DNA of 49,218 nt from Sulfurimonas sp. CG01_land_8_20_14_3_00_36_23. GTDB taxonomy: Bacteria > Campylobacterota > Campylobacteria > Campylobacterales > Sulfurimonadaceae. Both the position numbers and the translations under genes were made by a program. This document shows, one piece after another, positions 1 through 49,218 of this stretch (positions are counted from its first letter, which is position 1; each line of letters begins with the position of its first letter). The stretch is from contig PETN01000019.1 in NCBI GenBank assembly GCA_002781365.1, positions 1 to 49,218 on the forward strand. Direction: 5' to 3'. The notes beneath the pieces are model-generated. The model made no database searches and was not told the DNA's origin. It saw only the letters and a program-made list of their open reading frames with translations.

Positions 1-72
1 TAAAAACTACTAACTTTTCAAACAAAGTTCTGTAAATGGACTTGTTCAGAGGGTTCAATTAATTATGAAACA

Positions 73-1269
73 TTGTTTCAAGAAGATATGGAAGAAGTAC
101 GACAAGCTTCTGATAGTATTGTGTCAATGCCTAAACTTCAAGATCAATGGTTCTCACTAGATGCACTCGATCAATACAATGTTTGTTTAATTGAAATATT
201 TCCTCCTTCTGTACCATATTTTAATGAAGAATTAAATAAGATGGCCTGTTTTCAATTGTATTCAGAAGAATTAAATGAATGCGGATTTAAAAAATTTGAA
301 AGTTATGAATTTCAAAATTATATTGCCACACTTGAGAAATTAATTACAAAAATTCGAGAAATAAATAGTGACATCAAAATTGTTTTAGTCAATGGAGAAC
401 TAATTACCAAGAATAAGAGTAATTTTATCGGTTCAAAAGAACTCAATGCGATTATTGAAGATCTGAAAAACTCCACTATTCTCTATGACAAAAATATTAA
501 ATTTTTAAATATGATTGACTTGTTGGAATGTAATAACACAATGAACTATGAAACGGGATTTCCTTATTTATATTTAAGAAGAATTCGCAATAGCGACGAA
601 ATAGTTGTTTCACGAGATTGTAAGCATGCTACAAAAGAGTTGAGATTAATGTTTTTACAAGAGATGTTTAACTTAGTTAATGAATTGGGATATGATTTAA
701 GGATTCAAATTGAAGAAGAGAAAAAGAGATACAAAAATTTAATTGCAGGGGCTACCTTTAGCGATAGAGCAAAGAATTTTGTCGAATATTCTTTAAGTAC
801 AAATTTTGCTTATTTGGATTTAACAAATCCGAGAGACTTTTCTACTTCAGTTTCCTATGCATTAGAAACAAAAGATTTATTGTTGATTGAGAATATCAAA
901 ACTTTTATACAAAACTTTAGTGACAAATATTTACTTGAGCCCTCAGACTTAAAATCTAAATTTTATTACATTAGAACTATCGCTGCGTTTGTTTATGATA
1001 CAAAAATTTGCTTAGTTGAAGATTTACACAAGATTTTTTTAAAGATATTATCGATGAGTGATTATGTATCAGGTGAGCTCGATAATTTTGCACTATTGTG
1101 GCTTGATGATTTAGCAACAATTTTATTAGCATCATTATCATCTTGTTCCGATAAAAATAAACAGGTTGCAGAACTTTTTGAGTTATTGCAAAATAGTAGA
1201 TATGTTCAAGATTATAGAGATTTAGATAAGTGCATTTTGAGATATGAAAAATTACAGTTGTTTAAATGA
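73..1269 (+). CDS. Unrecognised protein; 5' end uncertain or broken
   Basis: I do not recognise the family with confidence. The N-terminal half alternates strands and helices (residues about 30-160), including a stretch resembling the LxKLIxKIREINxDIKIVLV pattern of SGNH/GSCFA-type folds, but I see no catalytic signature. The C-terminal half is helical. The start is doubtful. The frame is open from base 4, directly after a TAA at 1-3, and bases 4-72 read as plausible protein (FCKWTCSEGS). The only starts are TTG at 73 and ATG at 88, neither with a good ribosome binding site. A second frame, possibly the end of another gene, stops at 33-35. The N-terminus may therefore be lost or frameshifted. 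It lies 23 bases upstream of the methyltransferase and is probably in the same operon. Confidence 0.6.
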   Translation: MFQEDMEEVRQASDSIVSMPKLQDQWFSLDALDQYNVCLIEIFPPSVPYFNEELNKMACFQLYSEELNECGFKKFESYEFQNYIATLEKLITKIREINSDIKIVLVNGELITKNKSNFIGSKELNAIIEDLKNSTILYDKNIKFLNMIDLLECNNTMNYETGFPYLYLRRIRNSDEIVVSRDCKHATKELRLMFLQEMFNLVNELGYDLRIQIEEEKKRYKNLIAGATFSDRAKNFVEYSLSTNFAYLDLTNPRDFSTSVSYALETKDLLLIENIKTFIQNFSDKYLLEPSDLKSKFYYIRTIAAFVYDTKICLVEDLHKIFLKILSMSDYVSGELDNFALLWLDDLATILLASLSSCSDKNKQVAELFELLQNSRYVQDYRDLDKCILRYEKLQLFK

Positions 1270-1292
1270 GCTGTATAGAACAAGGACTATAG

Positions 1293-1955
1293 ATGGGTAA
1301 GCTTTTAAATATTGTTACCAAACTTCATACAGCAACATCAAGAAAATATATAGATAGAATGGTTGATGACAAAATTAACTGTATGATAAAAGCAAAAGAG
1401 TATGGCTATGATTATTGGGATGGCGATAGAAAATATGGCTATGGCGGTTATAAATACGATGGCAGGCATAAAGCGGTTGCACTTGATTTAATCAAAGAGT
1501 ATGACCTTCAAGATGGCTGTAAAATACTTGATGTCGGTTGTGGCAAAGCATTTTTACTTTATGAATTAAAACAGTTACTTCCACATGCCAAGATTGTTGG
1601 ATTTGATTATTCCGAGTATGCGATAAAAAATGCAAAAGATGAGATAAAAGAGTTCCTTTTTAAACATAATGCTCAAGATGTTTATCCTTTTGAAAATAAT
1701 GCGTTTGATTTGGTTATCTCATTTACGACTTTACATAATTTGAAAATATACGATTTAAAGAGAGCGGTTCAAGAGATTGAGCGAGTCGGTAAAAATAAGT
1801 TTATTATGGTTGAAGCTTATCGAAATGAAGCGGAACTTTTTAACTTAGAGTGTTGGGCACTTACATGTGAAAGTTTTTTCAGACCTGATGAGTGGATATG
1901 GATGTATGAAGAGTGGGGTTATAAGGGTGATTATGAGTTTATATATTTTGAATAA
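1293..1955 (+). CDS. Class I SAM-dependent methyltransferase
   Basis: SAM-binding motif I (ILDVGCGK) is at residues 78-85, and the acidic end of strand 2 is in VGFDYSEYA. The N-terminal Tyr/Gly-rich segment (YDYWDGDRKYGYGGYKYDG, about residues 39-57) belongs, as I recall, to a methyltransferase family that travels with radical SAM and sugar-activation genes. The 220-residue length is normal. An AAGGA ribosome binding site precedes the ATG. Base use matches genes 12040-18647 rather than the AT-rich genes 3053-12043, so it probably belongs to the outer module. One exact copy of the GGCATGTGGAA motif lies inside it. The substrate is unknown; transfer to a sugar or lipid precursor is inferred from context. 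Confidence 0.85.
   Translation: MGKLLNIVTKLHTATSRKYIDRMVDDKINCMIKAKEYGYDYWDGDRKYGYGGYKYDGRHKAVALDLIKEYDLQDGCKILDVGCGKAFLLYELKQLLPHAKIVGFDYSEYAIKNAKDEIKEFLFKHNAQDVYPFENNAFDLVISFTTLHNLKIYDLKRAVQEIERVGKNKFIMVEAYRNEAELFNLECWALTCESFFRPDEWIWMYEEWGYKGDYEFIYFE
1579..1589 (-). repeat. GGCATGTGGAA dispersed motif, exact copy
   Basis: Exact 11-mer on the minus strand inside the methyltransferase, encoding PHA in the gene frame. It is the only exact copy in the first 18 kb. Confidence 0.9.
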
Positions 1956-1963
1956 GGAGAGTT

Positions 1964-3034
1964 ATGGCGAGTAAATATTCAAATCTTAAGATATTTCATT
2001 ATCAAGAGAAGCTTGACACCTTATCTAGAGATGTTTCTGAGATAAAAGCGCCGATTCATATCCGCATCAAACCTACAAATGTTTGTAATCACAACTGTTG
2101 GTATTGTGCTTATAAAGTAGATTATCTTCAACTTGGACAAGATATGGTTGAGCGAGATTATATTCCCCAAGTAAAGATGATGGAGATACTTCAAGATTGT
2201 CACGATATGGGAGTGAAAGCTATTACATTTAGCGGAGGCGGAGAACCTTTTACCTATAGATATTTCAACCAAACGATAAAAAAACTCATAGAGTATGGTA
2301 TCTCATTTGCAAGTTTGACAAATGGAAGTAAGCTTAACGGTGAAATAGCAGAACTTTTTGCACAGCATGCAACGTGGCTGAGAGTCTCCATAGATGGCTG
2401 GGATGATGAGAGTTATGCAAAAGCTAGAGATGTAAAAGTAGGAGAGTTTAGTAAAATCATACAAAATATGAAAAACTTTTCAGCGCTTGGTGGCAGATGT
2501 GCTTTAGGTGTAAGTTTTATTGTCGATAACAAAAACTACACACACACTTATGAATTTGTCAAACTTATCAAAGAGAGTGGAGCAAGTAGCATAAAAATAT
2601 CTCCTTGTGTTGTGAGTAACCATTCAAAAGAGAATGATGCATATCATAAAGCACTCTTTGATGTGATGCAAGAGCAGATAAAAAGAGCAAAAGCGGATCT
2701 TGAAGATAGCAGTTTTGAGATATACGACTCATATCACCTTTTTGGTGATGAGATGGATAAAAAGTATGAGTGGTGTCCATTTATGCAAGTATTGCCTGTA
2801 ATCGGTGCTGATTTAAATATCTATCCATGCCAAGATAAAGCGTACAACTTGGACAACGGTTTGGTTGGAACTATTAAAGATAAAAGTTTCAAAGATTTTT
2901 GGTTTAATGACAAAGAGAAGTTTTTTAAAATAAATCCGAGTTGTGATTGTCAAAATAGATGTGTGGCAGATGAAAAGAATAAGATGATTTTAGATTATTT
3001 GAATGTTGATAGTGAACATTTAGGGTTTGTATAA
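1964..3034 (+). CDS. Radical SAM/SPASM-type protein (outer-module paralogue 1)
   Basis: The CxxxCxxC cluster-binding triad is C41, C45 and C48 (VCNHNCWYC), followed by a GGGEPF motif typical of the radical SAM barrel. The C-terminal third (from about residue 270) carries further cysteines (WCPFMQVLP, YPCQD, CDCQNRC) that suggest a SPASM or twitch auxiliary Fe-S site. The N-terminus (KIFHYQEKLDTL) resembles the starts of the proteins at 12040 and 15413 (KLSYHPDRVAQW and KILWHQERLQEW), so the three are probably paralogues that share a substrate class. A TAAGGAG ribosome binding site precedes the ATG, and the gap to the upstream gene is 8 bases. The reaction is unknown; dehydration, epimerisation or C-C bond chemistry on a sugar would fit the neighbours. 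Confidence 0.88.
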   Translation: MASKYSNLKIFHYQEKLDTLSRDVSEIKAPIHIRIKPTNVCNHNCWYCAYKVDYLQLGQDMVERDYIPQVKMMEILQDCHDMGVKAITFSGGGEPFTYRYFNQTIKKLIEYGISFASLTNGSKLNGEIAELFAQHATWLRVSIDGWDDESYAKARDVKVGEFSKIIQNMKNFSALGGRCALGVSFIVDNKNYTHTYEFVKLIKESGASSIKISPCVVSNHSKENDAYHKALFDVMQEQIKRAKADLEDSSFEIYDSYHLFGDEMDKKYEWCPFMQVLPVIGADLNIYPCQDKAYNLDNGLVGTIKDKSFKDFWFNDKEKFFKINPSCDCQNRCVADEKNKMILDYLNVDSEHLGFV

Positions 3035-3052
3035 TAAATATAAGAGGTAAGA

Positions 3053-4000
3053 ATGAAATATAATGTAAATGAATATCCCAAGATGCTTCCAATTTGTATA
3101 GAAGAGGGATTTTGTAATTTAGCTTGCCCAAAATGTCCTGTACATGGGGATAACCCTAGACATAATGATATTGTCAAGGGCAGAATGTCTTTAGAAAATG
3201 CAGAAAAAATTTTTAATGAAGTAGAAGGGCATAATGTACTCGTAACACCTTCTGGAGTAACAGAGCCATTCGTACAAAATGATTTTTTTAAATATGTTGA
3301 TTTGTTAAATAAAAGAAATATCAGTATAACCATAAATTCAAATGGATTATTAATAGATGAGGAAATGGCAGAAAAAATTGTAAATGATTATAGTATCTCT
3401 TCCATATTTATTAGTGTAGATGCGATGACGAGTGAGACACTTTCAAAAGTACGAGATACTGTAAAATTAGAGAAAATTAATGATGCTGTTTTTTGTTTAC
3501 TTAAAGCGAGAGGTGAAAAAATAACTCCTCGTATTGGTGTCTCTTTTACAACAGAAGATGCTAATAAGATGGAAAAAGATAGTTTCATTAAATATTGGAT
3601 TCAGTATGTAGATGCTATCAGGGTTAATGAATTATATCAGTATGGTGATGAAAAAACTATACAAGGCGATAGACCACCGTGTCCAGTGTTGTATGATACC
3701 CTTTTTATAGGGATAAATGGAAATGCGAGAATATGCTGTTTGGATGTATTTGATAAGACTTCGGTTGGAAATGTTTTAGAGACAAGCGTTAGAGAAGTGT
3801 GGAATGGGGAAAAAATGAATCAAGTGAGAAAGTTTCATGAAATAGGAGAATTTGATAAAGTTGATTTATGTAAAAATTGTCAAGATTGGTCCAGATACAT
3901 TTTTAATGAAGAATACGAAAAGGATGGTTTACTAATTAGAAAATCAAAATTATTAACTTATTACAATAGGTTAGACAGAATGAAAAATTGGAGGATGTAG
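3053..4000 (+). CDS. Radical SAM/SPASM domain protein
   Basis: CxxxCxxC lies at C21, C25 and C28 (FCNLACPKCP), close to the N-terminus. The C-terminal region has the SPASM pattern: CP at about residue 204, ARICCLD, SVREVWNGEKM and CKNCQDW. Such proteins use an auxiliary cluster to modify peptides or small molecules. This type resembles the protein at 9951 more than the 1964/12040/15413 trio. AT-rich codon use starts here, which suggests it begins the inserted cassette. A TAAGAGGTAAGA ribosome binding site region precedes the ATG. Product and substrate are unknown. Confidence 0.85.
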   Translation: MKYNVNEYPKMLPICIEEGFCNLACPKCPVHGDNPRHNDIVKGRMSLENAEKIFNEVEGHNVLVTPSGVTEPFVQNDFFKYVDLLNKRNISITINSNGLLIDEEMAEKIVNDYSISSIFISVDAMTSETLSKVRDTVKLEKINDAVFCLLKARGEKITPRIGVSFTTEDANKMEKDSFIKYWIQYVDAIRVNELYQYGDEKTIQGDRPPCPVLYDTLFIGINGNARICCLDVFDKTSVGNVLETSVREVWNGEKMNQVRKFHEIGEFDKVDLCKNCQDWSRYIFNEEYEKDGLLIRKSKLLTYYNRLDRMKNWRM

Positions 4001-4004
4001 AATA

Positions 4005-6032
4005 TTGAAATCTAAGATTAATTGTTTTATGGCTGATTTGACACACACAAAGCAAGGAGTTCAGGCAAAATGTTTTCCACTTGGAGTAGGGTTAGTTGCT
4101 GAATATATAAAACAAGAATTAGGTAACATTTTAAATGTAGAGATATTTAAGTATCCAAGTGATTTAGAAGAAAAGTGTATTCAATATAAGCCTGAAATTT
4201 TAGCCCTATCTAGTTATGCATGGAATCATGAATTAGCAAATAATTTTGCTAAAGCGTATAAATCATATAACCCGGAAGCTATTATTATATTTGGTGGACC
4301 AAATTTTCATCATGTTGATGATGAAAGAAAAAAATTTCTTTTGCGCTATGATGTGATAGATTTTTTCATATTTGGTGAAGGAGAGATAGCTGTTGTAAAT
4401 CTTTTACATGAACTTATCTTAAATAATTATGATGTTAATAAAGTGAAAAATAGTCATAAATACATTAATAATTGCTCTTACATTAGTAATAATATAATTT
4501 ACAGCGGTAATAATATTAGGATAAAAAAGATTAAAGAAATGCCATCCCCTTATTTGAGTGGTACTTTTGATAAATTTTTTAAAAATGATTTAATACCTCT
4601 TTACGAAACTACAAGAGGTTGTCCATTTTCTTGTACATTTTGTTCCGATGGTGCAAGTATTAAAAATAAAATATATAGACATACTCAAGAAGTTATTAAT
4701 GAAACTTTGGAATATATAGCAAATAAAAAAGAATATATAGATAGTTTGATTTTAGCAGATTTAAATTTTGGTATGTATAATGAAGATATAAGCACTTGTG
4801 AAAAAATAGCAGAAACTAAACAAAAATATGGTTATCCTGTGTTTTTTTCAGCTTCTGCAGGCAAAAGTAAATTTGAAAATATTTTAAAATCTGTAAAAAT
4901 TTTAGATGGTAGTTGGTTTGTAGGTGCAAGTGTTCAGTCAACCGATATTGATGTTTTAAAAAATATTAAGAGAAAAAATTTACCATATGATAAAATGATT
5001 GAATTAGCAAATAGCACAAAAGATAAAGGATCCGTATCCTATACAGAGATTATTTTAGCGTTACCTGATGATTCTAAAATAAAGCATTTTAAATCTTTAA
5101 AGACAAGTATAGATGCAGGATTAAATTCTATAAAAATGTTTCAATTGATGCTTTTGACTGGCACTGAAATGAGTGGTCAGGAAAGTATAGACAAATATGG
5201 TATGTCTGTGAAGTTTAGAGTTATGCCTGGAGCAGCAGGTGAATATACATTTTTTGAAAAAAAATATTGTATTGCAGAATTTGAACAGATAGTTGTATCA
5301 AATAATACATTAAGTTATGAAGACTATATAGAATGTCGTTTGATGGATTTAATTGTAGAAATATTTATTAATAATGCAACATTTTATGAGTTGTTTATCG
5401 TGCTAGATAAATATAATATAAGTAAGTTTGATACACTAAAATATATAAAAGACAATGATAACTTGTACACAAAAAAAGTTAAAGATATATTTAATAGTTT
5501 TAAAAAAGATACGCAGCAAGATTTATTTGATACTTATGATGAAATATTATCATTTATTCAAATGAAAGATATTATAGAAAAACACATTACAGGGGAATTG
5601 GGAAATAATGAAATATTAGATCACAAAGCATTAAGCTTTATAGAATATGAAGAGTTTATCGATTTATTGTATAGAGCTATTGTATGTATGTTAAAAGAGC
5701 ACAATGGGTATAATATCGATATAGATAAAGTTCTTATCCAATTAAAAGATTTTATAGTAACTAAAAATAGTAGTTTACATAATTATGATTTAATTGAACA
5801 AAGAGTATATAATTATGACTTTTCTAATATTAGAACTAAAAGTTTTGATGATATAGTAAATAGTAAGAATGAAGGAATGGAATATGAGTTTTATCATACA
5901 AATGAGCAAAAAGCAATTATAAAAAATATATATAGTTCATATGCAGGCAATACAATTGCCGGATTAGGTAGATTAATACAAAAATCTAATATGAATATAA
6001 TGTATAGAAACTTTAAGATAAAAGATACATAA
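4005..6032 (+). CDS. B12-binding-domain radical SAM protein
   Basis: This 675-residue protein has an N-terminal cobalamin-binding-like Rossmann region (about 1-140; PEILALSSYAWN, AIIIFGGPNF, DFFIFGEGEIAV). The radical SAM barrel follows, with C206, C210 and C213 (GCPFSCTFC). The C-terminal extension of some 250 residues is helical and unassigned. The DxHxxG motif that supplies the lower cobalt ligand in many B12 proteins is not visible, as in part of this family. The start chosen is TTG, because GGAGG lies 10 bases upstream inside the end of the previous gene. An ATG at 4029 is the alternative. Very AT-rich. Typical chemistry of the class is methylation or rearrangement at unactivated carbon. 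Confidence 0.85.
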   Translation: MKSKINCFMADLTHTKQGVQAKCFPLGVGLVAEYIKQELGNILNVEIFKYPSDLEEKCIQYKPEILALSSYAWNHELANNFAKAYKSYNPEAIIIFGGPNFHHVDDERKKFLLRYDVIDFFIFGEGEIAVVNLLHELILNNYDVNKVKNSHKYINNCSYISNNIIYSGNNIRIKKIKEMPSPYLSGTFDKFFKNDLIPLYETTRGCPFSCTFCSDGASIKNKIYRHTQEVINETLEYIANKKEYIDSLILADLNFGMYNEDISTCEKIAETKQKYGYPVFFSASAGKSKFENILKSVKILDGSWFVGASVQSTDIDVLKNIKRKNLPYDKMIELANSTKDKGSVSYTEIILALPDDSKIKHFKSLKTSIDAGLNSIKMFQLMLLTGTEMSGQESIDKYGMSVKFRVMPGAAGEYTFFEKKYCIAEFEQIVVSNNTLSYEDYIECRLMDLIVEIFINNATFYELFIVLDKYNISKFDTLKYIKDNDNLYTKKVKDIFNSFKKDTQQDLFDTYDEILSFIQMKDIIEKHITGELGNNEILDHKALSFIEYEEFIDLLYRAIVCMLKEHNGYNIDIDKVLIQLKDFIVTKNSSLHNYDLIEQRVYNYDFSNIRTKSFDDIVNSKNEGMEYEFYHTNEQKAIIKNIYSSYAGNTIAGLGRLIQKSNMNIMYRNFKIKDT

Positions 6033-6033
6033 A

Positions 6034-6765
6034 ATGCAAGAAAAATATGTTTTAATTACTGCCTCCAGTTCTGGATTAGGACTTGAAATAGCAAAGCAAC
6101 TTTCATCTGATGGATACAGTATAATATTAACATCAAGACATAAACAGAAGTTAGAAGAGTCAGCAAAACTACTGAATAATAAGTTAAAAAATATAATAGT
6201 TAAAATAGATTTTAGTAAAGATGATATTAATAGGGTGCTAATAGAAAAAATAAAAAATTTAAATATTGTAGCCATAATACATAATTTCGGCTTAAGCTTA
6301 GAAAATGATAAACATCCCATAGATTTAGATATTCTAGATAAGAGTATATATAATAATTTTATAGTTTCTTTGAAAATCAATAACTATTTTTTTGATAAAT
6401 TATCTGGTGAACCAAGTAAAATAATATATATTGGTTCAACTGCTAGTTTGCATGCCAAAGCTTCACCATCATACACATTAAGTAAAAGTTTGATTAATAC
6501 TTATGTAAAAAATTCATCCCAATTTTATGTGGAAAAGAATATATCAGTTTTTGCAATATTGCCAGGTATTTTAGGGCATGATGGTAGTGAATGGGATAAA
6601 AAAAAGATTATAGATAGAGAAAAATATCTAAGTACACAAAAATCTCAGCCATTAAAGAGATTTACTATGCCAAAGGAAATTAGTAAGTATATTAGCGCTC
6701 TTCTTAGTGTTAATAATCTTCTTGTAAGCGGAAGTGTTATAAAACTTGATGTAAATGACTATTAA
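6034..6765 (+). CDS. Short-chain dehydrogenase/reductase (SDR)
   Basis: A classical SDR of 243 residues. The nucleotide-binding motif TASSSGLG is at residues 9-16, the catalytic Ser is in GSTAS, and the YxxxK pair is in YTLSK. It begins one base after the stop of the B12 radical SAM gene, so translation is probably coupled. It probably oxidises or reduces a ketone or alcohol on the product of the neighbouring enzymes. A second SDR lies at 8017, with a C-methyltransferase-like gene between them. Substrate and cofactor preference cannot be read from the sequence. Confidence 0.88.
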   Translation: MQEKYVLITASSSGLGLEIAKQLSSDGYSIILTSRHKQKLEESAKLLNNKLKNIIVKIDFSKDDINRVLIEKIKNLNIVAIIHNFGLSLENDKHPIDLDILDKSIYNNFIVSLKINNYFFDKLSGEPSKIIYIGSTASLHAKASPSYTLSKSLINTYVKNSSQFYVEKNISVFAILPGILGHDGSEWDKKKIIDREKYLSTQKSQPLKRFTMPKEISKYISALLSVNNLLVSGSVIKLDVNDY

Positions 6766-6773
6766 TTGGAAAT

Positions 6774-8015
6774 ATGATGAAAAATTATAAAAATGACAAG
6801 TGTAGAATATGTGCTAGTAAGGAATTAGAAGAGGTTTTATTTTTAAATCCATCACCCTTAGCAGATAACTATGTCTCAAAAAGTCAGTTGTCTGACAAGC
6901 AAGAACTTTTTGATATGAATGTTTCATTATGTAAACAGTGTGGATTGGTTCAGCTATTAACAGTGGTAGAGCCTGAGGACATATACATTGACTATTTGTA
7001 TAAAACGACTACTTCTGTTGGATTACCGCAACATTTTGTTGATTCTGCATTAAACATTATTAAAAAATATAATATAGAGAAGCATAGTTTTATTGTTGAT
7101 ATTGGGAGTAATATTGGAAGTTTACTTCATGGATACAAAAACTTTGGCATGAAAGTTTTGGGGATAGATCCAGCAAAAGATATTGCTAAAGAAGCGACTA
7201 CTAACGGTATTGAAACACTGCCTATATTTTTTACATCGCTAACTGCTCAATCTATTGTAGAAAAATATGGAAAAGCAAAAGTTATAAATTCTAATAATAT
7301 GATGGCAAATATTGATAAAATAAATGACTTAGTAATAGGTATTAAAGTTTTACTTGCTGAGGATGGTGTTTTTGTCATGGAAACATCTTATTTACTGCAT
7401 CTGATTAATAATATGGTATTTGACACTATTTATCATGAACATTTATCCTATTTTGGATTAAAACCTTTGCAATATTTGTTTGAGGAAAATGGATTGAGAG
7501 TGGTTGATGCTGAGATTGTAGACACTAAAGGTGGTTCTTTAAAATGCTATATAGAACATGATAAAAACCAAAAAATAAGTCAAAATGTGTTCGATATTAT
7601 AGAAAATGAAACATTACAAAAACTCTATGAAAAAAAAATATATCAAGAATATCAAAATAAAATATCTAAGCAAAAAGAATTATTAGTTGATTCTTTGCAA
7701 ACTATTAAAAAGTATGGGAAAAAAGTTTTTGGATATGGTGCTTCAAATACAACTACAACGCTACTGCATCATTTTGAAATAGCTAAGTATTTTGAGTATA
7801 TTGTTGATGACAATGATATAAAAATTGGAAGATTTTGTCCAAATAATCATCTGCCAGTAGTAAGTTCCAATGTAATATATGAAAGAAAACCTGATTACAT
7901 AGTGATTTTTGCTTGGCGATTTGCGGATGTTATAATAAAAAAACATCAAAATTTTTTAGATAATGGTGGCAAGTTTATAATACCGTTACCAAAATATCAA
8001 GAAATAAGTTGTTAA
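6774..8015 (+). CDS. Sugar C-methyltransferase-like protein (zinc-binding N-terminus)
   Basis: The 413-residue layout matches the Methyltransf_13/Methyltransf_23/Methyltransf_14 family, which includes C-methyltransferases acting on nucleotide-linked keto-sugars (TylC3/NovU-like). The N-terminal paired cysteines (CRICAS and CKQCG) form the zinc site. The SAM motif is FIVDIGSNIGSLL, followed by GIDPAKDIAKEA. The C-terminal lobe includes FGYGASNTTTTLL, typical of the family. Lying between two SDRs, it suggests a C-methyl-branched, then reduced, sugar. Two adjacent ATG codons (6774 and 6777) can serve as the start. The assignment to a sugar substrate is inference. Confidence 0.82.
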   Translation: MMKNYKNDKCRICASKELEEVLFLNPSPLADNYVSKSQLSDKQELFDMNVSLCKQCGLVQLLTVVEPEDIYIDYLYKTTTSVGLPQHFVDSALNIIKKYNIEKHSFIVDIGSNIGSLLHGYKNFGMKVLGIDPAKDIAKEATTNGIETLPIFFTSLTAQSIVEKYGKAKVINSNNMMANIDKINDLVIGIKVLLAEDGVFVMETSYLLHLINNMVFDTIYHEHLSYFGLKPLQYLFEENGLRVVDAEIVDTKGGSLKCYIEHDKNQKISQNVFDIIENETLQKLYEKKIYQEYQNKISKQKELLVDSLQTIKKYGKKVFGYGASNTTTTLLHHFEIAKYFEYIVDDNDIKIGRFCPNNHLPVVSSNVIYERKPDYIVIFAWRFADVIIKKHQNFLDNGGKFIIPLPKYQEISC

Positions 8016-8016
8016 T

Positions 8017-8781
8017 ATGAAATATTTTGTAGTTATTGGAGGTAGTAAAGGGATAGGTCGTGAATTAATTAAAAAGTTAATTAAAGATCAAAAGAATATG
8101 GTTTTATTGGTTTCAAGGCAAAATATAGATATAGATTCATCTAATATAATTCATTTTAAAACCAATTTACTAAATGAAGAAGATATTCAAAATACATTAG
8201 TATCAATAAAAAAGATATCTCCTAAAATTGATAGTTTATTTTTCAGTCAAAAATATCGATTAATTGATAAAAGTGCATATAAACTAACAGAAGATTTGAT
8301 GGTAAATGTAGCGGCAACAAAAATATTTATTGAATATTTTAAAGATAAATTTTATAAAAATGGATTAAAAAGTATAGTTATTATTGGCTCAATTGCCTCT
8401 AAGTTTGTTGCTACAGAGCAGCCTGTTGATTATCATATTTCAAAGAGTGCATTAGTTGGTTTAGTTAATTATTATGCAGTCGCTTTAGGAGAGAATAAAA
8501 TCAGAGTAAATATGATTTCCCCAAGTACTGTAATTAAAGATGAAAATAAACTTTTTTATAAGACGAATAAAGAGTTGTATAATCTTTATCGTTCAATTAG
8601 TCCATCGAAATCTGTACTCAAATCATCTAATGTTGTGGATTTAGCCAAATATTTATTATTTAAAAAATCTAAATTTATAACAGGTCAAAATATCATAATT
8701 GATGGTGGAATATCGTTACAATGGCAAGAATCGATTGGAAGAAAGCTTGTAAATCTTGATAATTTAAAATTAATACAATAA
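8017..8781 (+). CDS. Short-chain dehydrogenase/reductase (SDR)
   Basis: 254 residues with GGSKGIG near the N-terminus (about 8-14), catalytic Ser in IGSIASK, YxxxK in YHISK, and the C-terminal TGQNIIIDGG typical of classical SDRs such as FabG-like oxidoreductases. It starts one base after the methyltransferase stop. Together with the SDR at 6034 it could perform the redox steps before and after C-methylation. It is AT-rich like the rest of the 3053-12043 block. Confidence 0.88.
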   Translation: MKYFVVIGGSKGIGRELIKKLIKDQKNMVLLVSRQNIDIDSSNIIHFKTNLLNEEDIQNTLVSIKKISPKIDSLFFSQKYRLIDKSAYKLTEDLMVNVAATKIFIEYFKDKFYKNGLKSIVIIGSIASKFVATEQPVDYHISKSALVGLVNYYAVALGENKIRVNMISPSTVIKDENKLFYKTNKELYNLYRSISPSKSVLKSSNVVDLAKYLLFKKSKFITGQNIIIDGGISLQWQESIGRKLVNLDNLKLIQ

Positions 8782-8800
8782 GTTCATAATGGAAGGGAAA

Positions 8801-9964
8801 ATGAATCAATTTTTGGAACATTATATAAGCAATAAAATAACTCCTGTAAAACAGGATATTAGTGATTTAGAAGAACATTTTCATCGAAGAATAGCATTAT
8901 ATAAAACATTAGGGGTGCCACCTCTTTTATTTCAAGATAAAATAGTACTGGAAGTAGGGCCAGGAGGCGGTTATAACCCTTTGGTTACACAAAGCCTAAA
9001 ATTAAAACAATATGATTTAGTTGAACCAAATAATTATGCAATAGACAATATAAATTCCATCTTTCAAAAATATAGTATTGATGCAAGTAATATAAATATC
9101 TATAATCTAATGTTAGAAAACTTTAGTACAACAATAAAATATGATATTATAATTTGTGAGGGTATGGTTCCTGGCCTTCATAATAAAAATGAAATACTGA
9201 AAAAATTTGATTATTTATTGAAACCTAATGGTATTCTAATCATTACTTGCATTGATGAAATTGCATATTTATTTGAAATTTTAAGATATTTTATTGCTTC
9301 AAAATTAGTAACAAATAAAAATACTTTTGATGAAAAACTTGATACATTTGAAGAAGCGTTTACTTCGCATTTAAACACTTTAAAGGGTATGAGTAGATTT
9401 AAAAGAGATTGGTGTGCTGATAATTTAATGGGAACTATGCATTTTAATTATAATTTTTCTTTTAAAGAGTCTATAGAATTTTTTAAAAATAAATATACTT
9501 TTTATAATTCATCTCCTAATATGTTTACAGAATATAGATGGTATAAAGAAGTTCCAAATGAATTATCTTTATACAATGAATATTTTTTGGAGCAATTTAG
9601 TAAAAAAAGACATAATTTACTGCATTATGAAGTTATAGAAAAAGATAGAAAAGCTGAGCTAAATAATGATTTAGTGGCATTATGTAAAGAAATATTTGAA
9701 TATATTGAAGATTCCGTTATAAATAAGAAAGATAGAGATAAAGATATCTCTAGTGTGCTTAGTAAAATTTGTGATAATATCAGCGGTTTTAGTATTCAAA
9801 ATAGTATTGCATACAAGGCTATTAGAGAGATAAATGAGTTAATTATGAATCAGCAATATACGGTAGATGTTGTAGCAAATCAATATGAAAACTTTCAAAG
9901 AAGTTTTGGAAGAGGTGCTTTTTATATCAGTATGATAAAGGAAGTTACAAATGCTGAAAAATAA
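8801..9964 (+). CDS. SAM-dependent methyltransferase, extended
   Basis: SAM motif I is VLEVGPGGGYNPL, followed by DLVEPNNYAIDN. The family is otherwise unrecognised and has a long C-terminal helical extension, about 387 residues in all. The start chosen is ATG at 8801, which has GGAAGGGA just upstream; an in-frame ATG at 8789 has no visible ribosome binding site. Its end overlaps the next radical SAM gene by 14 bases. Transfer to a glycan or small molecule is only inferred from context. Confidence 0.75.
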   Translation: MNQFLEHYISNKITPVKQDISDLEEHFHRRIALYKTLGVPPLLFQDKIVLEVGPGGGYNPLVTQSLKLKQYDLVEPNNYAIDNINSIFQKYSIDASNINIYNLMLENFSTTIKYDIIICEGMVPGLHNKNEILKKFDYLLKPNGILIITCIDEIAYLFEILRYFIASKLVTNKNTFDEKLDTFEEAFTSHLNTLKGMSRFKRDWCADNLMGTMHFNYNFSFKESIEFFKNKYTFYNSSPNMFTEYRWYKEVPNELSLYNEYFLEQFSKKRHNLLHYEVIEKDRKAELNNDLVALCKEIFEYIEDSVINKKDRDKDISSVLSKICDNISGFSIQNSIAYKAIREINELIMNQQYTVDVVANQYENFQRSFGRGAFYISMIKEVTNAEK

Positions 9965-10901
9965 TGAAGAATCAAAAAAGCTATCTAAAAAATTGTCTAT
10001 CATAGATATAAATGAGTCTGTTAAATTTCCAAAATATTTTGAAATAGAAACAGTAAATGCATGCAATGCTAGATGTGTTATGTGCACTATCAATGAATGG
10101 TCAGGTAATGATTCTCAAATCATGAGTGATGAGCTTTTTGATAAATTTGTCAAAGAAGTTTCTCATTTTAATGAATGGATAGAGATTATATGTTTAAACA
10201 GAGATGGTGAGCCAACCTTAGATAAAAATATAGCAAAAAAAATAAAATTACTTAAAGAAGCAGGTATAAAAACTGTTAGATTTGTTACTAATGGAGAAAA
10301 TCTAAATGAAAAACTTTCACGAGAGGTCTTAAATGCTGGTATAGATGAGGTGATGTTTTCAATCGACTCCATAGATAAAACTACATATGAGAGTATTAGA
10401 GTGAAGTTGGATTTTGATAAAGTTATGCACAATATACTCAATTATTTTCAACTAAGAGATGAAATCAATCCTCTTTCTAAAGTTACTATTAGAATGGTAG
10501 AGTTACCTATAAATATAAGTCAAAAAGATATGTGGTTGGATTTTTGGAATACTAAACTTTCAAAAGTTGATAAAGCATATACAATGCCTATGCATAATTG
10601 GGGAAATCAACTCGGCGAAGATAAGAATAAGGTACAGTACTATGCAACGAAGGCTTGTACCTCTCCATTTTCATCAATCGCAATACATAGTGATGGTAAA
10701 GTCGGTATTTGTGCTGCGGATTATAATACTAAACACTACATGGGTGATTTTTCTATTCAGAGTATTGAAGATATTTGGCAGGGTAAAAGATTTGAAGATG
10801 TTAGGGAAGCACATTTAAGCAGTGACAGAAATAAATATGATATATGTAGAGGATGTGATATCTGGGATAGAAGCTATACGTCAAAAAGTAGTAAAGAATG
10901 A
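9951..10901 (+). CDS. Radical SAM/SPASM domain protein
   Basis: The CxxxCxxC triad is C38, C42 and C45 (ACNARCVMC), and RDGEPTL is the GGE-like motif. The C-terminal SPASM region has ACTSPFSS, GKVGICAAD, SIEDIWQGKRF and ICRGCDIW. It resembles the protein at 3053 in size and domain order, so the cassette may be flanked by two related radical SAM genes. It overlaps the upstream methyltransferase by 14 bases and the downstream gene by 4. Substrate unknown. Confidence 0.86.
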   Translation: MLKNNEESKKLSKKLSIIDINESVKFPKYFEIETVNACNARCVMCTINEWSGNDSQIMSDELFDKFVKEVSHFNEWIEIICLNRDGEPTLDKNIAKKIKLLKEAGIKTVRFVTNGENLNEKLSREVLNAGIDEVMFSIDSIDKTTYESIRVKLDFDKVMHNILNYFQLRDEINPLSKVTIRMVELPINISQKDMWLDFWNTKLSKVDKAYTMPMHNWGNQLGEDKNKVQYYATKACTSPFSSIAIHSDGKVGICAADYNTKHYMGDFSIQSIEDIWQGKRFEDVREAHLSSDRNKYDICRGCDIWDRSYTSKSSKE

Positions 10902-12043
10902 AAAAACGGGTAGCATTCATCCCTCCTTCTGGAATAATGGTATATCAAGATAGTTTTTTTAGGAGAATTTTAAAATATTTTCATAAACTTGACTATGTAG
11001 AAACTTATCTGATATCTATATCTAATGTAGATTGTGTGAATACATTTATAGTTGATTACAATATAACTGTTTCGAATTATGATGAATTAATTACATTTTT
11101 AAAAAAAGAAGCATTTGATTTAGTTATTCATAGGACTTGGATGCATAGATACAAATTTGCTGGGAACCTTTCTAAAGATGTTAATAATATAGTATTTTAT
11201 ATTAAGGATTGGATAGATGAGATAGCTCAAGATAAATACAAATTTTTATTCAATACTGTAAATGATTATGAAGGAATTAAAGAAATTTTTGAAAATGGAA
11301 ATCTTATTTTATCTCATTATGCTACATCCTATCGAAATAAATTAGCAAATACCTATAATGTTTCAAAAGAAAAATTTATTTTTTTCCCAGAATATTGTAA
11401 TGAGGAAAATTTTGTAACTAAGAAATTGTTGCACTATAAAAAAAGTAAGAACAAGAAACTTCTATGGATAGGTGGATTTGTTCCCACAACCGGACCACAA
11501 GAATTAGGAGAAAATAAATATCATTTTGAAACTGCAAGAACTATAACGGGAAATAATATAAAATTTCATTTTTTTTTATTAAAAAAAAGATATGATGAAG
11601 TGTTTAATCCAGAGAATAAATTAATATGGCAAGATTGGCTTTATGAACATCAATTTAATAAGAATTTAAAAATTAAATTAGGCACAATTGACCGATTTGA
11701 AATATTTGAAAAATATAATTTTGCGGTAGTTGCTGGATTGAAATATGATAAAACAGCACTGTATCAAGAAAATTACTCTGAGGCAGTTGTAAGTAAACTT
11801 GCTTTTTATATGGAGCTAGGAATACCAATGATTGTAAATAAAAGATGGTCAGCAATTGCTAAGATAGTAGCTGAAAATAAGCTAGGCATAGTGATTTCTA
11901 ATAAAGAATTGAAGAATTTAAATACTATTCTTAATATATCAAAAAAAGAATATAAACTAATGGTTGAAAATATATATGATTTTAGAAAAACTTATACCTA
12001 TAATGATCAAACAATGAAACCAATTTTGGAGATGTTAAAATGA
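10898..12043 (+). CDS. GT-B-like glycosyltransferase (probable)
   Basis: 381 residues with two Rossmann-like halves. The C-terminal half has LLWIGGFVP and then YSEAVVSKLAFYMELGIPMIVNKRWSAIAKIVAENKLGIVI, which matches the sugar-nucleotide-binding segment of GT-B enzymes. It starts in a 4-base ATGA overlap with the radical SAM gene and ends in a 4-base overlap with the next. A run of nine T followed closely by eight A near 11569-11588 could be slippage-prone. Acceptor and donor are unknown. Together with the SDRs and methyltransferases it argues that the cassette makes or attaches a glycan. Confidence 0.65.
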   Translation: MKKRVAFIPPSGIMVYQDSFFRRILKYFHKLDYVETYLISISNVDCVNTFIVDYNITVSNYDELITFLKKEAFDLVIHRTWMHRYKFAGNLSKDVNNIVFYIKDWIDEIAQDKYKFLFNTVNDYEGIKEIFENGNLILSHYATSYRNKLANTYNVSKEKFIFFPEYCNEENFVTKKLLHYKKSKNKKLLWIGGFVPTTGPQELGENKYHFETARTITGNNIKFHFFLLKKRYDEVFNPENKLIWQDWLYEHQFNKNLKIKLGTIDRFEIFEKYNFAVVAGLKYDKTALYQENYSEAVVSKLAFYMELGIPMIVNKRWSAIAKIVAENKLGIVISNKELKNLNTILNISKKEYKLMVENIYDFRKTYTYNDQTMKPILEMLK

Positions 12044-13131
12044 GTGACAAATACGCAATAGATAGCCACAAACTAAGCTACCATCCAGACAGAGTCGCAC
12101 AGTGGCTTGCAGCGGGTGATAATATAGAAAAACTGAAAAAAGTTTATCCTATATATGTAGAAATTTCTCCAGTAGGGGCTTGTAACCACCGATGTACTTT
12201 TTGTGCGGTTGATTATATAGGGTATCAAAATATTCGATGGGAAACGGATATCTTAAAAGAGCGACTTAGCGAGATGGGTAAGTTAGGTGTTCGAAGTGTG
12301 ATGTTCGCTGGTGAGGGTGAGCCACTTTTACACAATAATCTTGATGATATTATAGAGCATTGTGCCAATGTAGGCATAGATAGTTCTATAACGACAAACT
12401 TTACAATGCTGAATGAGAAAAATGTCTATAAAATCTTTAAACATGCTTCATGGGTGAAGATCAGTATCAATGCAGGAACAAGAGAGACTTATTCTCAAAT
12501 TCATAGAACCAAAGCTGAAGACTTTGACAAAGTTATAGAGAATATGAGATTGGCTGTAAAAACGAAAAGAGAGAATAACTTCAAATGCACACTGGGTGCT
12601 CAAATGTTACTTCTGCCTGAAAACAGAGATGAAGCAGTCACTTTGGCAAAAATTGCAAAAGAGGTAGGTTTGGATTATCTCGTTATTAAGCCATACTCTC
12701 AGCACTTGTTTAGCCAAACAAAAACATATAAAGATATAGATTATAAGCCGATGTTGGAGCTTGAAAAAGAGCTTGAACTGCTTAATGATGGAAATTTCAA
12801 TGTTGTCTTTAGAAGCAATACTATGAAAAAACTTGAGACTGGGCACAGTTATGAGAAGTGCTATTCAACACCTTATTTCTGGGCTCATATGATGGCAAAT
12901 GGAGATTTATATGGTTGCAGTGCCTATTTGCAACAGAGTAAATTTTGCTATGGAAATTTACTAGAAAATAGTTTTGAAGAGGTTTGGGAAAGCGATAAAC
13001 GAATCAAATCTATAACTTATGTAAAAGAGAAACTTGATATTTCAGGATGCCGTGCAAACTGTAGAATGGATGAAGTAAACGGCTACCTTTGGAGACTCAA
13101 ACATCCAAGTGAACACGATAATTTTATATAA
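12040..13131 (+). CDS. Radical SAM/SPASM-type protein (outer-module paralogue 2)
   Basis: C48, C52 and C55 form the CxxxCxxC triad (ACNHRCTFC), and AGEGEPL is the GGE motif. The C-terminal auxiliary cysteines are in KCYSTPYF, LYGCSAYL and GCRANCRMD. The N-terminal KLSYHPDRVAQWL matches the start of the protein at 15413 (KILWHQERLQEWV) and, more weakly, the one at 1964. Base composition becomes less AT-rich from here on. It starts in a 4-base overlap with the glycosyltransferase-like gene and is followed 8 bases later by the epimerase. Confidence 0.88.
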   Translation: MSDKYAIDSHKLSYHPDRVAQWLAAGDNIEKLKKVYPIYVEISPVGACNHRCTFCAVDYIGYQNIRWETDILKERLSEMGKLGVRSVMFAGEGEPLLHNNLDDIIEHCANVGIDSSITTNFTMLNEKNVYKIFKHASWVKISINAGTRETYSQIHRTKAEDFDKVIENMRLAVKTKRENNFKCTLGAQMLLLPENRDEAVTLAKIAKEVGLDYLVIKPYSQHLFSQTKTYKDIDYKPMLELEKELELLNDGNFNVVFRSNTMKKLETGHSYEKCYSTPYFWAHMMANGDLYGCSAYLQQSKFCYGNLLENSFEEVWESDKRIKSITYVKEKLDISGCRANCRMDEVNGYLWRLKHPSEHDNFI

Positions 13132-13139
13132 GGGTTGAG

Positions 13140-14129
13140 ATGAAAGCAGTAGTAACAGGCGGAGCAGGTTTTATAGGCTCGCATATGGTGGATTTGTTGG
13201 TATCGAAAAACTATGAAGTGGTCGTTTTAGATAATCTTGCGAATGGTCGTTTAGAAAATATAGAGCATCATAAAGGCAAGGTGGCATTTTGGCATGTGGA
13301 TATTGGAGATTACGGGGTAGATTTAGACCCTTACTTTGAAGATGCAGATTATGTTTTTCATTATGCGGCACTTGCGGATATTGTCCCTTCTATTAACAAT
13401 CCTCTAAAGTATCATAAGGCAAATGTCGATGGAACAATTCAAGTTTTAGAGGCTGCAAAAAAAAGTAAAAATCTTAAAAAATTTGTTTATGCGGCTTCGA
13501 GTTCATGTTATGGTATTCCTGAAATGTATCCTACACCTGAGAGTAGTCCAATTAAGCCTGAGTATCCCTACGCACATACAAAAACAATCGGCGAACAGTA
13601 TGCTATGCACTGGGGGCAGGTGTATGATATGCCGGTTGTCTCCATGCGATTTTTTAATGTTTATGGTGTGAGACACAGAACAAGCGGAACGTATGGAGCT
13701 GTTTTTGGTGTCTTTTTAGCACAGCTTCTCAATAATAAACCACTCACAATTGTCGGAGATGGAGAGCAAACAAGAGATTTTACTTATGTTACCGATATCG
13801 TTGATGCCTGCTATAGAGCAAGTCAAAGCGAGATAACACAAGAGATTTTTAATGTCGGAAGTGATAATACGTACTCTATTAACTATTTGGTCGATTTACT
13901 CGGTGGGGAAAGGGTATACATCCCAAAAAGACCAGGTGAGCCTGATAGCACCTATGCAGATATAAGCAAAATAAAAAGGATGCTTGGCTGGACTCCAAAG
14001 GTAAGTTTTGAAGATGGAGTAAAGATCATGCTTGAAAATATCGAGCAGTGGCGAGAAGCCCCAATTTGGGATGAAGCGAGCATAAAAGAAGCGACCAAAG
14101 ATTGGTTTGCTTGTTTAGGGGAAAAGTAG
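13140..14129 (+). CDS. NAD-dependent sugar epimerase/dehydratase
   Basis: An extended SDR of 329 residues. GGAGFIGSH (residues 7-15) binds NAD, ASSSCYG carries the catalytic Ser, and Y144/K148 form the YxxxK pair. FNVYG and DFTYVTDIVDA are typical of GalE/WbpP-type UDP-sugar 4-epimerases and related 4,6-dehydratases. An imperfect (10/11) copy of the dispersed motif lies at 13291-13300. Its place before the transketolase and nucleotidyltransferase genes suggests it acts on the nucleotide-activated sugar. The exact substrate cannot be read. Confidence 0.85.
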   Translation: MKAVVTGGAGFIGSHMVDLLVSKNYEVVVLDNLANGRLENIEHHKGKVAFWHVDIGDYGVDLDPYFEDADYVFHYAALADIVPSINNPLKYHKANVDGTIQVLEAAKKSKNLKKFVYAASSSCYGIPEMYPTPESSPIKPEYPYAHTKTIGEQYAMHWGQVYDMPVVSMRFFNVYGVRHRTSGTYGAVFGVFLAQLLNNKPLTIVGDGEQTRDFTYVTDIVDACYRASQSEITQEIFNVGSDNTYSINYLVDLLGGERVYIPKRPGEPDSTYADISKIKRMLGWTPKVSFEDGVKIMLENIEQWREAPIWDEASIKEATKDWFACLGEK

Positions 14130-14921
14130 TTGTTACATTCAGCAGAGATACGCAAAAAAACCATAGCACTCTCCTGTGCGAGTGGTGCAGGGCATTTGGC
14201 ACCTTCACTTAGTACAGTAGAGATACTCACGGTTTTGTTTCGTGACTTTTTACACTACGATAAAAACGATGCAAAAAGTGATGCGAGAGATAGACTCATT
14301 TTTAGTAAAGGACACGGTGCGTATGCCTACTATGTGCTATTAAACGAGCTTGGTTTTTTACCACATAATGAGTTGGAAAATTTTTATAACGGAGCTTCCA
14401 TCAAAGGGTGCCTCACGCAAAATCTTGATTATATGATTGAAGCTTCAACAGGCTCACTCGGGCATGGTTTACCGATTGCAGTTGGTATAGCACAAGCTTT
14501 TAAGATGCAAAACAAAAAACAAAAAGTTGTCTGTATTGTAGGTGATGGTGAGATGCAAGAGGGAAGTAATTTCGAGGCACTTGGACTTGCTTATAGATTT
14601 AAACTTGACAATCTTCTTCTCATCGTCGATGCAAACGGACTTCAGGCAATGGACAGAGTCGAAGATGTAGGTCTGGACAATCCTAGACTTGCAAAAGTTC
14701 TCAACTCCTACACCGATAATTTTGCATCTATCGACGGGCATGATGAAGCTGCCTTAAAAGAGACAATGGGGGACTTTTTTTTAAATTCACATGCCAACTT
14801 CTCCGTTCTTTTTTGCAATACACTTAAAGGAAAGGGAGTCGATGTGTGCGAAGATTCCATTGCCCATCACTTCAGATGTCCGACACAAGACGGTTATGTT
14901 TTAGGAGTTGAAGATGAGTAG
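14130..14921 (+). CDS. Transketolase, N-terminal (TPP-binding) subunit
   Basis: 263 residues covering the thiamine diphosphate domain of transketolase. DRLIFSKGHGAYAYY, the STGSLGHGLPIAVG loop and the TPP motif GDGEMQEGSNFEA (from residue 138) are all present. The start is TTG directly after the TAG of the epimerase, with AGGGGA just upstream. It pairs with the next gene, which overlaps its end by 8 bases. Split transketolases of this kind transfer a two-carbon ketol unit. In a sugar-activation cluster it could extend or branch a sugar; that role is inference. Confidence 0.88.
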   Translation: MLHSAEIRKKTIALSCASGAGHLAPSLSTVEILTVLFRDFLHYDKNDAKSDARDRLIFSKGHGAYAYYVLLNELGFLPHNELENFYNGASIKGCLTQNLDYMIEASTGSLGHGLPIAVGIAQAFKMQNKKQKVVCIVGDGEMQEGSNFEALGLAYRFKLDNLLLIVDANGLQAMDRVEDVGLDNPRLAKVLNSYTDNFASIDGHDEAALKETMGDFFLNSHANFSVLFCNTLKGKGVDVCEDSIAHHFRCPTQDGYVLGVEDE

Positions 14922-15402
14922 TTTAGCTTCCAAACAAGAAGTAATGCGCGAAATCTACGGCTACTTCAAAAAGGATGAAACAATGGCTCTGCTTGTCGGA
15001 GATATGGGATTCGCGGTTTTAGACGACTACTTTAAAAATCATCAAAGCAGAGCATTTAATACAGGTATTTGTGAACAAGCGACTATCAGCATGAGCGCGG
15101 GAATGTACTTGGCTGGACTTAAGCCCATAGTTTACTCTCAAGTACCATTTTTGGTGATGCGCGCCTATGAGCAGATTCGTTATGATTTGAACGAACACAA
15201 GATGAATGTTAAACTTATCGGTGTTGGTGCCGATAACTACTTTGAGAAACTCGGACGCAGTCACTGCATGGACAGCGATGATGTGGATATGATGAAAATC
15301 TTTAAAAATTTCAAACTATTTGCTCCAACAAAAGAGAGTTTAAAAGAAGATATAAAAGAGATGCTTGAGTATGAGGGTCCAACATATTTAAGATGCTTAT
15401 AA
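14914..15402 (+). CDS. Transketolase, pyrimidine-binding domain only
   Basis: About 162 residues matching the pyrimidine-binding domain of transketolase/DXS: FNTGICEQATISMSAGMYLAG carries the conserved Glu, followed by the helix YEQIRYDLN. The family partner is usually about 300 residues, with an added C-terminal transketolase_C domain. That domain is absent here and the next gene is unrelated, so the pair is a minimal enzyme. Start at ATG 14914 with AGGAG six bases upstream; an in-frame TTG at 14908 is less likely. Confidence 0.85.
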   Translation: MSSLASKQEVMREIYGYFKKDETMALLVGDMGFAVLDDYFKNHQSRAFNTGICEQATISMSAGMYLAGLKPIVYSQVPFLVMRAYEQIRYDLNEHKMNVKLIGVGADNYFEKLGRSHCMDSDDVDMMKIFKNFKLFAPTKESLKEDIKEMLEYEGPTYLRCL

Positions 15403-15412
15403 AGGAATAAAA

Positions 15413-16522
15413 GTGGCAGAATTAATTTTAGACGGTTCTAAAATACTATGGCATCAAGAGAGACTACAAGAGTGGGTACGAGGTGAGAGAATCGTGCCAA
15501 TTACTATAGATATGGCACTCACACAGGCATGTCAGTATAATTGCGAGTTTTGTTATGCCAATATGCAGAGAAACAAACCGCATAAAATCACATTTGAAAT
15601 TATGAAAAACTTTATGGATGATTGTGCCGAAGTCGGCGTGAAGGCAATCAGCTTGGTAAGTGATGGGGAGAGTACAGCAAATCCGATTTATGAAGATGTT
15701 ATAGTTTACGGCAAAAGTGTCGGGCTTGATATGGCCATAGCAACACACGGAAATACTTTAAACGAAGAAGTTTTACGAAAAATTTTACCTGCTTTAACCT
15801 ATCTCAGATTTAATTTCAGTGCGGGTGAGCCTAAGCGATATAGTGAAATCATGGGTGTGCCAGAAGAGAAGTTTTTTGAGACTTGTGAAAATATAAAAAC
15901 AGCGATGCGCATCAAAAAAGAGCTTGGTTTGGATGTAACCATTGGGATGCAGATGGTGTTGATGCCTAAATATGGCGACCAGATTATTCCTCTTGCCAAA
16001 CTCGGAAAAGAGTTGCGACCAGATTATCTAGTTATTAAGCACTGTAGTGATGATGAAGATGGAACTTTGGGCGTGGATTATAATGAGTATGAAAAATCTT
16101 ATGACCTACTCAGAGAAGCAGAAAGTTACAGTGATGAGGGTTATTTAGTAAAGGCAAAATGGTCAAAAATAACCTCTAAAGGAATTAGAAACTACAATAG
16201 ATGCTATGGAACACCTTTTCATCTTCAGATGTCTGGAACTGGACTTATTGCGCCATGTGGAAGTTTCTTTAACGAAAAGCATAAACAGTATCACATAGCG
16301 AACATTACAGACCCAGGTGTGCGCTTAAAAGATATACTTCAAAGCAAGAGATATTGGGAAGTGATGGACTTTTTGGCATCGGATAAGTTTGATGCATGCA
16401 GTATGTGTGAGACTTTGTGTTTGCAAGATAAAACAAATGAAGTTTTGGACGCTTATAAAAAAGGTACGCACAAATTAGACGCTCCAAGCGGAGAAAAACC
16501 GCAACATATAAATTTTATATAG
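15413..16522 (+). CDS. Radical SAM/SPASM-type protein (outer-module paralogue 3)
   Basis: The triad C40, C44, C47 (ACQYNCEFC) is followed by VSDGEST in the GGE position. The C-terminal region has RCYGTPFHL, APCGSFF and CSMCETLC, an auxiliary-cluster pattern like that of its paralogue at 12040. The start codon is GTG at 15413, preceded by AAGGA. It lies between the transketolase pair and the kinase/nucleotidyltransferase, which places radical chemistry in the sugar-precursor pathway itself. The reaction is unknown. Confidence 0.88.
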   Translation: MAELILDGSKILWHQERLQEWVRGERIVPITIDMALTQACQYNCEFCYANMQRNKPHKITFEIMKNFMDDCAEVGVKAISLVSDGESTANPIYEDVIVYGKSVGLDMAIATHGNTLNEEVLRKILPALTYLRFNFSAGEPKRYSEIMGVPEEKFFETCENIKTAMRIKKELGLDVTIGMQMVLMPKYGDQIIPLAKLGKELRPDYLVIKHCSDDEDGTLGVDYNEYEKSYDLLREAESYSDEGYLVKAKWSKITSKGIRNYNRCYGTPFHLQMSGTGLIAPCGSFFNEKHKQYHIANITDPGVRLKDILQSKRYWEVMDFLASDKFDACSMCETLCLQDKTNEVLDAYKKGTHKLDAPSGEKPQHINFI

Positions 16523-16529
16523 GTTATTT

Positions 16530-17942
16530 ATGAAAAAAGTATTTGTTTATGGTGATTTCAATATTCTTCATCCCGGTCACTTAAGACTTTTAAAGTTTGC
16601 TAAAGAGAGTGGAGACTACTTGGTTGTCGGTGTCAATAGCGATAATGTTAGTCAAAAGGGCATCTCGCAAGATGTAAGGCTTGAATCTATTCGAGCTACG
16701 AGTTATGTGGATGACTCTTTTATTTTAGATGTGAGTGCAGTTGTTTATATTGAAAAAAATAGACCTGACATTGTTGTAAAAGGGAAAGAGTACGCAAGCA
16801 GATATAACCCAGAATTGGAAATCATAAAAAGTTATGGTGGAAAGTTACTCTTTAGTTCTGGAGAGATTGGTTTTTCATCTATGGACTTATTAAAAAAAGA
16901 GTTTTTTTCATCCAACTATCAAGTAAATCAAAATTTTTCATATTTAGAGAGACATCATTTTAAACTACCTCAATTAAAGAGTATTGTTGAGAAGTTTTCT
17001 GCTTTAAACATTTTGGTCATTGGCGATACAATTGTGGATGAGTATATCACGTGTGAGGCTCTTGGAATGAGCCAAGAAGACCCAACCATTGTTGTAAGTC
17101 CACTTGCAACAAATAAGTTTATAGGTGGAGCAGCTATCGTAGCAAGTCATGCAGCGACCCTTGGTGCAAATGTGAAGTTTTTTTCCGTAGCAGGAGATGA
17201 TGAAAATAGAGCGTATGTACAAAATGGTCTCAAAGAGTTAGGAATCGATGTTTTTTTATACACGGACACAACAAGACCAACGACACTCAAACAAAGATTT
17301 AGAGCAAGTGGCAAAACACTTCTAAGGGTAAACCATCTCAAACAGCATGCGCTGAGTTCAGATATAGAGAACCTACTTTTAGATGAGTTGACGAAGAGCA
17401 TAAAAGATATTGATTTAATCATTTTTTCGGACTTCAGCTATGGTGTTTTAACAAAGAACTTAATAGAAAATATTGCAAATTTAGGTCTTGAAAACTCTAT
17501 ACTCATGTCAGCAGACTCACAAAGTTCGTCACAAGTTGGAGATATATCTAAATTTAAAAATATGACTTTAGTGACACCTACAGAGAGAGAAATAAGACTC
17601 TCTCTCAATGACTTTGAGTCTGGTTTAGTTGTTTTATCTGATAAACTCGTAGAAGTTTCAAATGCAAAATATATATTTACAACATTAGGGGCGGAGGGAA
17701 TGATGATATATAACTCCACTCAGGATAAACTTTTAACCGATAACATCAATGCTTTAGGAAATATTGTCAAAGATGTAAGTGGGGCAGGTGATTCTCTACT
17801 TACTTGTAGCTCTATGGCTTTAGCTGTGGGTGCGAGTATTTGGGAAGCTGCCTATCTTGGCTCTTTAGCATCTGCTATTCAAGTAAGTCGTGTTGGGAAT
17901 GTACCAATCAAAAAAGATGAGATTTTAAAAGAGTTTGAGTAG
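16530..17942 (+). CDS. Bifunctional cytidylyltransferase-like / PfkB sugar kinase fusion
   Basis: Residues 1-130 are a nucleotidyltransferase with the HxGH motif as H14-P-G-H17 in GDFNILHPGH. Residues about 150-470 are a PfkB/ribokinase with the FIGGAAIVASH substrate loop near 196 and the DVSGAGDSLLTC catalytic motif near 415-425. The heptose enzyme HldE has the same two domains in the opposite order, so this is a domain-swapped relative. It would phosphorylate a sugar and transfer a nucleotide to it. The next gene follows directly (TAG then ATG), giving two nucleotidyltransferase activities in a row. Confidence 0.88.
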   Translation: MKKVFVYGDFNILHPGHLRLLKFAKESGDYLVVGVNSDNVSQKGISQDVRLESIRATSYVDDSFILDVSAVVYIEKNRPDIVVKGKEYASRYNPELEIIKSYGGKLLFSSGEIGFSSMDLLKKEFFSSNYQVNQNFSYLERHHFKLPQLKSIVEKFSALNILVIGDTIVDEYITCEALGMSQEDPTIVVSPLATNKFIGGAAIVASHAATLGANVKFFSVAGDDENRAYVQNGLKELGIDVFLYTDTTRPTTLKQRFRASGKTLLRVNHLKQHALSSDIENLLLDELTKSIKDIDLIIFSDFSYGVLTKNLIENIANLGLENSILMSADSQSSSQVGDISKFKNMTLVTPTEREIRLSLNDFESGLVVLSDKLVEVSNAKYIFTTLGAEGMMIYNSTQDKLLTDNINALGNIVKDVSGAGDSLLTCSSMALAVGASIWEAAYLGSLASAIQVSRVGNVPIKKDEILKEFE

Positions 17943-18647
17943 ATGAGAGCACTTCTTTTGGCTGCGGGACTTGGTACAAGACTTCGACCAATAACAGACA
18001 CAGTACCAAAATGTTTGGTTCCTATTGATGGAAAACCTCTTTTAGGATATTGGCTTGAAAATCTGAGTAAAGCAGGTGTAAATGAGTTTTTAATTAATAC
18101 TTCTTATCTGAGTGAACAGGTTGAAGTGTTTATAAAAGAGAATCCACATGCCAAAAAAGTAACCTTAGTCTATGAAGAAGAGCTTTTAAATACAGGGGGA
18201 ACTCTCTTAGCAAATAGAGATTTTTTTAAAGAAGAACCTTTTATGTTGGTTCACGCTGACAATCTCTCTTTTTGTGATTTTAAAGCGTTTATAGCCGCAC
18301 ATGTTAACCGTCCGAGCGGATGTGAAATAACTATGATGAGTTTTAAAACCGACAACCCCTCGGCATGTGGAATTGTAGAACTAGATGAAGTAGGAGTTGT
18401 GCAAAAGTTTCATGAAAAAGTCGAAAATCCACCCTCAAACCTTGCAAATGGTGCCGTTTATATCTGTGAGCCAAATGTTTTAAAGTTTATTGAGAGCTTG
18501 GGAAAAAAAGAGGTGGATTTCAGCCTTGACGTTTTACCTCATTTCATGGGCAAAATAAGCACTTTTTTAAATGAAGTTTACCACAGAGATATAGGAACTC
18601 CACAAAGCTATGCTCTAGCGCAGTTAGAGTGTAGAACTCTCTTGTAG
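17943..18647 (+). CDS. Sugar-1-phosphate nucleotidyltransferase
   Basis: 234 residues with the NTP-transferase signature LLAAGLGTRLRPITDTVPKCLVPI (residues 4-27). HADN supplies the metal-binding Asp, and the C-terminal DIGTPQSYALAQ is typical of HddC/RmlA/ManC-like proteins. It is the last gene of the plus-strand cluster. Its last 24 bases overlap the end of the convergent maf gene. It carries one exact dispersed motif (18362) and one with a mismatch (18143). It probably makes the NDP-sugar used by the cluster; the nucleotide is unknown. Confidence 0.88.
   Translation: MRALLLAAGLGTRLRPITDTVPKCLVPIDGKPLLGYWLENLSKAGVNEFLINTSYLSEQVEVFIKENPHAKKVTLVYEEELLNTGGTLLANRDFFKEEPFMLVHADNLSFCDFKAFIAAHVNRPSGCEITMMSFKTDNPSACGIVELDEVGVVQKFHEKVENPPSNLANGAVYICEPNVLKFIESLGKKEVDFSLDVLPHFMGKISTFLNEVYHRDIGTPQSYALAQLECRTLL
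18362..18372 (+). repeat. GGCATGTGGAA dispersed motif, exact copy
   Basis: Exact copy inside the nucleotidyltransferase, encoding ACG in the gene frame. A one-mismatch copy on the other strand lies at 18142-18152. Confidence 0.9.
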
Positions 18648-20597
18648 TTTTTGTATATATTCATCTAAAATCCTCATGAGTGCTTCGCAGAGGAGTCTAT
18701 TGACTGCTGGAATGTGTTCATCAATATTTGTTAAATCTTTCGTGTTAAAGAAATCAAATATAAATGTATAAATTAATTTAAAATACTCTTGTAGAATGAA
18801 TGATAAATCGTAACCATTCACAGATGCATCTGTTGTAAGTCTTGAGAGAAGCATGAGTAATGAACCTAAAAATTCACCATGCGTACCAAAGTAGTAGCTA
18901 CGCTGTGCAATGACTATCTCTTTAAGCCCTAAAGCATATGCTAGTTTACCTTTTAAAAGTGCTAGTTCCTCGTCGCTCATAGAGGATGAACTTCTAGAGA
19001 CAAAGGCACTTTGTAGCTCTTTTGATAAATCTGTTTTATCTACTTTTTCAAAACTATCTATCGCAATACTCTCTATTTTTTTTGGAATTGTATTGTTGAA
19101 AAATGCACCATCGTTTAGGTTGTAAACAATTTGGGTGTCTTTTTTAAAGCCCATAGAAGATGCTTTGATAGAGTCAATAGACAAAAGGTACTCTGGCTTT
19201 GTGAAAACCTCTTTTTGAAAGTTTCCAGCTGTTTTTAGAACAGTTTTTCCAAACTCCATTACATCTTCGTGGGTCTGTGCAGATTCTAGGTCTAAATTTT
19301 CACTAAAATGGTGACCGCTAGAGTGTGTTGAACCACTCTTTGGATCAAGAGCTAAATCCAAGCCCAAGAGATATAACTCTTGTACCCCAAGTGCAAGCAG
19401 GATAAGATATGTAGTAGAGCCAACACAAGGAGCAGAGAGATTTCCTATATTTTGCTTATAGGAAGTACCATTCTCATAGAAAAATATATGCTCTTTATTT
19501 AACTTCTTGACAACCGAATTTTGGATTCTTGCAGAGAATAAAAAGAGTGTGTCATCTAAAAAATCCAGTGATTTTAATCTATCAAAATGTGCGGTACTTG
19601 ATTCAAAAGCATCCATATGTGTCACTATGTCTGGTTTGATACTCTCTTTTTCTAAAATATTTAAGGTGGAAGAGAGTGCAACTATAATGAACTTCTCTTG
19701 ATTCTCTTTAATCCACTCTATGTTTGCTTGAAGTGAGGGACCTGCCGCTAACATAAGAACAGGCTTTTTCTCCAATGAAGTATCTGCATACGAGACCAAC
19801 ATATTTAAAAAGTGAAAGTTTTTTTGTATGTAGCCTATAGGAACTAGGTATTGCGTGAGTATATCTTTGTAGAAAAATATATTGTGTGATTGTGAAATGA
19901 CTCTTAAGTGAAACTCTTTGAGTTTCTCCTCATTATGATTTAGCATGTGGAAATATTTTAGATAGTGGTTGTAGTAAAACTTGTTATTTAAAAATTGATT
20001 TGCTTTGAGGACAAACTCCTCGTTTGAATTAAAAACAGAGAAGATAAGTTCGGATTTTAAGGATAGCTCATAATATTTTGTAACAAAAAGGGATAGCTTA
20101 AAGAGTTCTATATCATCTTCAATAATAAGATAAATATTCGCACCTATTTTTTTGTCAATTTCTGTGATATGTGTTCCAAGCCCTGCACCAAAAAAGATAA
20201 ACTTTTTGATGCTATGCATCTCAGAGGCAGGGTTGAGGTTCTTTTTTATATATCTTAATATGGGTGCAATATCTACAAAATGCTCTGACTCTATCTCAAG
20301 AGGAATCTTTTTAAAGCTCTCAAATAGATTGGAGTCTCTTTTAAAATTAATGCTTTTACTTGCAAGAGAGGCATAATCTTTACTGCTAGAGTTGTAAAGA
20401 TAGTCACCGCTTGAGAGTTCTAAAACATCAAAATAGTCATCTCTGATGATGAGTTCATATCTGTTTTGATATTGATTGTTCTCTATAGCTGTATCAAATG
20501 CTAATAGTTTGTCATAAACATCTCTATGATTTTTTGCCAAGTATTGGATATTCTCATGGAATGTTGTAACTGCTATCTCGTTTAGATTATTTGGCAT
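18624..20597 (-). CDS. Motility-associated factor (Maf) glycosyltransferase, flagellin-modifying
   Basis: 657 residues with the MAF/DUF115 core at about 275-450 (LMLAAGPSLQ, ALSSTLNILEK, DIVTHMDAFE, then LYLLGLDLAL). The N-terminal region (AIENNQYQNRYELIIRDDYFDVLEL) is typical of Campylobacterota Maf proteins. These cytoplasmic enzymes transfer pseudaminic or legionaminic acid from CMP to Ser/Thr of flagellin. It closes the pse operon here and flagellar genes lie nearby. The ATG lies inside an exact GGCATGTGGAA motif on the opposite strand. AAGGA precedes the start. Confidence 0.92.
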   Translation of the reverse strand: MPNNLNEIAVTTFHENIQYLAKNHRDVYDKLLAFDTAIENNQYQNRYELIIRDDYFDVLELSSGDYLYNSSSKDYASLASKSINFKRDSNLFESFKKIPLEIESEHFVDIAPILRYIKKNLNPASEMHSIKKFIFFGAGLGTHITEIDKKIGANIYLIIEDDIELFKLSLFVTKYYELSLKSELIFSVFNSNEEFVLKANQFLNNKFYYNHYLKYFHMLNHNEEKLKEFHLRVISQSHNIFFYKDILTQYLVPIGYIQKNFHFLNMLVSYADTSLEKKPVLMLAAGPSLQANIEWIKENQEKFIIVALSSTLNILEKESIKPDIVTHMDAFESSTAHFDRLKSLDFLDDTLFLFSARIQNSVVKKLNKEHIFFYENGTSYKQNIGNLSAPCVGSTTYLILLALGVQELYLLGLDLALDPKSGSTHSSGHHFSENLDLESAQTHEDVMEFGKTVLKTAGNFQKEVFTKPEYLLSIDSIKASSMGFKKDTQIVYNLNDGAFFNNTIPKKIESIAIDSFEKVDKTDLSKELQSAFVSRSSSSMSDEELALLKGKLAYALGLKEIVIAQRSYYFGTHGEFLGSLLMLLSRLTTDASVNGYDLSFILQEYFKLIYTFIFDFFNTKDLTNIDEHIPAVNRLLCEALMRILDEYIQKLQESSTL

Positions 20598-20603
20598 GTG
20601 GAA
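20593..20603 (+). repeat. GGCATGTGGAA motif overlapping the maf start codon
   Basis: Exact copy. The maf ATG (20597-20595) is part of the motif, and the rest fills the spacer between the AAGGA ribosome binding site and the start. Confidence 0.9.
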
Positions 20604-20609
20604 ATATCC

Positions 20610-21290
20610 TTATTTTATTACTCTTACAGATTCAAAAGCTTCGACATACTTTTTTCCGATGCGCATACCTTGATATTTGGCATTTAACTCAATCCCATCT
20701 AAGCTTCTAGGGTGTGGATATGCACAGAGTTCAGATGTATACTCCCTCATCGCCTCAAGTTTTAAATTCAAAGTGTCACTAATATCAAAAAATATATCAG
20801 GTGAAAATGAGAGCGGGTAATTCCACTCGGTTGAACTTAAAACTTCAAAAGAGTAGATCTCTTTGACAGACTCATCTTCCATAGGTCTTGTTGCTGTTAT
20901 TACAGCTTTGTAGGTAATTTGATGGTCTATATTTAAATCATTTTTGAAATGGGTGAAAATAATGTCAGGTTGCACTTCATCTTTGACATCAGAGATGACT
21001 TTTATAATATCAAGTAAATCAATACTGTCAAACCTATTGTCTGCAAAATGATGCACAAATGTTTTTTTTATGCCAATGCATGCGTTTGCTTTTTGTATCT
21101 CTTGGTTTAAAATTTCTAGTTCTTCTTTTTTTTCTTGGACAACTCTTTGTATATCTCTGCTTGTTTTACCCTCTCCGAGGATGAGAGTATACGCTTCGTA
21201 TCCCTCTTTTATAAGTCTTGCAACTGTACCAAAACATCCAAGAACTTCATCATCTGGGTGCGCGGCGACAATTAGGATTTTTTTACTCAT
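20610..21290 (-). CDS. PIG-L/LmbE-family deacetylase
   Basis: 226 residues with the metal-binding AAHPDDEVLGC motif at about 9-19 (the first His and the Asp pair of the family). The later THFKNDLNIDHQITYKA supplies the third His. Members remove N-acetyl groups from GlcNAc-type substrates. Here it sits between wbqC and maf in the pseudaminic acid operon, so deacetylation of a nonulosonic acid or its precursor is plausible. It overlaps wbqC by 8 bases. AGAGGAAG precedes the ATG. Confidence 0.88.
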   Translation of the reverse strand: MSKKILIVAAHPDDEVLGCFGTVARLIKEGYEAYTLILGEGKTSRDIQRVVQEKKEELEILNQEIQKANACIGIKKTFVHHFADNRFDSIDLLDIIKVISDVKDEVQPDIIFTHFKNDLNIDHQITYKAVITATRPMEDESVKEIYSFEVLSSTEWNYPLSFSPDIFFDISDTLNLKLEAMREYTSELCAYPHPRSLDGIELNAKYQGMRIGKKYVEAFESVRVIK

Positions 21291-21990
21291 GTGGCACTTC
21301 CTCTTTTGTAATGTTGTTTTTTAAGAGTATCTCTTTTGGATTTTTTTCATTAAATAGTAAATCAATTATACCCATATATGGGTGGAAGCTTTTTGCATTT
21401 TGCGTATAAGTTGGATGTTTATACTCTTGAAAATAGGGTTTGATTCCATGTTCGTTTAAAATTTTCTCATCCGCATACTCTTTTCCAAGGGCTCCAAATA
21501 TGAAAGTCTCGGCATTTAGTTTTTCGCACATTTCAATCACGTAAAAGAGCTTTTTAGACTCTATATGAAGCGAGGAAGCATGAATGATTTGAGTCTCTAT
21601 TTTTAGATAATCTACTAAAAAGTTCAAATAAGCATCCGTGTAGTCGATTAAAAAATCACTCTCTATGGCGTAGACTTTTTCAAGTTCACCAAAAACTCTC
21701 TCAAAGTAGGGAGCTTTTTTATAGGCCTGCTCAATGCTTTTTTTGTGTTTTATTTTCCACATGCTGTTGGCAATTTTTATATCTCTAATAGTCTTTGTTT
21801 TATACTCTTTTGTCTCAACAGGGATGCTGAGCATTACTTCATTGGAGTTTTGTAGGATTCTGTTTCGATTGATAAATGAGTTTTTTTCAAACTGCACATC
21901 ATCCATAACAACAAAAATATCACACAGCAGTATCTTATGTATAAACCCTAGCCATGGGTTATAAGCACTTTGATGGGCAGAGAGAATCAT
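21283..21990 (-). CDS. WbqC-like family protein
   Basis: 235 residues beginning ILSAHQSAYNPWLGFIHKILLCDIFVVMDDVQFEKNSFINRN, the signature of the WbqC-like family found in O-antigen and flagellin-glycan loci. The biochemical role of the family is not established to my knowledge; some members are linked to N-acylation of amino sugars. Its placement next to the deacetylase suggests replacing an N-acetyl with another acyl group (inference). A 51-base gap separates it from the upstream acetyltransferase. Confidence 0.85.
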   Translation of the reverse strand: MILSAHQSAYNPWLGFIHKILLCDIFVVMDDVQFEKNSFINRNRILQNSNEVMLSIPVETKEYKTKTIRDIKIANSMWKIKHKKSIEQAYKKAPYFERVFGELEKVYAIESDFLIDYTDAYLNFLVDYLKIETQIIHASSLHIESKKLFYVIEMCEKLNAETFIFGALGKEYADEKILNEHGIKPYFQEYKHPTYTQNAKSFHPYMGIIDLLFNEKNPKEILLKNNITKEEVPHE

Positions 21991-22041
21991 GCGTTTTTAT
22001 TTTTTTTATATTGGTTTTGGATAAGCGTTTGAGCAGTGAAC

Positions 22042-22473
22042 TCATTTTTCATAATAACCCTTTTTGACTGTTGCGGGATTGCCTGTGACTAAAGAGTAGG
22101 GAGGTATTTCGCCTAAGTTGATTAAAATAGTCCCCGCTCCCACAACGCTATGATGACCGATTTTAACATAACCACCTATAAAAGAGTGAGAGCCGATAAA
22201 TACACTCTCTTCAATGATTATTTCTCGACGCTCTATCTCGTGACTCAGTCCAAGGGTAAGCTTATGAGAATCAGCACAGTTTATGGAGACAAAAGATGCA
22301 ATATCACAGTTTTTTCCGATGGTAACCTTTGATTTATTTGCATTTACTTCGCTAAAAAATCCAATAGTTGTACCTTCTCCGATTGTATAGTTTCCTGATA
22401 TGTAGACAAGAGGATGTATACTGTTTTGAGGTAGTTCAAGTGATTCTACTACTTTTTCTTTAAACTCTTTCAC
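22042..22473 (-). CDS. Left-handed beta-helix (hexapeptide) acetyltransferase
   Basis: 143 residues with hexapeptide repeats through about 30-130 (IGEGTTIGF, VTIGKNCDIASF, VFIGSHSFIGG, KIGHHSVVGAGTI), ending in SLVTGNPATVKKGY, typical of NeuD/VatD-like O- or N-acyltransferases. It lacks the N-terminal Rossmann domain of PglD. The start is GTG, in a 4-base overlap with pseI, with AAAGGA upstream. The usual pse acetyltransferase, PseH, is a GNAT protein, so this is not a standard PseH and may decorate the sugar further. Confidence 0.85.
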   Translation of the reverse strand: MKEFKEKVVESLELPQNSIHPLVYISGNYTIGEGTTIGFFSEVNANKSKVTIGKNCDIASFVSINCADSHKLTLGLSHEIERREIIIEESVFIGSHSFIGGYVKIGHHSVVGAGTILINLGEIPPYSLVTGNPATVKKGYYEK

Positions 22474-23486
22474 ACTAAATCCTTTAATTTTATGGCGCTG
22501 TTTTTATCTATCCTGTTTTTTACTTTTTTACCTAAAATATTTTGAATCTCTTTAGGTGGGAGCATATCTTCTTCACTCACTCTTTTAAAAGATATATTTT
22601 CATGCGTGAGTGTATCGCCGATTTCAAGGTTTTCTTCAGCCACGATGGATCTTCTGGCTATTTTTCTCATCTCTAACTCTTTTGGAGTTGGTATAAGTTC
22701 AGAATTTCCAATCGCTTTTTCGATAAATCGGATGGCTTCGACATATTTTTTTAGCTCCTCAGGAGTGATACTAAACCAATGGTCAGGTCCTGCCATAGTA
22801 GTGTCCAAAGTAAAATGTTTCTCAATGACTTTCGCACCAAAACATACTGAACCTACTGCAGCGGTGCTTCCAAGAGTATGGTCAGAAAAGCCTACTTTTA
22901 CGTTGAAAGTATCACGAATCATGGGTATCTTTTTAAGATTGACTTCCTTGGCATCTGCTGGGTAAGAGGATACACAGTGAAGTACGGTAATATCTTCATT
23001 TTTCATCTCTCTTATACTCGAAATTGCATCTTCTATCTCGTCTGCGTACGCCATGCCTGCGGAAATTATCATCGGCTTTTGTTTGGAAGCGTAGTACTTT
23101 AAAAGATCTAAGTTTGTCAAATCATCACTACCAACTTTTATAAATGGAAGTTCAGTGAGCGAGAGAAGAAAGTCTAAATCAGACTTATTCTGTGCCGTTG
23201 AAGAGAAAAGAATATTTTGTTGTTTACAGTACTCTATTATCTCCATCCATTCACTCTTTGTAAACTCATATCTTTTAAACATCTCCAGCATCGACTCAGT
23301 AACTTCTTTTCCTTGGGATTGATAGGTATAAGTTTGCTTTGAGTCACTCACAAACTCTTCGGCTCTAAAAGTTTGAAACTTGACACAATTGACTCCAGCT
23401 TTTTTTGCTTCATCAATCATCTTTTTTGCAGTTTTTAAATCGCCATTGTGATTGATGCCAACTTCTGCAATGATGAAAAGACTCAT
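22470..23486 (-). CDS. pseI: Pseudaminic acid synthase (NeuB family)
   Basis: NeuB fold: FIIAEVGINHNGDLKTAKKMID at the N-terminus, then VKFQTF, FSSTAQNKSDLDFL, VLHCVSSYPA, GFSDHTLG and EKHFTLDTTMAGPDHWFSI. A C-terminal SAF (antifreeze-like) domain starts near residue 275. It condenses PEP with 2,4-diacetamido-trideoxy-altrose to give pseudaminic acid. The start chosen is ATG 23486, overlapping the upstream methyltransferase stop as ATGA, rather than an in-frame ATG 24 bases further upstream. PseI is preferred over LegI/NeuB because pseC, pseF and pseG are adjacent. Confidence 0.88.
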   Translation of the reverse strand: MSLFIIAEVGINHNGDLKTAKKMIDEAKKAGVNCVKFQTFRAEEFVSDSKQTYTYQSQGKEVTESMLEMFKRYEFTKSEWMEIIEYCKQQNILFSSTAQNKSDLDFLLSLTELPFIKVGSDDLTNLDLLKYYASKQKPMIISAGMAYADEIEDAISSIREMKNEDITVLHCVSSYPADAKEVNLKKIPMIRDTFNVKVGFSDHTLGSTAAVGSVCFGAKVIEKHFTLDTTMAGPDHWFSITPEELKKYVEAIRFIEKAIGNSELIPTPKELEMRKIARRSIVAEENLEIGDTLTHENISFKRVSEEDMLPPKEIQNILGKKVKNRIDKNSAIKLKDLV

Positions 23487-24196
23487 TTTTTGACACCTAC
23501 TATAATCCATTCTGCATAGTTGTATTGAGCATTGGAAGTGTCGTAAAGTGTAGTGCTTGTATTTGCATTGATCAATTTTATGTCACAAAATGAAAATAGA
23601 TCAAACAGCTCATCATAGGTTGAAAAGTGAACAATACCCGTATTATGAAAAGAGCCAGATTCGATATTTTTATAGGTATTAGCTTCTACCTCTTGTGCTT
23701 TTAAGAGACCTTCTTTTATTTTTACAAGGTCAGGGTTCGTATCAGAAAATTTAAAAGAGATGATGAGACCACCTTTTTTTAAAACTCTATTTGCCTCTTG
23801 CCACCATAGTTTTATATCACTAAGTGTCCCACAGTAGGTTGCTTCTCTATCAATGATTATATCCATGCTCTCATCATCAAATGGCAGATTGTCAAAGTAG
23901 GCTTGTTGGATATTTACTTTTACGTTTCTAGCTTCACACAATTCATTTGCAATCTTACAAGCACTTCGACTCCCATCTATACCATAGGTTTTAAACCCCT
24001 CTTGGGCAATAAACCATAAGTTATTTCCTGTGCCAGAACCAATCTCTAGTACTTTTATATCTTCTCTATCTCTTGCTTGCGTAGCTAAGAATTGCAAGCT
24101 ATTGAAAAAAATAGATACCAATTCACCATAAGGATATCTGTTTATATGCTTTTTTTGTGAGTAAATATTCTCTTCCCAACTTGAGTCAAATGACAT
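23483..24196 (-). CDS. SAM-dependent methyltransferase in the pse operon
   Basis: 237 residues with SAM motif I VLEIGSGTGNNLWF, GIDGSRSACKIA at strand 2, and DIIIDREATYC at motif IV. It overlaps the end of pseG by 55 bases and the start of pseI by 4. An AAAGGA ribosome binding site precedes the ATG. Methyltransferases are not part of the core pseudaminic pathway, so it may O-methylate the finished sugar or modify flagellin. No target can be read. Confidence 0.85.
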   Translation of the reverse strand: MSFDSSWEENIYSQKKHINRYPYGELVSIFFNSLQFLATQARDREDIKVLEIGSGTGNNLWFIAQEGFKTYGIDGSRSACKIANELCEARNVKVNIQQAYFDNLPFDDESMDIIIDREATYCGTLSDIKLWWQEANRVLKKGGLIISFKFSDTNPDLVKIKEGLLKAQEVEANTYKNIESGSFHNTGIVHFSTYDELFDLFSFCDIKLINANTSTTLYDTSNAQYNYAEWIIVGVKK

Positions 24197-25065
24197 TGCA
24201 ATCCTTTTTTGTTGAATTTATTTAATGTTCTAAATCTTTTCATTTTTAAATATCTATATATATCGTCCTGATTGGATGCTGTCTTAATAGCGATAAAAGG
24301 AAGCTCCATAAAATAGACTTCATTGAGAATGACACTTGGAGTTACAATGGCAAAGTCACTCTTTCTCATTAGTGTTGCAATGGTACTTGAATCTATATGT
24401 AGAGTAACCCTTTTTTGATTTTTAACATATCTTTTTAAACTATTGAGATGTCTATTTGAAGAGGTAGTTACAAGATGCACTTTTGTCTTTTTAAACTCTT
24501 TTAGAACTTCTAAAATTTTTTTACTTATGTTTTTCTCATCTGTTCCACCCATAGCAATAAAAACAGTTTTTTTCTTTCGAAGAGCTTCTCTTTTTTTCTT
24601 TTGGGTGTAAAACTCATCTCTTAGAAGTGTGTATGCGCTTCCACATTGTAGCTTACACTCTGAAGGTAGTAAGTTTTTGTATTTTTTTTCATTGGCACTA
24701 ATGTTATGGTTTAGAAGAGTATCACAGTTATGTTTTTCATAGGTATCATCCAAGGCTAAAATTTTCACTTGAGAGTTTGCTTTAATGAAACTTTCATACA
24801 CATAATCTATACCGTAATGGTCAATCACAAGGAGATCAATTTTTAGTTCTTCAATGAGCTTTAACAATTCGCTTTTTTTGTTTGAGTTTAAGATTTTAAG
24901 CTTGTATCCAGCTTCTAAAATTGTATGATTAATGTTGCCTGCAAGATTTTGTGTCGCAAAAGTTATCTCGGCATGTGGAAATTGTTTACATAGAACCAAA
25001 TCACGCATGATGTGCCCGAGACCGATTTGTGATGATGCATCTACTCTAACTAAAATTTTTTGCAA
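24142..25065 (-). CDS. pseG: UDP-6-deoxy-AltdiNAc hydrolase
   Basis: 307 residues starting VRVDASSQIGLGHIMRDLVL, the PseG signature (a MurG-like GT-B fold that cleaves UDP to release 2,4-diacetamido-2,4,6-trideoxy-L-altrose). ALDDTYEKHNCDTLLNHN and the later FIAMGGTDEKNISKKIL are family features. The start codon is TTG at 25065, 5 bases after the pseF stop. The C-terminal end overlaps the methyltransferase by 55 bases. One exact dispersed motif lies at 24970-24980. Confidence 0.9.
   Translation of the reverse strand: MQKILVRVDASSQIGLGHIMRDLVLCKQFPHAEITFATQNLAGNINHTILEAGYKLKILNSNKKSELLKLIEELKIDLLVIDHYGIDYVYESFIKANSQVKILALDDTYEKHNCDTLLNHNISANEKKYKNLLPSECKLQCGSAYTLLRDEFYTQKKKREALRKKKTVFIAMGGTDEKNISKKILEVLKEFKKTKVHLVTTSSNRHLNSLKRYVKNQKRVTLHIDSSTIATLMRKSDFAIVTPSVILNEVYFMELPFIAIKTASNQDDIYRYLKMKRFRTLNKFNKKGLQCHLTQVGKRIFTHKKSI
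24970..24980 (+). repeat. GGCATGTGGAA dispersed motif, exact copy
   Basis: Exact copy antisense to pseG, read in the gene as FPHAE. Confidence 0.9.
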
Positions 25066-25070
25066 AATAT

Positions 25071-25763
25071 TTACCTGTTGATGACTTCATACATAATTTC
25101 AGCGCGTCTCCAATCCTCCAGAGTATCAATATCCTGTACTAAATATCTTGGCAGAATAATGGGAATACTTTCATTGGAAAACATCATTTCTATGGCGGGT
25201 TTATGAAGATTTGTCCAGTAAAATTGTCCTGCATCCTGGTAAGCTTCTACTAAATCTTGGCTTCTTGATTCGTAGTACTGCGGTGTAAACATTTCACATC
25301 TTCCATCCTGATTCAAAAAGAAAGTTCTCTGAATTGGAAAGGGCATGGAAGTAGCTGAAAAAGCATTCGTCGCATCATTTTTTTGAAGTTCATTGTAGCC
25401 TTGAAGTAGGTACTTATATCGCATCAGTGGAGCTGTAGCATAGATAGTGCAAGCATAATCATACTCTTTACCAATGGATTTGAGATATGCAAGTGCATGC
25501 TTGATGACATCTGCGCTATCGGCAAAATCATCTGATAGCTCTTTTGGTCTTATGAAGGGAACTTCTGCCCCGTACTCTTTTGCAACCTTTGCAATCTCTT
25601 CATCATCTGTTGAGACAATCACTTTTTCAAAAAGTTTACTTTTAAGAGCAACTTCAATAGAGTAGGCTATAAGTGGCTTTCCGTGAAAATCTTTGATATT
25701 TTTTTTTGGAATTCGTTTACTTCCCCCACGTGCTGGGATGATGGCAACTGCTTTAGTTTGCAT
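25071..25763 (-). CDS. pseF: Pseudaminic acid cytidylyltransferase
   Basis: 230 residues with the CMP-nonulosonate synthetase signature IIPARGGSKRIPKKNI (residues 8-23), VIVSTDDEEIAKVA and YQDAGQFYW. The protein activates pseudaminic acid as CMP-Pse for Maf. The ribosome binding site is a perfect AAGGAGGT seven bases before the ATG, the strongest in the operon. Separated from pseC by 13 bases. Confidence 0.9.
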   Translation of the reverse strand: MQTKAVAIIPARGGSKRIPKKNIKDFHGKPLIAYSIEVALKSKLFEKVIVSTDDEEIAKVAKEYGAEVPFIRPKELSDDFADSADVIKHALAYLKSIGKEYDYACTIYATAPLMRYKYLLQGYNELQKNDATNAFSATSMPFPIQRTFFLNQDGRCEMFTPQYYESRSQDLVEAYQDAGQFYWTNLHKPAIEMMFSNESIPIILPRYLVQDIDTLEDWRRAEIMYEVINR

Positions 25764-25776
25764 TCAAATTACCTCC

Positions 25777-26895
25777 TTAACGTGGATACTTATGAATGAT
25801 ATTTAAAATGGTATCAGCAATATATTTGGCATCTTGCATACTTATTTTTTGATGGCAGGGAATAGAGATTTCTGAAGTATAAAAATCCTCAGCCACAGGT
25901 AAAGATATCTCTCCAAATGTTTCTTTGTAAAAGCTGTTTTGATATATTGGCTTGTAATGTACCTGTACTCCAAGCTCATGTAACTGAAACTCTTTAAATA
26001 TCTCTTCTTTAAAAGAGTGAAGTTGAGGGGCTAAAAGGATAGGGTATAAATGTCTAGAAGTTTTTGTATTTTTATCTATTTTAATAATAGAAAAGAGTTT
26101 TTCATCTTTAAAACGCTCATTATAATAGGATGCTATAGAGTTCCTTGTCTCTATAAATCTATCTAACTTTTTCATCTGCGTAATACCGAGGGAAGCTGCA
26201 ACTTCTGTCATTCTAAAGTTATAGCCTTGGCTAACCATATCGGAGTGCCATAGCTCTTTTTTGACCATCCCGTGTGAGCGAATAAGTCTTAGTTTTGCTG
26301 CATATTCATCATTGTCAGTAAGAACAGCTCCCCCTTCACTCGTTGTTATGGGCTTTATAGCATGAAAACTAAAGATAGTCATATCAGAAAATGAACCAAT
26401 TTTTTTACCATGTATGCTTGAGCCAAGAGCATGAGAAGAGTCTTGAATAACAAGTAAGTTATGTTTTTTTGCTATGGAGTTTATCTTCTCAATCTCAACA
26501 GGCTTTCCAGCAAAATCAACAGGAACAATAGCCCTTGTTTTTGGAGTGATGAGTTTTTCAATGCATTTTTCATCTATGTTTCCATCCAGTTTTACATCGC
26601 ACCATACAGGCTTTGCTCCAAGAGAGATAAACATATTTGAAGTGGCTACAAAGCTGATAGGTGTCGTAATAATCTCATCACCAGAAGTAATTCCACATGC
26701 CGAGTATGCACCAAAAAGGGCAGAGGTTGCAGAGTTAAAAGTAATGGCATGTTTGGCTCCAGTATAGGTACATAAAGCTTTTTCAAACTCTGCTACTTTT
26801 TGCCCCTGTGCTAAAAATGGACTTTTTAGTACCTCTATGACTCCATCAATATCATCATCTTCAATACATTGTGTAGAGTAATCATATTTTGACAT
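25777..26895 (-). CDS. pseC: UDP-4-amino-4,6-dideoxy-N-acetyl-beta-L-altrosamine transaminase
   Basis: 372 residues of the DegT/DnrJ/EryC1 aminotransferase family. HAITFNSATSALFGAYSACGI binds PLP phosphate, QDSSHALG carries the PLP-contacting residues, and FSFHAIKPITTSEGGAVLT holds the Schiff-base Lys near residue 180. It performs the second step after PseB. Its ATG follows immediately on the TAA of a 49-codon pseB relic. An exact dispersed motif lies at 26691-26701, encoding SACGI. Confidence 0.92.
   Translation of the reverse strand: MSKYDYSTQCIEDDDIDGVIEVLKSPFLAQGQKVAEFEKALCTYTGAKHAITFNSATSALFGAYSACGITSGDEIITTPISFVATSNMFISLGAKPVWCDVKLDGNIDEKCIEKLITPKTRAIVPVDFAGKPVEIEKINSIAKKHNLLVIQDSSHALGSSIHGKKIGSFSDMTIFSFHAIKPITTSEGGAVLTDNDEYAAKLRLIRSHGMVKKELWHSDMVSQGYNFRMTEVAASLGITQMKKLDRFIETRNSIASYYNERFKDEKLFSIIKIDKNTKTSRHLYPILLAPQLHSFKEEIFKEFQLHELGVQVHYKPIYQNSFYKETFGEISLPVAEDFYTSEISIPCHQKISMQDAKYIADTILNIIHKYPR
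26691..26701 (-). repeat. GGCATGTGGAA dispersed motif, exact copy
   Basis: Exact copy in the sense orientation of pseC. Confidence 0.9.
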
Positions 26896-27045
26896 TTATA
26901 TCTCTTCATCTTTTGTTAATTGTAACTCTTCATGGGTAGGCCAAAGTCTATTTGTTTGTATATTGTTTTCTATAATTGTTCGAACATATTGTTTACCAAA
27001 ATTGCTCATTCTACCTATAATAAGTATATTTTTGCCATTTAGCAT
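26896..27045 (-). pseudogene. pseB: pseB relic with large internal deletion (49 codons)
   Basis: This short frame begins MLNGKNILIIGRMSNFGKQY. That matches the start of PseB (UDP-GlcNAc 4,6-dehydratase, normally about 330 residues, MxNGKNILITGGTGSFGKxY), but the TGGTGSFG loop has decayed to IGRMSNFG. The second half (RLWPTHEELQL) resembles the PseB C-terminal tail. Its TAA lies directly against the pseC ATG and an AGAGAG ribosome binding site precedes it. It therefore looks like an in-frame deletion derivative in the original pseB position. It cannot be active. It may now serve only as a translational leader for pseC. Confidence 0.75.
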
Positions 27046-27127
27046 ACTGCTCTCTTTTTTTATTTAAGTGAATAACTAATAGCAATAATAATACCATATT
27101 AATTGAGTGTAACTTTGCTGAGTTGAC

Positions 27128-27154
27128 TAAATTAATTATATAATTTGCCGATTT
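27128..27154 (+). promoter_or_regulatory. Sigma28 (FliA) promoter of fliD
   Basis: TAAA at 27128-27131, then 15 bases, then GCCGATTT at 27147-27154. This matches the flagellar consensus TAAA-N15-GCCGATAA at 10 of 12 positions. It lies 55 bases before the fliD start. Confidence 0.75.
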
Positions 27155-27208
27155 ACTTGTTAAGAAATATTATAATAATGAAAGATTATTGGTACAAAAG
27201 GATTTGTT

Positions 27209-28636
27209 ATGGCAATTAGTTCACTAGGTGTAGGATCAGGAATTCTAACACAAGATGTATTAGACCAGCTAAGAGCGGCTGATGATGCGGGCAGAATACA
27301 GCCTATTACATTAGATTTAGCAAACGAAAATGATAAACAAGATAGTTTAAAAGTAATAGATGCGAGTATGACTAACTTTAGAGATGCTATCAATGAGTTA
27401 CAGAGTGCAACTCTTTTTGATGGTAGATCAACTACTGTGAGTGGAACTTCTGTTGCAATAACAGCTAGTGCAAATAGTGATATACAAGATTTCTCTATTA
27501 GTGTAACCAATTTAGCTACAAAACAGATAGAACAGTCTGGTGCTTTTGCTGCCTCTACAGATTTGGTAGCACCAGGAATGGTAGGTACAGGTACTTTTAC
27601 TCTTAATGTTGGTACTGGCACTCCCGTAGATATTAGTTATGATGCAACGACAACATTAGATGATTTTAAAAATTTAATCAACGCTGCGGCAGGTACCCAA
27701 GTGGATGCTACCGTTGTTCAAGTAAGTGCGACTGAATCTCGTCTTTTTATAAGTTCAACAGCGACAGGGGCTGCCCAAGACATATCTATTACAGATAACA
27801 GTGGAGGATTGAGTGCAAATTTAACAACAGATACAAGTTTAAGCACAGCACCTACAAATGACCCTCTTACTCTCTTGCCATATGCACCAATTCAATCAGG
27901 ACTTGATAGCAACTTTACATTTAATGGGCAAGCAATTACTCGTAGCACTAATGATGTGAGTGATTTAATAACGGGGTACAGTATAACACTCAAAGAGCCT
28001 GGCGCTTCAACAGTAAGTGTAGCGCAAGATCGTACAGCTATTGAAACTAAAATTGACAGTTTTGTTGAAAAATATAATGCAATTATTACTGAGTTAGATA
28101 AACAAACAAAAGCAAGTACAGATAGTTCAACTAGAGGTATTTTCTCTGGAGATAGTGGGATAAAAAGTATGAAACGTGCTATCCAAGATATGATATCTAG
28201 CGTAGCTGGTGGTGTTGGGAGTATGGAAGATTATGGTTTTAGTGTTGATAAAGCTGGAAAAATGAGTATTGATAAAACTATGTTAAATACCCAGTTAGAT
28301 ACAAATCCAACTAATGTTGAAGCATTTTTTGCTGGTGGTGATTATACTGACCCAACAACGAGTGTAGTGACAACACTTACAGGAGCATTTCCTGGTTTTT
28401 ATGATTTGGTAAATGGATATGCTAAAACTAATGGCGGACTTGACCAAGCAAAAGATGCTATAACACAAAACATAAGTTCATTAGAAGATAAAAAAACTAC
28501 AGCGATTGCAAGATTGGATGCGAAGTATGAGATAATGAAAAAACAGTTTAGTGCCTATGATGCAATGATTAGTAGATTTAACGCTGCTTCATCAATGTTC
28601 ACACAAATGGCTAATGCTCAAAATGGAACTAATTAA
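27209..28636 (+). CDS. fliD: Flagellar hook-associated protein 2 (filament cap)
   Basis: 475 residues. The N-terminal GVGSGILTQDVLDQLRAADDAGRIQPI and the C-terminal coiled region (about residues 400-475, SLEDKKTTAIARLDAKYEIMKKQFSAYDAMISRFN) are typical of FliD. The middle holds the variable D2/D3 domains rich in Ser and Thr. It caps the growing flagellum outside the cell. AAAGGA precedes the ATG. The sigma28 promoter upstream, the fliS gene downstream, and the pse/maf operon on the other side fit a flagellum assembly and glycosylation locus. No dispersed motif occurs here. Confidence 0.92.
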   Translation: MAISSLGVGSGILTQDVLDQLRAADDAGRIQPITLDLANENDKQDSLKVIDASMTNFRDAINELQSATLFDGRSTTVSGTSVAITASANSDIQDFSISVTNLATKQIEQSGAFAASTDLVAPGMVGTGTFTLNVGTGTPVDISYDATTTLDDFKNLINAAAGTQVDATVVQVSATESRLFISSTATGAAQDISITDNSGGLSANLTTDTSLSTAPTNDPLTLLPYAPIQSGLDSNFTFNGQAITRSTNDVSDLITGYSITLKEPGASTVSVAQDRTAIETKIDSFVEKYNAIITELDKQTKASTDSSTRGIFSGDSGIKSMKRAIQDMISSVAGGVGSMEDYGFSVDKAGKMSIDKTMLNTQLDTNPTNVEAFFAGGDYTDPTTSVVTTLTGAFPGFYDLVNGYAKTNGGLDQAKDAITQNISSLEDKKTTAIARLDAKYEIMKKQFSAYDAMISRFNAASSMFTQMANAQNGTN

Positions 28637-28659
28637 TAGGAAATTTCCTCTTTAAAAGC

Positions 28660-28686
28660 TAAAGAAAACTACTGATAAGTCGATAT
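28660..28686 (+). promoter_or_regulatory. Sigma28 (FliA) promoter of fliS
   Basis: TAAA at 28660-28663, 15 bases, then GTCGATAT at 28679-28686, against the consensus GCCGATAA. It lies 47 bases upstream of the fliS ATG, in the gap after fliD. Confidence 0.6.
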
Positions 28687-28733
28687 GTTTAGTATGAAAG
28701 ATTTAAACAATTAAAACAGAAAAAGGGTCTAAA

Positions 28734-29108
28734 ATGTATGGTAGTAATGCTCATAATATTTATGCACAAAACAACGTAGGAATCGAGTCTCCATCTAAGC
28801 TAGTAGAGATGATGTATGAGGGTGTTCTTCGTTTTAATGCTCAAGCAAAAAAAGCTATTAAAGATGGTGATATAGAGAAAAGAGTTTATTGGTTGAATCG
28901 TTCAACGGCAATCATTACAGAGTTGATAGCTATTTTAGATATGAAACAGGGGAATGTCTCTGAATATTTAGCAGGGCTTTATAATTATGAAATTCATCTT
29001 TTGGCTTCTGCAGGTATGGACAAAAACACTGCATCCCTAGATGAAGTAAGTAATGTGTTTAAAGGTCTCTTAGAGGCATGGAGAGAGACTACGAATGTGG
29101 CTAACTAA
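28734..29108 (+). CDS. fliS: Flagellin export chaperone
   Basis: 124 residues, all helical. YAQNNVGIESPSKLVEMMYEGVLRFNAQAKKAI and the downstream NRSTAIITELIAILDMKQGNVSEYLAGLYNYEI are FliS signatures. It binds the flagellin C-terminus in the cytoplasm and delivers it to the export gate. AAAGGG precedes the ATG. It overlaps the next small gene by 14 bases, indicating co-translation. Confidence 0.93.
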   Translation: MYGSNAHNIYAQNNVGIESPSKLVEMMYEGVLRFNAQAKKAIKDGDIEKRVYWLNRSTAIITELIAILDMKQGNVSEYLAGLYNYEIHLLASAGMDKNTASLDEVSNVFKGLLEAWRETTNVAN

Positions 29109-29349
29109 GTTAAAAATAGCCATAGTTGAAAAAAATACAGATAATTTAAACAAGTTGATGGATGATATTCCACAGCTTGAAGATAAGAAAGAGATAGAAG
29201 AAGCGATTTATCTTCTTAAAGAGGCTTCAGCAATTGTCCAAAATTTAAAAGATGGACTTGACAAATCTATGAAGCAGATGCAAAAAAATATAAAATTTTT
29301 ACGCGTTACAGAATCTACAGCTTCGAGTAAGTTTGATGTTACAACATAA
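29095..29349 (+). CDS. Small helical protein, FliT-like candidate
   Basis: 84 residues, charged and helical (LEDKKEIEEAIYLLKEASAIVQNLKDGLDKSMKQM). I do not recognise it by motif. Its place, overlapping fliS by 14 bases right after fliD-fliS, is where fliT (chaperone of FliD) often sits. GGAGAG lies eight bases before the ATG. The FliT assignment rests on context and size only. Confidence 0.55.
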   Translation: MWLTKLKIAIVEKNTDNLNKLMDDIPQLEDKKEIEEAIYLLKEASAIVQNLKDGLDKSMKQMQKNIKFLRVTESTASSKFDVTT

Positions 29350-29357
29350 TTTCCACT

Positions 29358-30047
29358 CTACTTTTTAGCAATTCCAAACTTTAAACTTCTGATTGTGTAG
29401 TCCGTTACAACAGCCCCTTTGCGCATCGTGATGATATGCTCAACCGCATTGGCAATATCTGAGCACAACAGTTTTTCATCCTCTTTAGCAGTTGTCTCAA
29501 ATCGAAGGGCATCATAAAAAGAGCTTTGTGTCATATCTGGATTGATATTTGTGATACTTAGTTCACTTTTTCTTGTCTCTTCAAAGAGTGCGTCGCTAAA
29601 TGCCTTGAGTCCAGCTTTTGTTGCACTATAAACGCCTGCAAATTTACTCGCTCTTATCGCCTCAATAGAGTTGATATTGATGAGATAACCAGCATTTTTT
29701 TTCAGATCTCGCAGTAGGGCATTTGTGAGAAGCATAGGTGCTGTCAGGTTAAGAAAAGTCATTGTAGTTATGGTCTGTGCACTTAACTCTTCATGTGGCT
29801 CAAACTTTCCAAAACCAGCACAGTTAATCAGCATGTGGATATTGTACTTTTTCAACTTTTCACATGCGCTAAGCGTAGAAGTTTGGGTCGATAAATCTGC
29901 TTGAAGTGCTCTAAAGTTTTTATGCTCAAACGCATCTTCTGTGATGGTTCTACTTATTCCAATCACCTCAAATCCAAGTTCTAAAAGTCTTTGGCTTATT
30001 GCTTCTCCAATGCCACTGCTTGCCCCTGTTACTACTGCTGTTTTCAT
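29358..30047 (-). CDS. Short-chain dehydrogenase/reductase (SDR)
   Basis: 229 residues. VTGASSGIGEAI (residues 5-16) binds NAD(P), INCAGFG is the NAG-type motif, INSIEA carries the catalytic Ser, and YSATK the YxxxK pair. A classical SDR of unknown substrate. It overlaps the next upstream gene (nucleosidase-like) by 4 bases, and its end converges on the fliT-like gene with an 8-base gap. Confidence 0.88.
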   Translation of the reverse strand: MKTAVVTGASSGIGEAISQRLLELGFEVIGISRTITEDAFEHKNFRALQADLSTQTSTLSACEKLKKYNIHMLINCAGFGKFEPHEELSAQTITTMTFLNLTAPMLLTNALLRDLKKNAGYLININSIEAIRASKFAGVYSATKAGLKAFSDALFEETRKSELSITNINPDMTQSSFYDALRFETTAKEDEKLLCSDIANAVEHIITMRKGAVVTDYTIRSLKFGIAKK

Positions 30048-30508
30048 AGTTTTACCCTTTGCATAATCTCATCTATATGGTTAAATATAAGCGCTTTTGT
30101 ACCCTCTTTTGTAACTCTCTCTGGCTCAAAATGATCACTAACCACTTTAAAAATATAACGCTTTTGAAGACCCTCTGTCGCTTCTAAAAACCCGCTAGAC
30201 TCCATATCTACAAGCGTATAACCCTCATCTTGAGAAACCTCACAATCCACACAGGTTAAATTCTCTTTAAAACCATCAACAAGTTGCCCGATTTTATACT
30301 CTTTGGACGCACCACAAATACCGATATTTACAATAATATCATCATCACTCATAAGCTCTCGAACCATTTTTGCTTTAGTAAACATATTTTGAGCACCAAC
30401 TCCGCTTATAAAAAGAGATAACTCATCATTTTTTTTATCTCTAGTAAGCTTGTATCTATCAACAACAGCTTGCGCTTCAGATTTTAATGCAGTGAGTATA
30501 TAAATCAA
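30044..30508 (-). CDS. Nucleoside phosphorylase/nucleosidase-like protein
   Basis: 154 residues with features of the PNP/UDP phosphorylase fold: FISGVGAQN near 34, IVNIGICGA near 60-68, and VDMESSGFL near 100, where the Met-Glu-Ser contacts ribose. It is shorter than MTA/SAH nucleosidase (about 230 residues), so its exact function is open. The start is TTG at 30508 with AGAGGA just upstream. It is translated together with the SDR. Confidence 0.72.
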   Translation of the reverse strand: MIYILTALKSEAQAVVDRYKLTRDKKNDELSLFISGVGAQNMFTKAKMVRELMSDDDIIVNIGICGASKEYKIGQLVDGFKENLTCVDCEVSQDEGYTLVDMESSGFLEATEGLQKRYIFKVVSDHFEPERVTKEGTKALIFNHIDEIMQRVKL

Positions 30509-30553
30509 GTTTCCTCTTTTTGTTGGTTTTTTTCTATTTTAAGTTTCTTAAGT

Positions 30554-30559
30554 TATAAT
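30554..30559 (+). promoter_or_regulatory. -10 element of the SRP RNA gene
   Basis: TATAAT at 30554-30559, about eight bases before the predicted 5' end of the RNA. No good -35 box is visible, as is common in Campylobacterota. Confidence 0.6.
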
Positions 30560-30566
30560 TTCACCG

Positions 30567-30668
30567 CTCTTCTTTAGACCTGTGCAATGGTAGTTAGAGA
30601 TAATGTGTCAGGGTAGGAATACAGCAGCACACCTTTAGCAATTATGTGCCGCAGGTATCTGGAGAAGG
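30567..30668 (+). ncRNA. ffs: Signal recognition particle RNA (4.5S-like)
   Basis: The apical domain reads GTCAGG GTA GGAA TAC AGCAGC (about 30607-30628). This fits the SRP helix 8 consensus GUCAGG-N-GGAA-N-AGCAGC with a compensatory GUA/UAC stem. The ends CTTCTTTAGACC and GGTATCTGGAGAAG pair into the closing helix. The RNA binds Ffh for co-translational membrane targeting. Ends are estimated from the pairing to within a few bases. Confidence 0.85.
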
Positions 30669-30810
30669 GTACTTCAGAATAGATTCTTTTATCCAATTTC
30701 TTCGTTGAAATGAAGTGAAGTTTCGTCATTTACCTCAGTAAACTCCTCAAATTAACTTTATTTCGCTTTGAACTTGAACAAAATAATCCATTCTGACTAA
30801 TTCACAAATA

Positions 30811-31038
30811 CTAATCTTCCCTATATTTTGAAATTCCACATGCCTGATTTGGTGTTGGTGGATTCTCTTTTAAGTATGTCAAATCCTCTAGCGTTTGTGT
30901 TAAAACTCTCTTTTGTTGAAGCAGAACAAGCATAAGATTATCTTTCTCATTGAGTGGAATACTCCAATCTAAAAGAATAGTTTCAACCTCTTTATCTAGC
31001 TCTGCAAGCGCGTTTTGTATATGTTTAATTGAATTCAT
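30811..31038 (-). CDS. Small hypothetical protein
   Basis: 75 residues, a helical hairpin type (SIKHIQNALAELDKEVETILLDW then LVLLQQKRVLTQTLEDLTYL). The C-terminal PTPNQACGISKYRED is encoded partly by an exact dispersed motif. I do not recognise the family. Isolated, between the SRP RNA and rpmI. Coding is supported by an amino-acid pattern consistent with an amphipathic coiled coil. Confidence 0.6.
   Translation of the reverse strand: MNSIKHIQNALAELDKEVETILLDWSIPLNEKDNLMLVLLQQKRVLTQTLEDLTYLKENPPTPNQACGISKYRED
30834..30844 (-). repeat. GGCATGTGGAA dispersed motif, exact copy
   Basis: Exact copy near the 3' end of the small hypothetical gene, encoding ACGI. Confidence 0.9.
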
Positions 31039-31073
31039 AGATGGATTGTATCAAAAAAATAGAATAGTTTGGG

Positions 31074-31079
31074 TATAAT
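31074..31079 (+). promoter_or_regulatory. -10 element of the rpmI-rplT operon
   Basis: TATAAT at 31074-31079 in GGGTATAATT, about 67 bases before the rpmI start. It leaves a short AT-rich leader. infC, the usual upstream partner, is absent from this window. Confidence 0.6.
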
Positions 31080-31145
31080 TGCGACCTTTAAGTTTAGAGT
31101 GTTTACATTTTTTACTTATATAAGAATTTTACAAAGGAGCCATCG

Positions 31146-31337
31146 ATGCCAAAAATGAAATCGGTAAAAGGCGCTGTAAAGCGTTTTAAGGTTAAGAAAA
31201 ATGGTACTGTTAAACGTGGTACAGCGTTTCGTAGCCATATCTTAACGAAACAAGATTCAGGAACTCGTCGTAAGCAAAACACGCCTAAAACTATTGCTAA
31301 AGTAGATGTAGCGAATATCAAAGCGATGATTAACTAA
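31146..31337 (+). CDS. rpmI: 50S ribosomal protein L35
   Basis: 63 residues. MPKMKSVKGAVKRFKVKKNGTVKRG is the L35 signature, very basic. AAAGGAG precedes the ATG. First gene of an rpmI-rplT pair. Confidence 0.95.
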   Translation: MPKMKSVKGAVKRFKVKKNGTVKRGTAFRSHILTKQDSGTRRKQNTPKTIAKVDVANIKAMIN

Positions 31338-31441
31338 TTTTTAGTTAATGAACCAAACTCTCCAGATTTAGTCTGGGCAAGTCCACCAATGATGTGGCAC
31401 CGTGAATACAAAAGTATCGTCGGTAAAGAAAAAGGAAAAAT

Positions 31442-31801
31442 ATGCCAAGAGTAAAAACAGGTGTTGTTCGTAGAAGAAGACACAAAAAGATATTAAAATT
31501 AGCAAAAGGTTTTTATAGCGGACGCCGTAAACACTTTAGAAAAGCTAAAGAGCAAATTGAACGTTCATACTATTATGCGTTCCGTGACCGTAAGCAAAAT
31601 AAACGCGAATTCCGTAAATTATGGATTGTTCGTATTAATGCAGCTTGTCGTTTAAATGGAATGAATTATTCAACGTTTATTAATGGTCTTCATAAATCTG
31701 GCATCGAGCTTGATCGTAAAATTCTTGCTGACATGGCGATGAATGACGCAGCAGCATTCACTGCAGTTGCAGAAGCTTCAAAAGCAGCACTTAGCAAATA
31801 A
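31442..31801 (+). CDS. rplT: 50S ribosomal protein L20
   Basis: 119 residues. [38 protein letters not shown] is the basic N-terminal L20 tail that assists early 50S assembly, followed by the globular domain with [29 protein letters not shown] precedes the ATG. The 104-base gap after rpmI shows no clear regulatory fold to me. A hairpin terminator follows. Confidence 0.96.
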
Positions 31802-31805
31802 GTTT

Positions 31806-31830
31806 AAAGACCCTTTGGGTCTTTAGCTTT
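31806..31830 (+). terminator. Terminator of rpmI-rplT
   Basis: AAAGACCC and GGGTCTTT form a perfect 8-bp stem with a TTT loop, followed by AGCTTT. It lies between the convergent rplT and rarA genes and may serve both. Confidence 0.75.
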
Positions 31831-31847
31831 GCTAAACTTTTTCCTCT

Positions 31848-33026
31848 CTATTTTTTAATACTTTCGTACCAATCTTTCATCTTCTTTTCGTAACCTATCT
31901 CTTTGAGTTCCACAAACTTCATCGGTTTCTCAAGATATTTCTGTTTTACATAACCACCATAGTCATGTGGATAGAGATAACCACTTCCATTGTTTTGTAA
32001 ATGTTTTGGGATAGCTAGCATCACTCCATTTTTCACAGCGTTTAAGGCTTCATTGATTGCCATATACGCTGCGTTAGACTTTGGTGAAGCACAGAGATAG
32101 ATAACGGCTTGTGAGAGGATGATTCTTGCTTCAGGGTAGCCAATCTTTGCAACACTAGTCAGCGCAGAGGTACAGAGTGTGAGTGCTTGTGGGTTTGCAT
32201 TTCCTACATCTTCACTCGCTAATATTACAAGTCTTCTCGCAATGAAGTCTGCACTCTCACCACCTTCAATCAAACGCGCAAGATAGTAGATAGCCGCATC
32301 CATATCCGAACCTCGAATAGATTTTATCATTGCACTTGCCAAATCATAATGCACACCCGCTTCACTACTTCCAGCACTGAGTGCATTTGGTCGGATAGAC
32401 TTTAAGGTCTCTAAAGTGATATGCATGTCGATATTTGAAGCAAACTCCAAGAGTTTGAGCATCGCTCTTGCATCCCCACCACTACTTGCGATGAGATACT
32501 CCTTTGCATCTTCGTCGTAGGTTATTTTTGAATTTCCACATGCCAAGAGGAGTAGTTTTTCAAGAGATGCGTTATCGATGTGTTTAATCTCAAAAAGCAT
32601 GGAGCGTGAACGTATGGCAGATGTGAGCGAGAAAAAAGGATTTTCAGTAGAAGCACCGATGACAAGAACAGAGTTGTTTTCCATCACTGGGAGTAAAACT
32701 TCTTGTTGATTTTTTGCAAGTCTATGCACTTCATCTATAAAGATAAGAGGTTTTTGCAGTGTGTTTTTGTACTGCTCAAAGATTTTTCGGAGTTGTTCGA
32801 TTTTTATAGAGGTAGCGTTGAGTTCGTAAAAAGGCAAATCCATACTCTTTGCAATGATTCTGGCGATTGTAGTTTTCCCACAACCTGCAGGTCCATAAAA
32901 AAAACTATGTCCTAAAACACCTTTTTCGCAAAGAACACGCAAAGGGGCATTTTTTGCACTTAAATGCTCTTGACCAACTAGCGTATCAAAAGTAGTGGGT
33001 CGTAAAAGAGAGGTGAAGTCTTGCAA
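31848..33026 (-). CDS. rarA: Replication-associated recombination protein A (AAA+ ATPase)
   Basis: 392 residues of the RarA/MgsA/WRNIP1 family. LRPTTFDTLVGQEHL at the start, Walker A GPAGCGKTT near 45-53, Walker B FIDEVHR near 96-102, sensor 1 GASTENPFF, and the C-terminal tetramerisation segment LPKHL/GYLYPHDYGGYVKQKYL. It acts at stalled replication forks. One exact dispersed motif lies at 32534-32544 and encodes ACGN. It is followed 6 bases downstream of yjbQ's stop. Confidence 0.92.
   Translation of the reverse strand: MQDFTSLLRPTTFDTLVGQEHLSAKNAPLRVLCEKGVLGHSFFYGPAGCGKTTIARIIAKSMDLPFYELNATSIKIEQLRKIFEQYKNTLQKPLIFIDEVHRLAKNQQEVLLPVMENNSVLVIGASTENPFFSLTSAIRSRSMLFEIKHIDNASLEKLLLLACGNSKITYDEDAKEYLIASSGGDARAMLKLLEFASNIDMHITLETLKSIRPNALSAGSSEAGVHYDLASAMIKSIRGSDMDAAIYYLARLIEGGESADFIARRLVILASEDVGNANPQALTLCTSALTSVAKIGYPEARIILSQAVIYLCASPKSNAAYMAINEALNAVKNGVMLAIPKHLQNNGSGYLYPHDYGGYVKQKYLEKPMKFVELKEIGYEKKMKDWYESIKK
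32534..32544 (-). repeat. GGCATGTGGAA dispersed motif, exact copy
   Basis: Exact copy in the sense orientation of rarA. Confidence 0.9.
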
Positions 33027-33032
33027 AGTATT

Positions 33033-33431
33033 TTAGCCTGCGATGATTTTTATAGCGACTTCTCTCATCTGTCTTGGACCATCAAATTCGCCAAAAAACA
33101 GACCTTGCCATTTCCCAAGAATTGCTTTTGCGTTGACAATGGGAATCGTTACAGAGTTTCCCATACGAGAGCTTTTAAGGTGTGCTGCTGCATTCTCTCC
33201 TGAGTGAAGATACTCTTCATCTGAGGGTGCAATGCGGTTGAGAGCATTGAGCAAATCACGGCGAAGTGCAGGGTCTTTGTTTTCAAACAGAAAGATACTC
33301 CCTGTCGTGTGCGGCGTAAAAACAACACAGATTCCATTTTTGATACCTGAAGTAATGACTGCCTCTTGTACCTCTACGCTAATATCCATAAGTTGTGTTT
33401 TATGGCTTGTAGGAAATTTTAAAGTTTTCAT
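33033..33431 (-). CDS. yjbQ: YjbQ family protein (UPF0047)
   Basis: 132 residues with the YjbQ core: VVFTPHTTGSIFLFE, DEEYLHSGENAAAHLKSSRMG and LGKWQGLFFGEFDGPR. The His residues form a metal site. Members have weak thiamine phosphate synthase activity, but the true role is unclear. It overlaps the start of the pseudouridine synthase stop by 4 bases. Confidence 0.9.
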   Translation of the reverse strand: MKTLKFPTSHKTQLMDISVEVQEAVITSGIKNGICVVFTPHTTGSIFLFENKDPALRRDLLNALNRIAPSDEEYLHSGENAAAHLKSSRMGNSVTIPIVNAKAILGKWQGLFFGEFDGPRQMREVAIKIIAG

Positions 33432-34336
33432 TTTTTACCTCTTGCTTTACCTTTATCTTTCCAGTTAGCTGTCTCTCTAACTTTACCTTTGCCTTTTTCT
33501 TTATTGTTAGCTGTCTCTCTAACTTTTTCTTTACCTTTACTTTTTTCTTTACTGTTAGCTGTCTCTTTAGCTTTTTTATCTTCCGCTTTCATAAATGTAA
33601 AGAGCGCTGCATATTCGCTTCTACTTAAAAATCTTGATTTTCCAGTTGGAAGATTATTAAGCTCTATCTCTGCAAAACTTACTCTTTTCAAGTCCGCAAC
33701 TTCAGCTCCAAAGTGAGCAAAAAATCTTCGAATCTCACGATTTTGACCCTCAGAAATTGCTATTTTTAAAACAGAGTAGTTATGCTCGCTTTTTTGAATC
33801 TTGTAGCCTAAGAAAGGGGCAAAGGTCATAGAAGTTACACTGCTGTGAGAGTGTCCGCCAGCAGTTGCATCTGTCAACTCTAAACCATTGAGCATAGCCT
33901 CTTCCATGATAGGAGTTATTTCGCCTTTTATCTTCACTTTATAGATTCGCTCCAAGTTTGAAGTCATCAGTGCCGTTGCAATTTTTGAAGCATCTGTGAG
34001 GAGTAAAACACCTTCAGTTGCATAGTCAAGTCTTCCAACAGGAACAAAGTGTTTGTACTCTTTATCGAGAGTATCATAGATAGTTCTTCGACCTCTTGGG
34101 TCATTTTTTGTTACAAGCTCACCTTTTGGTTTGTTGTAAACGATAACTGTATATTTATCTTTAGGAGTGATTTTTTTGCCGCTTACATAAACGACATCCT
34201 CTTTCTCATCAACCTGTGTTGAGAGATTTTCTTGAATCTCTCCGTTGACTCTCACATATCCATCTTGGATAGCTTTGTCTGCTTCTCTTCTTGAGTAGCT
34301 TGAGTTGTGTGCAATGTATTTGTTCAATCGCATCAT
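33428..34336 (-). CDS. Ribosomal pseudouridine synthase, RluB/RsuA family, with a basic repeat tail
   Basis: An S4 RNA-binding domain (residues 1-60, MRLNKYIAHNSSYSRREADKAI) is followed by the catalytic domain with GRLDYATEG, where D104 is the active Asp, and GQNREIRRFF near 205. The tail (about 250-302) is almost pure Lys/Glu/Gly/Ala and repeats ETANxKEKxKGK three times, encoded by an imperfect tandem DNA repeat. It starts in an ATGA overlap with kdsD. Target U in 23S or 16S rRNA is not resolvable; RluB is favoured. Confidence 0.88.
   Translation of the reverse strand: MMRLNKYIAHNSSYSRREADKAIQDGYVRVNGEIQENLSTQVDEKEDVVYVSGKKITPKDKYTVIVYNKPKGELVTKNDPRGRRTIYDTLDKEYKHFVPVGRLDYATEGVLLLTDASKIATALMTSNLERIYKVKIKGEITPIMEEAMLNGLELTDATAGGHSHSSVTSMTFAPFLGYKIQKSEHNYSVLKIAISEGQNREIRRFFAHFGAEVADLKRVSFAEIELNNLPTGKSRFLSRSEYAALFTFMKAEDKKAKETANSKEKSKGKEKVRETANNKEKGKGKVRETANWKDKGKARGKK
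33436..33580 (-). repeat. Imperfect tandem repeat encoding the ETANxKEKxKGK tail
   Basis: Three near-copies of a roughly 40-50 base unit built on GCTGTCTCTCTAACTTT (plus-strand sense) encode the Lys-rich C-terminus of the pseudouridine synthase. Repeat number may vary between strains. Confidence 0.7.
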
Positions 34337-35298
34337 TGTAATATGCCTTTTTCAATCAGCGTGTGAAGATGGAGCACGCCTTTTATCTTTTTATTTTTAT
34401 CTGTAATTACTAAAAGTTGTATCTTTTTCTCTTCTATAAGAACGAGTGCTTCACTCGCGAGCATATCTTCATCTTCTAAAGTTGCAGGATTGAGTGTTGC
34501 ATACTCCAAAACATTGGATTCAAGTGAAAAGTCATCTCGTAAAAGTGCACGGCGAATATCGCCATCACTGACAAGTGCAATCAAGCGATCTTCTTTGTCT
34601 GTTACGAGAACTGTTCCAAGTCTGCCTTCACTGATTTTGAGGATAGCCTCTTTTGCTTTTGTATCTTGCGAAACGATCGGCAGATTTTTCGTCTGCATCA
34701 GGTTACTCACCTTCACAAAAAGTTTTTTTCCTAAAGCTCCACCTGGGTGAAACGAAGCAAAATCACTCTTTTTAAAATCTCTAGCTTTCATAAGACAAAC
34801 TGCAAGAGCATCTCCCAAAGCAAGGGTGAGTGTTGTAGAACTTGTCGGTGCGATATTAAGAGGGCAAGCCTCTTTGGTTACAACGACATCTATCACCAAG
34901 TCACTATATTGTCCGAGGGTAGAGTTTCTATCTCTTGTCATTCCGATAAGAGGCGTGTTAAACCTTTTGATATGAGGTAAAATGGAGCTGAGTTCTTCAC
35001 TCTCTCCACTGTAGCTTATAGCGATTACAACATCATTTTTACCAATCATTCCCAAGTCGCCATGAAGTGCTTCTGTCGGGTGAAGAAAAAAACTAGGTGT
35101 TCCTGTAGAGGCAAAAGTTGCCGCCATTTTAGCCCCGATAAGACCAGATTTTCCAACACCTGTTATAACAAGTTTCCCACTGCACGCAAGTACCATTGCA
35201 ACAGCTTTATCAAAAACATCAGTGATATTTTCTGCGGCTTGAAGCAAGGTTTGTGCTTCTATATTTAAGGTCTCTTTCGCAATCTCTTTGTAATTCAT
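34333..35298 (-). CDS. kdsD: Arabinose-5-phosphate isomerase, KpsF/GutQ type
   Basis: 321 residues. The SIS domain (about 30-165) has VITGVGKSGLIGAKMAATFASTGTPSFFLHPTEALHGDLGMI, and two CBS domains follow (about 200-320). It makes arabinose-5-phosphate for Kdo in LPS. The start chosen is ATG 35298 (MNYKEIAKETL, matching relatives), not the in-frame ATG 45 bases upstream that overlaps the patatin gene. Confidence 0.9.
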   Translation of the reverse strand: MNYKEIAKETLNIEAQTLLQAAENITDVFDKAVAMVLACSGKLVITGVGKSGLIGAKMAATFASTGTPSFFLHPTEALHGDLGMIGKNDVVIAISYSGESEELSSILPHIKRFNTPLIGMTRDRNSTLGQYSDLVIDVVVTKEACPLNIAPTSSTTLTLALGDALAVCLMKARDFKKSDFASFHPGGALGKKLFVKVSNLMQTKNLPIVSQDTKAKEAILKISEGRLGTVLVTDKEDRLIALVSDGDIRRALLRDDFSLESNVLEYATLNPATLEDEDMLASEALVLIEEKKIQLLVITDKNKKIKGVLHLHTLIEKGILQ

Positions 35299-35321
35299 AG
35301 CGGTATTATATCCTCTTTTAC

Positions 35322-36098
35322 TTACAGCTGAGACGCACACCACTCTAGACCTTTTTCGTACCCTAAATCAAAGCCGCTTTGGAGCTTGTTTAGTGAGAAC
35401 ATTTTTATATCACTTAGCTCTTTTGGGGCGATATACCATTTGCATTTTTTTATATCTTGGTGCAGTGTTGAACTAAAGAGGAGTTGTAAAACAGTTCTTA
35501 TAAGAGAGAGAAAGTTGTCTTTACGCGCTATTTTATAGGGCATAAGATTGATGCCCAAAATCGGGTAGTTATATTTTAAAAGAGGCGTTGTTGGCATAAG
35601 GTTTAAAATGCCTCCATCCCCTAAAAGTTTATCTTTATCTTTAATAGGTTTAAAAATTGGAATCAGTGCGCAAGAGGCTAGGATGAGTGTCCGACCCTCA
35701 CCCTCATTTGCATAGATAATTTCATGATTCGTTATGTCAGTTATGCAGGCATAAAAGGGAATGTGAGTCTCATTGAGATTTGCAAGAGGAAAGAGTTTGG
35801 AGATGACATCTGCTTTGTAGTCGATGCAAAAGAGACTTTTACGAAGCCAGTTGAACTTAAAAATATCTCTAAACTCTTGTGATTTGAGGATTTCTAGTAC
35901 TTCTCTTGGCGAAGTTCCACATGCCAAAGCTCCGCCGACTACAGCGCCTGCACTTGTTCCGCTGATAGCTTTTATCTCTACTCCATTTTCTAGCAGAGCC
36001 TCTATAAATCCAAGATGAAAAGTCCCTCGTGCAGCTCCACCTGAGAGCGCTAAAGCTATCTCTAGTGCTGGTTTGGTTGGAGTTCTATGATGATCCAT
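35322..36098 (-). CDS. Patatin-like phospholipase (RssA-type)
   Basis: 258 residues with the oxyanion motif GGAARG near 20, the nucleophile elbow GTSAG near 47-51, and the catalytic Asp in DGGI. A serine lipid hydrolase of unknown substrate. It overlaps the LpxH-like gene by 37 bases, so they are probably co-transcribed with kdsD and rluB. An exact dispersed motif at 35915 encodes ACGT. Confidence 0.88.
   Translation of the reverse strand: MDHHRTPTKPALEIALALSGGAARGTFHLGFIEALLENGVEIKAISGTSAGAVVGGALACGTSPREVLEILKSQEFRDIFKFNWLRKSLFCIDYKADVISKLFPLANLNETHIPFYACITDITNHEIIYANEGEGRTLILASCALIPIFKPIKDKDKLLGDGGILNLMPTTPLLKYNYPILGINLMPYKIARKDNFLSLIRTVLQLLFSSTLHQDIKKCKWYIAPKELSDIKMFSLNKLQSGFDLGYEKGLEWCASQL
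35915..35925 (-). repeat. GGCATGTGGAA dispersed motif, exact copy
   Basis: Exact copy in the sense orientation of the patatin-like gene. Confidence 0.9.
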
Positions 36099-36805
36099 TG
36101 TCCATCCATCGTCTCAACAACTGCACTACAGTTTTCGACCCAATCACCGCAATTTAAGTACTGAATTTCATCTATCATTTTGTTCTCTGCTTTATGAATA
36201 TGTCCACAGATTATGCCATCATATCCTTTGTTTCTTGCATGGGCGGTTAAGATATCTTCAAAGCCAGTGATGAAACTTACCGATTTTTTGATGTTGTCTT
36301 TTACATATTTTGAAAGTGACCAGTATCTCCCGACACCGACAACTTTTCTCGCTCTGTTTATGGCTTTGTTGAGGTGCAAAAGCAGATCATAACCAACATC
36401 TCCAATGTAAGTGAGCCATTTTTTACTCATTGTAATCGAGTCAAAAAAATCTCCGTGCGTTACGAAATATTTCTTTCCATTGATGCCATGATGGATAAAA
36501 TCGTTTGCAATTGTCAGACGTTCCCCTAAAAGTATGGGAAGAAAAGGGCGCAAAAATTCATCATGATTCCCAGTGATATAAACAACTTCAGTCCCTTTTC
36601 TGGCTTTTCTGAGAATCTTTTGAATCACATCGGAGCTTGATTGTGACCAGTTAAATTTACGCTTGATTGCCCAGCCATCTATGATGTCTCCAACTAAGTA
36701 GAGATAGTCGGATTCATTGTCTTTTAAAAACTCTAATAGCTTTTCAGATTGTGAGAACTTTGTCCCCAAGTGAACATCAGATATAAAGATTGATTTATAG
36801 TGCAC
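36062..36805 (-). CDS. LpxH-like metallophosphoesterase (UDP-2,3-diacylglucosamine diphosphatase family)
   Basis: 247 residues with the calcineurin-like metal motifs SDVHLG (9-14), GDIIDGW, GNHDEFL, HGDFFD and GHIHKAE. The proteins closest to this pattern in Campylobacterota are annotated as UDP-2,3-diacylglucosamine diphosphatase for lipid A, but the family also contains other hydrolases. Upstream partner of patatin and kdsD, which supports an envelope role. Confidence 0.82.
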   Translation of the reverse strand: MHYKSIFISDVHLGTKFSQSEKLLEFLKDNESDYLYLVGDIIDGWAIKRKFNWSQSSSDVIQKILRKARKGTEVVYITGNHDEFLRPFLPILLGERLTIANDFIHHGINGKKYFVTHGDFFDSITMSKKWLTYIGDVGYDLLLHLNKAINRARKVVGVGRYWSLSKYVKDNIKKSVSFITGFEDILTAHARNKGYDGIICGHIHKAENKMIDEIQYLNCGDWVENCSAVVETMDGQWIIIELQPNQH

Positions 36806-36865
36806 AGTTTTATAGGTATCCTTATTTAATATGTGAAATTTTATAGCAGGGAGGCTACAGCAAGG

Positions 36866-36894
36866 TTACATTTGTAATCTTGCTTGGATATAAT
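36866..36894 (+). promoter_or_regulatory. Promoter of purN
   Basis: TTACAT at 36866-36871, a 17-base spacer, then TATAAT at 36889-36894. Transcription would start at about 36901, next to the purN ATG at 36902. Confidence 0.65.
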
Positions 36895-36901
36895 GCCGTT
36901 T

Positions 36902-37453
36902 ATGAAAAAAATAGTTATATTATTCAGCGGTAATGGGTTTAATGCACAAAATATTGTTCAAACACTCCATCAAAAAGAGTGTTTTGTGGCATGTGGAATT
37001 ACAAACAACAGAGATGCCAAAGGGCTTGAAAAACTTCAAACACTTGGTGTAAAAACAGAGCTGCTTGAACATACAAACTTTGATTCACGAGAGGCATTTG
37101 ATGCTGAACTTGTCAAAATTATCGACGCGTACAAACCCGACTTAGTGGTTCTAAGCGGCTTTATGAGAATCCTGAGTGAAGTTTTCACAAACAGCGTGCG
37201 CGCTATCAACATTCACCCCTCTCTGCTTCCAAAGTTTAAAGGTGCTCAGGCGATTGAGAGAAGCTTTGAGAGTTTAGACAAGGAGTGTGGAGTGAGTGTT
37301 CATTGGGTGAGTAGTGAGTTAGATGGTGGCGAACTTATCATGCAAAAGAGCTTTTTTAAGCAGACAAATGAGAGCTTAGAGAGTTTTTCTGCTAAAATCA
37401 AGCAAATAGAATATGAAATTATGCCAGAAGCGATTTTAAAGGTTCTAGGCTAA
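36902..37453 (+). CDS. purN: Phosphoribosylglycinamide formyltransferase
   Basis: 183 residues. LFSGNGFNAQNIV at the N-terminus binds substrate, and INIHPSLLPKFKGAQAIERSF carries the Asn and His of the active site, followed by GVSVHWVSSELDGG with the catalytic Asp. It makes FGAR in purine synthesis. ATG 36902 is chosen because relatives begin MKKIVIL; ATG 36893 and TTG 36884 overlap the -10 box. No ribosome binding site fits, which suggests a leaderless or near-leaderless mRNA. Confidence 0.9.
   Translation: MKKIVILFSGNGFNAQNIVQTLHQKECFVACGITNNRDAKGLEKLQTLGVKTELLEHTNFDSREAFDAELVKIIDAYKPDLVVLSGFMRILSEVFTNSVRAINIHPSLLPKFKGAQAIERSFESLDKECGVSVHWVSSELDGGELIMQKSFFKQTNESLESFSAKIKQIEYEIMPEAILKVLG
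36988..36998 (+). repeat. GGCATGTGGAA dispersed motif, exact copy
   Basis: Exact copy in purN, encoding ACGI. Confidence 0.9.
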
Positions 37454-37484
37454 TGAAAAGACAAATACAAAGGAGAAGTAATAT

Positions 37485-38219
37485 ATGAGAAACGTAATAG
37501 GAAAATTTCAGAGCAGTATTAATAGCTTAAAAGTTGAAGAGAGAGCACTCTACTGCAATACACTTATCTTAGGAGAAGAGGGTTCAGGAAAAACAAACCT
37601 CGCTTGTAAAATAAGAAACTTCGTCATCGACAACAGTGTCCCAACTATCTATATAGATTTCGCGGATTCCAATGAAGATGAGATTGAAGAGAGATACAAA
37701 GATGTCCATTTTAACTATGTGCGTTTTGATGAGAGTGAAGCATTTTTAGCAGAGTTAAATAAATTGGTTTCAGAGAAAAAACATATCTATATGTCCGTAG
37801 ATCCAAGCTATTTTTCGACTAAAAGAGGTGTAAGAAGTAAACTTACACAAACACTTCAGTTGGAAGCTCTTTTAGAGAACTATTACTATTTTTTCCATGA
37901 CATTAAAAATCTCGATGGTTTCTACACAAAGTTTGAAGACTTCTTGTTTTACATGCTGAGTTTTTTAAATATGAAAAAATATGGACTTACTTTTCTTGCA
38001 CAGCCACATGAAGTTTTTGAGAGCCCTCAGTTAAAACTTCTTTTTACTCTGCTTTACATCGGAAAGTGTTCAAACTTGGAGTATTTTAATACAGCTGAGT
38101 TGAAAAACCTGCCAAAAAATATGTTCTACTATCAGTATAGAACACCGCACCGTACTATTTTGTTTAACGATATTGTAAGCGATATTGTAAATATTGATGA
38201 GTACATTTTAAAAGATTAA
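37485..38219 (+). CDS. P-loop ATPase of unknown function
   Basis: 244 residues. Walker A GEEGSGKTNLA is at about 29-39, and a Walker B-like stretch HIYMSVD lies near 104-110. The rest is not recognised; it resembles HerA/VirD4-like or ATP-binding proteins only in the P-loop region. AAAGGAG precedes the ATG. Two bases separate its stop from nnrD, so the two are co-transcribed with purN and thiG. Confidence 0.7.
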   Translation: MRNVIGKFQSSINSLKVEERALYCNTLILGEEGSGKTNLACKIRNFVIDNSVPTIYIDFADSNEDEIEERYKDVHFNYVRFDESEAFLAELNKLVSEKKHIYMSVDPSYFSTKRGVRSKLTQTLQLEALLENYYYFFHDIKNLDGFYTKFEDFLFYMLSFLNMKKYGLTFLAQPHEVFESPQLKLLFTLLYIGKCSNLEYFNTAELKNLPKNMFYYQYRTPHRTILFNDIVSDIVNIDEYILKD

Positions 38220-38221
38220 AA

Positions 38222-39613
38222 ATGCAAAAACTATTTGACGAACTTGGTTCACTTGACAGGCGCTGTTGTGAAGCGTTTGCTCTGAGTGAAGATATTCTTA
38301 TGGAGCATGCGGCACAAGGGATGTCCGAATATATTCGTCAAAATTTTGCTCTCAACTCGAAAGTGATTGTGGCATGTGGAAGTGGAAACAATGGAGCGGA
38401 TGGACTTGCTCTTGCAAGACTTCTTCATGCGGATTACCAAGTAGAGATTTTTTATGCCAAAGAACCAAGTTCGCAGATGGCTCTCCTTCAAGCAAAGCGT
38501 GTCCAAGCGCTCCACATTTCCACATGCCAAGAACTTAGCAGTTGTGATGTTTTAGTTGATGCCATTATTGGCACAGGACTCAGCGGAAGTTTTAATGCAG
38601 AGATAGATTCGATTTTAAAAGAGATGAACAAACTTCAAGCTTTTAAAATTGCCTGCGACATTCCCTCAGGTATCCAATCAAACGGTATCTGCGCTCAAAA
38701 TTGCTTCGTTGCAGATGTCTCACTCACGATGGGTGCTTTAAAAAAGAGTATGTTCTTAGATGAGGCGAAAGCCTTTGTCGGAGAGATAAAAGTTTTGGAT
38801 TTAGGCGTTTCACGCAGAGTATATGAAGGGGATTCAAACTGGAACTTACTCGATTTGGAGGATTTAAAACTTCCACATAGAGGAGAGAAAGATTCTCATA
38901 AAGGAAGCTACGGACATCTCGCTTTGGCATGTGGAAACAAAGCAGGGGCAAGTATTATAAGCGCGCAGAGTGCTTTGCGTTTTGGTGCTGGTTTGGTGAC
39001 ACTTGTCGGTTATGAAAATGTGCAGATTCCAGAGATACTTATGTACTCACATGCTCTACCTGCAAACACAACTGCTTTGGCATGTGGAATGGGTTTAGGG
39101 AATGAATTTAGTGAAGTGGAACTAGAGAACTTTTTAGACAATTCCCTTCCAATGGTTGCGGATGCAGATATTTTCCACATGCCAATCCTGAAAAAAATCC
39201 TTCAAAGAGAAGATATAGTTTTAACTCCACATGCCAAAGAGTTTGTCTCTCTTTTGAAGATAACGGGCATCGCAGATGTTACAGTTGAGGAGTTGCAGAA
39301 AAACCGCTTTAAATATGTAGAGGCGTTCTGCGCACAATTTCCACATGCCACACTTCTCTTAAAAGGTGCGAATGTTATCTTGGCATGTGGAAATGCTTTT
39401 TACATCAATCCACATGGCACATCTGCCTTGGCAAAAGGTGGAAGTGGCGATGTTCTAAGCGGGCTTGTTGGCGCACTTTTAGCGCAGGGTTACACACCTC
39501 TTCAAGCTGCTATCCATGCCTCTTTGGCACATACAAAATTGGCGATAAACTATAAGGGTGCTGATTTTTCACTTACTCCTCGTGAGTTGATAGAAGGGAT
39601 AGCTAATCTATAA
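38222..39613 (+). CDS. nnrD: Bifunctional NAD(P)H-hydrate epimerase / ADP-dependent dehydratase
   Basis: 463 residues. The N-terminal YjeF_N epimerase domain (1-205) has VACGSGNNGADGLALARLL and DAIIGTGLSG. The C-terminal carbohydrate-kinase-like dehydratase domain (about 220-463) has GSYGHLALACGNKAGA, LTPHAKEF and HGTSALAKGGSGDVLSGLVGALLAQG. It repairs hydrated NADH and NADPH. The gene holds seven exact dispersed motifs plus one with a mismatch, by far the densest stretch in the window. The motifs are read in different frames (ACGS, STCQ, ACGN, ACGM, FHMP, PHAT). Confidence 0.92.
   Translation: MQKLFDELGSLDRRCCEAFALSEDILMEHAAQGMSEYIRQNFALNSKVIVACGSGNNGADGLALARLLHADYQVEIFYAKEPSSQMALLQAKRVQALHISTCQELSSCDVLVDAIIGTGLSGSFNAEIDSILKEMNKLQAFKIACDIPSGIQSNGICAQNCFVADVSLTMGALKKSMFLDEAKAFVGEIKVLDLGVSRRVYEGDSNWNLLDLEDLKLPHRGEKDSHKGSYGHLALACGNKAGASIISAQSALRFGAGLVTLVGYENVQIPEILMYSHALPANTTALACGMGLGNEFSEVELENFLDNSLPMVADADIFHMPILKKILQREDIVLTPHAKEFVSLLKITGIADVTVEELQKNRFKYVEAFCAQFPHATLLLKGANVILACGNAFYINPHGTSALAKGGSGDVLSGLVGALLAQGYTPLQAAIHASLAHTKLAINYKGADFSLTPRELIEGIANL
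38371..39392. repeat. Cluster of seven exact GGCATGTGGAA motifs in nnrD
   Basis: Plus-strand copies start at 38371, 38926, 39079 and 39382. Minus-strand copies occupy 38518-38528, 39173-39183 and 39339-39349. A 10/11 copy lies at 39225-39235. Spacings are irregular (about 45 to 400 bases) and orientation is mixed, unlike a tandem array. Confidence 0.92.
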
Positions 39614-39661
39614 GATTGCTTATGTTATAAGTCATACAACACAAAAGATAGGAATAGAAAT

Positions 39662-40441
39662 ATGAATCACATTTTAAAAATCGGAAAATATGAACTAGGC
39701 TCTCGCCTCATTGTAGGGAGTGGCAAATATAAAGATTTTGAGACAACAAAACTCGCAACACTTGCAAGCGGGAGTGAACTTATTACAGTTGCCGTTCGCC
39801 GTTTAAACATCACAAACCCAGACCAAGAAAATCTTCGCGATACTTTTGCTGGCACAAATGTAAAATTTTTACCAAACTCTGCGGGGTGTGTCACTGCCGA
39901 AGAAGCAATCACAACGTTTAGACTTACACGTGAGGCTACGGGGATTGATTTGATAAAGCTAGAGGTTATCGGAGATACGCAAAAAACACTTTATCCTGAT
40001 GTCTTAGAAACTATCAAAGCGTGTGCAGTTTTAGCCAAAGAGGGTTTTACGATTATGGCATATACTTCAGATGACCCAATCATGGCAAAGCGTTTGGAAG
40101 ATGCAGGCGCACATGCGATAATGCCTCTTGCCGCTCCTATTGGTTCAGGTCTTGGGATTCAAAATCCATACAACATAGTCTTTATTCGTGAAGCGGTTAA
40201 TGTACCTGTGATTGTAGATGCAGGAATCGGGTGTGCAAGTGATGCCGCCTACGCTATGGAGCTTGGGGCTGACGGCATTTTAACCAACACGGCAATAGCA
40301 CAGGCGCAAAACCCTATGTTCATGGCTGAAGCGATGAAACACGCGGTTATCGCAGGTCGTCTCTCTTACCTCTCAGGAAGAATCCCAAAAAGACCTTATG
40401 CAACTGCATCAAGCCCAGTCGATGGAATGATTCAGTTTTAA
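39662..40441 (+). CDS. thiG: Thiazole synthase
   Basis: 259 residues. [17 protein letters not shown] at the start, LIKLEVIGD carrying the Schiff-base Lys near 98, then [16 protein letters not shown] and [25 protein letters not shown] typical of the phosphate-binding TIM barrel. It forms the thiazole of thiamine with ThiS and dehydroglycine or iminoacetate. No other thi gene is in the window. A ribosome binding site GATAGGAATAG precedes the ATG. Confidence 0.95.
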
Positions 40442-40445
40442 CTTC

Positions 40446-40472
40446 AGCATGTGGAAATTTTTAATTTCCACA
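40446..40472 (+). terminator. Hairpin after thiG built on the dispersed motif
   Basis: TGTGGAAATT (40450-40459) and AATTTCCACA (40463-40472) form a perfect 10-bp stem with a 3-base loop. The left arm continues a 10/11 copy of the motif. No T-run follows, so its strength as a terminator is uncertain. Confidence 0.5.
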
Positions 40473-40547
40473 AGATAGCACTTTGCTAGACACTTTCTCG
40501 ATACACTTTCTACTTTTAATTAACCTCTTCTCATCAATCGGAATAGT

Positions 40548-43500
40548 ATGAATAACAGCAATAAAAAAGAGTATGAAAGCTTAACACTTGTCGGTTTGGG
40601 TGCGAGTGCAGGTGGTTTTGAGGCTCTAAAAAAGTTTATCGAAAATATAGAACAAAGTGATAATATCGCTTATGTGATTGTCCAGCATTTAGACCCAAAA
40701 CAGCCGACACTCCTTGGTTCGCTCTTAGAGAGATTTTCTAAGATACCAATTGTTCAGATTACAAACGGTATCTCTCCCAAAGGAGATACTATCTATTTGT
40801 GTCCTCCAAATACTGACCTGCTTATCGAAGATGCCCAATTTTTACTCGTGCCTCCTTCTCAAAAACCCTATCCTAAACCCTCTATCAACAGATTTTTTAA
40901 ATCTCTTGCCTTAGAGAAAAAAGAGAAAGCTATCGGGATTATTCTCAGTGGAACAGGGAGTGATGGGGCGGAGGGCGTGGTCGCCATTAAACAAGCAGGT
41001 GGTTTGGCACTAGCCGAGAATGAAAATGCAAAATATTTCTCTATGCCAAAAGCGGCAATCGATACACATGCCGTAGATGCGGTACTCTCCCCAGACCTTA
41101 TGGCACAGAGAATCATTTTAGCCATCGAAGACCCGAGCTATTTTGAGAAGCATTTTGATGTTTTAGATAACATAGATAAAATTTTCAGACTGCTTAATCA
41201 AAAGAGTGATGTCGATTTTAGCGACTATAAAGAGAGTACGATTTACAGACGTCTGGAGCGAAGGATTTTCGACACGAAGTCTGAAAATGTTGCCGAATAC
41301 ATCACACTTTTACAGCGTTCACCTGCGGAGATTATGAAGCTCAAAAAAGAGCTTCTCATCATCGTCACCTCTTTGTTTCGTGATAAAGAGGCTTTTAAAG
41401 CTCTTGAAGAGAACCTCACAAATCTCATAAAAGAGAAAGAGGAAAATCACATAAGAATCTGGGTAAGTGCCTGTGCGTACGGCGATGAAGCCTACTCAAC
41501 CGCCATCGTTGTAAGTGAAATACTTAAAAAATTAAACCAAAGAAACAAGGTAACCATTTTTGCAACCGACATCAGCGAAGAGGCAATAGACGAAGCGAGG
41601 AACAAAACATACTCAAAAGATGAAATTCGCGAAGTTCCCAAAAGGCTTCAAGAACTCTATTTTCTGGAAAATCATGGAAGATTTATGCCCGTAAAAGAGA
41701 TTCGCGAGATGATAGTTTTCTCAAAGCATGATGTCATAAAAGACCCACCTTTTTTAAACCTTGACCTTGTCAATTGCCGTAATCTACTCATCTATTTTAA
41801 CTCAGAGTTGCAGCAGAGAATACTCAGTATCTTTTACTATGCACTCAAATATGAAGCACTTATGTTTCTTGGGCTCTCAGAGACTATCGGCGCACTGAAA
41901 ACTCTTTTTTCTACGGTGGACTCGAAGTACAAAATTTACCGAAAATCCAATGACATGGGAAGCATAAATATAGAATCTTTTGCCTACTTTCAAAAAAGAG
42001 ATTTTAAAAGAAGCTCTAAAAAAAGCCGTGACGAAGAGAGTGTCTTTGACATAAACAGCTCAGTAAACACAGCGGTAGCAGGCTATTTTGCAGAAAATGG
42101 AATTGTGGTAGATTCCAACGCAAATGCACTTTTTTACAGAGGCGAAAATAGATATATCTCCTACCCGCAAGGTATTGTTACAAGTGATGTGTACAAGCAG
42201 ATTGCCGACTTCTTGAGGTTGGATTTACGTGCAACAATAGCCGAAGCCATTAAAAATGAGAGCGTTGCAACCTCGAAAAAAATCAGACTTTTACCTATGA
42301 CGCAGGAGAGAAACTATGTGGTCATTACTGTTTTTCCTCTCACAAAAAACAAACTCTCAGAGAACAGTTTTTTTGTTACCTTTACGGAGATAAGCGAAAA
42401 AAGTGAGAAAGAAATTTCTATTAAAAAACTCAAAACCTTGGGTGTTGAAGAGGTGAATGTTTTAGAAAGCGAACTCGCTTCCATAAAAGAGCGGTTGCAA
42501 ATCACTATCGAAGAGCTTGAGACTTCAAACGAAGAGTTGCAAAGTACAAATGAGGAACTCCAAAGCACAAATGAGGAGTTGGAGACTTCAAACGAGGAGC
42601 TTCAAAGCACAAATGAGGAGCTTCACACGGTCAATGATGAGTTGGAGTTTAAGAACAATGAGTTAGCCTTCGTCAACGAAGCTTTACATGAAGTTGTCGA
42701 AGTTGTCAATACAAATGTACTCATTTTAGATAAAAATCTAGACCTCTTTTTACATACAAAAGGGATAGAAAAGTTTTTTAAAATCAACTTTTTATCCAAG
42801 CGAATTAACCTCAATGACATCATCTTTAACTCTGAAGTGACTATTCCAAACCTCTTTGAAAATGTGAAAAATGTCATTAAAAACGAAAAAGATGTCAACC
42901 ACGATTTGATTATAAATAAGCGGATTTACTGGTTTCAGATAAAAAGAATCCGTTTTTCAAGCGATGAGTACGGCGTAGTTATAGGCTTTACGGACAAAAC
43001 AGAAATCATACGAAATCAAGAGATAATGTTCCAGCAATCTAAGCTTGCAAGCATGGGAGAGATGATAGGAAATATCGCTCATCAGTGGAGACAACCCTTA
43101 AACTCGCTCTCTTTGAACCTTTTTGCCTTAGAGAAAAAGTTTGACACAGAGACGGTGGATAAACAATCTTTCGTCTCTTTTTCAACAAAAACAAGAAAAA
43201 CGATTGAGCACATGTCCGATACCATTAATGATTTTAGAGATTTTTTCAACCCAAACAAAGACCAGCACTTTTTCTCTTTGAGTAATGTTTTGGAAAAAAC
43301 AAAAACATTCATAAAAGATGCTTTTATCAACATCGACATCTCTATTCCTGCAAAAACGCAGAGCGATGTTGAGATATATGGGTATGAAAATGAGTTTGCA
43401 CAGGTCATCATCAACATTTTAAACAACTCAAAAGATGCCATAGAAAAAAACAAGATAGCAAAAGGGTTTATCAATATCACTGTTTCAAAAAAACAAGACG

Positions 43501-43730
43501 AGGTAATTATTACCATCATAGATAACGGCGGGGGAGCAAACAAAGAGATTATAGATAGAGTTTTTGAACCCTACTTTACGACAAAAGAGAAAAAAGATGG
43601 AACGGGAATAGGACTTTATATGAGTAAGATGATTATAGAAAACAGTATGCACGGCTCTATAAAAATGGCAAATTTTGAAGAGGGAATGAAGAGTGAGATT
43701 TTTTTTAAGATAGGTGGTATAAATGAATAA
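40548..43730 (+). CDS. CheB-CheR-PAS-histidine kinase fusion
   Basis: 1060 residues. A CheB methylesterase domain without receiver (10-190; LGASAGGFEAL, QHLDPKQ, SGTGSDGAEG) is followed by a CheR methyltransferase (about 215-470; ESTIYRRLERRI, ACAYGDEAYS near 305, NLDLVNCRNLLIYF). Next come a heptad coiled coil of ETSNEELQSTNEEL repeats (about 650-705), a PAS region (710-820), HisKA with the phospho-His in NIAHQWRQPLNSL near 845, and HATPase (NILNNSKDAIEK near 957, DNGGG, GTGIGLY). No membrane segment is seen, so it is cytoplasmic. It overlaps the response-regulator gene by 8 bases, its likely partner. Confidence 0.92.
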   Translation: MNNSNKKEYESLTLVGLGASAGGFEALKKFIENIEQSDNIAYVIVQHLDPKQPTLLGSLLERFSKIPIVQITNGISPKGDTIYLCPPNTDLLIEDAQFLLVPPSQKPYPKPSINRFFKSLALEKKEKAIGIILSGTGSDGAEGVVAIKQAGGLALAENENAKYFSMPKAAIDTHAVDAVLSPDLMAQRIILAIEDPSYFEKHFDVLDNIDKIFRLLNQKSDVDFSDYKESTIYRRLERRIFDTKSENVAEYITLLQRSPAEIMKLKKELLIIVTSLFRDKEAFKALEENLTNLIKEKEENHIRIWVSACAYGDEAYSTAIVVSEILKKLNQRNKVTIFATDISEEAIDEARNKTYSKDEIREVPKRLQELYFLENHGRFMPVKEIREMIVFSKHDVIKDPPFLNLDLVNCRNLLIYFNSELQQRILSIFYYALKYEALMFLGLSETIGALKTLFSTVDSKYKIYRKSNDMGSINIESFAYFQKRDFKRSSKKSRDEESVFDINSSVNTAVAGYFAENGIVVDSNANALFYRGENRYISYPQGIVTSDVYKQIADFLRLDLRATIAEAIKNESVATSKKIRLLPMTQERNYVVITVFPLTKNKLSENSFFVTFTEISEKSEKEISIKKLKTLGVEEVNVLESELASIKERLQITIEELETSNEELQSTNEELQSTNEELETSNEELQSTNEELHTVNDELEFKNNELAFVNEALHEVVEVVNTNVLILDKNLDLFLHTKGIEKFFKINFLSKRINLNDIIFNSEVTIPNLFENVKNVIKNEKDVNHDLIINKRIYWFQIKRIRFSSDEYGVVIGFTDKTEIIRNQEIMFQQSKLASMGEMIGNIAHQWRQPLNSLSLNLFALEKKFDTETVDKQSFVSFSTKTRKTIEHMSDTINDFRDFFNPNKDQHFFSLSNVLEKTKTFIKDAFINIDISIPAKTQSDVEIYGYENEFAQVIINILNNSKDAIEKNKIAKGFINITVSKKQDEVIITIIDNGGGANKEIIDRVFEPYFTTKEKKDGTGIGLYMSKMIIENSMHGSIKMANFEEGMKSEIFFKIGGINE

Positions 43731-45804
43731 AAGTATTTCGATTTTATATGTGGAAGATGATGTTTTAACCGTCGAGGCATTTTTGGATGCTTTTGGGGAT
43801 GTTTTTAAAAAAGTACATGTGGCATATAACGCAAGTGACGGGTTTGAACTCTTTTTAAAAGAGAAACCCGACATCGTTTTAACTGATTTGCAGATGCCAA
43901 AGATGAGCGGTTTAGAGCTAATTGCAAAGATAAGAGAGATAAATCAAAATATCCCCATTATCGTAAACTCGGCATTTAACAACACAAAGTTTTTGCTTGA
44001 GAGTATCAACCTTCATGTGAATGAGTACACGATGAAACCGACTGACCCTTATAAACTTTTGACTGTATTTGAGAAAATTTCACGAACGATTCTCCTTGAG
44101 CGTTCTGTCAAACACTCTCATGCGATGTTCCAAACGGTAATCAATGAGATGCCAGACCCTGTTGTTTACATCAACAAAGACAAAAGTGTAGCCATGTTCA
44201 ACGATGCGGCGAAAAAGTTTAACCAAGAGGTGGTGGGAAAAGAGAGTTTTACTTGCCATGAACTTATTTTTAAAAATGTACAATCCTGCTCAAACGAAAC
44301 GATTACTTGCCCCATAGAAACCATAAACAGAACAAAAGAGCCTGTGACACTCTACAATCTAAAAGCGATTATTGAAGATACAGAGCGTTGTTTCGATATT
44401 CATATTCGCCCAATTTTTAATGAAGAGAATGAGATAAACGGCTATATCGAGATTATGCATGATATGACAGAGTATGTAAAAATGAATAGCCAACTTATGG
44501 ATGAGAAAAATAAACTCGAACATCTCTCTATGCACGACCAGCTCACACGTCTGCCCAATCGAAGACTTCTAAATGACAGAATGGAGCAGGTTATAAAAAG
44601 AAACACAAGAACAAAAGAGAGTTTTGGTGTATTTTTTATGGATTTGGATCATTTTAAAGAGATAAATGATACTTTGGGACATTTAGTGGGAGATATTTTA
44701 CTTGTGGAGTTTTCAAAAAGAGTGCTTGATTGCATTCGTGAACAAGATACCTTCGCTCGCATTGGTGGGGATGAGTTTGTACTCATCGTCGAGAACAGTG
44801 AGGATGAGAAACACTATGAAGAGTTTGCAAAAAAAATCCAAGAGATGCTTAAAGAGCCTTTTCTCATTCAAGGGCAAACTATCTATTCGGCATGCAGTAT
44901 TGGGATAACTGTTTTTCCACAGGATGGCACTACCCCTGAAATACTCATAAGCAACGCCGATGCAGCTATGTATTTTGCCAAACACTCTGGACGTAGCACC
45001 TTCACCTTTTATGCACAAGAGATGAGAGAGAAAGCTTCAGCGTACTTAAACGAAGGAAGTGACTTTATACGGGCTATAGAGGAGGAGGAACTTGTTTTGT
45101 ATTATCAGCCAATTCGCAATATGGCATGTGGAAAATTTACGAAAATCGAAGCACTTTTACGATGGAGGCATGTGCAAAACACGCTTCTCCTTCCAGATGA
45201 ATTTTTGCCTATTGCCAAGAAAGCGGGAGTTCTTACAAGGGTTGATTTTTGGGTTTTAGAGAATCTCTTTAAAAATTTTGAGATACAAACATTTGAAAAT
45301 CTTGGCATAGAGAGTATCTCCGTCAATATAACATCTGAGACATTTCTTTCCAAAGGTTTTGTCCAAAAGCTTGTTCATCTGATGGAATCATATAGTTTTA
45401 AGGCAAGTTTTTTAGTGCTTGAAATCATTGAAAATCAATTTATGCAAGATACACGCTCTTCTCAAAATATACTTCTTGAGCTTCGTGCTTTAGGTATTAG
45501 AGTAGCAATCGATGACTTTGGAACAGGTTATTCACCGCTAACTTATCTGCCTGAATTTCCCATAGATGTACTTAAAGTTGATAAATCGTTTGTTAAGAAT
45601 ATTACGACGGATAAAAAAGCTTTTAAACTGCTCAAAAGTATTCTCACTTTAGCAAATATATTGGAGTATGAAGTTATTGTCGAAGGTGTTGAGTTAGCGT
45701 CTCAAGTCGATTTACTGCTTCTTGAAGAGATAAGCTATATTCAGGGCTTTTATTTTGCTAAACCGATGGATTACGATGCTTTAAAGCTATTTTTAGTACA
45801 ATAA
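43723..45804 (+). CDS. Response regulator with PAS, GGDEF and EAL domains
   Basis: 693 residues. The receiver (1-120) has phospho-Asp D55 in VLTDLQMPKMSG. A PAS domain lies at about 128-255, GGDEF at about 265-430 with an intact IGGDEF near 346, and EAL at about 445-690. The EAL catalytic residues appear intact (EALLRWRH, LEIIE, IDDFGTGYS, VDKSFV, VEGVE). It can in principle make and break cyclic-di-GMP under control of the overlapping kinase gene. One exact dispersed motif at 45123 encodes MACGK just before the EAL motif. Confidence 0.92.
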   Translation: MNKSISILYVEDDVLTVEAFLDAFGDVFKKVHVAYNASDGFELFLKEKPDIVLTDLQMPKMSGLELIAKIREINQNIPIIVNSAFNNTKFLLESINLHVNEYTMKPTDPYKLLTVFEKISRTILLERSVKHSHAMFQTVINEMPDPVVYINKDKSVAMFNDAAKKFNQEVVGKESFTCHELIFKNVQSCSNETITCPIETINRTKEPVTLYNLKAIIEDTERCFDIHIRPIFNEENEINGYIEIMHDMTEYVKMNSQLMDEKNKLEHLSMHDQLTRLPNRRLLNDRMEQVIKRNTRTKESFGVFFMDLDHFKEINDTLGHLVGDILLVEFSKRVLDCIREQDTFARIGGDEFVLIVENSEDEKHYEEFAKKIQEMLKEPFLIQGQTIYSACSIGITVFPQDGTTPEILISNADAAMYFAKHSGRSTFTFYAQEMREKASAYLNEGSDFIRAIEEEELVLYYQPIRNMACGKFTKIEALLRWRHVQNTLLLPDEFLPIAKKAGVLTRVDFWVLENLFKNFEIQTFENLGIESISVNITSETFLSKGFVQKLVHLMESYSFKASFLVLEIIENQFMQDTRSSQNILLELRALGIRVAIDDFGTGYSPLTYLPEFPIDVLKVDKSFVKNITTDKKAFKLLKSILTLANILEYEVIVEGVELASQVDLLLLEEISYIQGFYFAKPMDYDALKLFLVQ
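45123..45133 (+). repeat. GGCATGTGGAA dispersed motif, exact copy
   Basis: Exact copy in the GGDEF-EAL gene. A further 10/11 copy (internal C) lies about 45 bases downstream. Confidence 0.9.
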
Positions 45805-45810
45805 ATCACT

Positions 45811-45885
45811 ATGGATTCAAAAGAAAATATAACTTTACTCTTTGTTGAAGATGTCATTGAGGAGGGAAGAAAAAATGAAAGATAA
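45811..45885 (+). pseudogene. Receiver-domain stub upstream of the winged-helix LOV gene
   Basis: ATG at 45811 opens a 24-codon frame reading ITLLFVEDVIEEGRKN, the first strand and acidic pocket of a response-regulator receiver (compare ISILYVEDD of the upstream gene), then stops at TAA. Its end overlaps the start of the winged-helix gene in another frame. It looks like what is left after deletion of a receiver domain. The strong ribosome binding site of the next gene lies inside it. Confidence 0.6.
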
Positions 45886-46573
45886 CTTAGTACAACTAGC
45901 ACAGCATTGCTACTGGGATAGAGAGTTTGAGTCTTTAACTGTTGGGGGTAATTACGTAAAGTTGACGGCTTCGCAAACGAATTTACTTGCGCATTTGGTC
46001 GAAAATCTTAATCGACCTGTTCATAGCATAGACATTTTTAACGAGTTAACCCATCTACTCTGTAAAGAGTACAGCCTCAAAAGTGTTCGTAACCTTATAA
46101 GCACTCTGAGAAAAAGTGTTCCCAGCCTCAATATTCTCAATATTTATGGCGGCTACTATATGCTTAGAAAAGAGAACGCCTCTTCTAATGTAGAGTTTAA
46201 AGATGATCTGTATGAGATTTTAGAGCAGTCAATCAGCCCGACTATCATTACAAACCCTAATGAGGATGATAACCACATTATTTATGCGAACAACGCCTTT
46301 ATAGAGCTTTTTGAGTACACTTTTGAAGAGGTGGTGGGACATAACTGCCGTTTTTTGCATAGTGACGACACGGAGCAGTTGGCTTTAGATGAAGTAAGAG
46401 ATGCCATCCATGAAAAAAAATCTATCACGGTCAATCTTCACAACTACACGCATAGTGGAGCTCTGATTTACAATGAGGTAACCATCAGCCCCATTTTTGA
46501 CAAGAAGAGTGGCAAGCTAAAATACTATTTGGGTATTTACAAAGATGTAACAACGACTCAAAGATTGATGTAG
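45875..46573 (+). CDS. Winged-helix DNA-binding protein with LOV-type PAS domain
   Basis: 232 residues from ATG 45875, preceded by GGAGGG. Residues about 5-105 match the OmpR/PhoB effector domain (KLTASQTNLLAHLVENLNRPV, SVRNLISTLRKSVPSL, YGGYYML). Residues 115-228 are a PAS domain with the LOV signature GHNCRFL, Cys158 being the residue that bonds FMN, followed by HNYTHSG and YNEVTISP with both conserved Asn. The Gln usually found in the last strand is replaced (YLGIYKDVT). It is probably a blue-light or redox-sensing transcription factor without a receiver. Confidence 0.82.
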   Translation: MKDNLVQLAQHCYWDREFESLTVGGNYVKLTASQTNLLAHLVENLNRPVHSIDIFNELTHLLCKEYSLKSVRNLISTLRKSVPSLNILNIYGGYYMLRKENASSNVEFKDDLYEILEQSISPTIITNPNEDDNHIIYANNAFIELFEYTFEEVVGHNCRFLHSDDTEQLALDEVRDAIHEKKSITVNLHNYTHSGALIYNEVTISPIFDKKSGKLKYYLGIYKDVTTTQRLM

Positions 46574-46604
46574 CACTTCAAAGGAGAACTTTGAGCTGCA
46601 CAAG

Positions 46605-47945
46605 TTACTCTAAAATTCCCAGTAGACCTAACATAACTACAAACATAGCAACAGGAATGATATAACGTAGAGAGAAGTACCACGCTTCAAATGCAAACCC
46701 AAGGTGCGGTTTGAGAATGGATTCGACTCTCTGCTTCTCCATAACAAAACCAACAAACACAGACATAGCCAAGCCACCAAATGGAAGCATAATCGCGGAT
46801 GTGACATAATCCACCCAATCAAAAAAGTTGCGACTTCCCCAAGTAAGTTGCTCTTTAAAGCCATCGATATTGGAGAGAATCGCAATGATTCCGATAAGAT
46901 AGAAGAAAAGCCCCATAGAGATAGAAGCTTTGAGTCTGCTCCAGCCAAATCTATCGATGAAGTACTGAACCATTGGTTCAACTAAGGAGACTCCAGAGGT
47001 AAGTCCTGCAAAAGCAAGCGCTATAAAAAAGGCAACTGCAAAAACATTTCCTATGATTCCCATCTCATAAAAAGCGGCAGGAAGAGAGATAAAGACAAGC
47101 CCTGGACCTTTTGCAGGACCTGCTCCATATTGATAGAGAAAAGTAAAAAGCATAAGTCCAGCAACAATGGCAATCGTGGTATCTAAAAAGAGAACCCAAA
47201 AAGCATTCGTCACAAGGTTGGAGCCTTTTTCCATAGATGCAGAGTAGGTCATAATCGCACCCATACCAAGCGAGAGCGTGAAAAAGGCGTGTCCAACCGC
47301 AACAACAAAAGCTTCTGAGTTTATTTTAGACCAATCAGGCGAAAACATGAACTCGAAAGCTTTTCCAAAAGTGTCAAGCGTCGTCGAATATGCGAACATA
47401 CCTAGTAAAATAATCATAAGCGTTGGCATTAAAACCATATTCATCTTCTCAATACCGCCCTTGATACCTCTGGTTAAAACATAGGTAATCCAGCTAAATG
47501 CCATCGTGTGGTAGAAAAGTTGTGTGAGGAAATCTGTGTGAAGCATAGCGCTAAAAGTTGTCTCCGCCTCTTTAACGGTTGAGGGAAGATATGTGAGCGA
47601 AGTGACGATGTAGTGAAATATCCACCCAATCACAACGGAGTAAAATATCATAACAAAAAGACCTGCTAACGCTTGAAAACCAGCATATTTCCACATGCCA
47701 GAGTTCCTTGGTGCCAACTCCTCAAAAGAGGTAACAGTATCTTTACGTCCAAGGTATCCAATGAGCATCTCTGCTATCATAATAGAAAAGCCTACAAAGA
47801 GTACGGTTATGAGGTAAACTAAGACAAAAGCACCTCCTCCATACTCTCCTGCAATATAAGGAAACTTCCATATATTCCCAAGTCCAACAGCACTTCCTGC
47901 TGCTGCTAATATAAAACCAATCCTACTAAATCTAGCTATTTTCAT
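46605..47945 (-). CDS. Sodium:amino acid symporter, SNF/NSS family
   Basis: 446 residues, about 11-12 membrane helices. TM1 has RIGFILAAAGSAVGLGNIWKFPYIAGEYGGGAF, the conserved unwound Na/substrate site of LeuT/MhsT-type carriers. TM6-8 include VGHAFFTLSLGMGAIMTY and ALAFAGLTSGVSLVEP. The start is ATG 47945 with AGGGGGA upstream, rather than the in-frame ATG 27 bases earlier. An exact motif lies at 47689-47699. Substrate (amino acid) not resolvable. Confidence 0.93.
   Translation of the reverse strand: MKIARFSRIGFILAAAGSAVGLGNIWKFPYIAGEYGGGAFVLVYLITVLFVGFSIMIAEMLIGYLGRKDTVTSFEELAPRNSGMWKYAGFQALAGLFVMIFYSVVIGWIFHYIVTSLTYLPSTVKEAETTFSAMLHTDFLTQLFYHTMAFSWITYVLTRGIKGGIEKMNMVLMPTLMIILLGMFAYSTTLDTFGKAFEFMFSPDWSKINSEAFVVAVGHAFFTLSLGMGAIMTYSASMEKGSNLVTNAFWVLFLDTTIAIVAGLMLFTFLYQYGAGPAKGPGLVFISLPAAFYEMGIIGNVFAVAFFIALAFAGLTSGVSLVEPMVQYFIDRFGWSRLKASISMGLFFYLIGIIAILSNIDGFKEQLTWGSRNFFDWVDYVTSAIMLPFGGLAMSVFVGFVMEKQRVESILKPHLGFAFEAWYFSLRYIIPVAMFVVMLGLLGILE
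47689..47699 (-). repeat. GGCATGTGGAA dispersed motif, exact copy
   Basis: Exact copy in the transporter gene, read as SGMWK, a different frame from the ACG copies. Confidence 0.9.
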
Positions 47946-48017
47946 ACAGTACATCCCCCTAAGATGAAGCAATTATACTGAAAATAATAAATATATAAAA
48001 GAATTACTAATTTAGTA

Positions 48018-48046
48018 TTGACATTCGCACTCTTATTGACTATAAT
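48018..48046 (+). promoter_or_regulatory. Consensus promoter of the tRNA cluster
   Basis: TTGACA at 48018-48023, 17-base spacer, TATAAT at 48041-48046: a perfect sigma70-type promoter 45 bases before tRNA-Pro. Confidence 0.85.
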
Positions 48047-48090
48047 TTCGCCTCATTAATCAGCTAATCGCTTGGTTTTTGTGTATAGGT

Positions 48091-48168
48091 CGGGGTGTAG
48101 CTCAGTATGGTTAGAGTACCTGGTTTGGGACCAGGGGGCCGAAGGTTCGAGTCCTTTCACCCCGACCA
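48091..48168 (+). tRNA. tRNA-Pro (TGG)
   Basis: The acceptor CGGGGTG pairs with CACCCCG. The anticodon stem CCTGG/CCAGG encloses loop TTTGGGA with anticodon TGG at 48126-48128. CCA is encoded. Confidence 0.95.
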
Positions 48169-48202
48169 CTTTTTAAATTACAACTTTTTATATTTTTGGC
48201 AT

Positions 48203-48280
48203 GGTGGGATTAGCTCAGTTGGTTAGAGCACTGGTTTGTGGTGCCGGGGGTCACGGGTTCGAGCCCCGCATCCCACCCCA
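48203..48280 (+). tRNA. tRNA-His (GTG)
   Basis: The acceptor GTGGGAT pairs with ATCCCAC. An extra G at 48203 opposite C at 48277 is the G-1:C73 pair unique to tRNA-His. Anticodon GTG at 48238-48240. CCA encoded. Confidence 0.95.
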
Positions 48281-48319
48281 TAGAAAAATAAAATATAAAA
48301 CTTAATAATAAATACAGTA

Positions 48320-48396
48320 GCGTTCGTGGCTCAACTGGATAGAGTTTCGGATTTCGGCTCCGAGGGTTATAGGTTCGAATCCTATCGGGCGTACCA
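48320..48396 (+). tRNA. tRNA-Arg (TCG)
   Basis: The acceptor GCGTTCG pairs with CGGGCGT with G-T pairs. Anticodon stem TCGGA/TCCGA, anticodon TCG at 48354-48356. CCA encoded. Confidence 0.93.
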
Positions 48397-48516
48397 TTTA
48401 ATGAAAACGATAAATGAACGAAGTCCATTTATCTACGCTAGACGCTTGGTCACTGAAGCTTTGATTTTTTCCTAAAATCAAGATTTAAGAGCAGGTTAAA
48501 GTTACAATCAAAATGT

Positions 48517-48593
<77 letters not shown>

Positions 48594-48646
48594 CCTATTT
48601 ACATTGTCATGTCTGAAGAGACAAAAAAAACTTATCTACAACGTGC

Positions 48647-48731
48647 GCGGATGTGGTGAAATTGGTATACACGCCAGACTTAGGATCTGGTGCCGCAAGG
48701 TGTGGAGGTTCAAGTCCTCTCATCCGCACCA
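48647..48731 (+). tRNA. tRNA-Leu (TAG)
   Basis: 85 nt with a long variable arm. The acceptor GCGGATG pairs with CATCCGC. Anticodon arm CCAGA/TCTGG with loop CTTAGGA and anticodon TAG. CCA encoded. Confidence 0.94.
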
Positions 48732-48828
48732 TCTACAACAAATAATCTCCAAAAACTACTTATACAGCGAACTTTACTAATAAATTTAAGTTTTCTATTA
48801 AATCTATTTGCTACCCTATTGCTACCCA

Positions 48829-48954
48829 TTATACCACTCCAGTTATTGATTGTATTTTATCGTAAAAGCTTTCATCTCCGCAGGGCTTACCTATTCTTGT
48901 TTTTTCTTTTAGTAATTTTGTTTCTGCTCTTTTGAGTGCTAGAATAATTAAATA
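48829..48954 (-). pseudogene. C-terminal relic of a REP-associated (Y1) transposase
   Basis: About 41 codons read RAETKLLKEKTRIGKPCGDESFYDKIQSITG before a TAA. This is like the C-terminal GRPLGSExFxxxLExxTG region of TnpA-REP/RAYT proteins. An in-frame TAA at 48957-48955 cuts it off from any N-terminal part, so only a tail remains. It lies directly beside the perfect inverted repeat at 48974-49025. The family call rests on a short stretch. Confidence 0.5.
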
Positions 48955-48973
48955 TTACGCAACGCTTAAAACA

Positions 48974-49025
48974 ATATCTTGGCATGTGGAAACAACCATT
49001 ACCTAGTTTCCACATGCCAAGATAT
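48974..49025. repeat. Perfect 20-bp inverted repeat made of two GGCATGTGGAA motifs
   Basis: The arms 48974-48993 and 49006-49025 are exact reverse complements with a 12-base loop. Each arm carries one exact motif (48981-48991 plus strand, 49008-49018 minus strand), extended by ATATCTT and AC. No T-run follows directly. This is the only intergenic pair in the window. Confidence 0.95.
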
Positions 49026-49122
49026 GATATTTAACCCGTGGGTGTCAGTTTTGCAATATAGATAATTTTATTCAGTAATTTATCTCGTAACAAAATATAA
49101 ATTTAAATAAAATAACAATACA

Positions 49123-49218
49123 TGTAAGCCTCCCCTAAACTAGAACCAGTTTAAACGGAACAATTCTTCTCCTGATTGTACTTATCTAAATATTCAACAG
49201 GACTTAATTTACCTAAAA
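49123..49218 (-). mobile_element. End of an IS3-family insertion sequence (cut by the window edge)
   Basis: A TGTAAGCCTCCCC terminus at about 49123, starting with TG as IS3-family ends do, followed by the 3' end of a transposase gene. The other end is outside the window, and the boundary is a judgement from the TG terminus. Confidence 0.6.
49151..49218 (-). CDS. IS3-family transposase (OrfB), C-terminal end, partial
   Basis: The reverse frame reads LGKLSPVEYLDKYNQEKNCSV and stops. LxxLSPVEYxxKY is the usual C-terminus of IS3-family integrase-type transposases. Only about 21 residues are inside the window. The 97 bases between the inverted repeat and this element (49026-49122) are AT-rich and I see nothing in them. 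Confidence 0.65.
   Translation of the reverse strand, partial: LGKLSPVEYLDKYNQEKNCSV

Follow-up and report, generated by a model that had tools for sequence, protein, structure and literature searches.

Carbon branching of sugars has been linked to three classes of ThDP enzyme, split transketolases, ALS-type enzymes and PDH-E1 enzymes, with the activity shown for one and proposed for two (PMC12247030, PMC10338323). In yersiniose A (YerE), and in the proposed branching of eurekanate (EvdU5/EvdS3) and of miharamycin/amipurimycin (split transketolase), such enzymes are found beside others of keto-sugar type, an arrangement shared by the locus described here. According to a 2025 review (PMC12247030), split-gene transketolases have no in vitro characterisation as sugar-branching enzymes. 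Flagellin glycosylation islands, recognised by the linkage of Maf and nonulosonic acid genes to flagellar genes, are known that combine Maf with pseudaminic acid genes, and neither 'radical SAM' nor 'transketolase' appears in three papers on flagellar glycosylation (PMC5109656, PMC13317340, PMC13130089). Phase-variable radical-SAM, SDR and methyltransferase genes with G tracts are reported for Campylobacter fetus (CFT03427_1545-1581; PMC6321876). No description of the present cluster was found in open-licence literature, an absence that is weak evidence.

The window, the whole 49,218 nt stretch of a Sulfurimonas contig that was analysed, contains a tightly packed run of 18 genes on the forward strand (Table 1), with gaps of -14 to +23 bp between neighbours. 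At its left end the contig breaks off within the run, to which the ORF at 73-1269 belongs, and a relative of its product (38-39% identity) is encoded directly before rs12040 in one related locus (L034). The preliminary description had listed three dehydrogenase/epimerase genes, a split transketolase, a kinase-nucleotidyltransferase and a pyrophosphorylase, nearly all overlapping or a few bases apart, together with six CxxxCxxC proteins, and all of these are present as described: a single copy of the motif is found in every one of the six proteins (starts 1964, 3053, 4005, 9951, 12040 and 15413), all of which exceed the PF04055 gathering score. Of the four methyltransferases it had counted, three are classical SAM enzymes (1293, 6774 and 8789), while the fourth, 4005, was already among the six radical-SAM proteins.

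Table 1. Features of the run and of the adjoining flagellar region.
Coordinates	Strand	Feature	Basis
73..1269	+	Unknown protein, 398 aa, first gene of run on contig	No Pfam/NCBIfam match
1293..1955	+	SAM methyltransferase mt1293	PF13847 and PF08241 above cut-off
1964..3034	+	Radical-SAM paralogue C, rs1964	PF04055
3053..4000	+	Radical-SAM/SPASM protein rs3053	PF04055, PF13186
4005..6032	+	B12-dependent radical-SAM protein, probable C-methyltransferase	PF02310, PF04055
6034..6765	+	Short-chain dehydrogenase	PF00106, PF13561
6774..8015	+	Keto-sugar 3-C-methyltransferase type	PF08421, PF13489, PF08484
8017..8781	+	Short-chain dehydrogenase	PF13561; PtmA model NF050062 54.8 bits (cut-off 350)
8789..9964	+	SAM methyltransferase mt8789	PF13489 barely above cut-off (30.4 vs 27 bits)
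9951..10901	+	Radical-SAM/SPASM protein rs9951	PF04055, PF13186
10898..12043	+	Probable GT-B glycosyltransferase	By-eye call; no Pfam/NCBIfam match
12040..13131	+	Radical-SAM paralogue A, rs12040; first backbone gene on contig	PF04055, tree
13140..14129	+	Extended SDR, UDP-glucose 4-epimerase type	PF01370, PF16363; 4zrm 1.2e-51
14130..14921	+	TktN, transketolase ThDP-binding subunit	PF00456; split transketolase 6yak 2e-33
14908..15402	+	TktC, transketolase pyrimidine-binding subunit, 164 aa	PF02779 only
15413..16522	+	Radical-SAM paralogue B, rs15413	PF04055
16530..17942	+	hld, nucleotidyltransferase-PfkB kinase, HldE domains reversed	PF01467, PF00294; HPGH, GAGD motifs
17943..18647	+	ntp, NDP-sugar pyrophosphorylase, HddC/ManC-like	PF00483
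18624..20597	-	Maf-type flagellin glycosyltransferase	PF01973 above cut-off; Maf_flag10_N below
20610..26895	-	PIG-L deacetylase, WbqC, hexapeptide transferase, NeuB/PseI-like synthase, methyltransferase, PseG, PseF, PseC	
27209..29108	+	FliD and FliS	FliD models below cut-off; FliS PF02561 above

The run is a mosaic, consisting of a backbone (12040-18647; GC 0.355-0.409) and a low-GC insert (4005-12043; 0.248-0.305). A co-occurrence search suggested earlier for the outer module proved positive: a genome of the same genus (G360, locus L044) retains mt1293, rs1964, sdr6034, cmt6774, sdr8017, mt8789, rs9951, hld and ntp in this order at 51-77% identity, its cluster lacking counterparts of rs3053, 4005 and 10898. 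Within the phylum, rs12040 (E <= 1e-40) is found in 28 of 397 genomes, all 28 of which also encode a split-transketolase C subunit (E <= 1e-12), on the same contig and within 6.8 kb in 27. The C subunit itself occurs in 43/397 genomes, some copies being distant (about 30% identity), and the Fisher value for the pairing, 2e-32, is not a strict probability since the genomes are related. Co-occurrence and conserved order rule out a set of unrelated operons. The view of the cluster as a single pathway holds in that it is a coherent sugar-activation cluster, but it is not a fixed one, comprising exchangeable cassettes and a conserved backbone with neighbours indicative of heptose chemistry. AAA-type ATPase genes were also seen in one related locus (L022/G349). 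The end of another contig of the same genome, C66, which carries a GmhA-like gene, a second split transketolase and a further radical-SAM/SPASM gene, may be the missing left part of the run; no exact stretch of 20 bases is common to its last 400 bases and the opening 400 of the window, and a junction of C66 with C57 accordingly stays a conjecture.

In the split transketolase, the ThDP-binding domain (PF00456) and the pyrimidine domain (PF02779) are both present, as is the catalytic Glu, although TktN scores 186.8 bits against the transketolase equivalog NF004559 (cut-off 488) and TktC stops after the pyrimidine domain, lacking the C-terminal domain PF02780. The same short form (161-202 aa) is encoded in 24 other loci, and this recurrence, with the retained Glu, rules out a pseudogene. 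Glu56 and His119 are conserved in 47/47 aligned rows; a first motif pattern missed 12 of 22 tktC' rows, all of which were then found by alignment to have the Glu, and alignment A2 took 10 of 11 short TktC rows, leaving out L034. Relatives of the kinase gene, leaving aside the window's own genome and a kinase-only 35% match in G034, gave 32 loci that extend 6 kb or more upstream once L020, L022, L030, L042 and L044 had been left out as duplicates, G134 counting twice for its two loci. Going by gene labels that are best BLAST matches rather than curated annotation, a ThDP enzyme lies upstream of hld in 31 of the 32, with three overlapping classes swapping in one slot: transketolase in 24 loci, ALS-type in six and PDH-E1 in six. 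For the ALS counts the fusion protein of L051 was not used as a reference, since short mt1293-type genes matched its fused part. ALS-type enzymes were encountered solely in related loci; the window has split transketolase alone, in a minimal two-domain form that sets it apart from the described branching systems, and it lacks the combination that marks the yersiniose A pathway, in which YerE, an ALS-type enzyme, accompanies CDP-sugar enzymes.

The radical-SAM proteins include paralogues that form well-supported tree groups, of 20 rows for rs1964 (support 100/100) and 25 for rs15413 (100/95). Four further Cys are invariant in rs1964, and the auxiliary Cys of rs3053 (210, 228, 273, 276) and rs9951 (236, 254, 299, 302) are spaced by 18, 45 and 3, as in BtrN. 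Among the families listed by VIA-align, the folds nearest to the predicted structure of rs12040 (mean pLDDT 86.7) are SkfB (Z 25.7), DesII (25.6), BlsE (25.2) and SuiB (24.9), with BtrN at 18.4. Fold and four conserved auxiliary Cys resemble those of the sugar and cyclitol enzymes DesII, BlsE and BtrN, but identity is only 17% and, on this model, sugar enzymes and the peptide maturases SkfB and SuiB are tied.

Methylation of the sugar, proposed previously, is supported by several genes of the run. The 6774 product aligns over residues 9-407 with D-mycarose 3-C-methyltransferase (4rv9, 5.6e-78) and has the full-length three-domain architecture of TylC3/TcaB9, each domain above cut-off. Based on its B12-binding and radical-SAM domains, as in the KedN5/TokK type, and its similarity to TokK (1.1e-36) and CysS (6.1e-35), the 4005 product is probably a B12-dependent radical-SAM C-methyltransferase, although it scores 174.2 bits against the KedN5/TokK subfamily model NF033712 (cut-off 700). 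The recurrent partners of mt1293 are rs1964, which it directly precedes in 13 cases, and ThDP enzymes, an mt1293-type domain being fused behind an ALS-type enzyme in L051. Inspection by eye makes 10898 a probable GT-B glycosyltransferase gene.

The nearest matches of both hld and ntp are heptose-pathway proteins, that of ntp being 5xhw of the 6-deoxy-D-mannoheptose pathway (4.4e-27). As in HldE/HddC activation, a PfkB kinase and a cytidylyltransferase-like domain, both above cut-off, accompany an HddC-like pyrophosphorylase, and a GmhA-like gene is linked in 21 of the 32 hld loci and in 14 of the 15 with at least 10 kb upstream. By contrast with HldE, the nucleotidyltransferase domain of hld precedes the kinase, and scores are far under the HldE, HddC and GmhA cut-offs: hld reaches 208.4 bits for TIGR02198 (cut-off 345) and 64.3 for TIGR02199 (181.5), and the GmhA-like proteins of the related loci are likewise well below curated thresholds. 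The heptose link of the core is weakened by eight Campylobacter-size loci that keep radical-SAM, split-transketolase, mt1293 and rs1964 genes with no hld or GmhA-like gene in the 19-20 kb examined. The 13140 SDR (motifs SSSCYG and YAHTK) is of epimerase rather than dehydratase type; in 10 loci, the cluster contains an RmlB-like SDR (TIGR01181, 210.7 bits), a type that makes 4-keto-sugars.

A link to flagellin, also raised previously, is borne out by the neighbourhood, where Maf, FliD, FliS and Pse genes adjoin the cluster; PseC, PseF and PseG exceed NCBIfam cut-offs, whereas the NeuB/PseI-like synthase does not. Maf and nonulosonic acid genes are thus linked to flagellar genes in the window, and methyltransferase genes share this neighbourhood as in known islands, to which the window adds six radical-SAM proteins, a split transketolase and heptose-type activation. 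The run itself is ruled out as a nonulosonic acid pathway, because the NeuB/PseI-type and other Pse genes form a separate minus-strand set. In one Campylobacter-size locus with a related cluster (L103), flagellin and Maf genes lie directly beside the cluster, and 50 G/C tracts are spread across eight such loci; the C. fetus genes (PMC6321876) are alike in gene types and in having G tracts. Maf genes occur in 11/32 and Pse genes in 18/32 hld loci, many being short stretches, and in 9/15 and 11/15, respectively, of those with at least 10 kb upstream; going by the 32-locus counts, some of these clusters may have a target other than flagellin.

It is very likely that the cluster encodes a coherent surface-glycan pathway, and likely that flagellin receives the glycan; a heptose-derived sugar is slightly favoured, and branching by a ThDP enzyme is an even call. 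That the run, judged from sequence, forms a single biosynthetic unit within a flagellin glycosylation island, with a conserved backbone and an imported cassette, for a heptose-linked, methylated and probably C-branched sugar, has a little less than an even chance. Heptose phosphate would be supplied by a GmhA-like isomerase encoded elsewhere in the genome and activated by the reversed HldE-like protein and the HddC-like pyrophosphorylase. The extended SDR, together with a radical-SAM enzyme that has a single auxiliary cluster, might then oxidise the activated sugar to a ketone, to which the minimal split transketolase would add a two-carbon ketol unit, giving a tertiary alcohol and so a C-branched higher sugar. 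Within the cassette, mt1293, the TylC3-type C-methyltransferase, the B12 radical-SAM enzyme and mt8789 may methylate the product and the two SDRs reduce it, before transfer onto flagellin by the glycosyltransferase, Maf or both. This pathway is suggested by the conserved order, the pairing of rs12040 with split transketolase (28/28 genomes, 27 within 7 kb), the RmlB-like SDRs and keto-sugar methyltransferase homologue, the GmhA-like genes and heptose-type matches, the L051 fusion and the DesII- and BlsE-like fold; against it count the tied fold comparison, the core loci devoid of hld and GmhA-like genes, the low GmhA-like and hld scores, the epimerase type of the window's SDR and the unproven C66 link. 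The carbon branch envisaged earlier is consistent with the near-constant ThDP slot, as its three exchangeable classes are shown or proposed to branch keto-sugars, while the flagellin target is suggested by the Maf, Pse, FliD and FliS genes, L103 and the G/C tracts.

The split transketolase could alternatively transfer a C2 unit to an aldose and so supply a heptulose phosphate, modified or not, from which GmhA-like, hld and ntp products would yield an activated, methylated, unbranched heptose. This is somewhat unlikely, since PDH-E1 and ALS-type swaps are unexplained by one sedoheptulose supply, a housekeeping transketolase is normally present in genomes and the cluster includes a keto-sugar C-methyltransferase; it would nevertheless fit the GmhA-like genes in 21/32 loci and the closeness of hld and ntp to heptose enzymes. 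It would also fit the possible conversion by transketolase of 5-deoxyribose, which arises by salvage of radical-SAM 5'-deoxyadenosine, into 7-deoxysedoheptulose (PMC8102628). The same chemistry might instead serve an LPS O-antigen or capsule, the flagellar neighbourhood being a shared surface-glycan hot spot, as the glycosyltransferase-like genes inside clusters and the several hld loci whose examined stretch includes neither maf nor pse would allow; with flagellar genes adjoining the run, flagellin and Maf beside L103, and maf and pse in most longer loci, this is quite unlikely.

More doubtful still is that the ThDP enzyme, SDRs and radical-SAM proteins make a small acid or polyol, activated by hld and ntp, that decorates the adjoining pseudaminic or related nonulosonic acid. 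Pse and Maf genes do adjoin the run, a DmpF/DmpG pair beside the ALS-type enzyme in L020, L023 and L051 suggests small-carbon building blocks, and C. jejuni is known to have di-O-methylglyceroyl-pseudaminic acid (PMC6321876), yet a keto-sugar C-methyltransferase, NDP-sugar SDRs and GmhA-like genes in 14/15 longer loci argue against it. Action of the twitch/SPASM radical-SAM proteins on a ribosomal peptide or on flagellin itself, which the SPASM matches and the SkfB and SuiB folds might suggest, is very improbable given the constant pairing of rs12040 with split transketolase; as the largest gap is 23 bp, the run, considered apart from its flanks, has no room for a separate precursor gene, and a RiPP maturase role was rejected.

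We tentatively propose an undescribed cassette system for carbon-branched higher sugars of flagellin, common in some Campylobacterota and encountered singly in other phyla, in which a radical-SAM enzyme would form a ketone, one of three interchangeable ThDP carboligases would introduce the branch, and methyltransferases of both radical and classical type would decorate it, many of the genes being switched by G/C tracts in Campylobacter-size genomes. If this is true, the system would allow the carbon-branching activity of split-gene transketolases on sugars to be tested directly and would give a function to a radical-SAM paralogue family that travels with split transketolase in the genomes searched. 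Flagellin decoration would then no longer be confined to nonulosonic acids but would include a chemistry that is modular and partly phase-variable.

The eighteen genes that open contig C57 (49,218 bp, from a 2.43-Mb genome in 102 contigs) lie next to Maf, Pse, WbqC, FliD and FliS genes, and flagellin glycosylation islands are a known kind of system. The six CxxxCxxC proteins that the preliminary description had read as radical-SAM proteins are borne out as such, and its gene list was correct overall, save that the fourth methyl-transfer enzyme is a B12-dependent radical-SAM protein (gene 4005) and that the run also includes an unknown protein (73) and a gene (10898) whose product, judged by eye, is a probable glycosyltransferase. 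Divided by GC content, the run is a mosaic. It combines an rs15413 insert with a set extending from the methyltransferase gene mt1293 to rs9951, upstream of rs12040; the check on co-occurrence of the outer module that the description had proposed comes out positive, the set being retained in order, without rs3053, 4005 and 10898, in another genome of the genus (G360).

Coordinates of the features discussed (L, related loci)
Sequence	Position	Feature	Detail
Window	73-18647	Run of 18 genes, all + strand	Intergenic gaps -14 to +23 bp
Window	1293-3034	Part of run	GC 0.33-0.35
Window	3053 (start)	Gene rs3053	GC 0.309
Window	4005-12043	Part of run	GC 0.248-0.305
Window	12040-18647	Part of run	GC 0.355-0.409
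Window	40548-45804	CheB-CheR-histidine kinase fusion, then receiver-PAS-GGDEF-EAL protein	Fusion 1060 aa
L020	3523-5456	Acetaldehyde dehydrogenase and DmpG-type aldolase genes within sugar cluster	By scan
L023	3539-5475	Acetaldehyde dehydrogenase and DmpG-type aldolase genes within sugar cluster	By scan
L051	177-2212	Acetaldehyde dehydrogenase and DmpG-type aldolase genes within sugar cluster	By BLAST cluster
L051	3848-6427	ALS-type ThDP enzyme with C-terminally fused mt1293-type methyltransferase domain	Domain at residues 671-857 of 859
L022	4739-5887, 8051-9184	Two ATPase_2 (AAA) genes	In split-transketolase position of other loci

Matches to hld, which encodes a nucleotidyltransferase-PfkB kinase, were present in 17 of 397 genomes of the phylum, one of them (G034) matching in its kinase portion alone, at 35%. 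Searching named genomes gave 37 loci, 30 of them from Campylobacterota or without further placement and one each from Proteobacteria, Rhodocyclales, Spirochaetae, Comamonadaceae, Roizmanbacteria, Akkermansiaceae and Halieaceae, labels that are record titles, many of metagenome bins, and possibly mistaken. Maps of 48 hld loci (32 from named genomes, 16 others) share a recurrent order: a GmhA-like gene, a glycosyltransferase, rs12040, the 4-epimerase-type SDR gene epi13140, the split-transketolase genes tktN and tktC, a variable insert, hld, and the NDP-sugar pyrophosphorylase gene ntp. The insert may be rs15413 by itself; it may be mt1293-rs1964 accompanied by SDR and methyltransferase genes; or it may hold ThDP enzymes, either PDH-E1 alpha/beta and/or the ALS type together with an alcohol dehydrogenase, or the ALS type together with DmpF and DmpG as a pair. 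In some loci epi13140 is substituted by an RmlB-like SDR placed after tktC, with STPEVYG in 9/10 rows.

Across the 397 genomes, rs12040 was found in 28 (E <= 1e-40) and the split-transketolase C subunit in 43 (E <= 1e-12); all 28 rs12040 genomes have both (Fisher 2e-32, no strict probability since the genomes are related), within 6.8 kb on one contig in 27 and on separate contigs in G349. Among the 17 hld genomes, likewise related, 16 have the transketolase subunit and 15 rs12040. At the 32 of 48 hld loci with at least 6 kb upstream, a ThDP enzyme and ntp each occur 31 times, some radical-SAM gene 28, tkt 24, mt1293 15, alcohol dehydrogenase 10, and ALS and E1 six each; gmhA (21), pse (18) and maf (11) were tallied anywhere along the stretch examined, the length of which varies by locus, as they were at the 15 loci with at least 10 kb (gmhA 14, pse 11, maf 9), all of which have a ThDP enzyme. 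The sole ThDP-less locus of the 32 is that of G349, with its split transketolase on another contig.

A core of radical-SAM, transketolase, mt1293 and rs1964 genes is also present at eight loci of 1.6-2.2-Mb genomes (families f2 and f3), probably Campylobacter and relatives, with neither hld nor a GmhA-like gene in the 19-20 kb of each. At L103 the core adjoins genes identified by Pfam as encoding flagellin and a Maf protein, and at L088 an N-terminus resembles flagellin by eye. These loci hold 50 G/C tracts of at least 8 bases in 158.8 kb (L088 8, L089 13, L090 1, L091 3, L092 11, L093 8, L100 4, L103 2), compared with four in 955 kb of hld-type loci; L094-L097 have one in 80 kb, and the window lacks such tracts. 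Four of the eight (L088, L092, L093, L103) carry a second rs12040 copy, in two frames broken at a tract, and the tracts make heavy phase variation of these clusters likely. Genes listed as phase-variable in PMC6321876 within CFT03427_1545-1581 encode radical-SAM, SDR, methyltransferase and formyltransferase proteins, and may or may not correspond to the eight loci.

TktN is closest to a Carboxydothermus split transketolase of known structure (2e-33), as is TktC by profile A2 (1.5e-26). The catalytic Glu and a His of TktC are retained in 47/47 aligned rows; the window's TktC and ten aligned short orthologues are without the C-terminal domain present in the tktC' form. The C-methyltransferase cmt6774 is homologous to a keto-sugar 3-C-methyltransferase over residues 9-407 of 413 (5.6e-78). 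A tree of the backbone-type radical-SAM paralogues (86 rows) separated the rs12040, rs15413 and rs1964 groups, each of which a branch sets apart from the rest; support for these branches is 52/27, 100/95 and 100/100, under a long-branch warning from the programme. Seven cysteines, the SAM-cluster three and four further, are invariant in 30 rows. The auxiliary cysteine spacing of 18, 45, 3 in the SPASM proteins rs3053 and rs9951 is that of BtrN, an alcohol-oxidising radical-SAM enzyme.

These genes would be consistent with a pathway in which a sugar is isomerised, activated and oxidised, a ThDP enzyme forms a C-C bond on the resulting keto-sugar, and the product is methylated and transferred. 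Three ThDP classes (split transketolase, ALS-type and PDH-E1) sharing one slot would fit such carboligation and are hard to explain by the supply of one ordinary sugar phosphate. YerE is the characterised ThDP case, and PDH-like and split-transketolase branching are proposals (PMC12247030, PMC10338323). The acetaldehyde dehydrogenase/DmpG genes occur as if a 4-hydroxy-2-oxoacid were a ThDP donor, and methylation may follow carboligation, because an mt1293-type domain is fused behind the ALS-type enzyme of L051.

The product of ntp is closest to a heptose-pathway nucleotidyltransferase, and that of hld has the two domains and both motif sets of HldE, but in reversed order and with scores far under the HldE cut-offs; the GmhA-like proteins best match TIGR00441 at 106.3 and 101.9 bits, about half of the cut-off of 209.45. 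In the window's genome the GmhA-like gene is on contig C66, whose end (L087) bears it with a glycosyltransferase, a second split transketolase and another radical-SAM gene, encoding a SPASM-before-radical-SAM protein, up to the contig edge; gene order makes it plausible that C66 is contiguous with the window. Against the branching pathway stand the core without heptose genes at the Campylobacter-size loci, the presence of Maf at only 11/32 loci, and a tie with a peptide-maturase fold: the rs12040 model (mean pLDDT 86.7) is effectively as near to SkfB (Z 25.7) as to DesII (25.6), BlsE (25.2) and SuiB (24.9), and so does not tell sugar from peptide enzymes. Because those Campylobacter-size loci have no heptose genes nearby, the branching pathway as a whole is put forward tentatively, at slightly less than an even chance. 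Its main rival is a linear modified heptose.

No description of this enzyme set was found among the open-licence papers searched. Its significance lies in a strong genomic regularity, and in the direct test that it offers of branching by a split transketolase.
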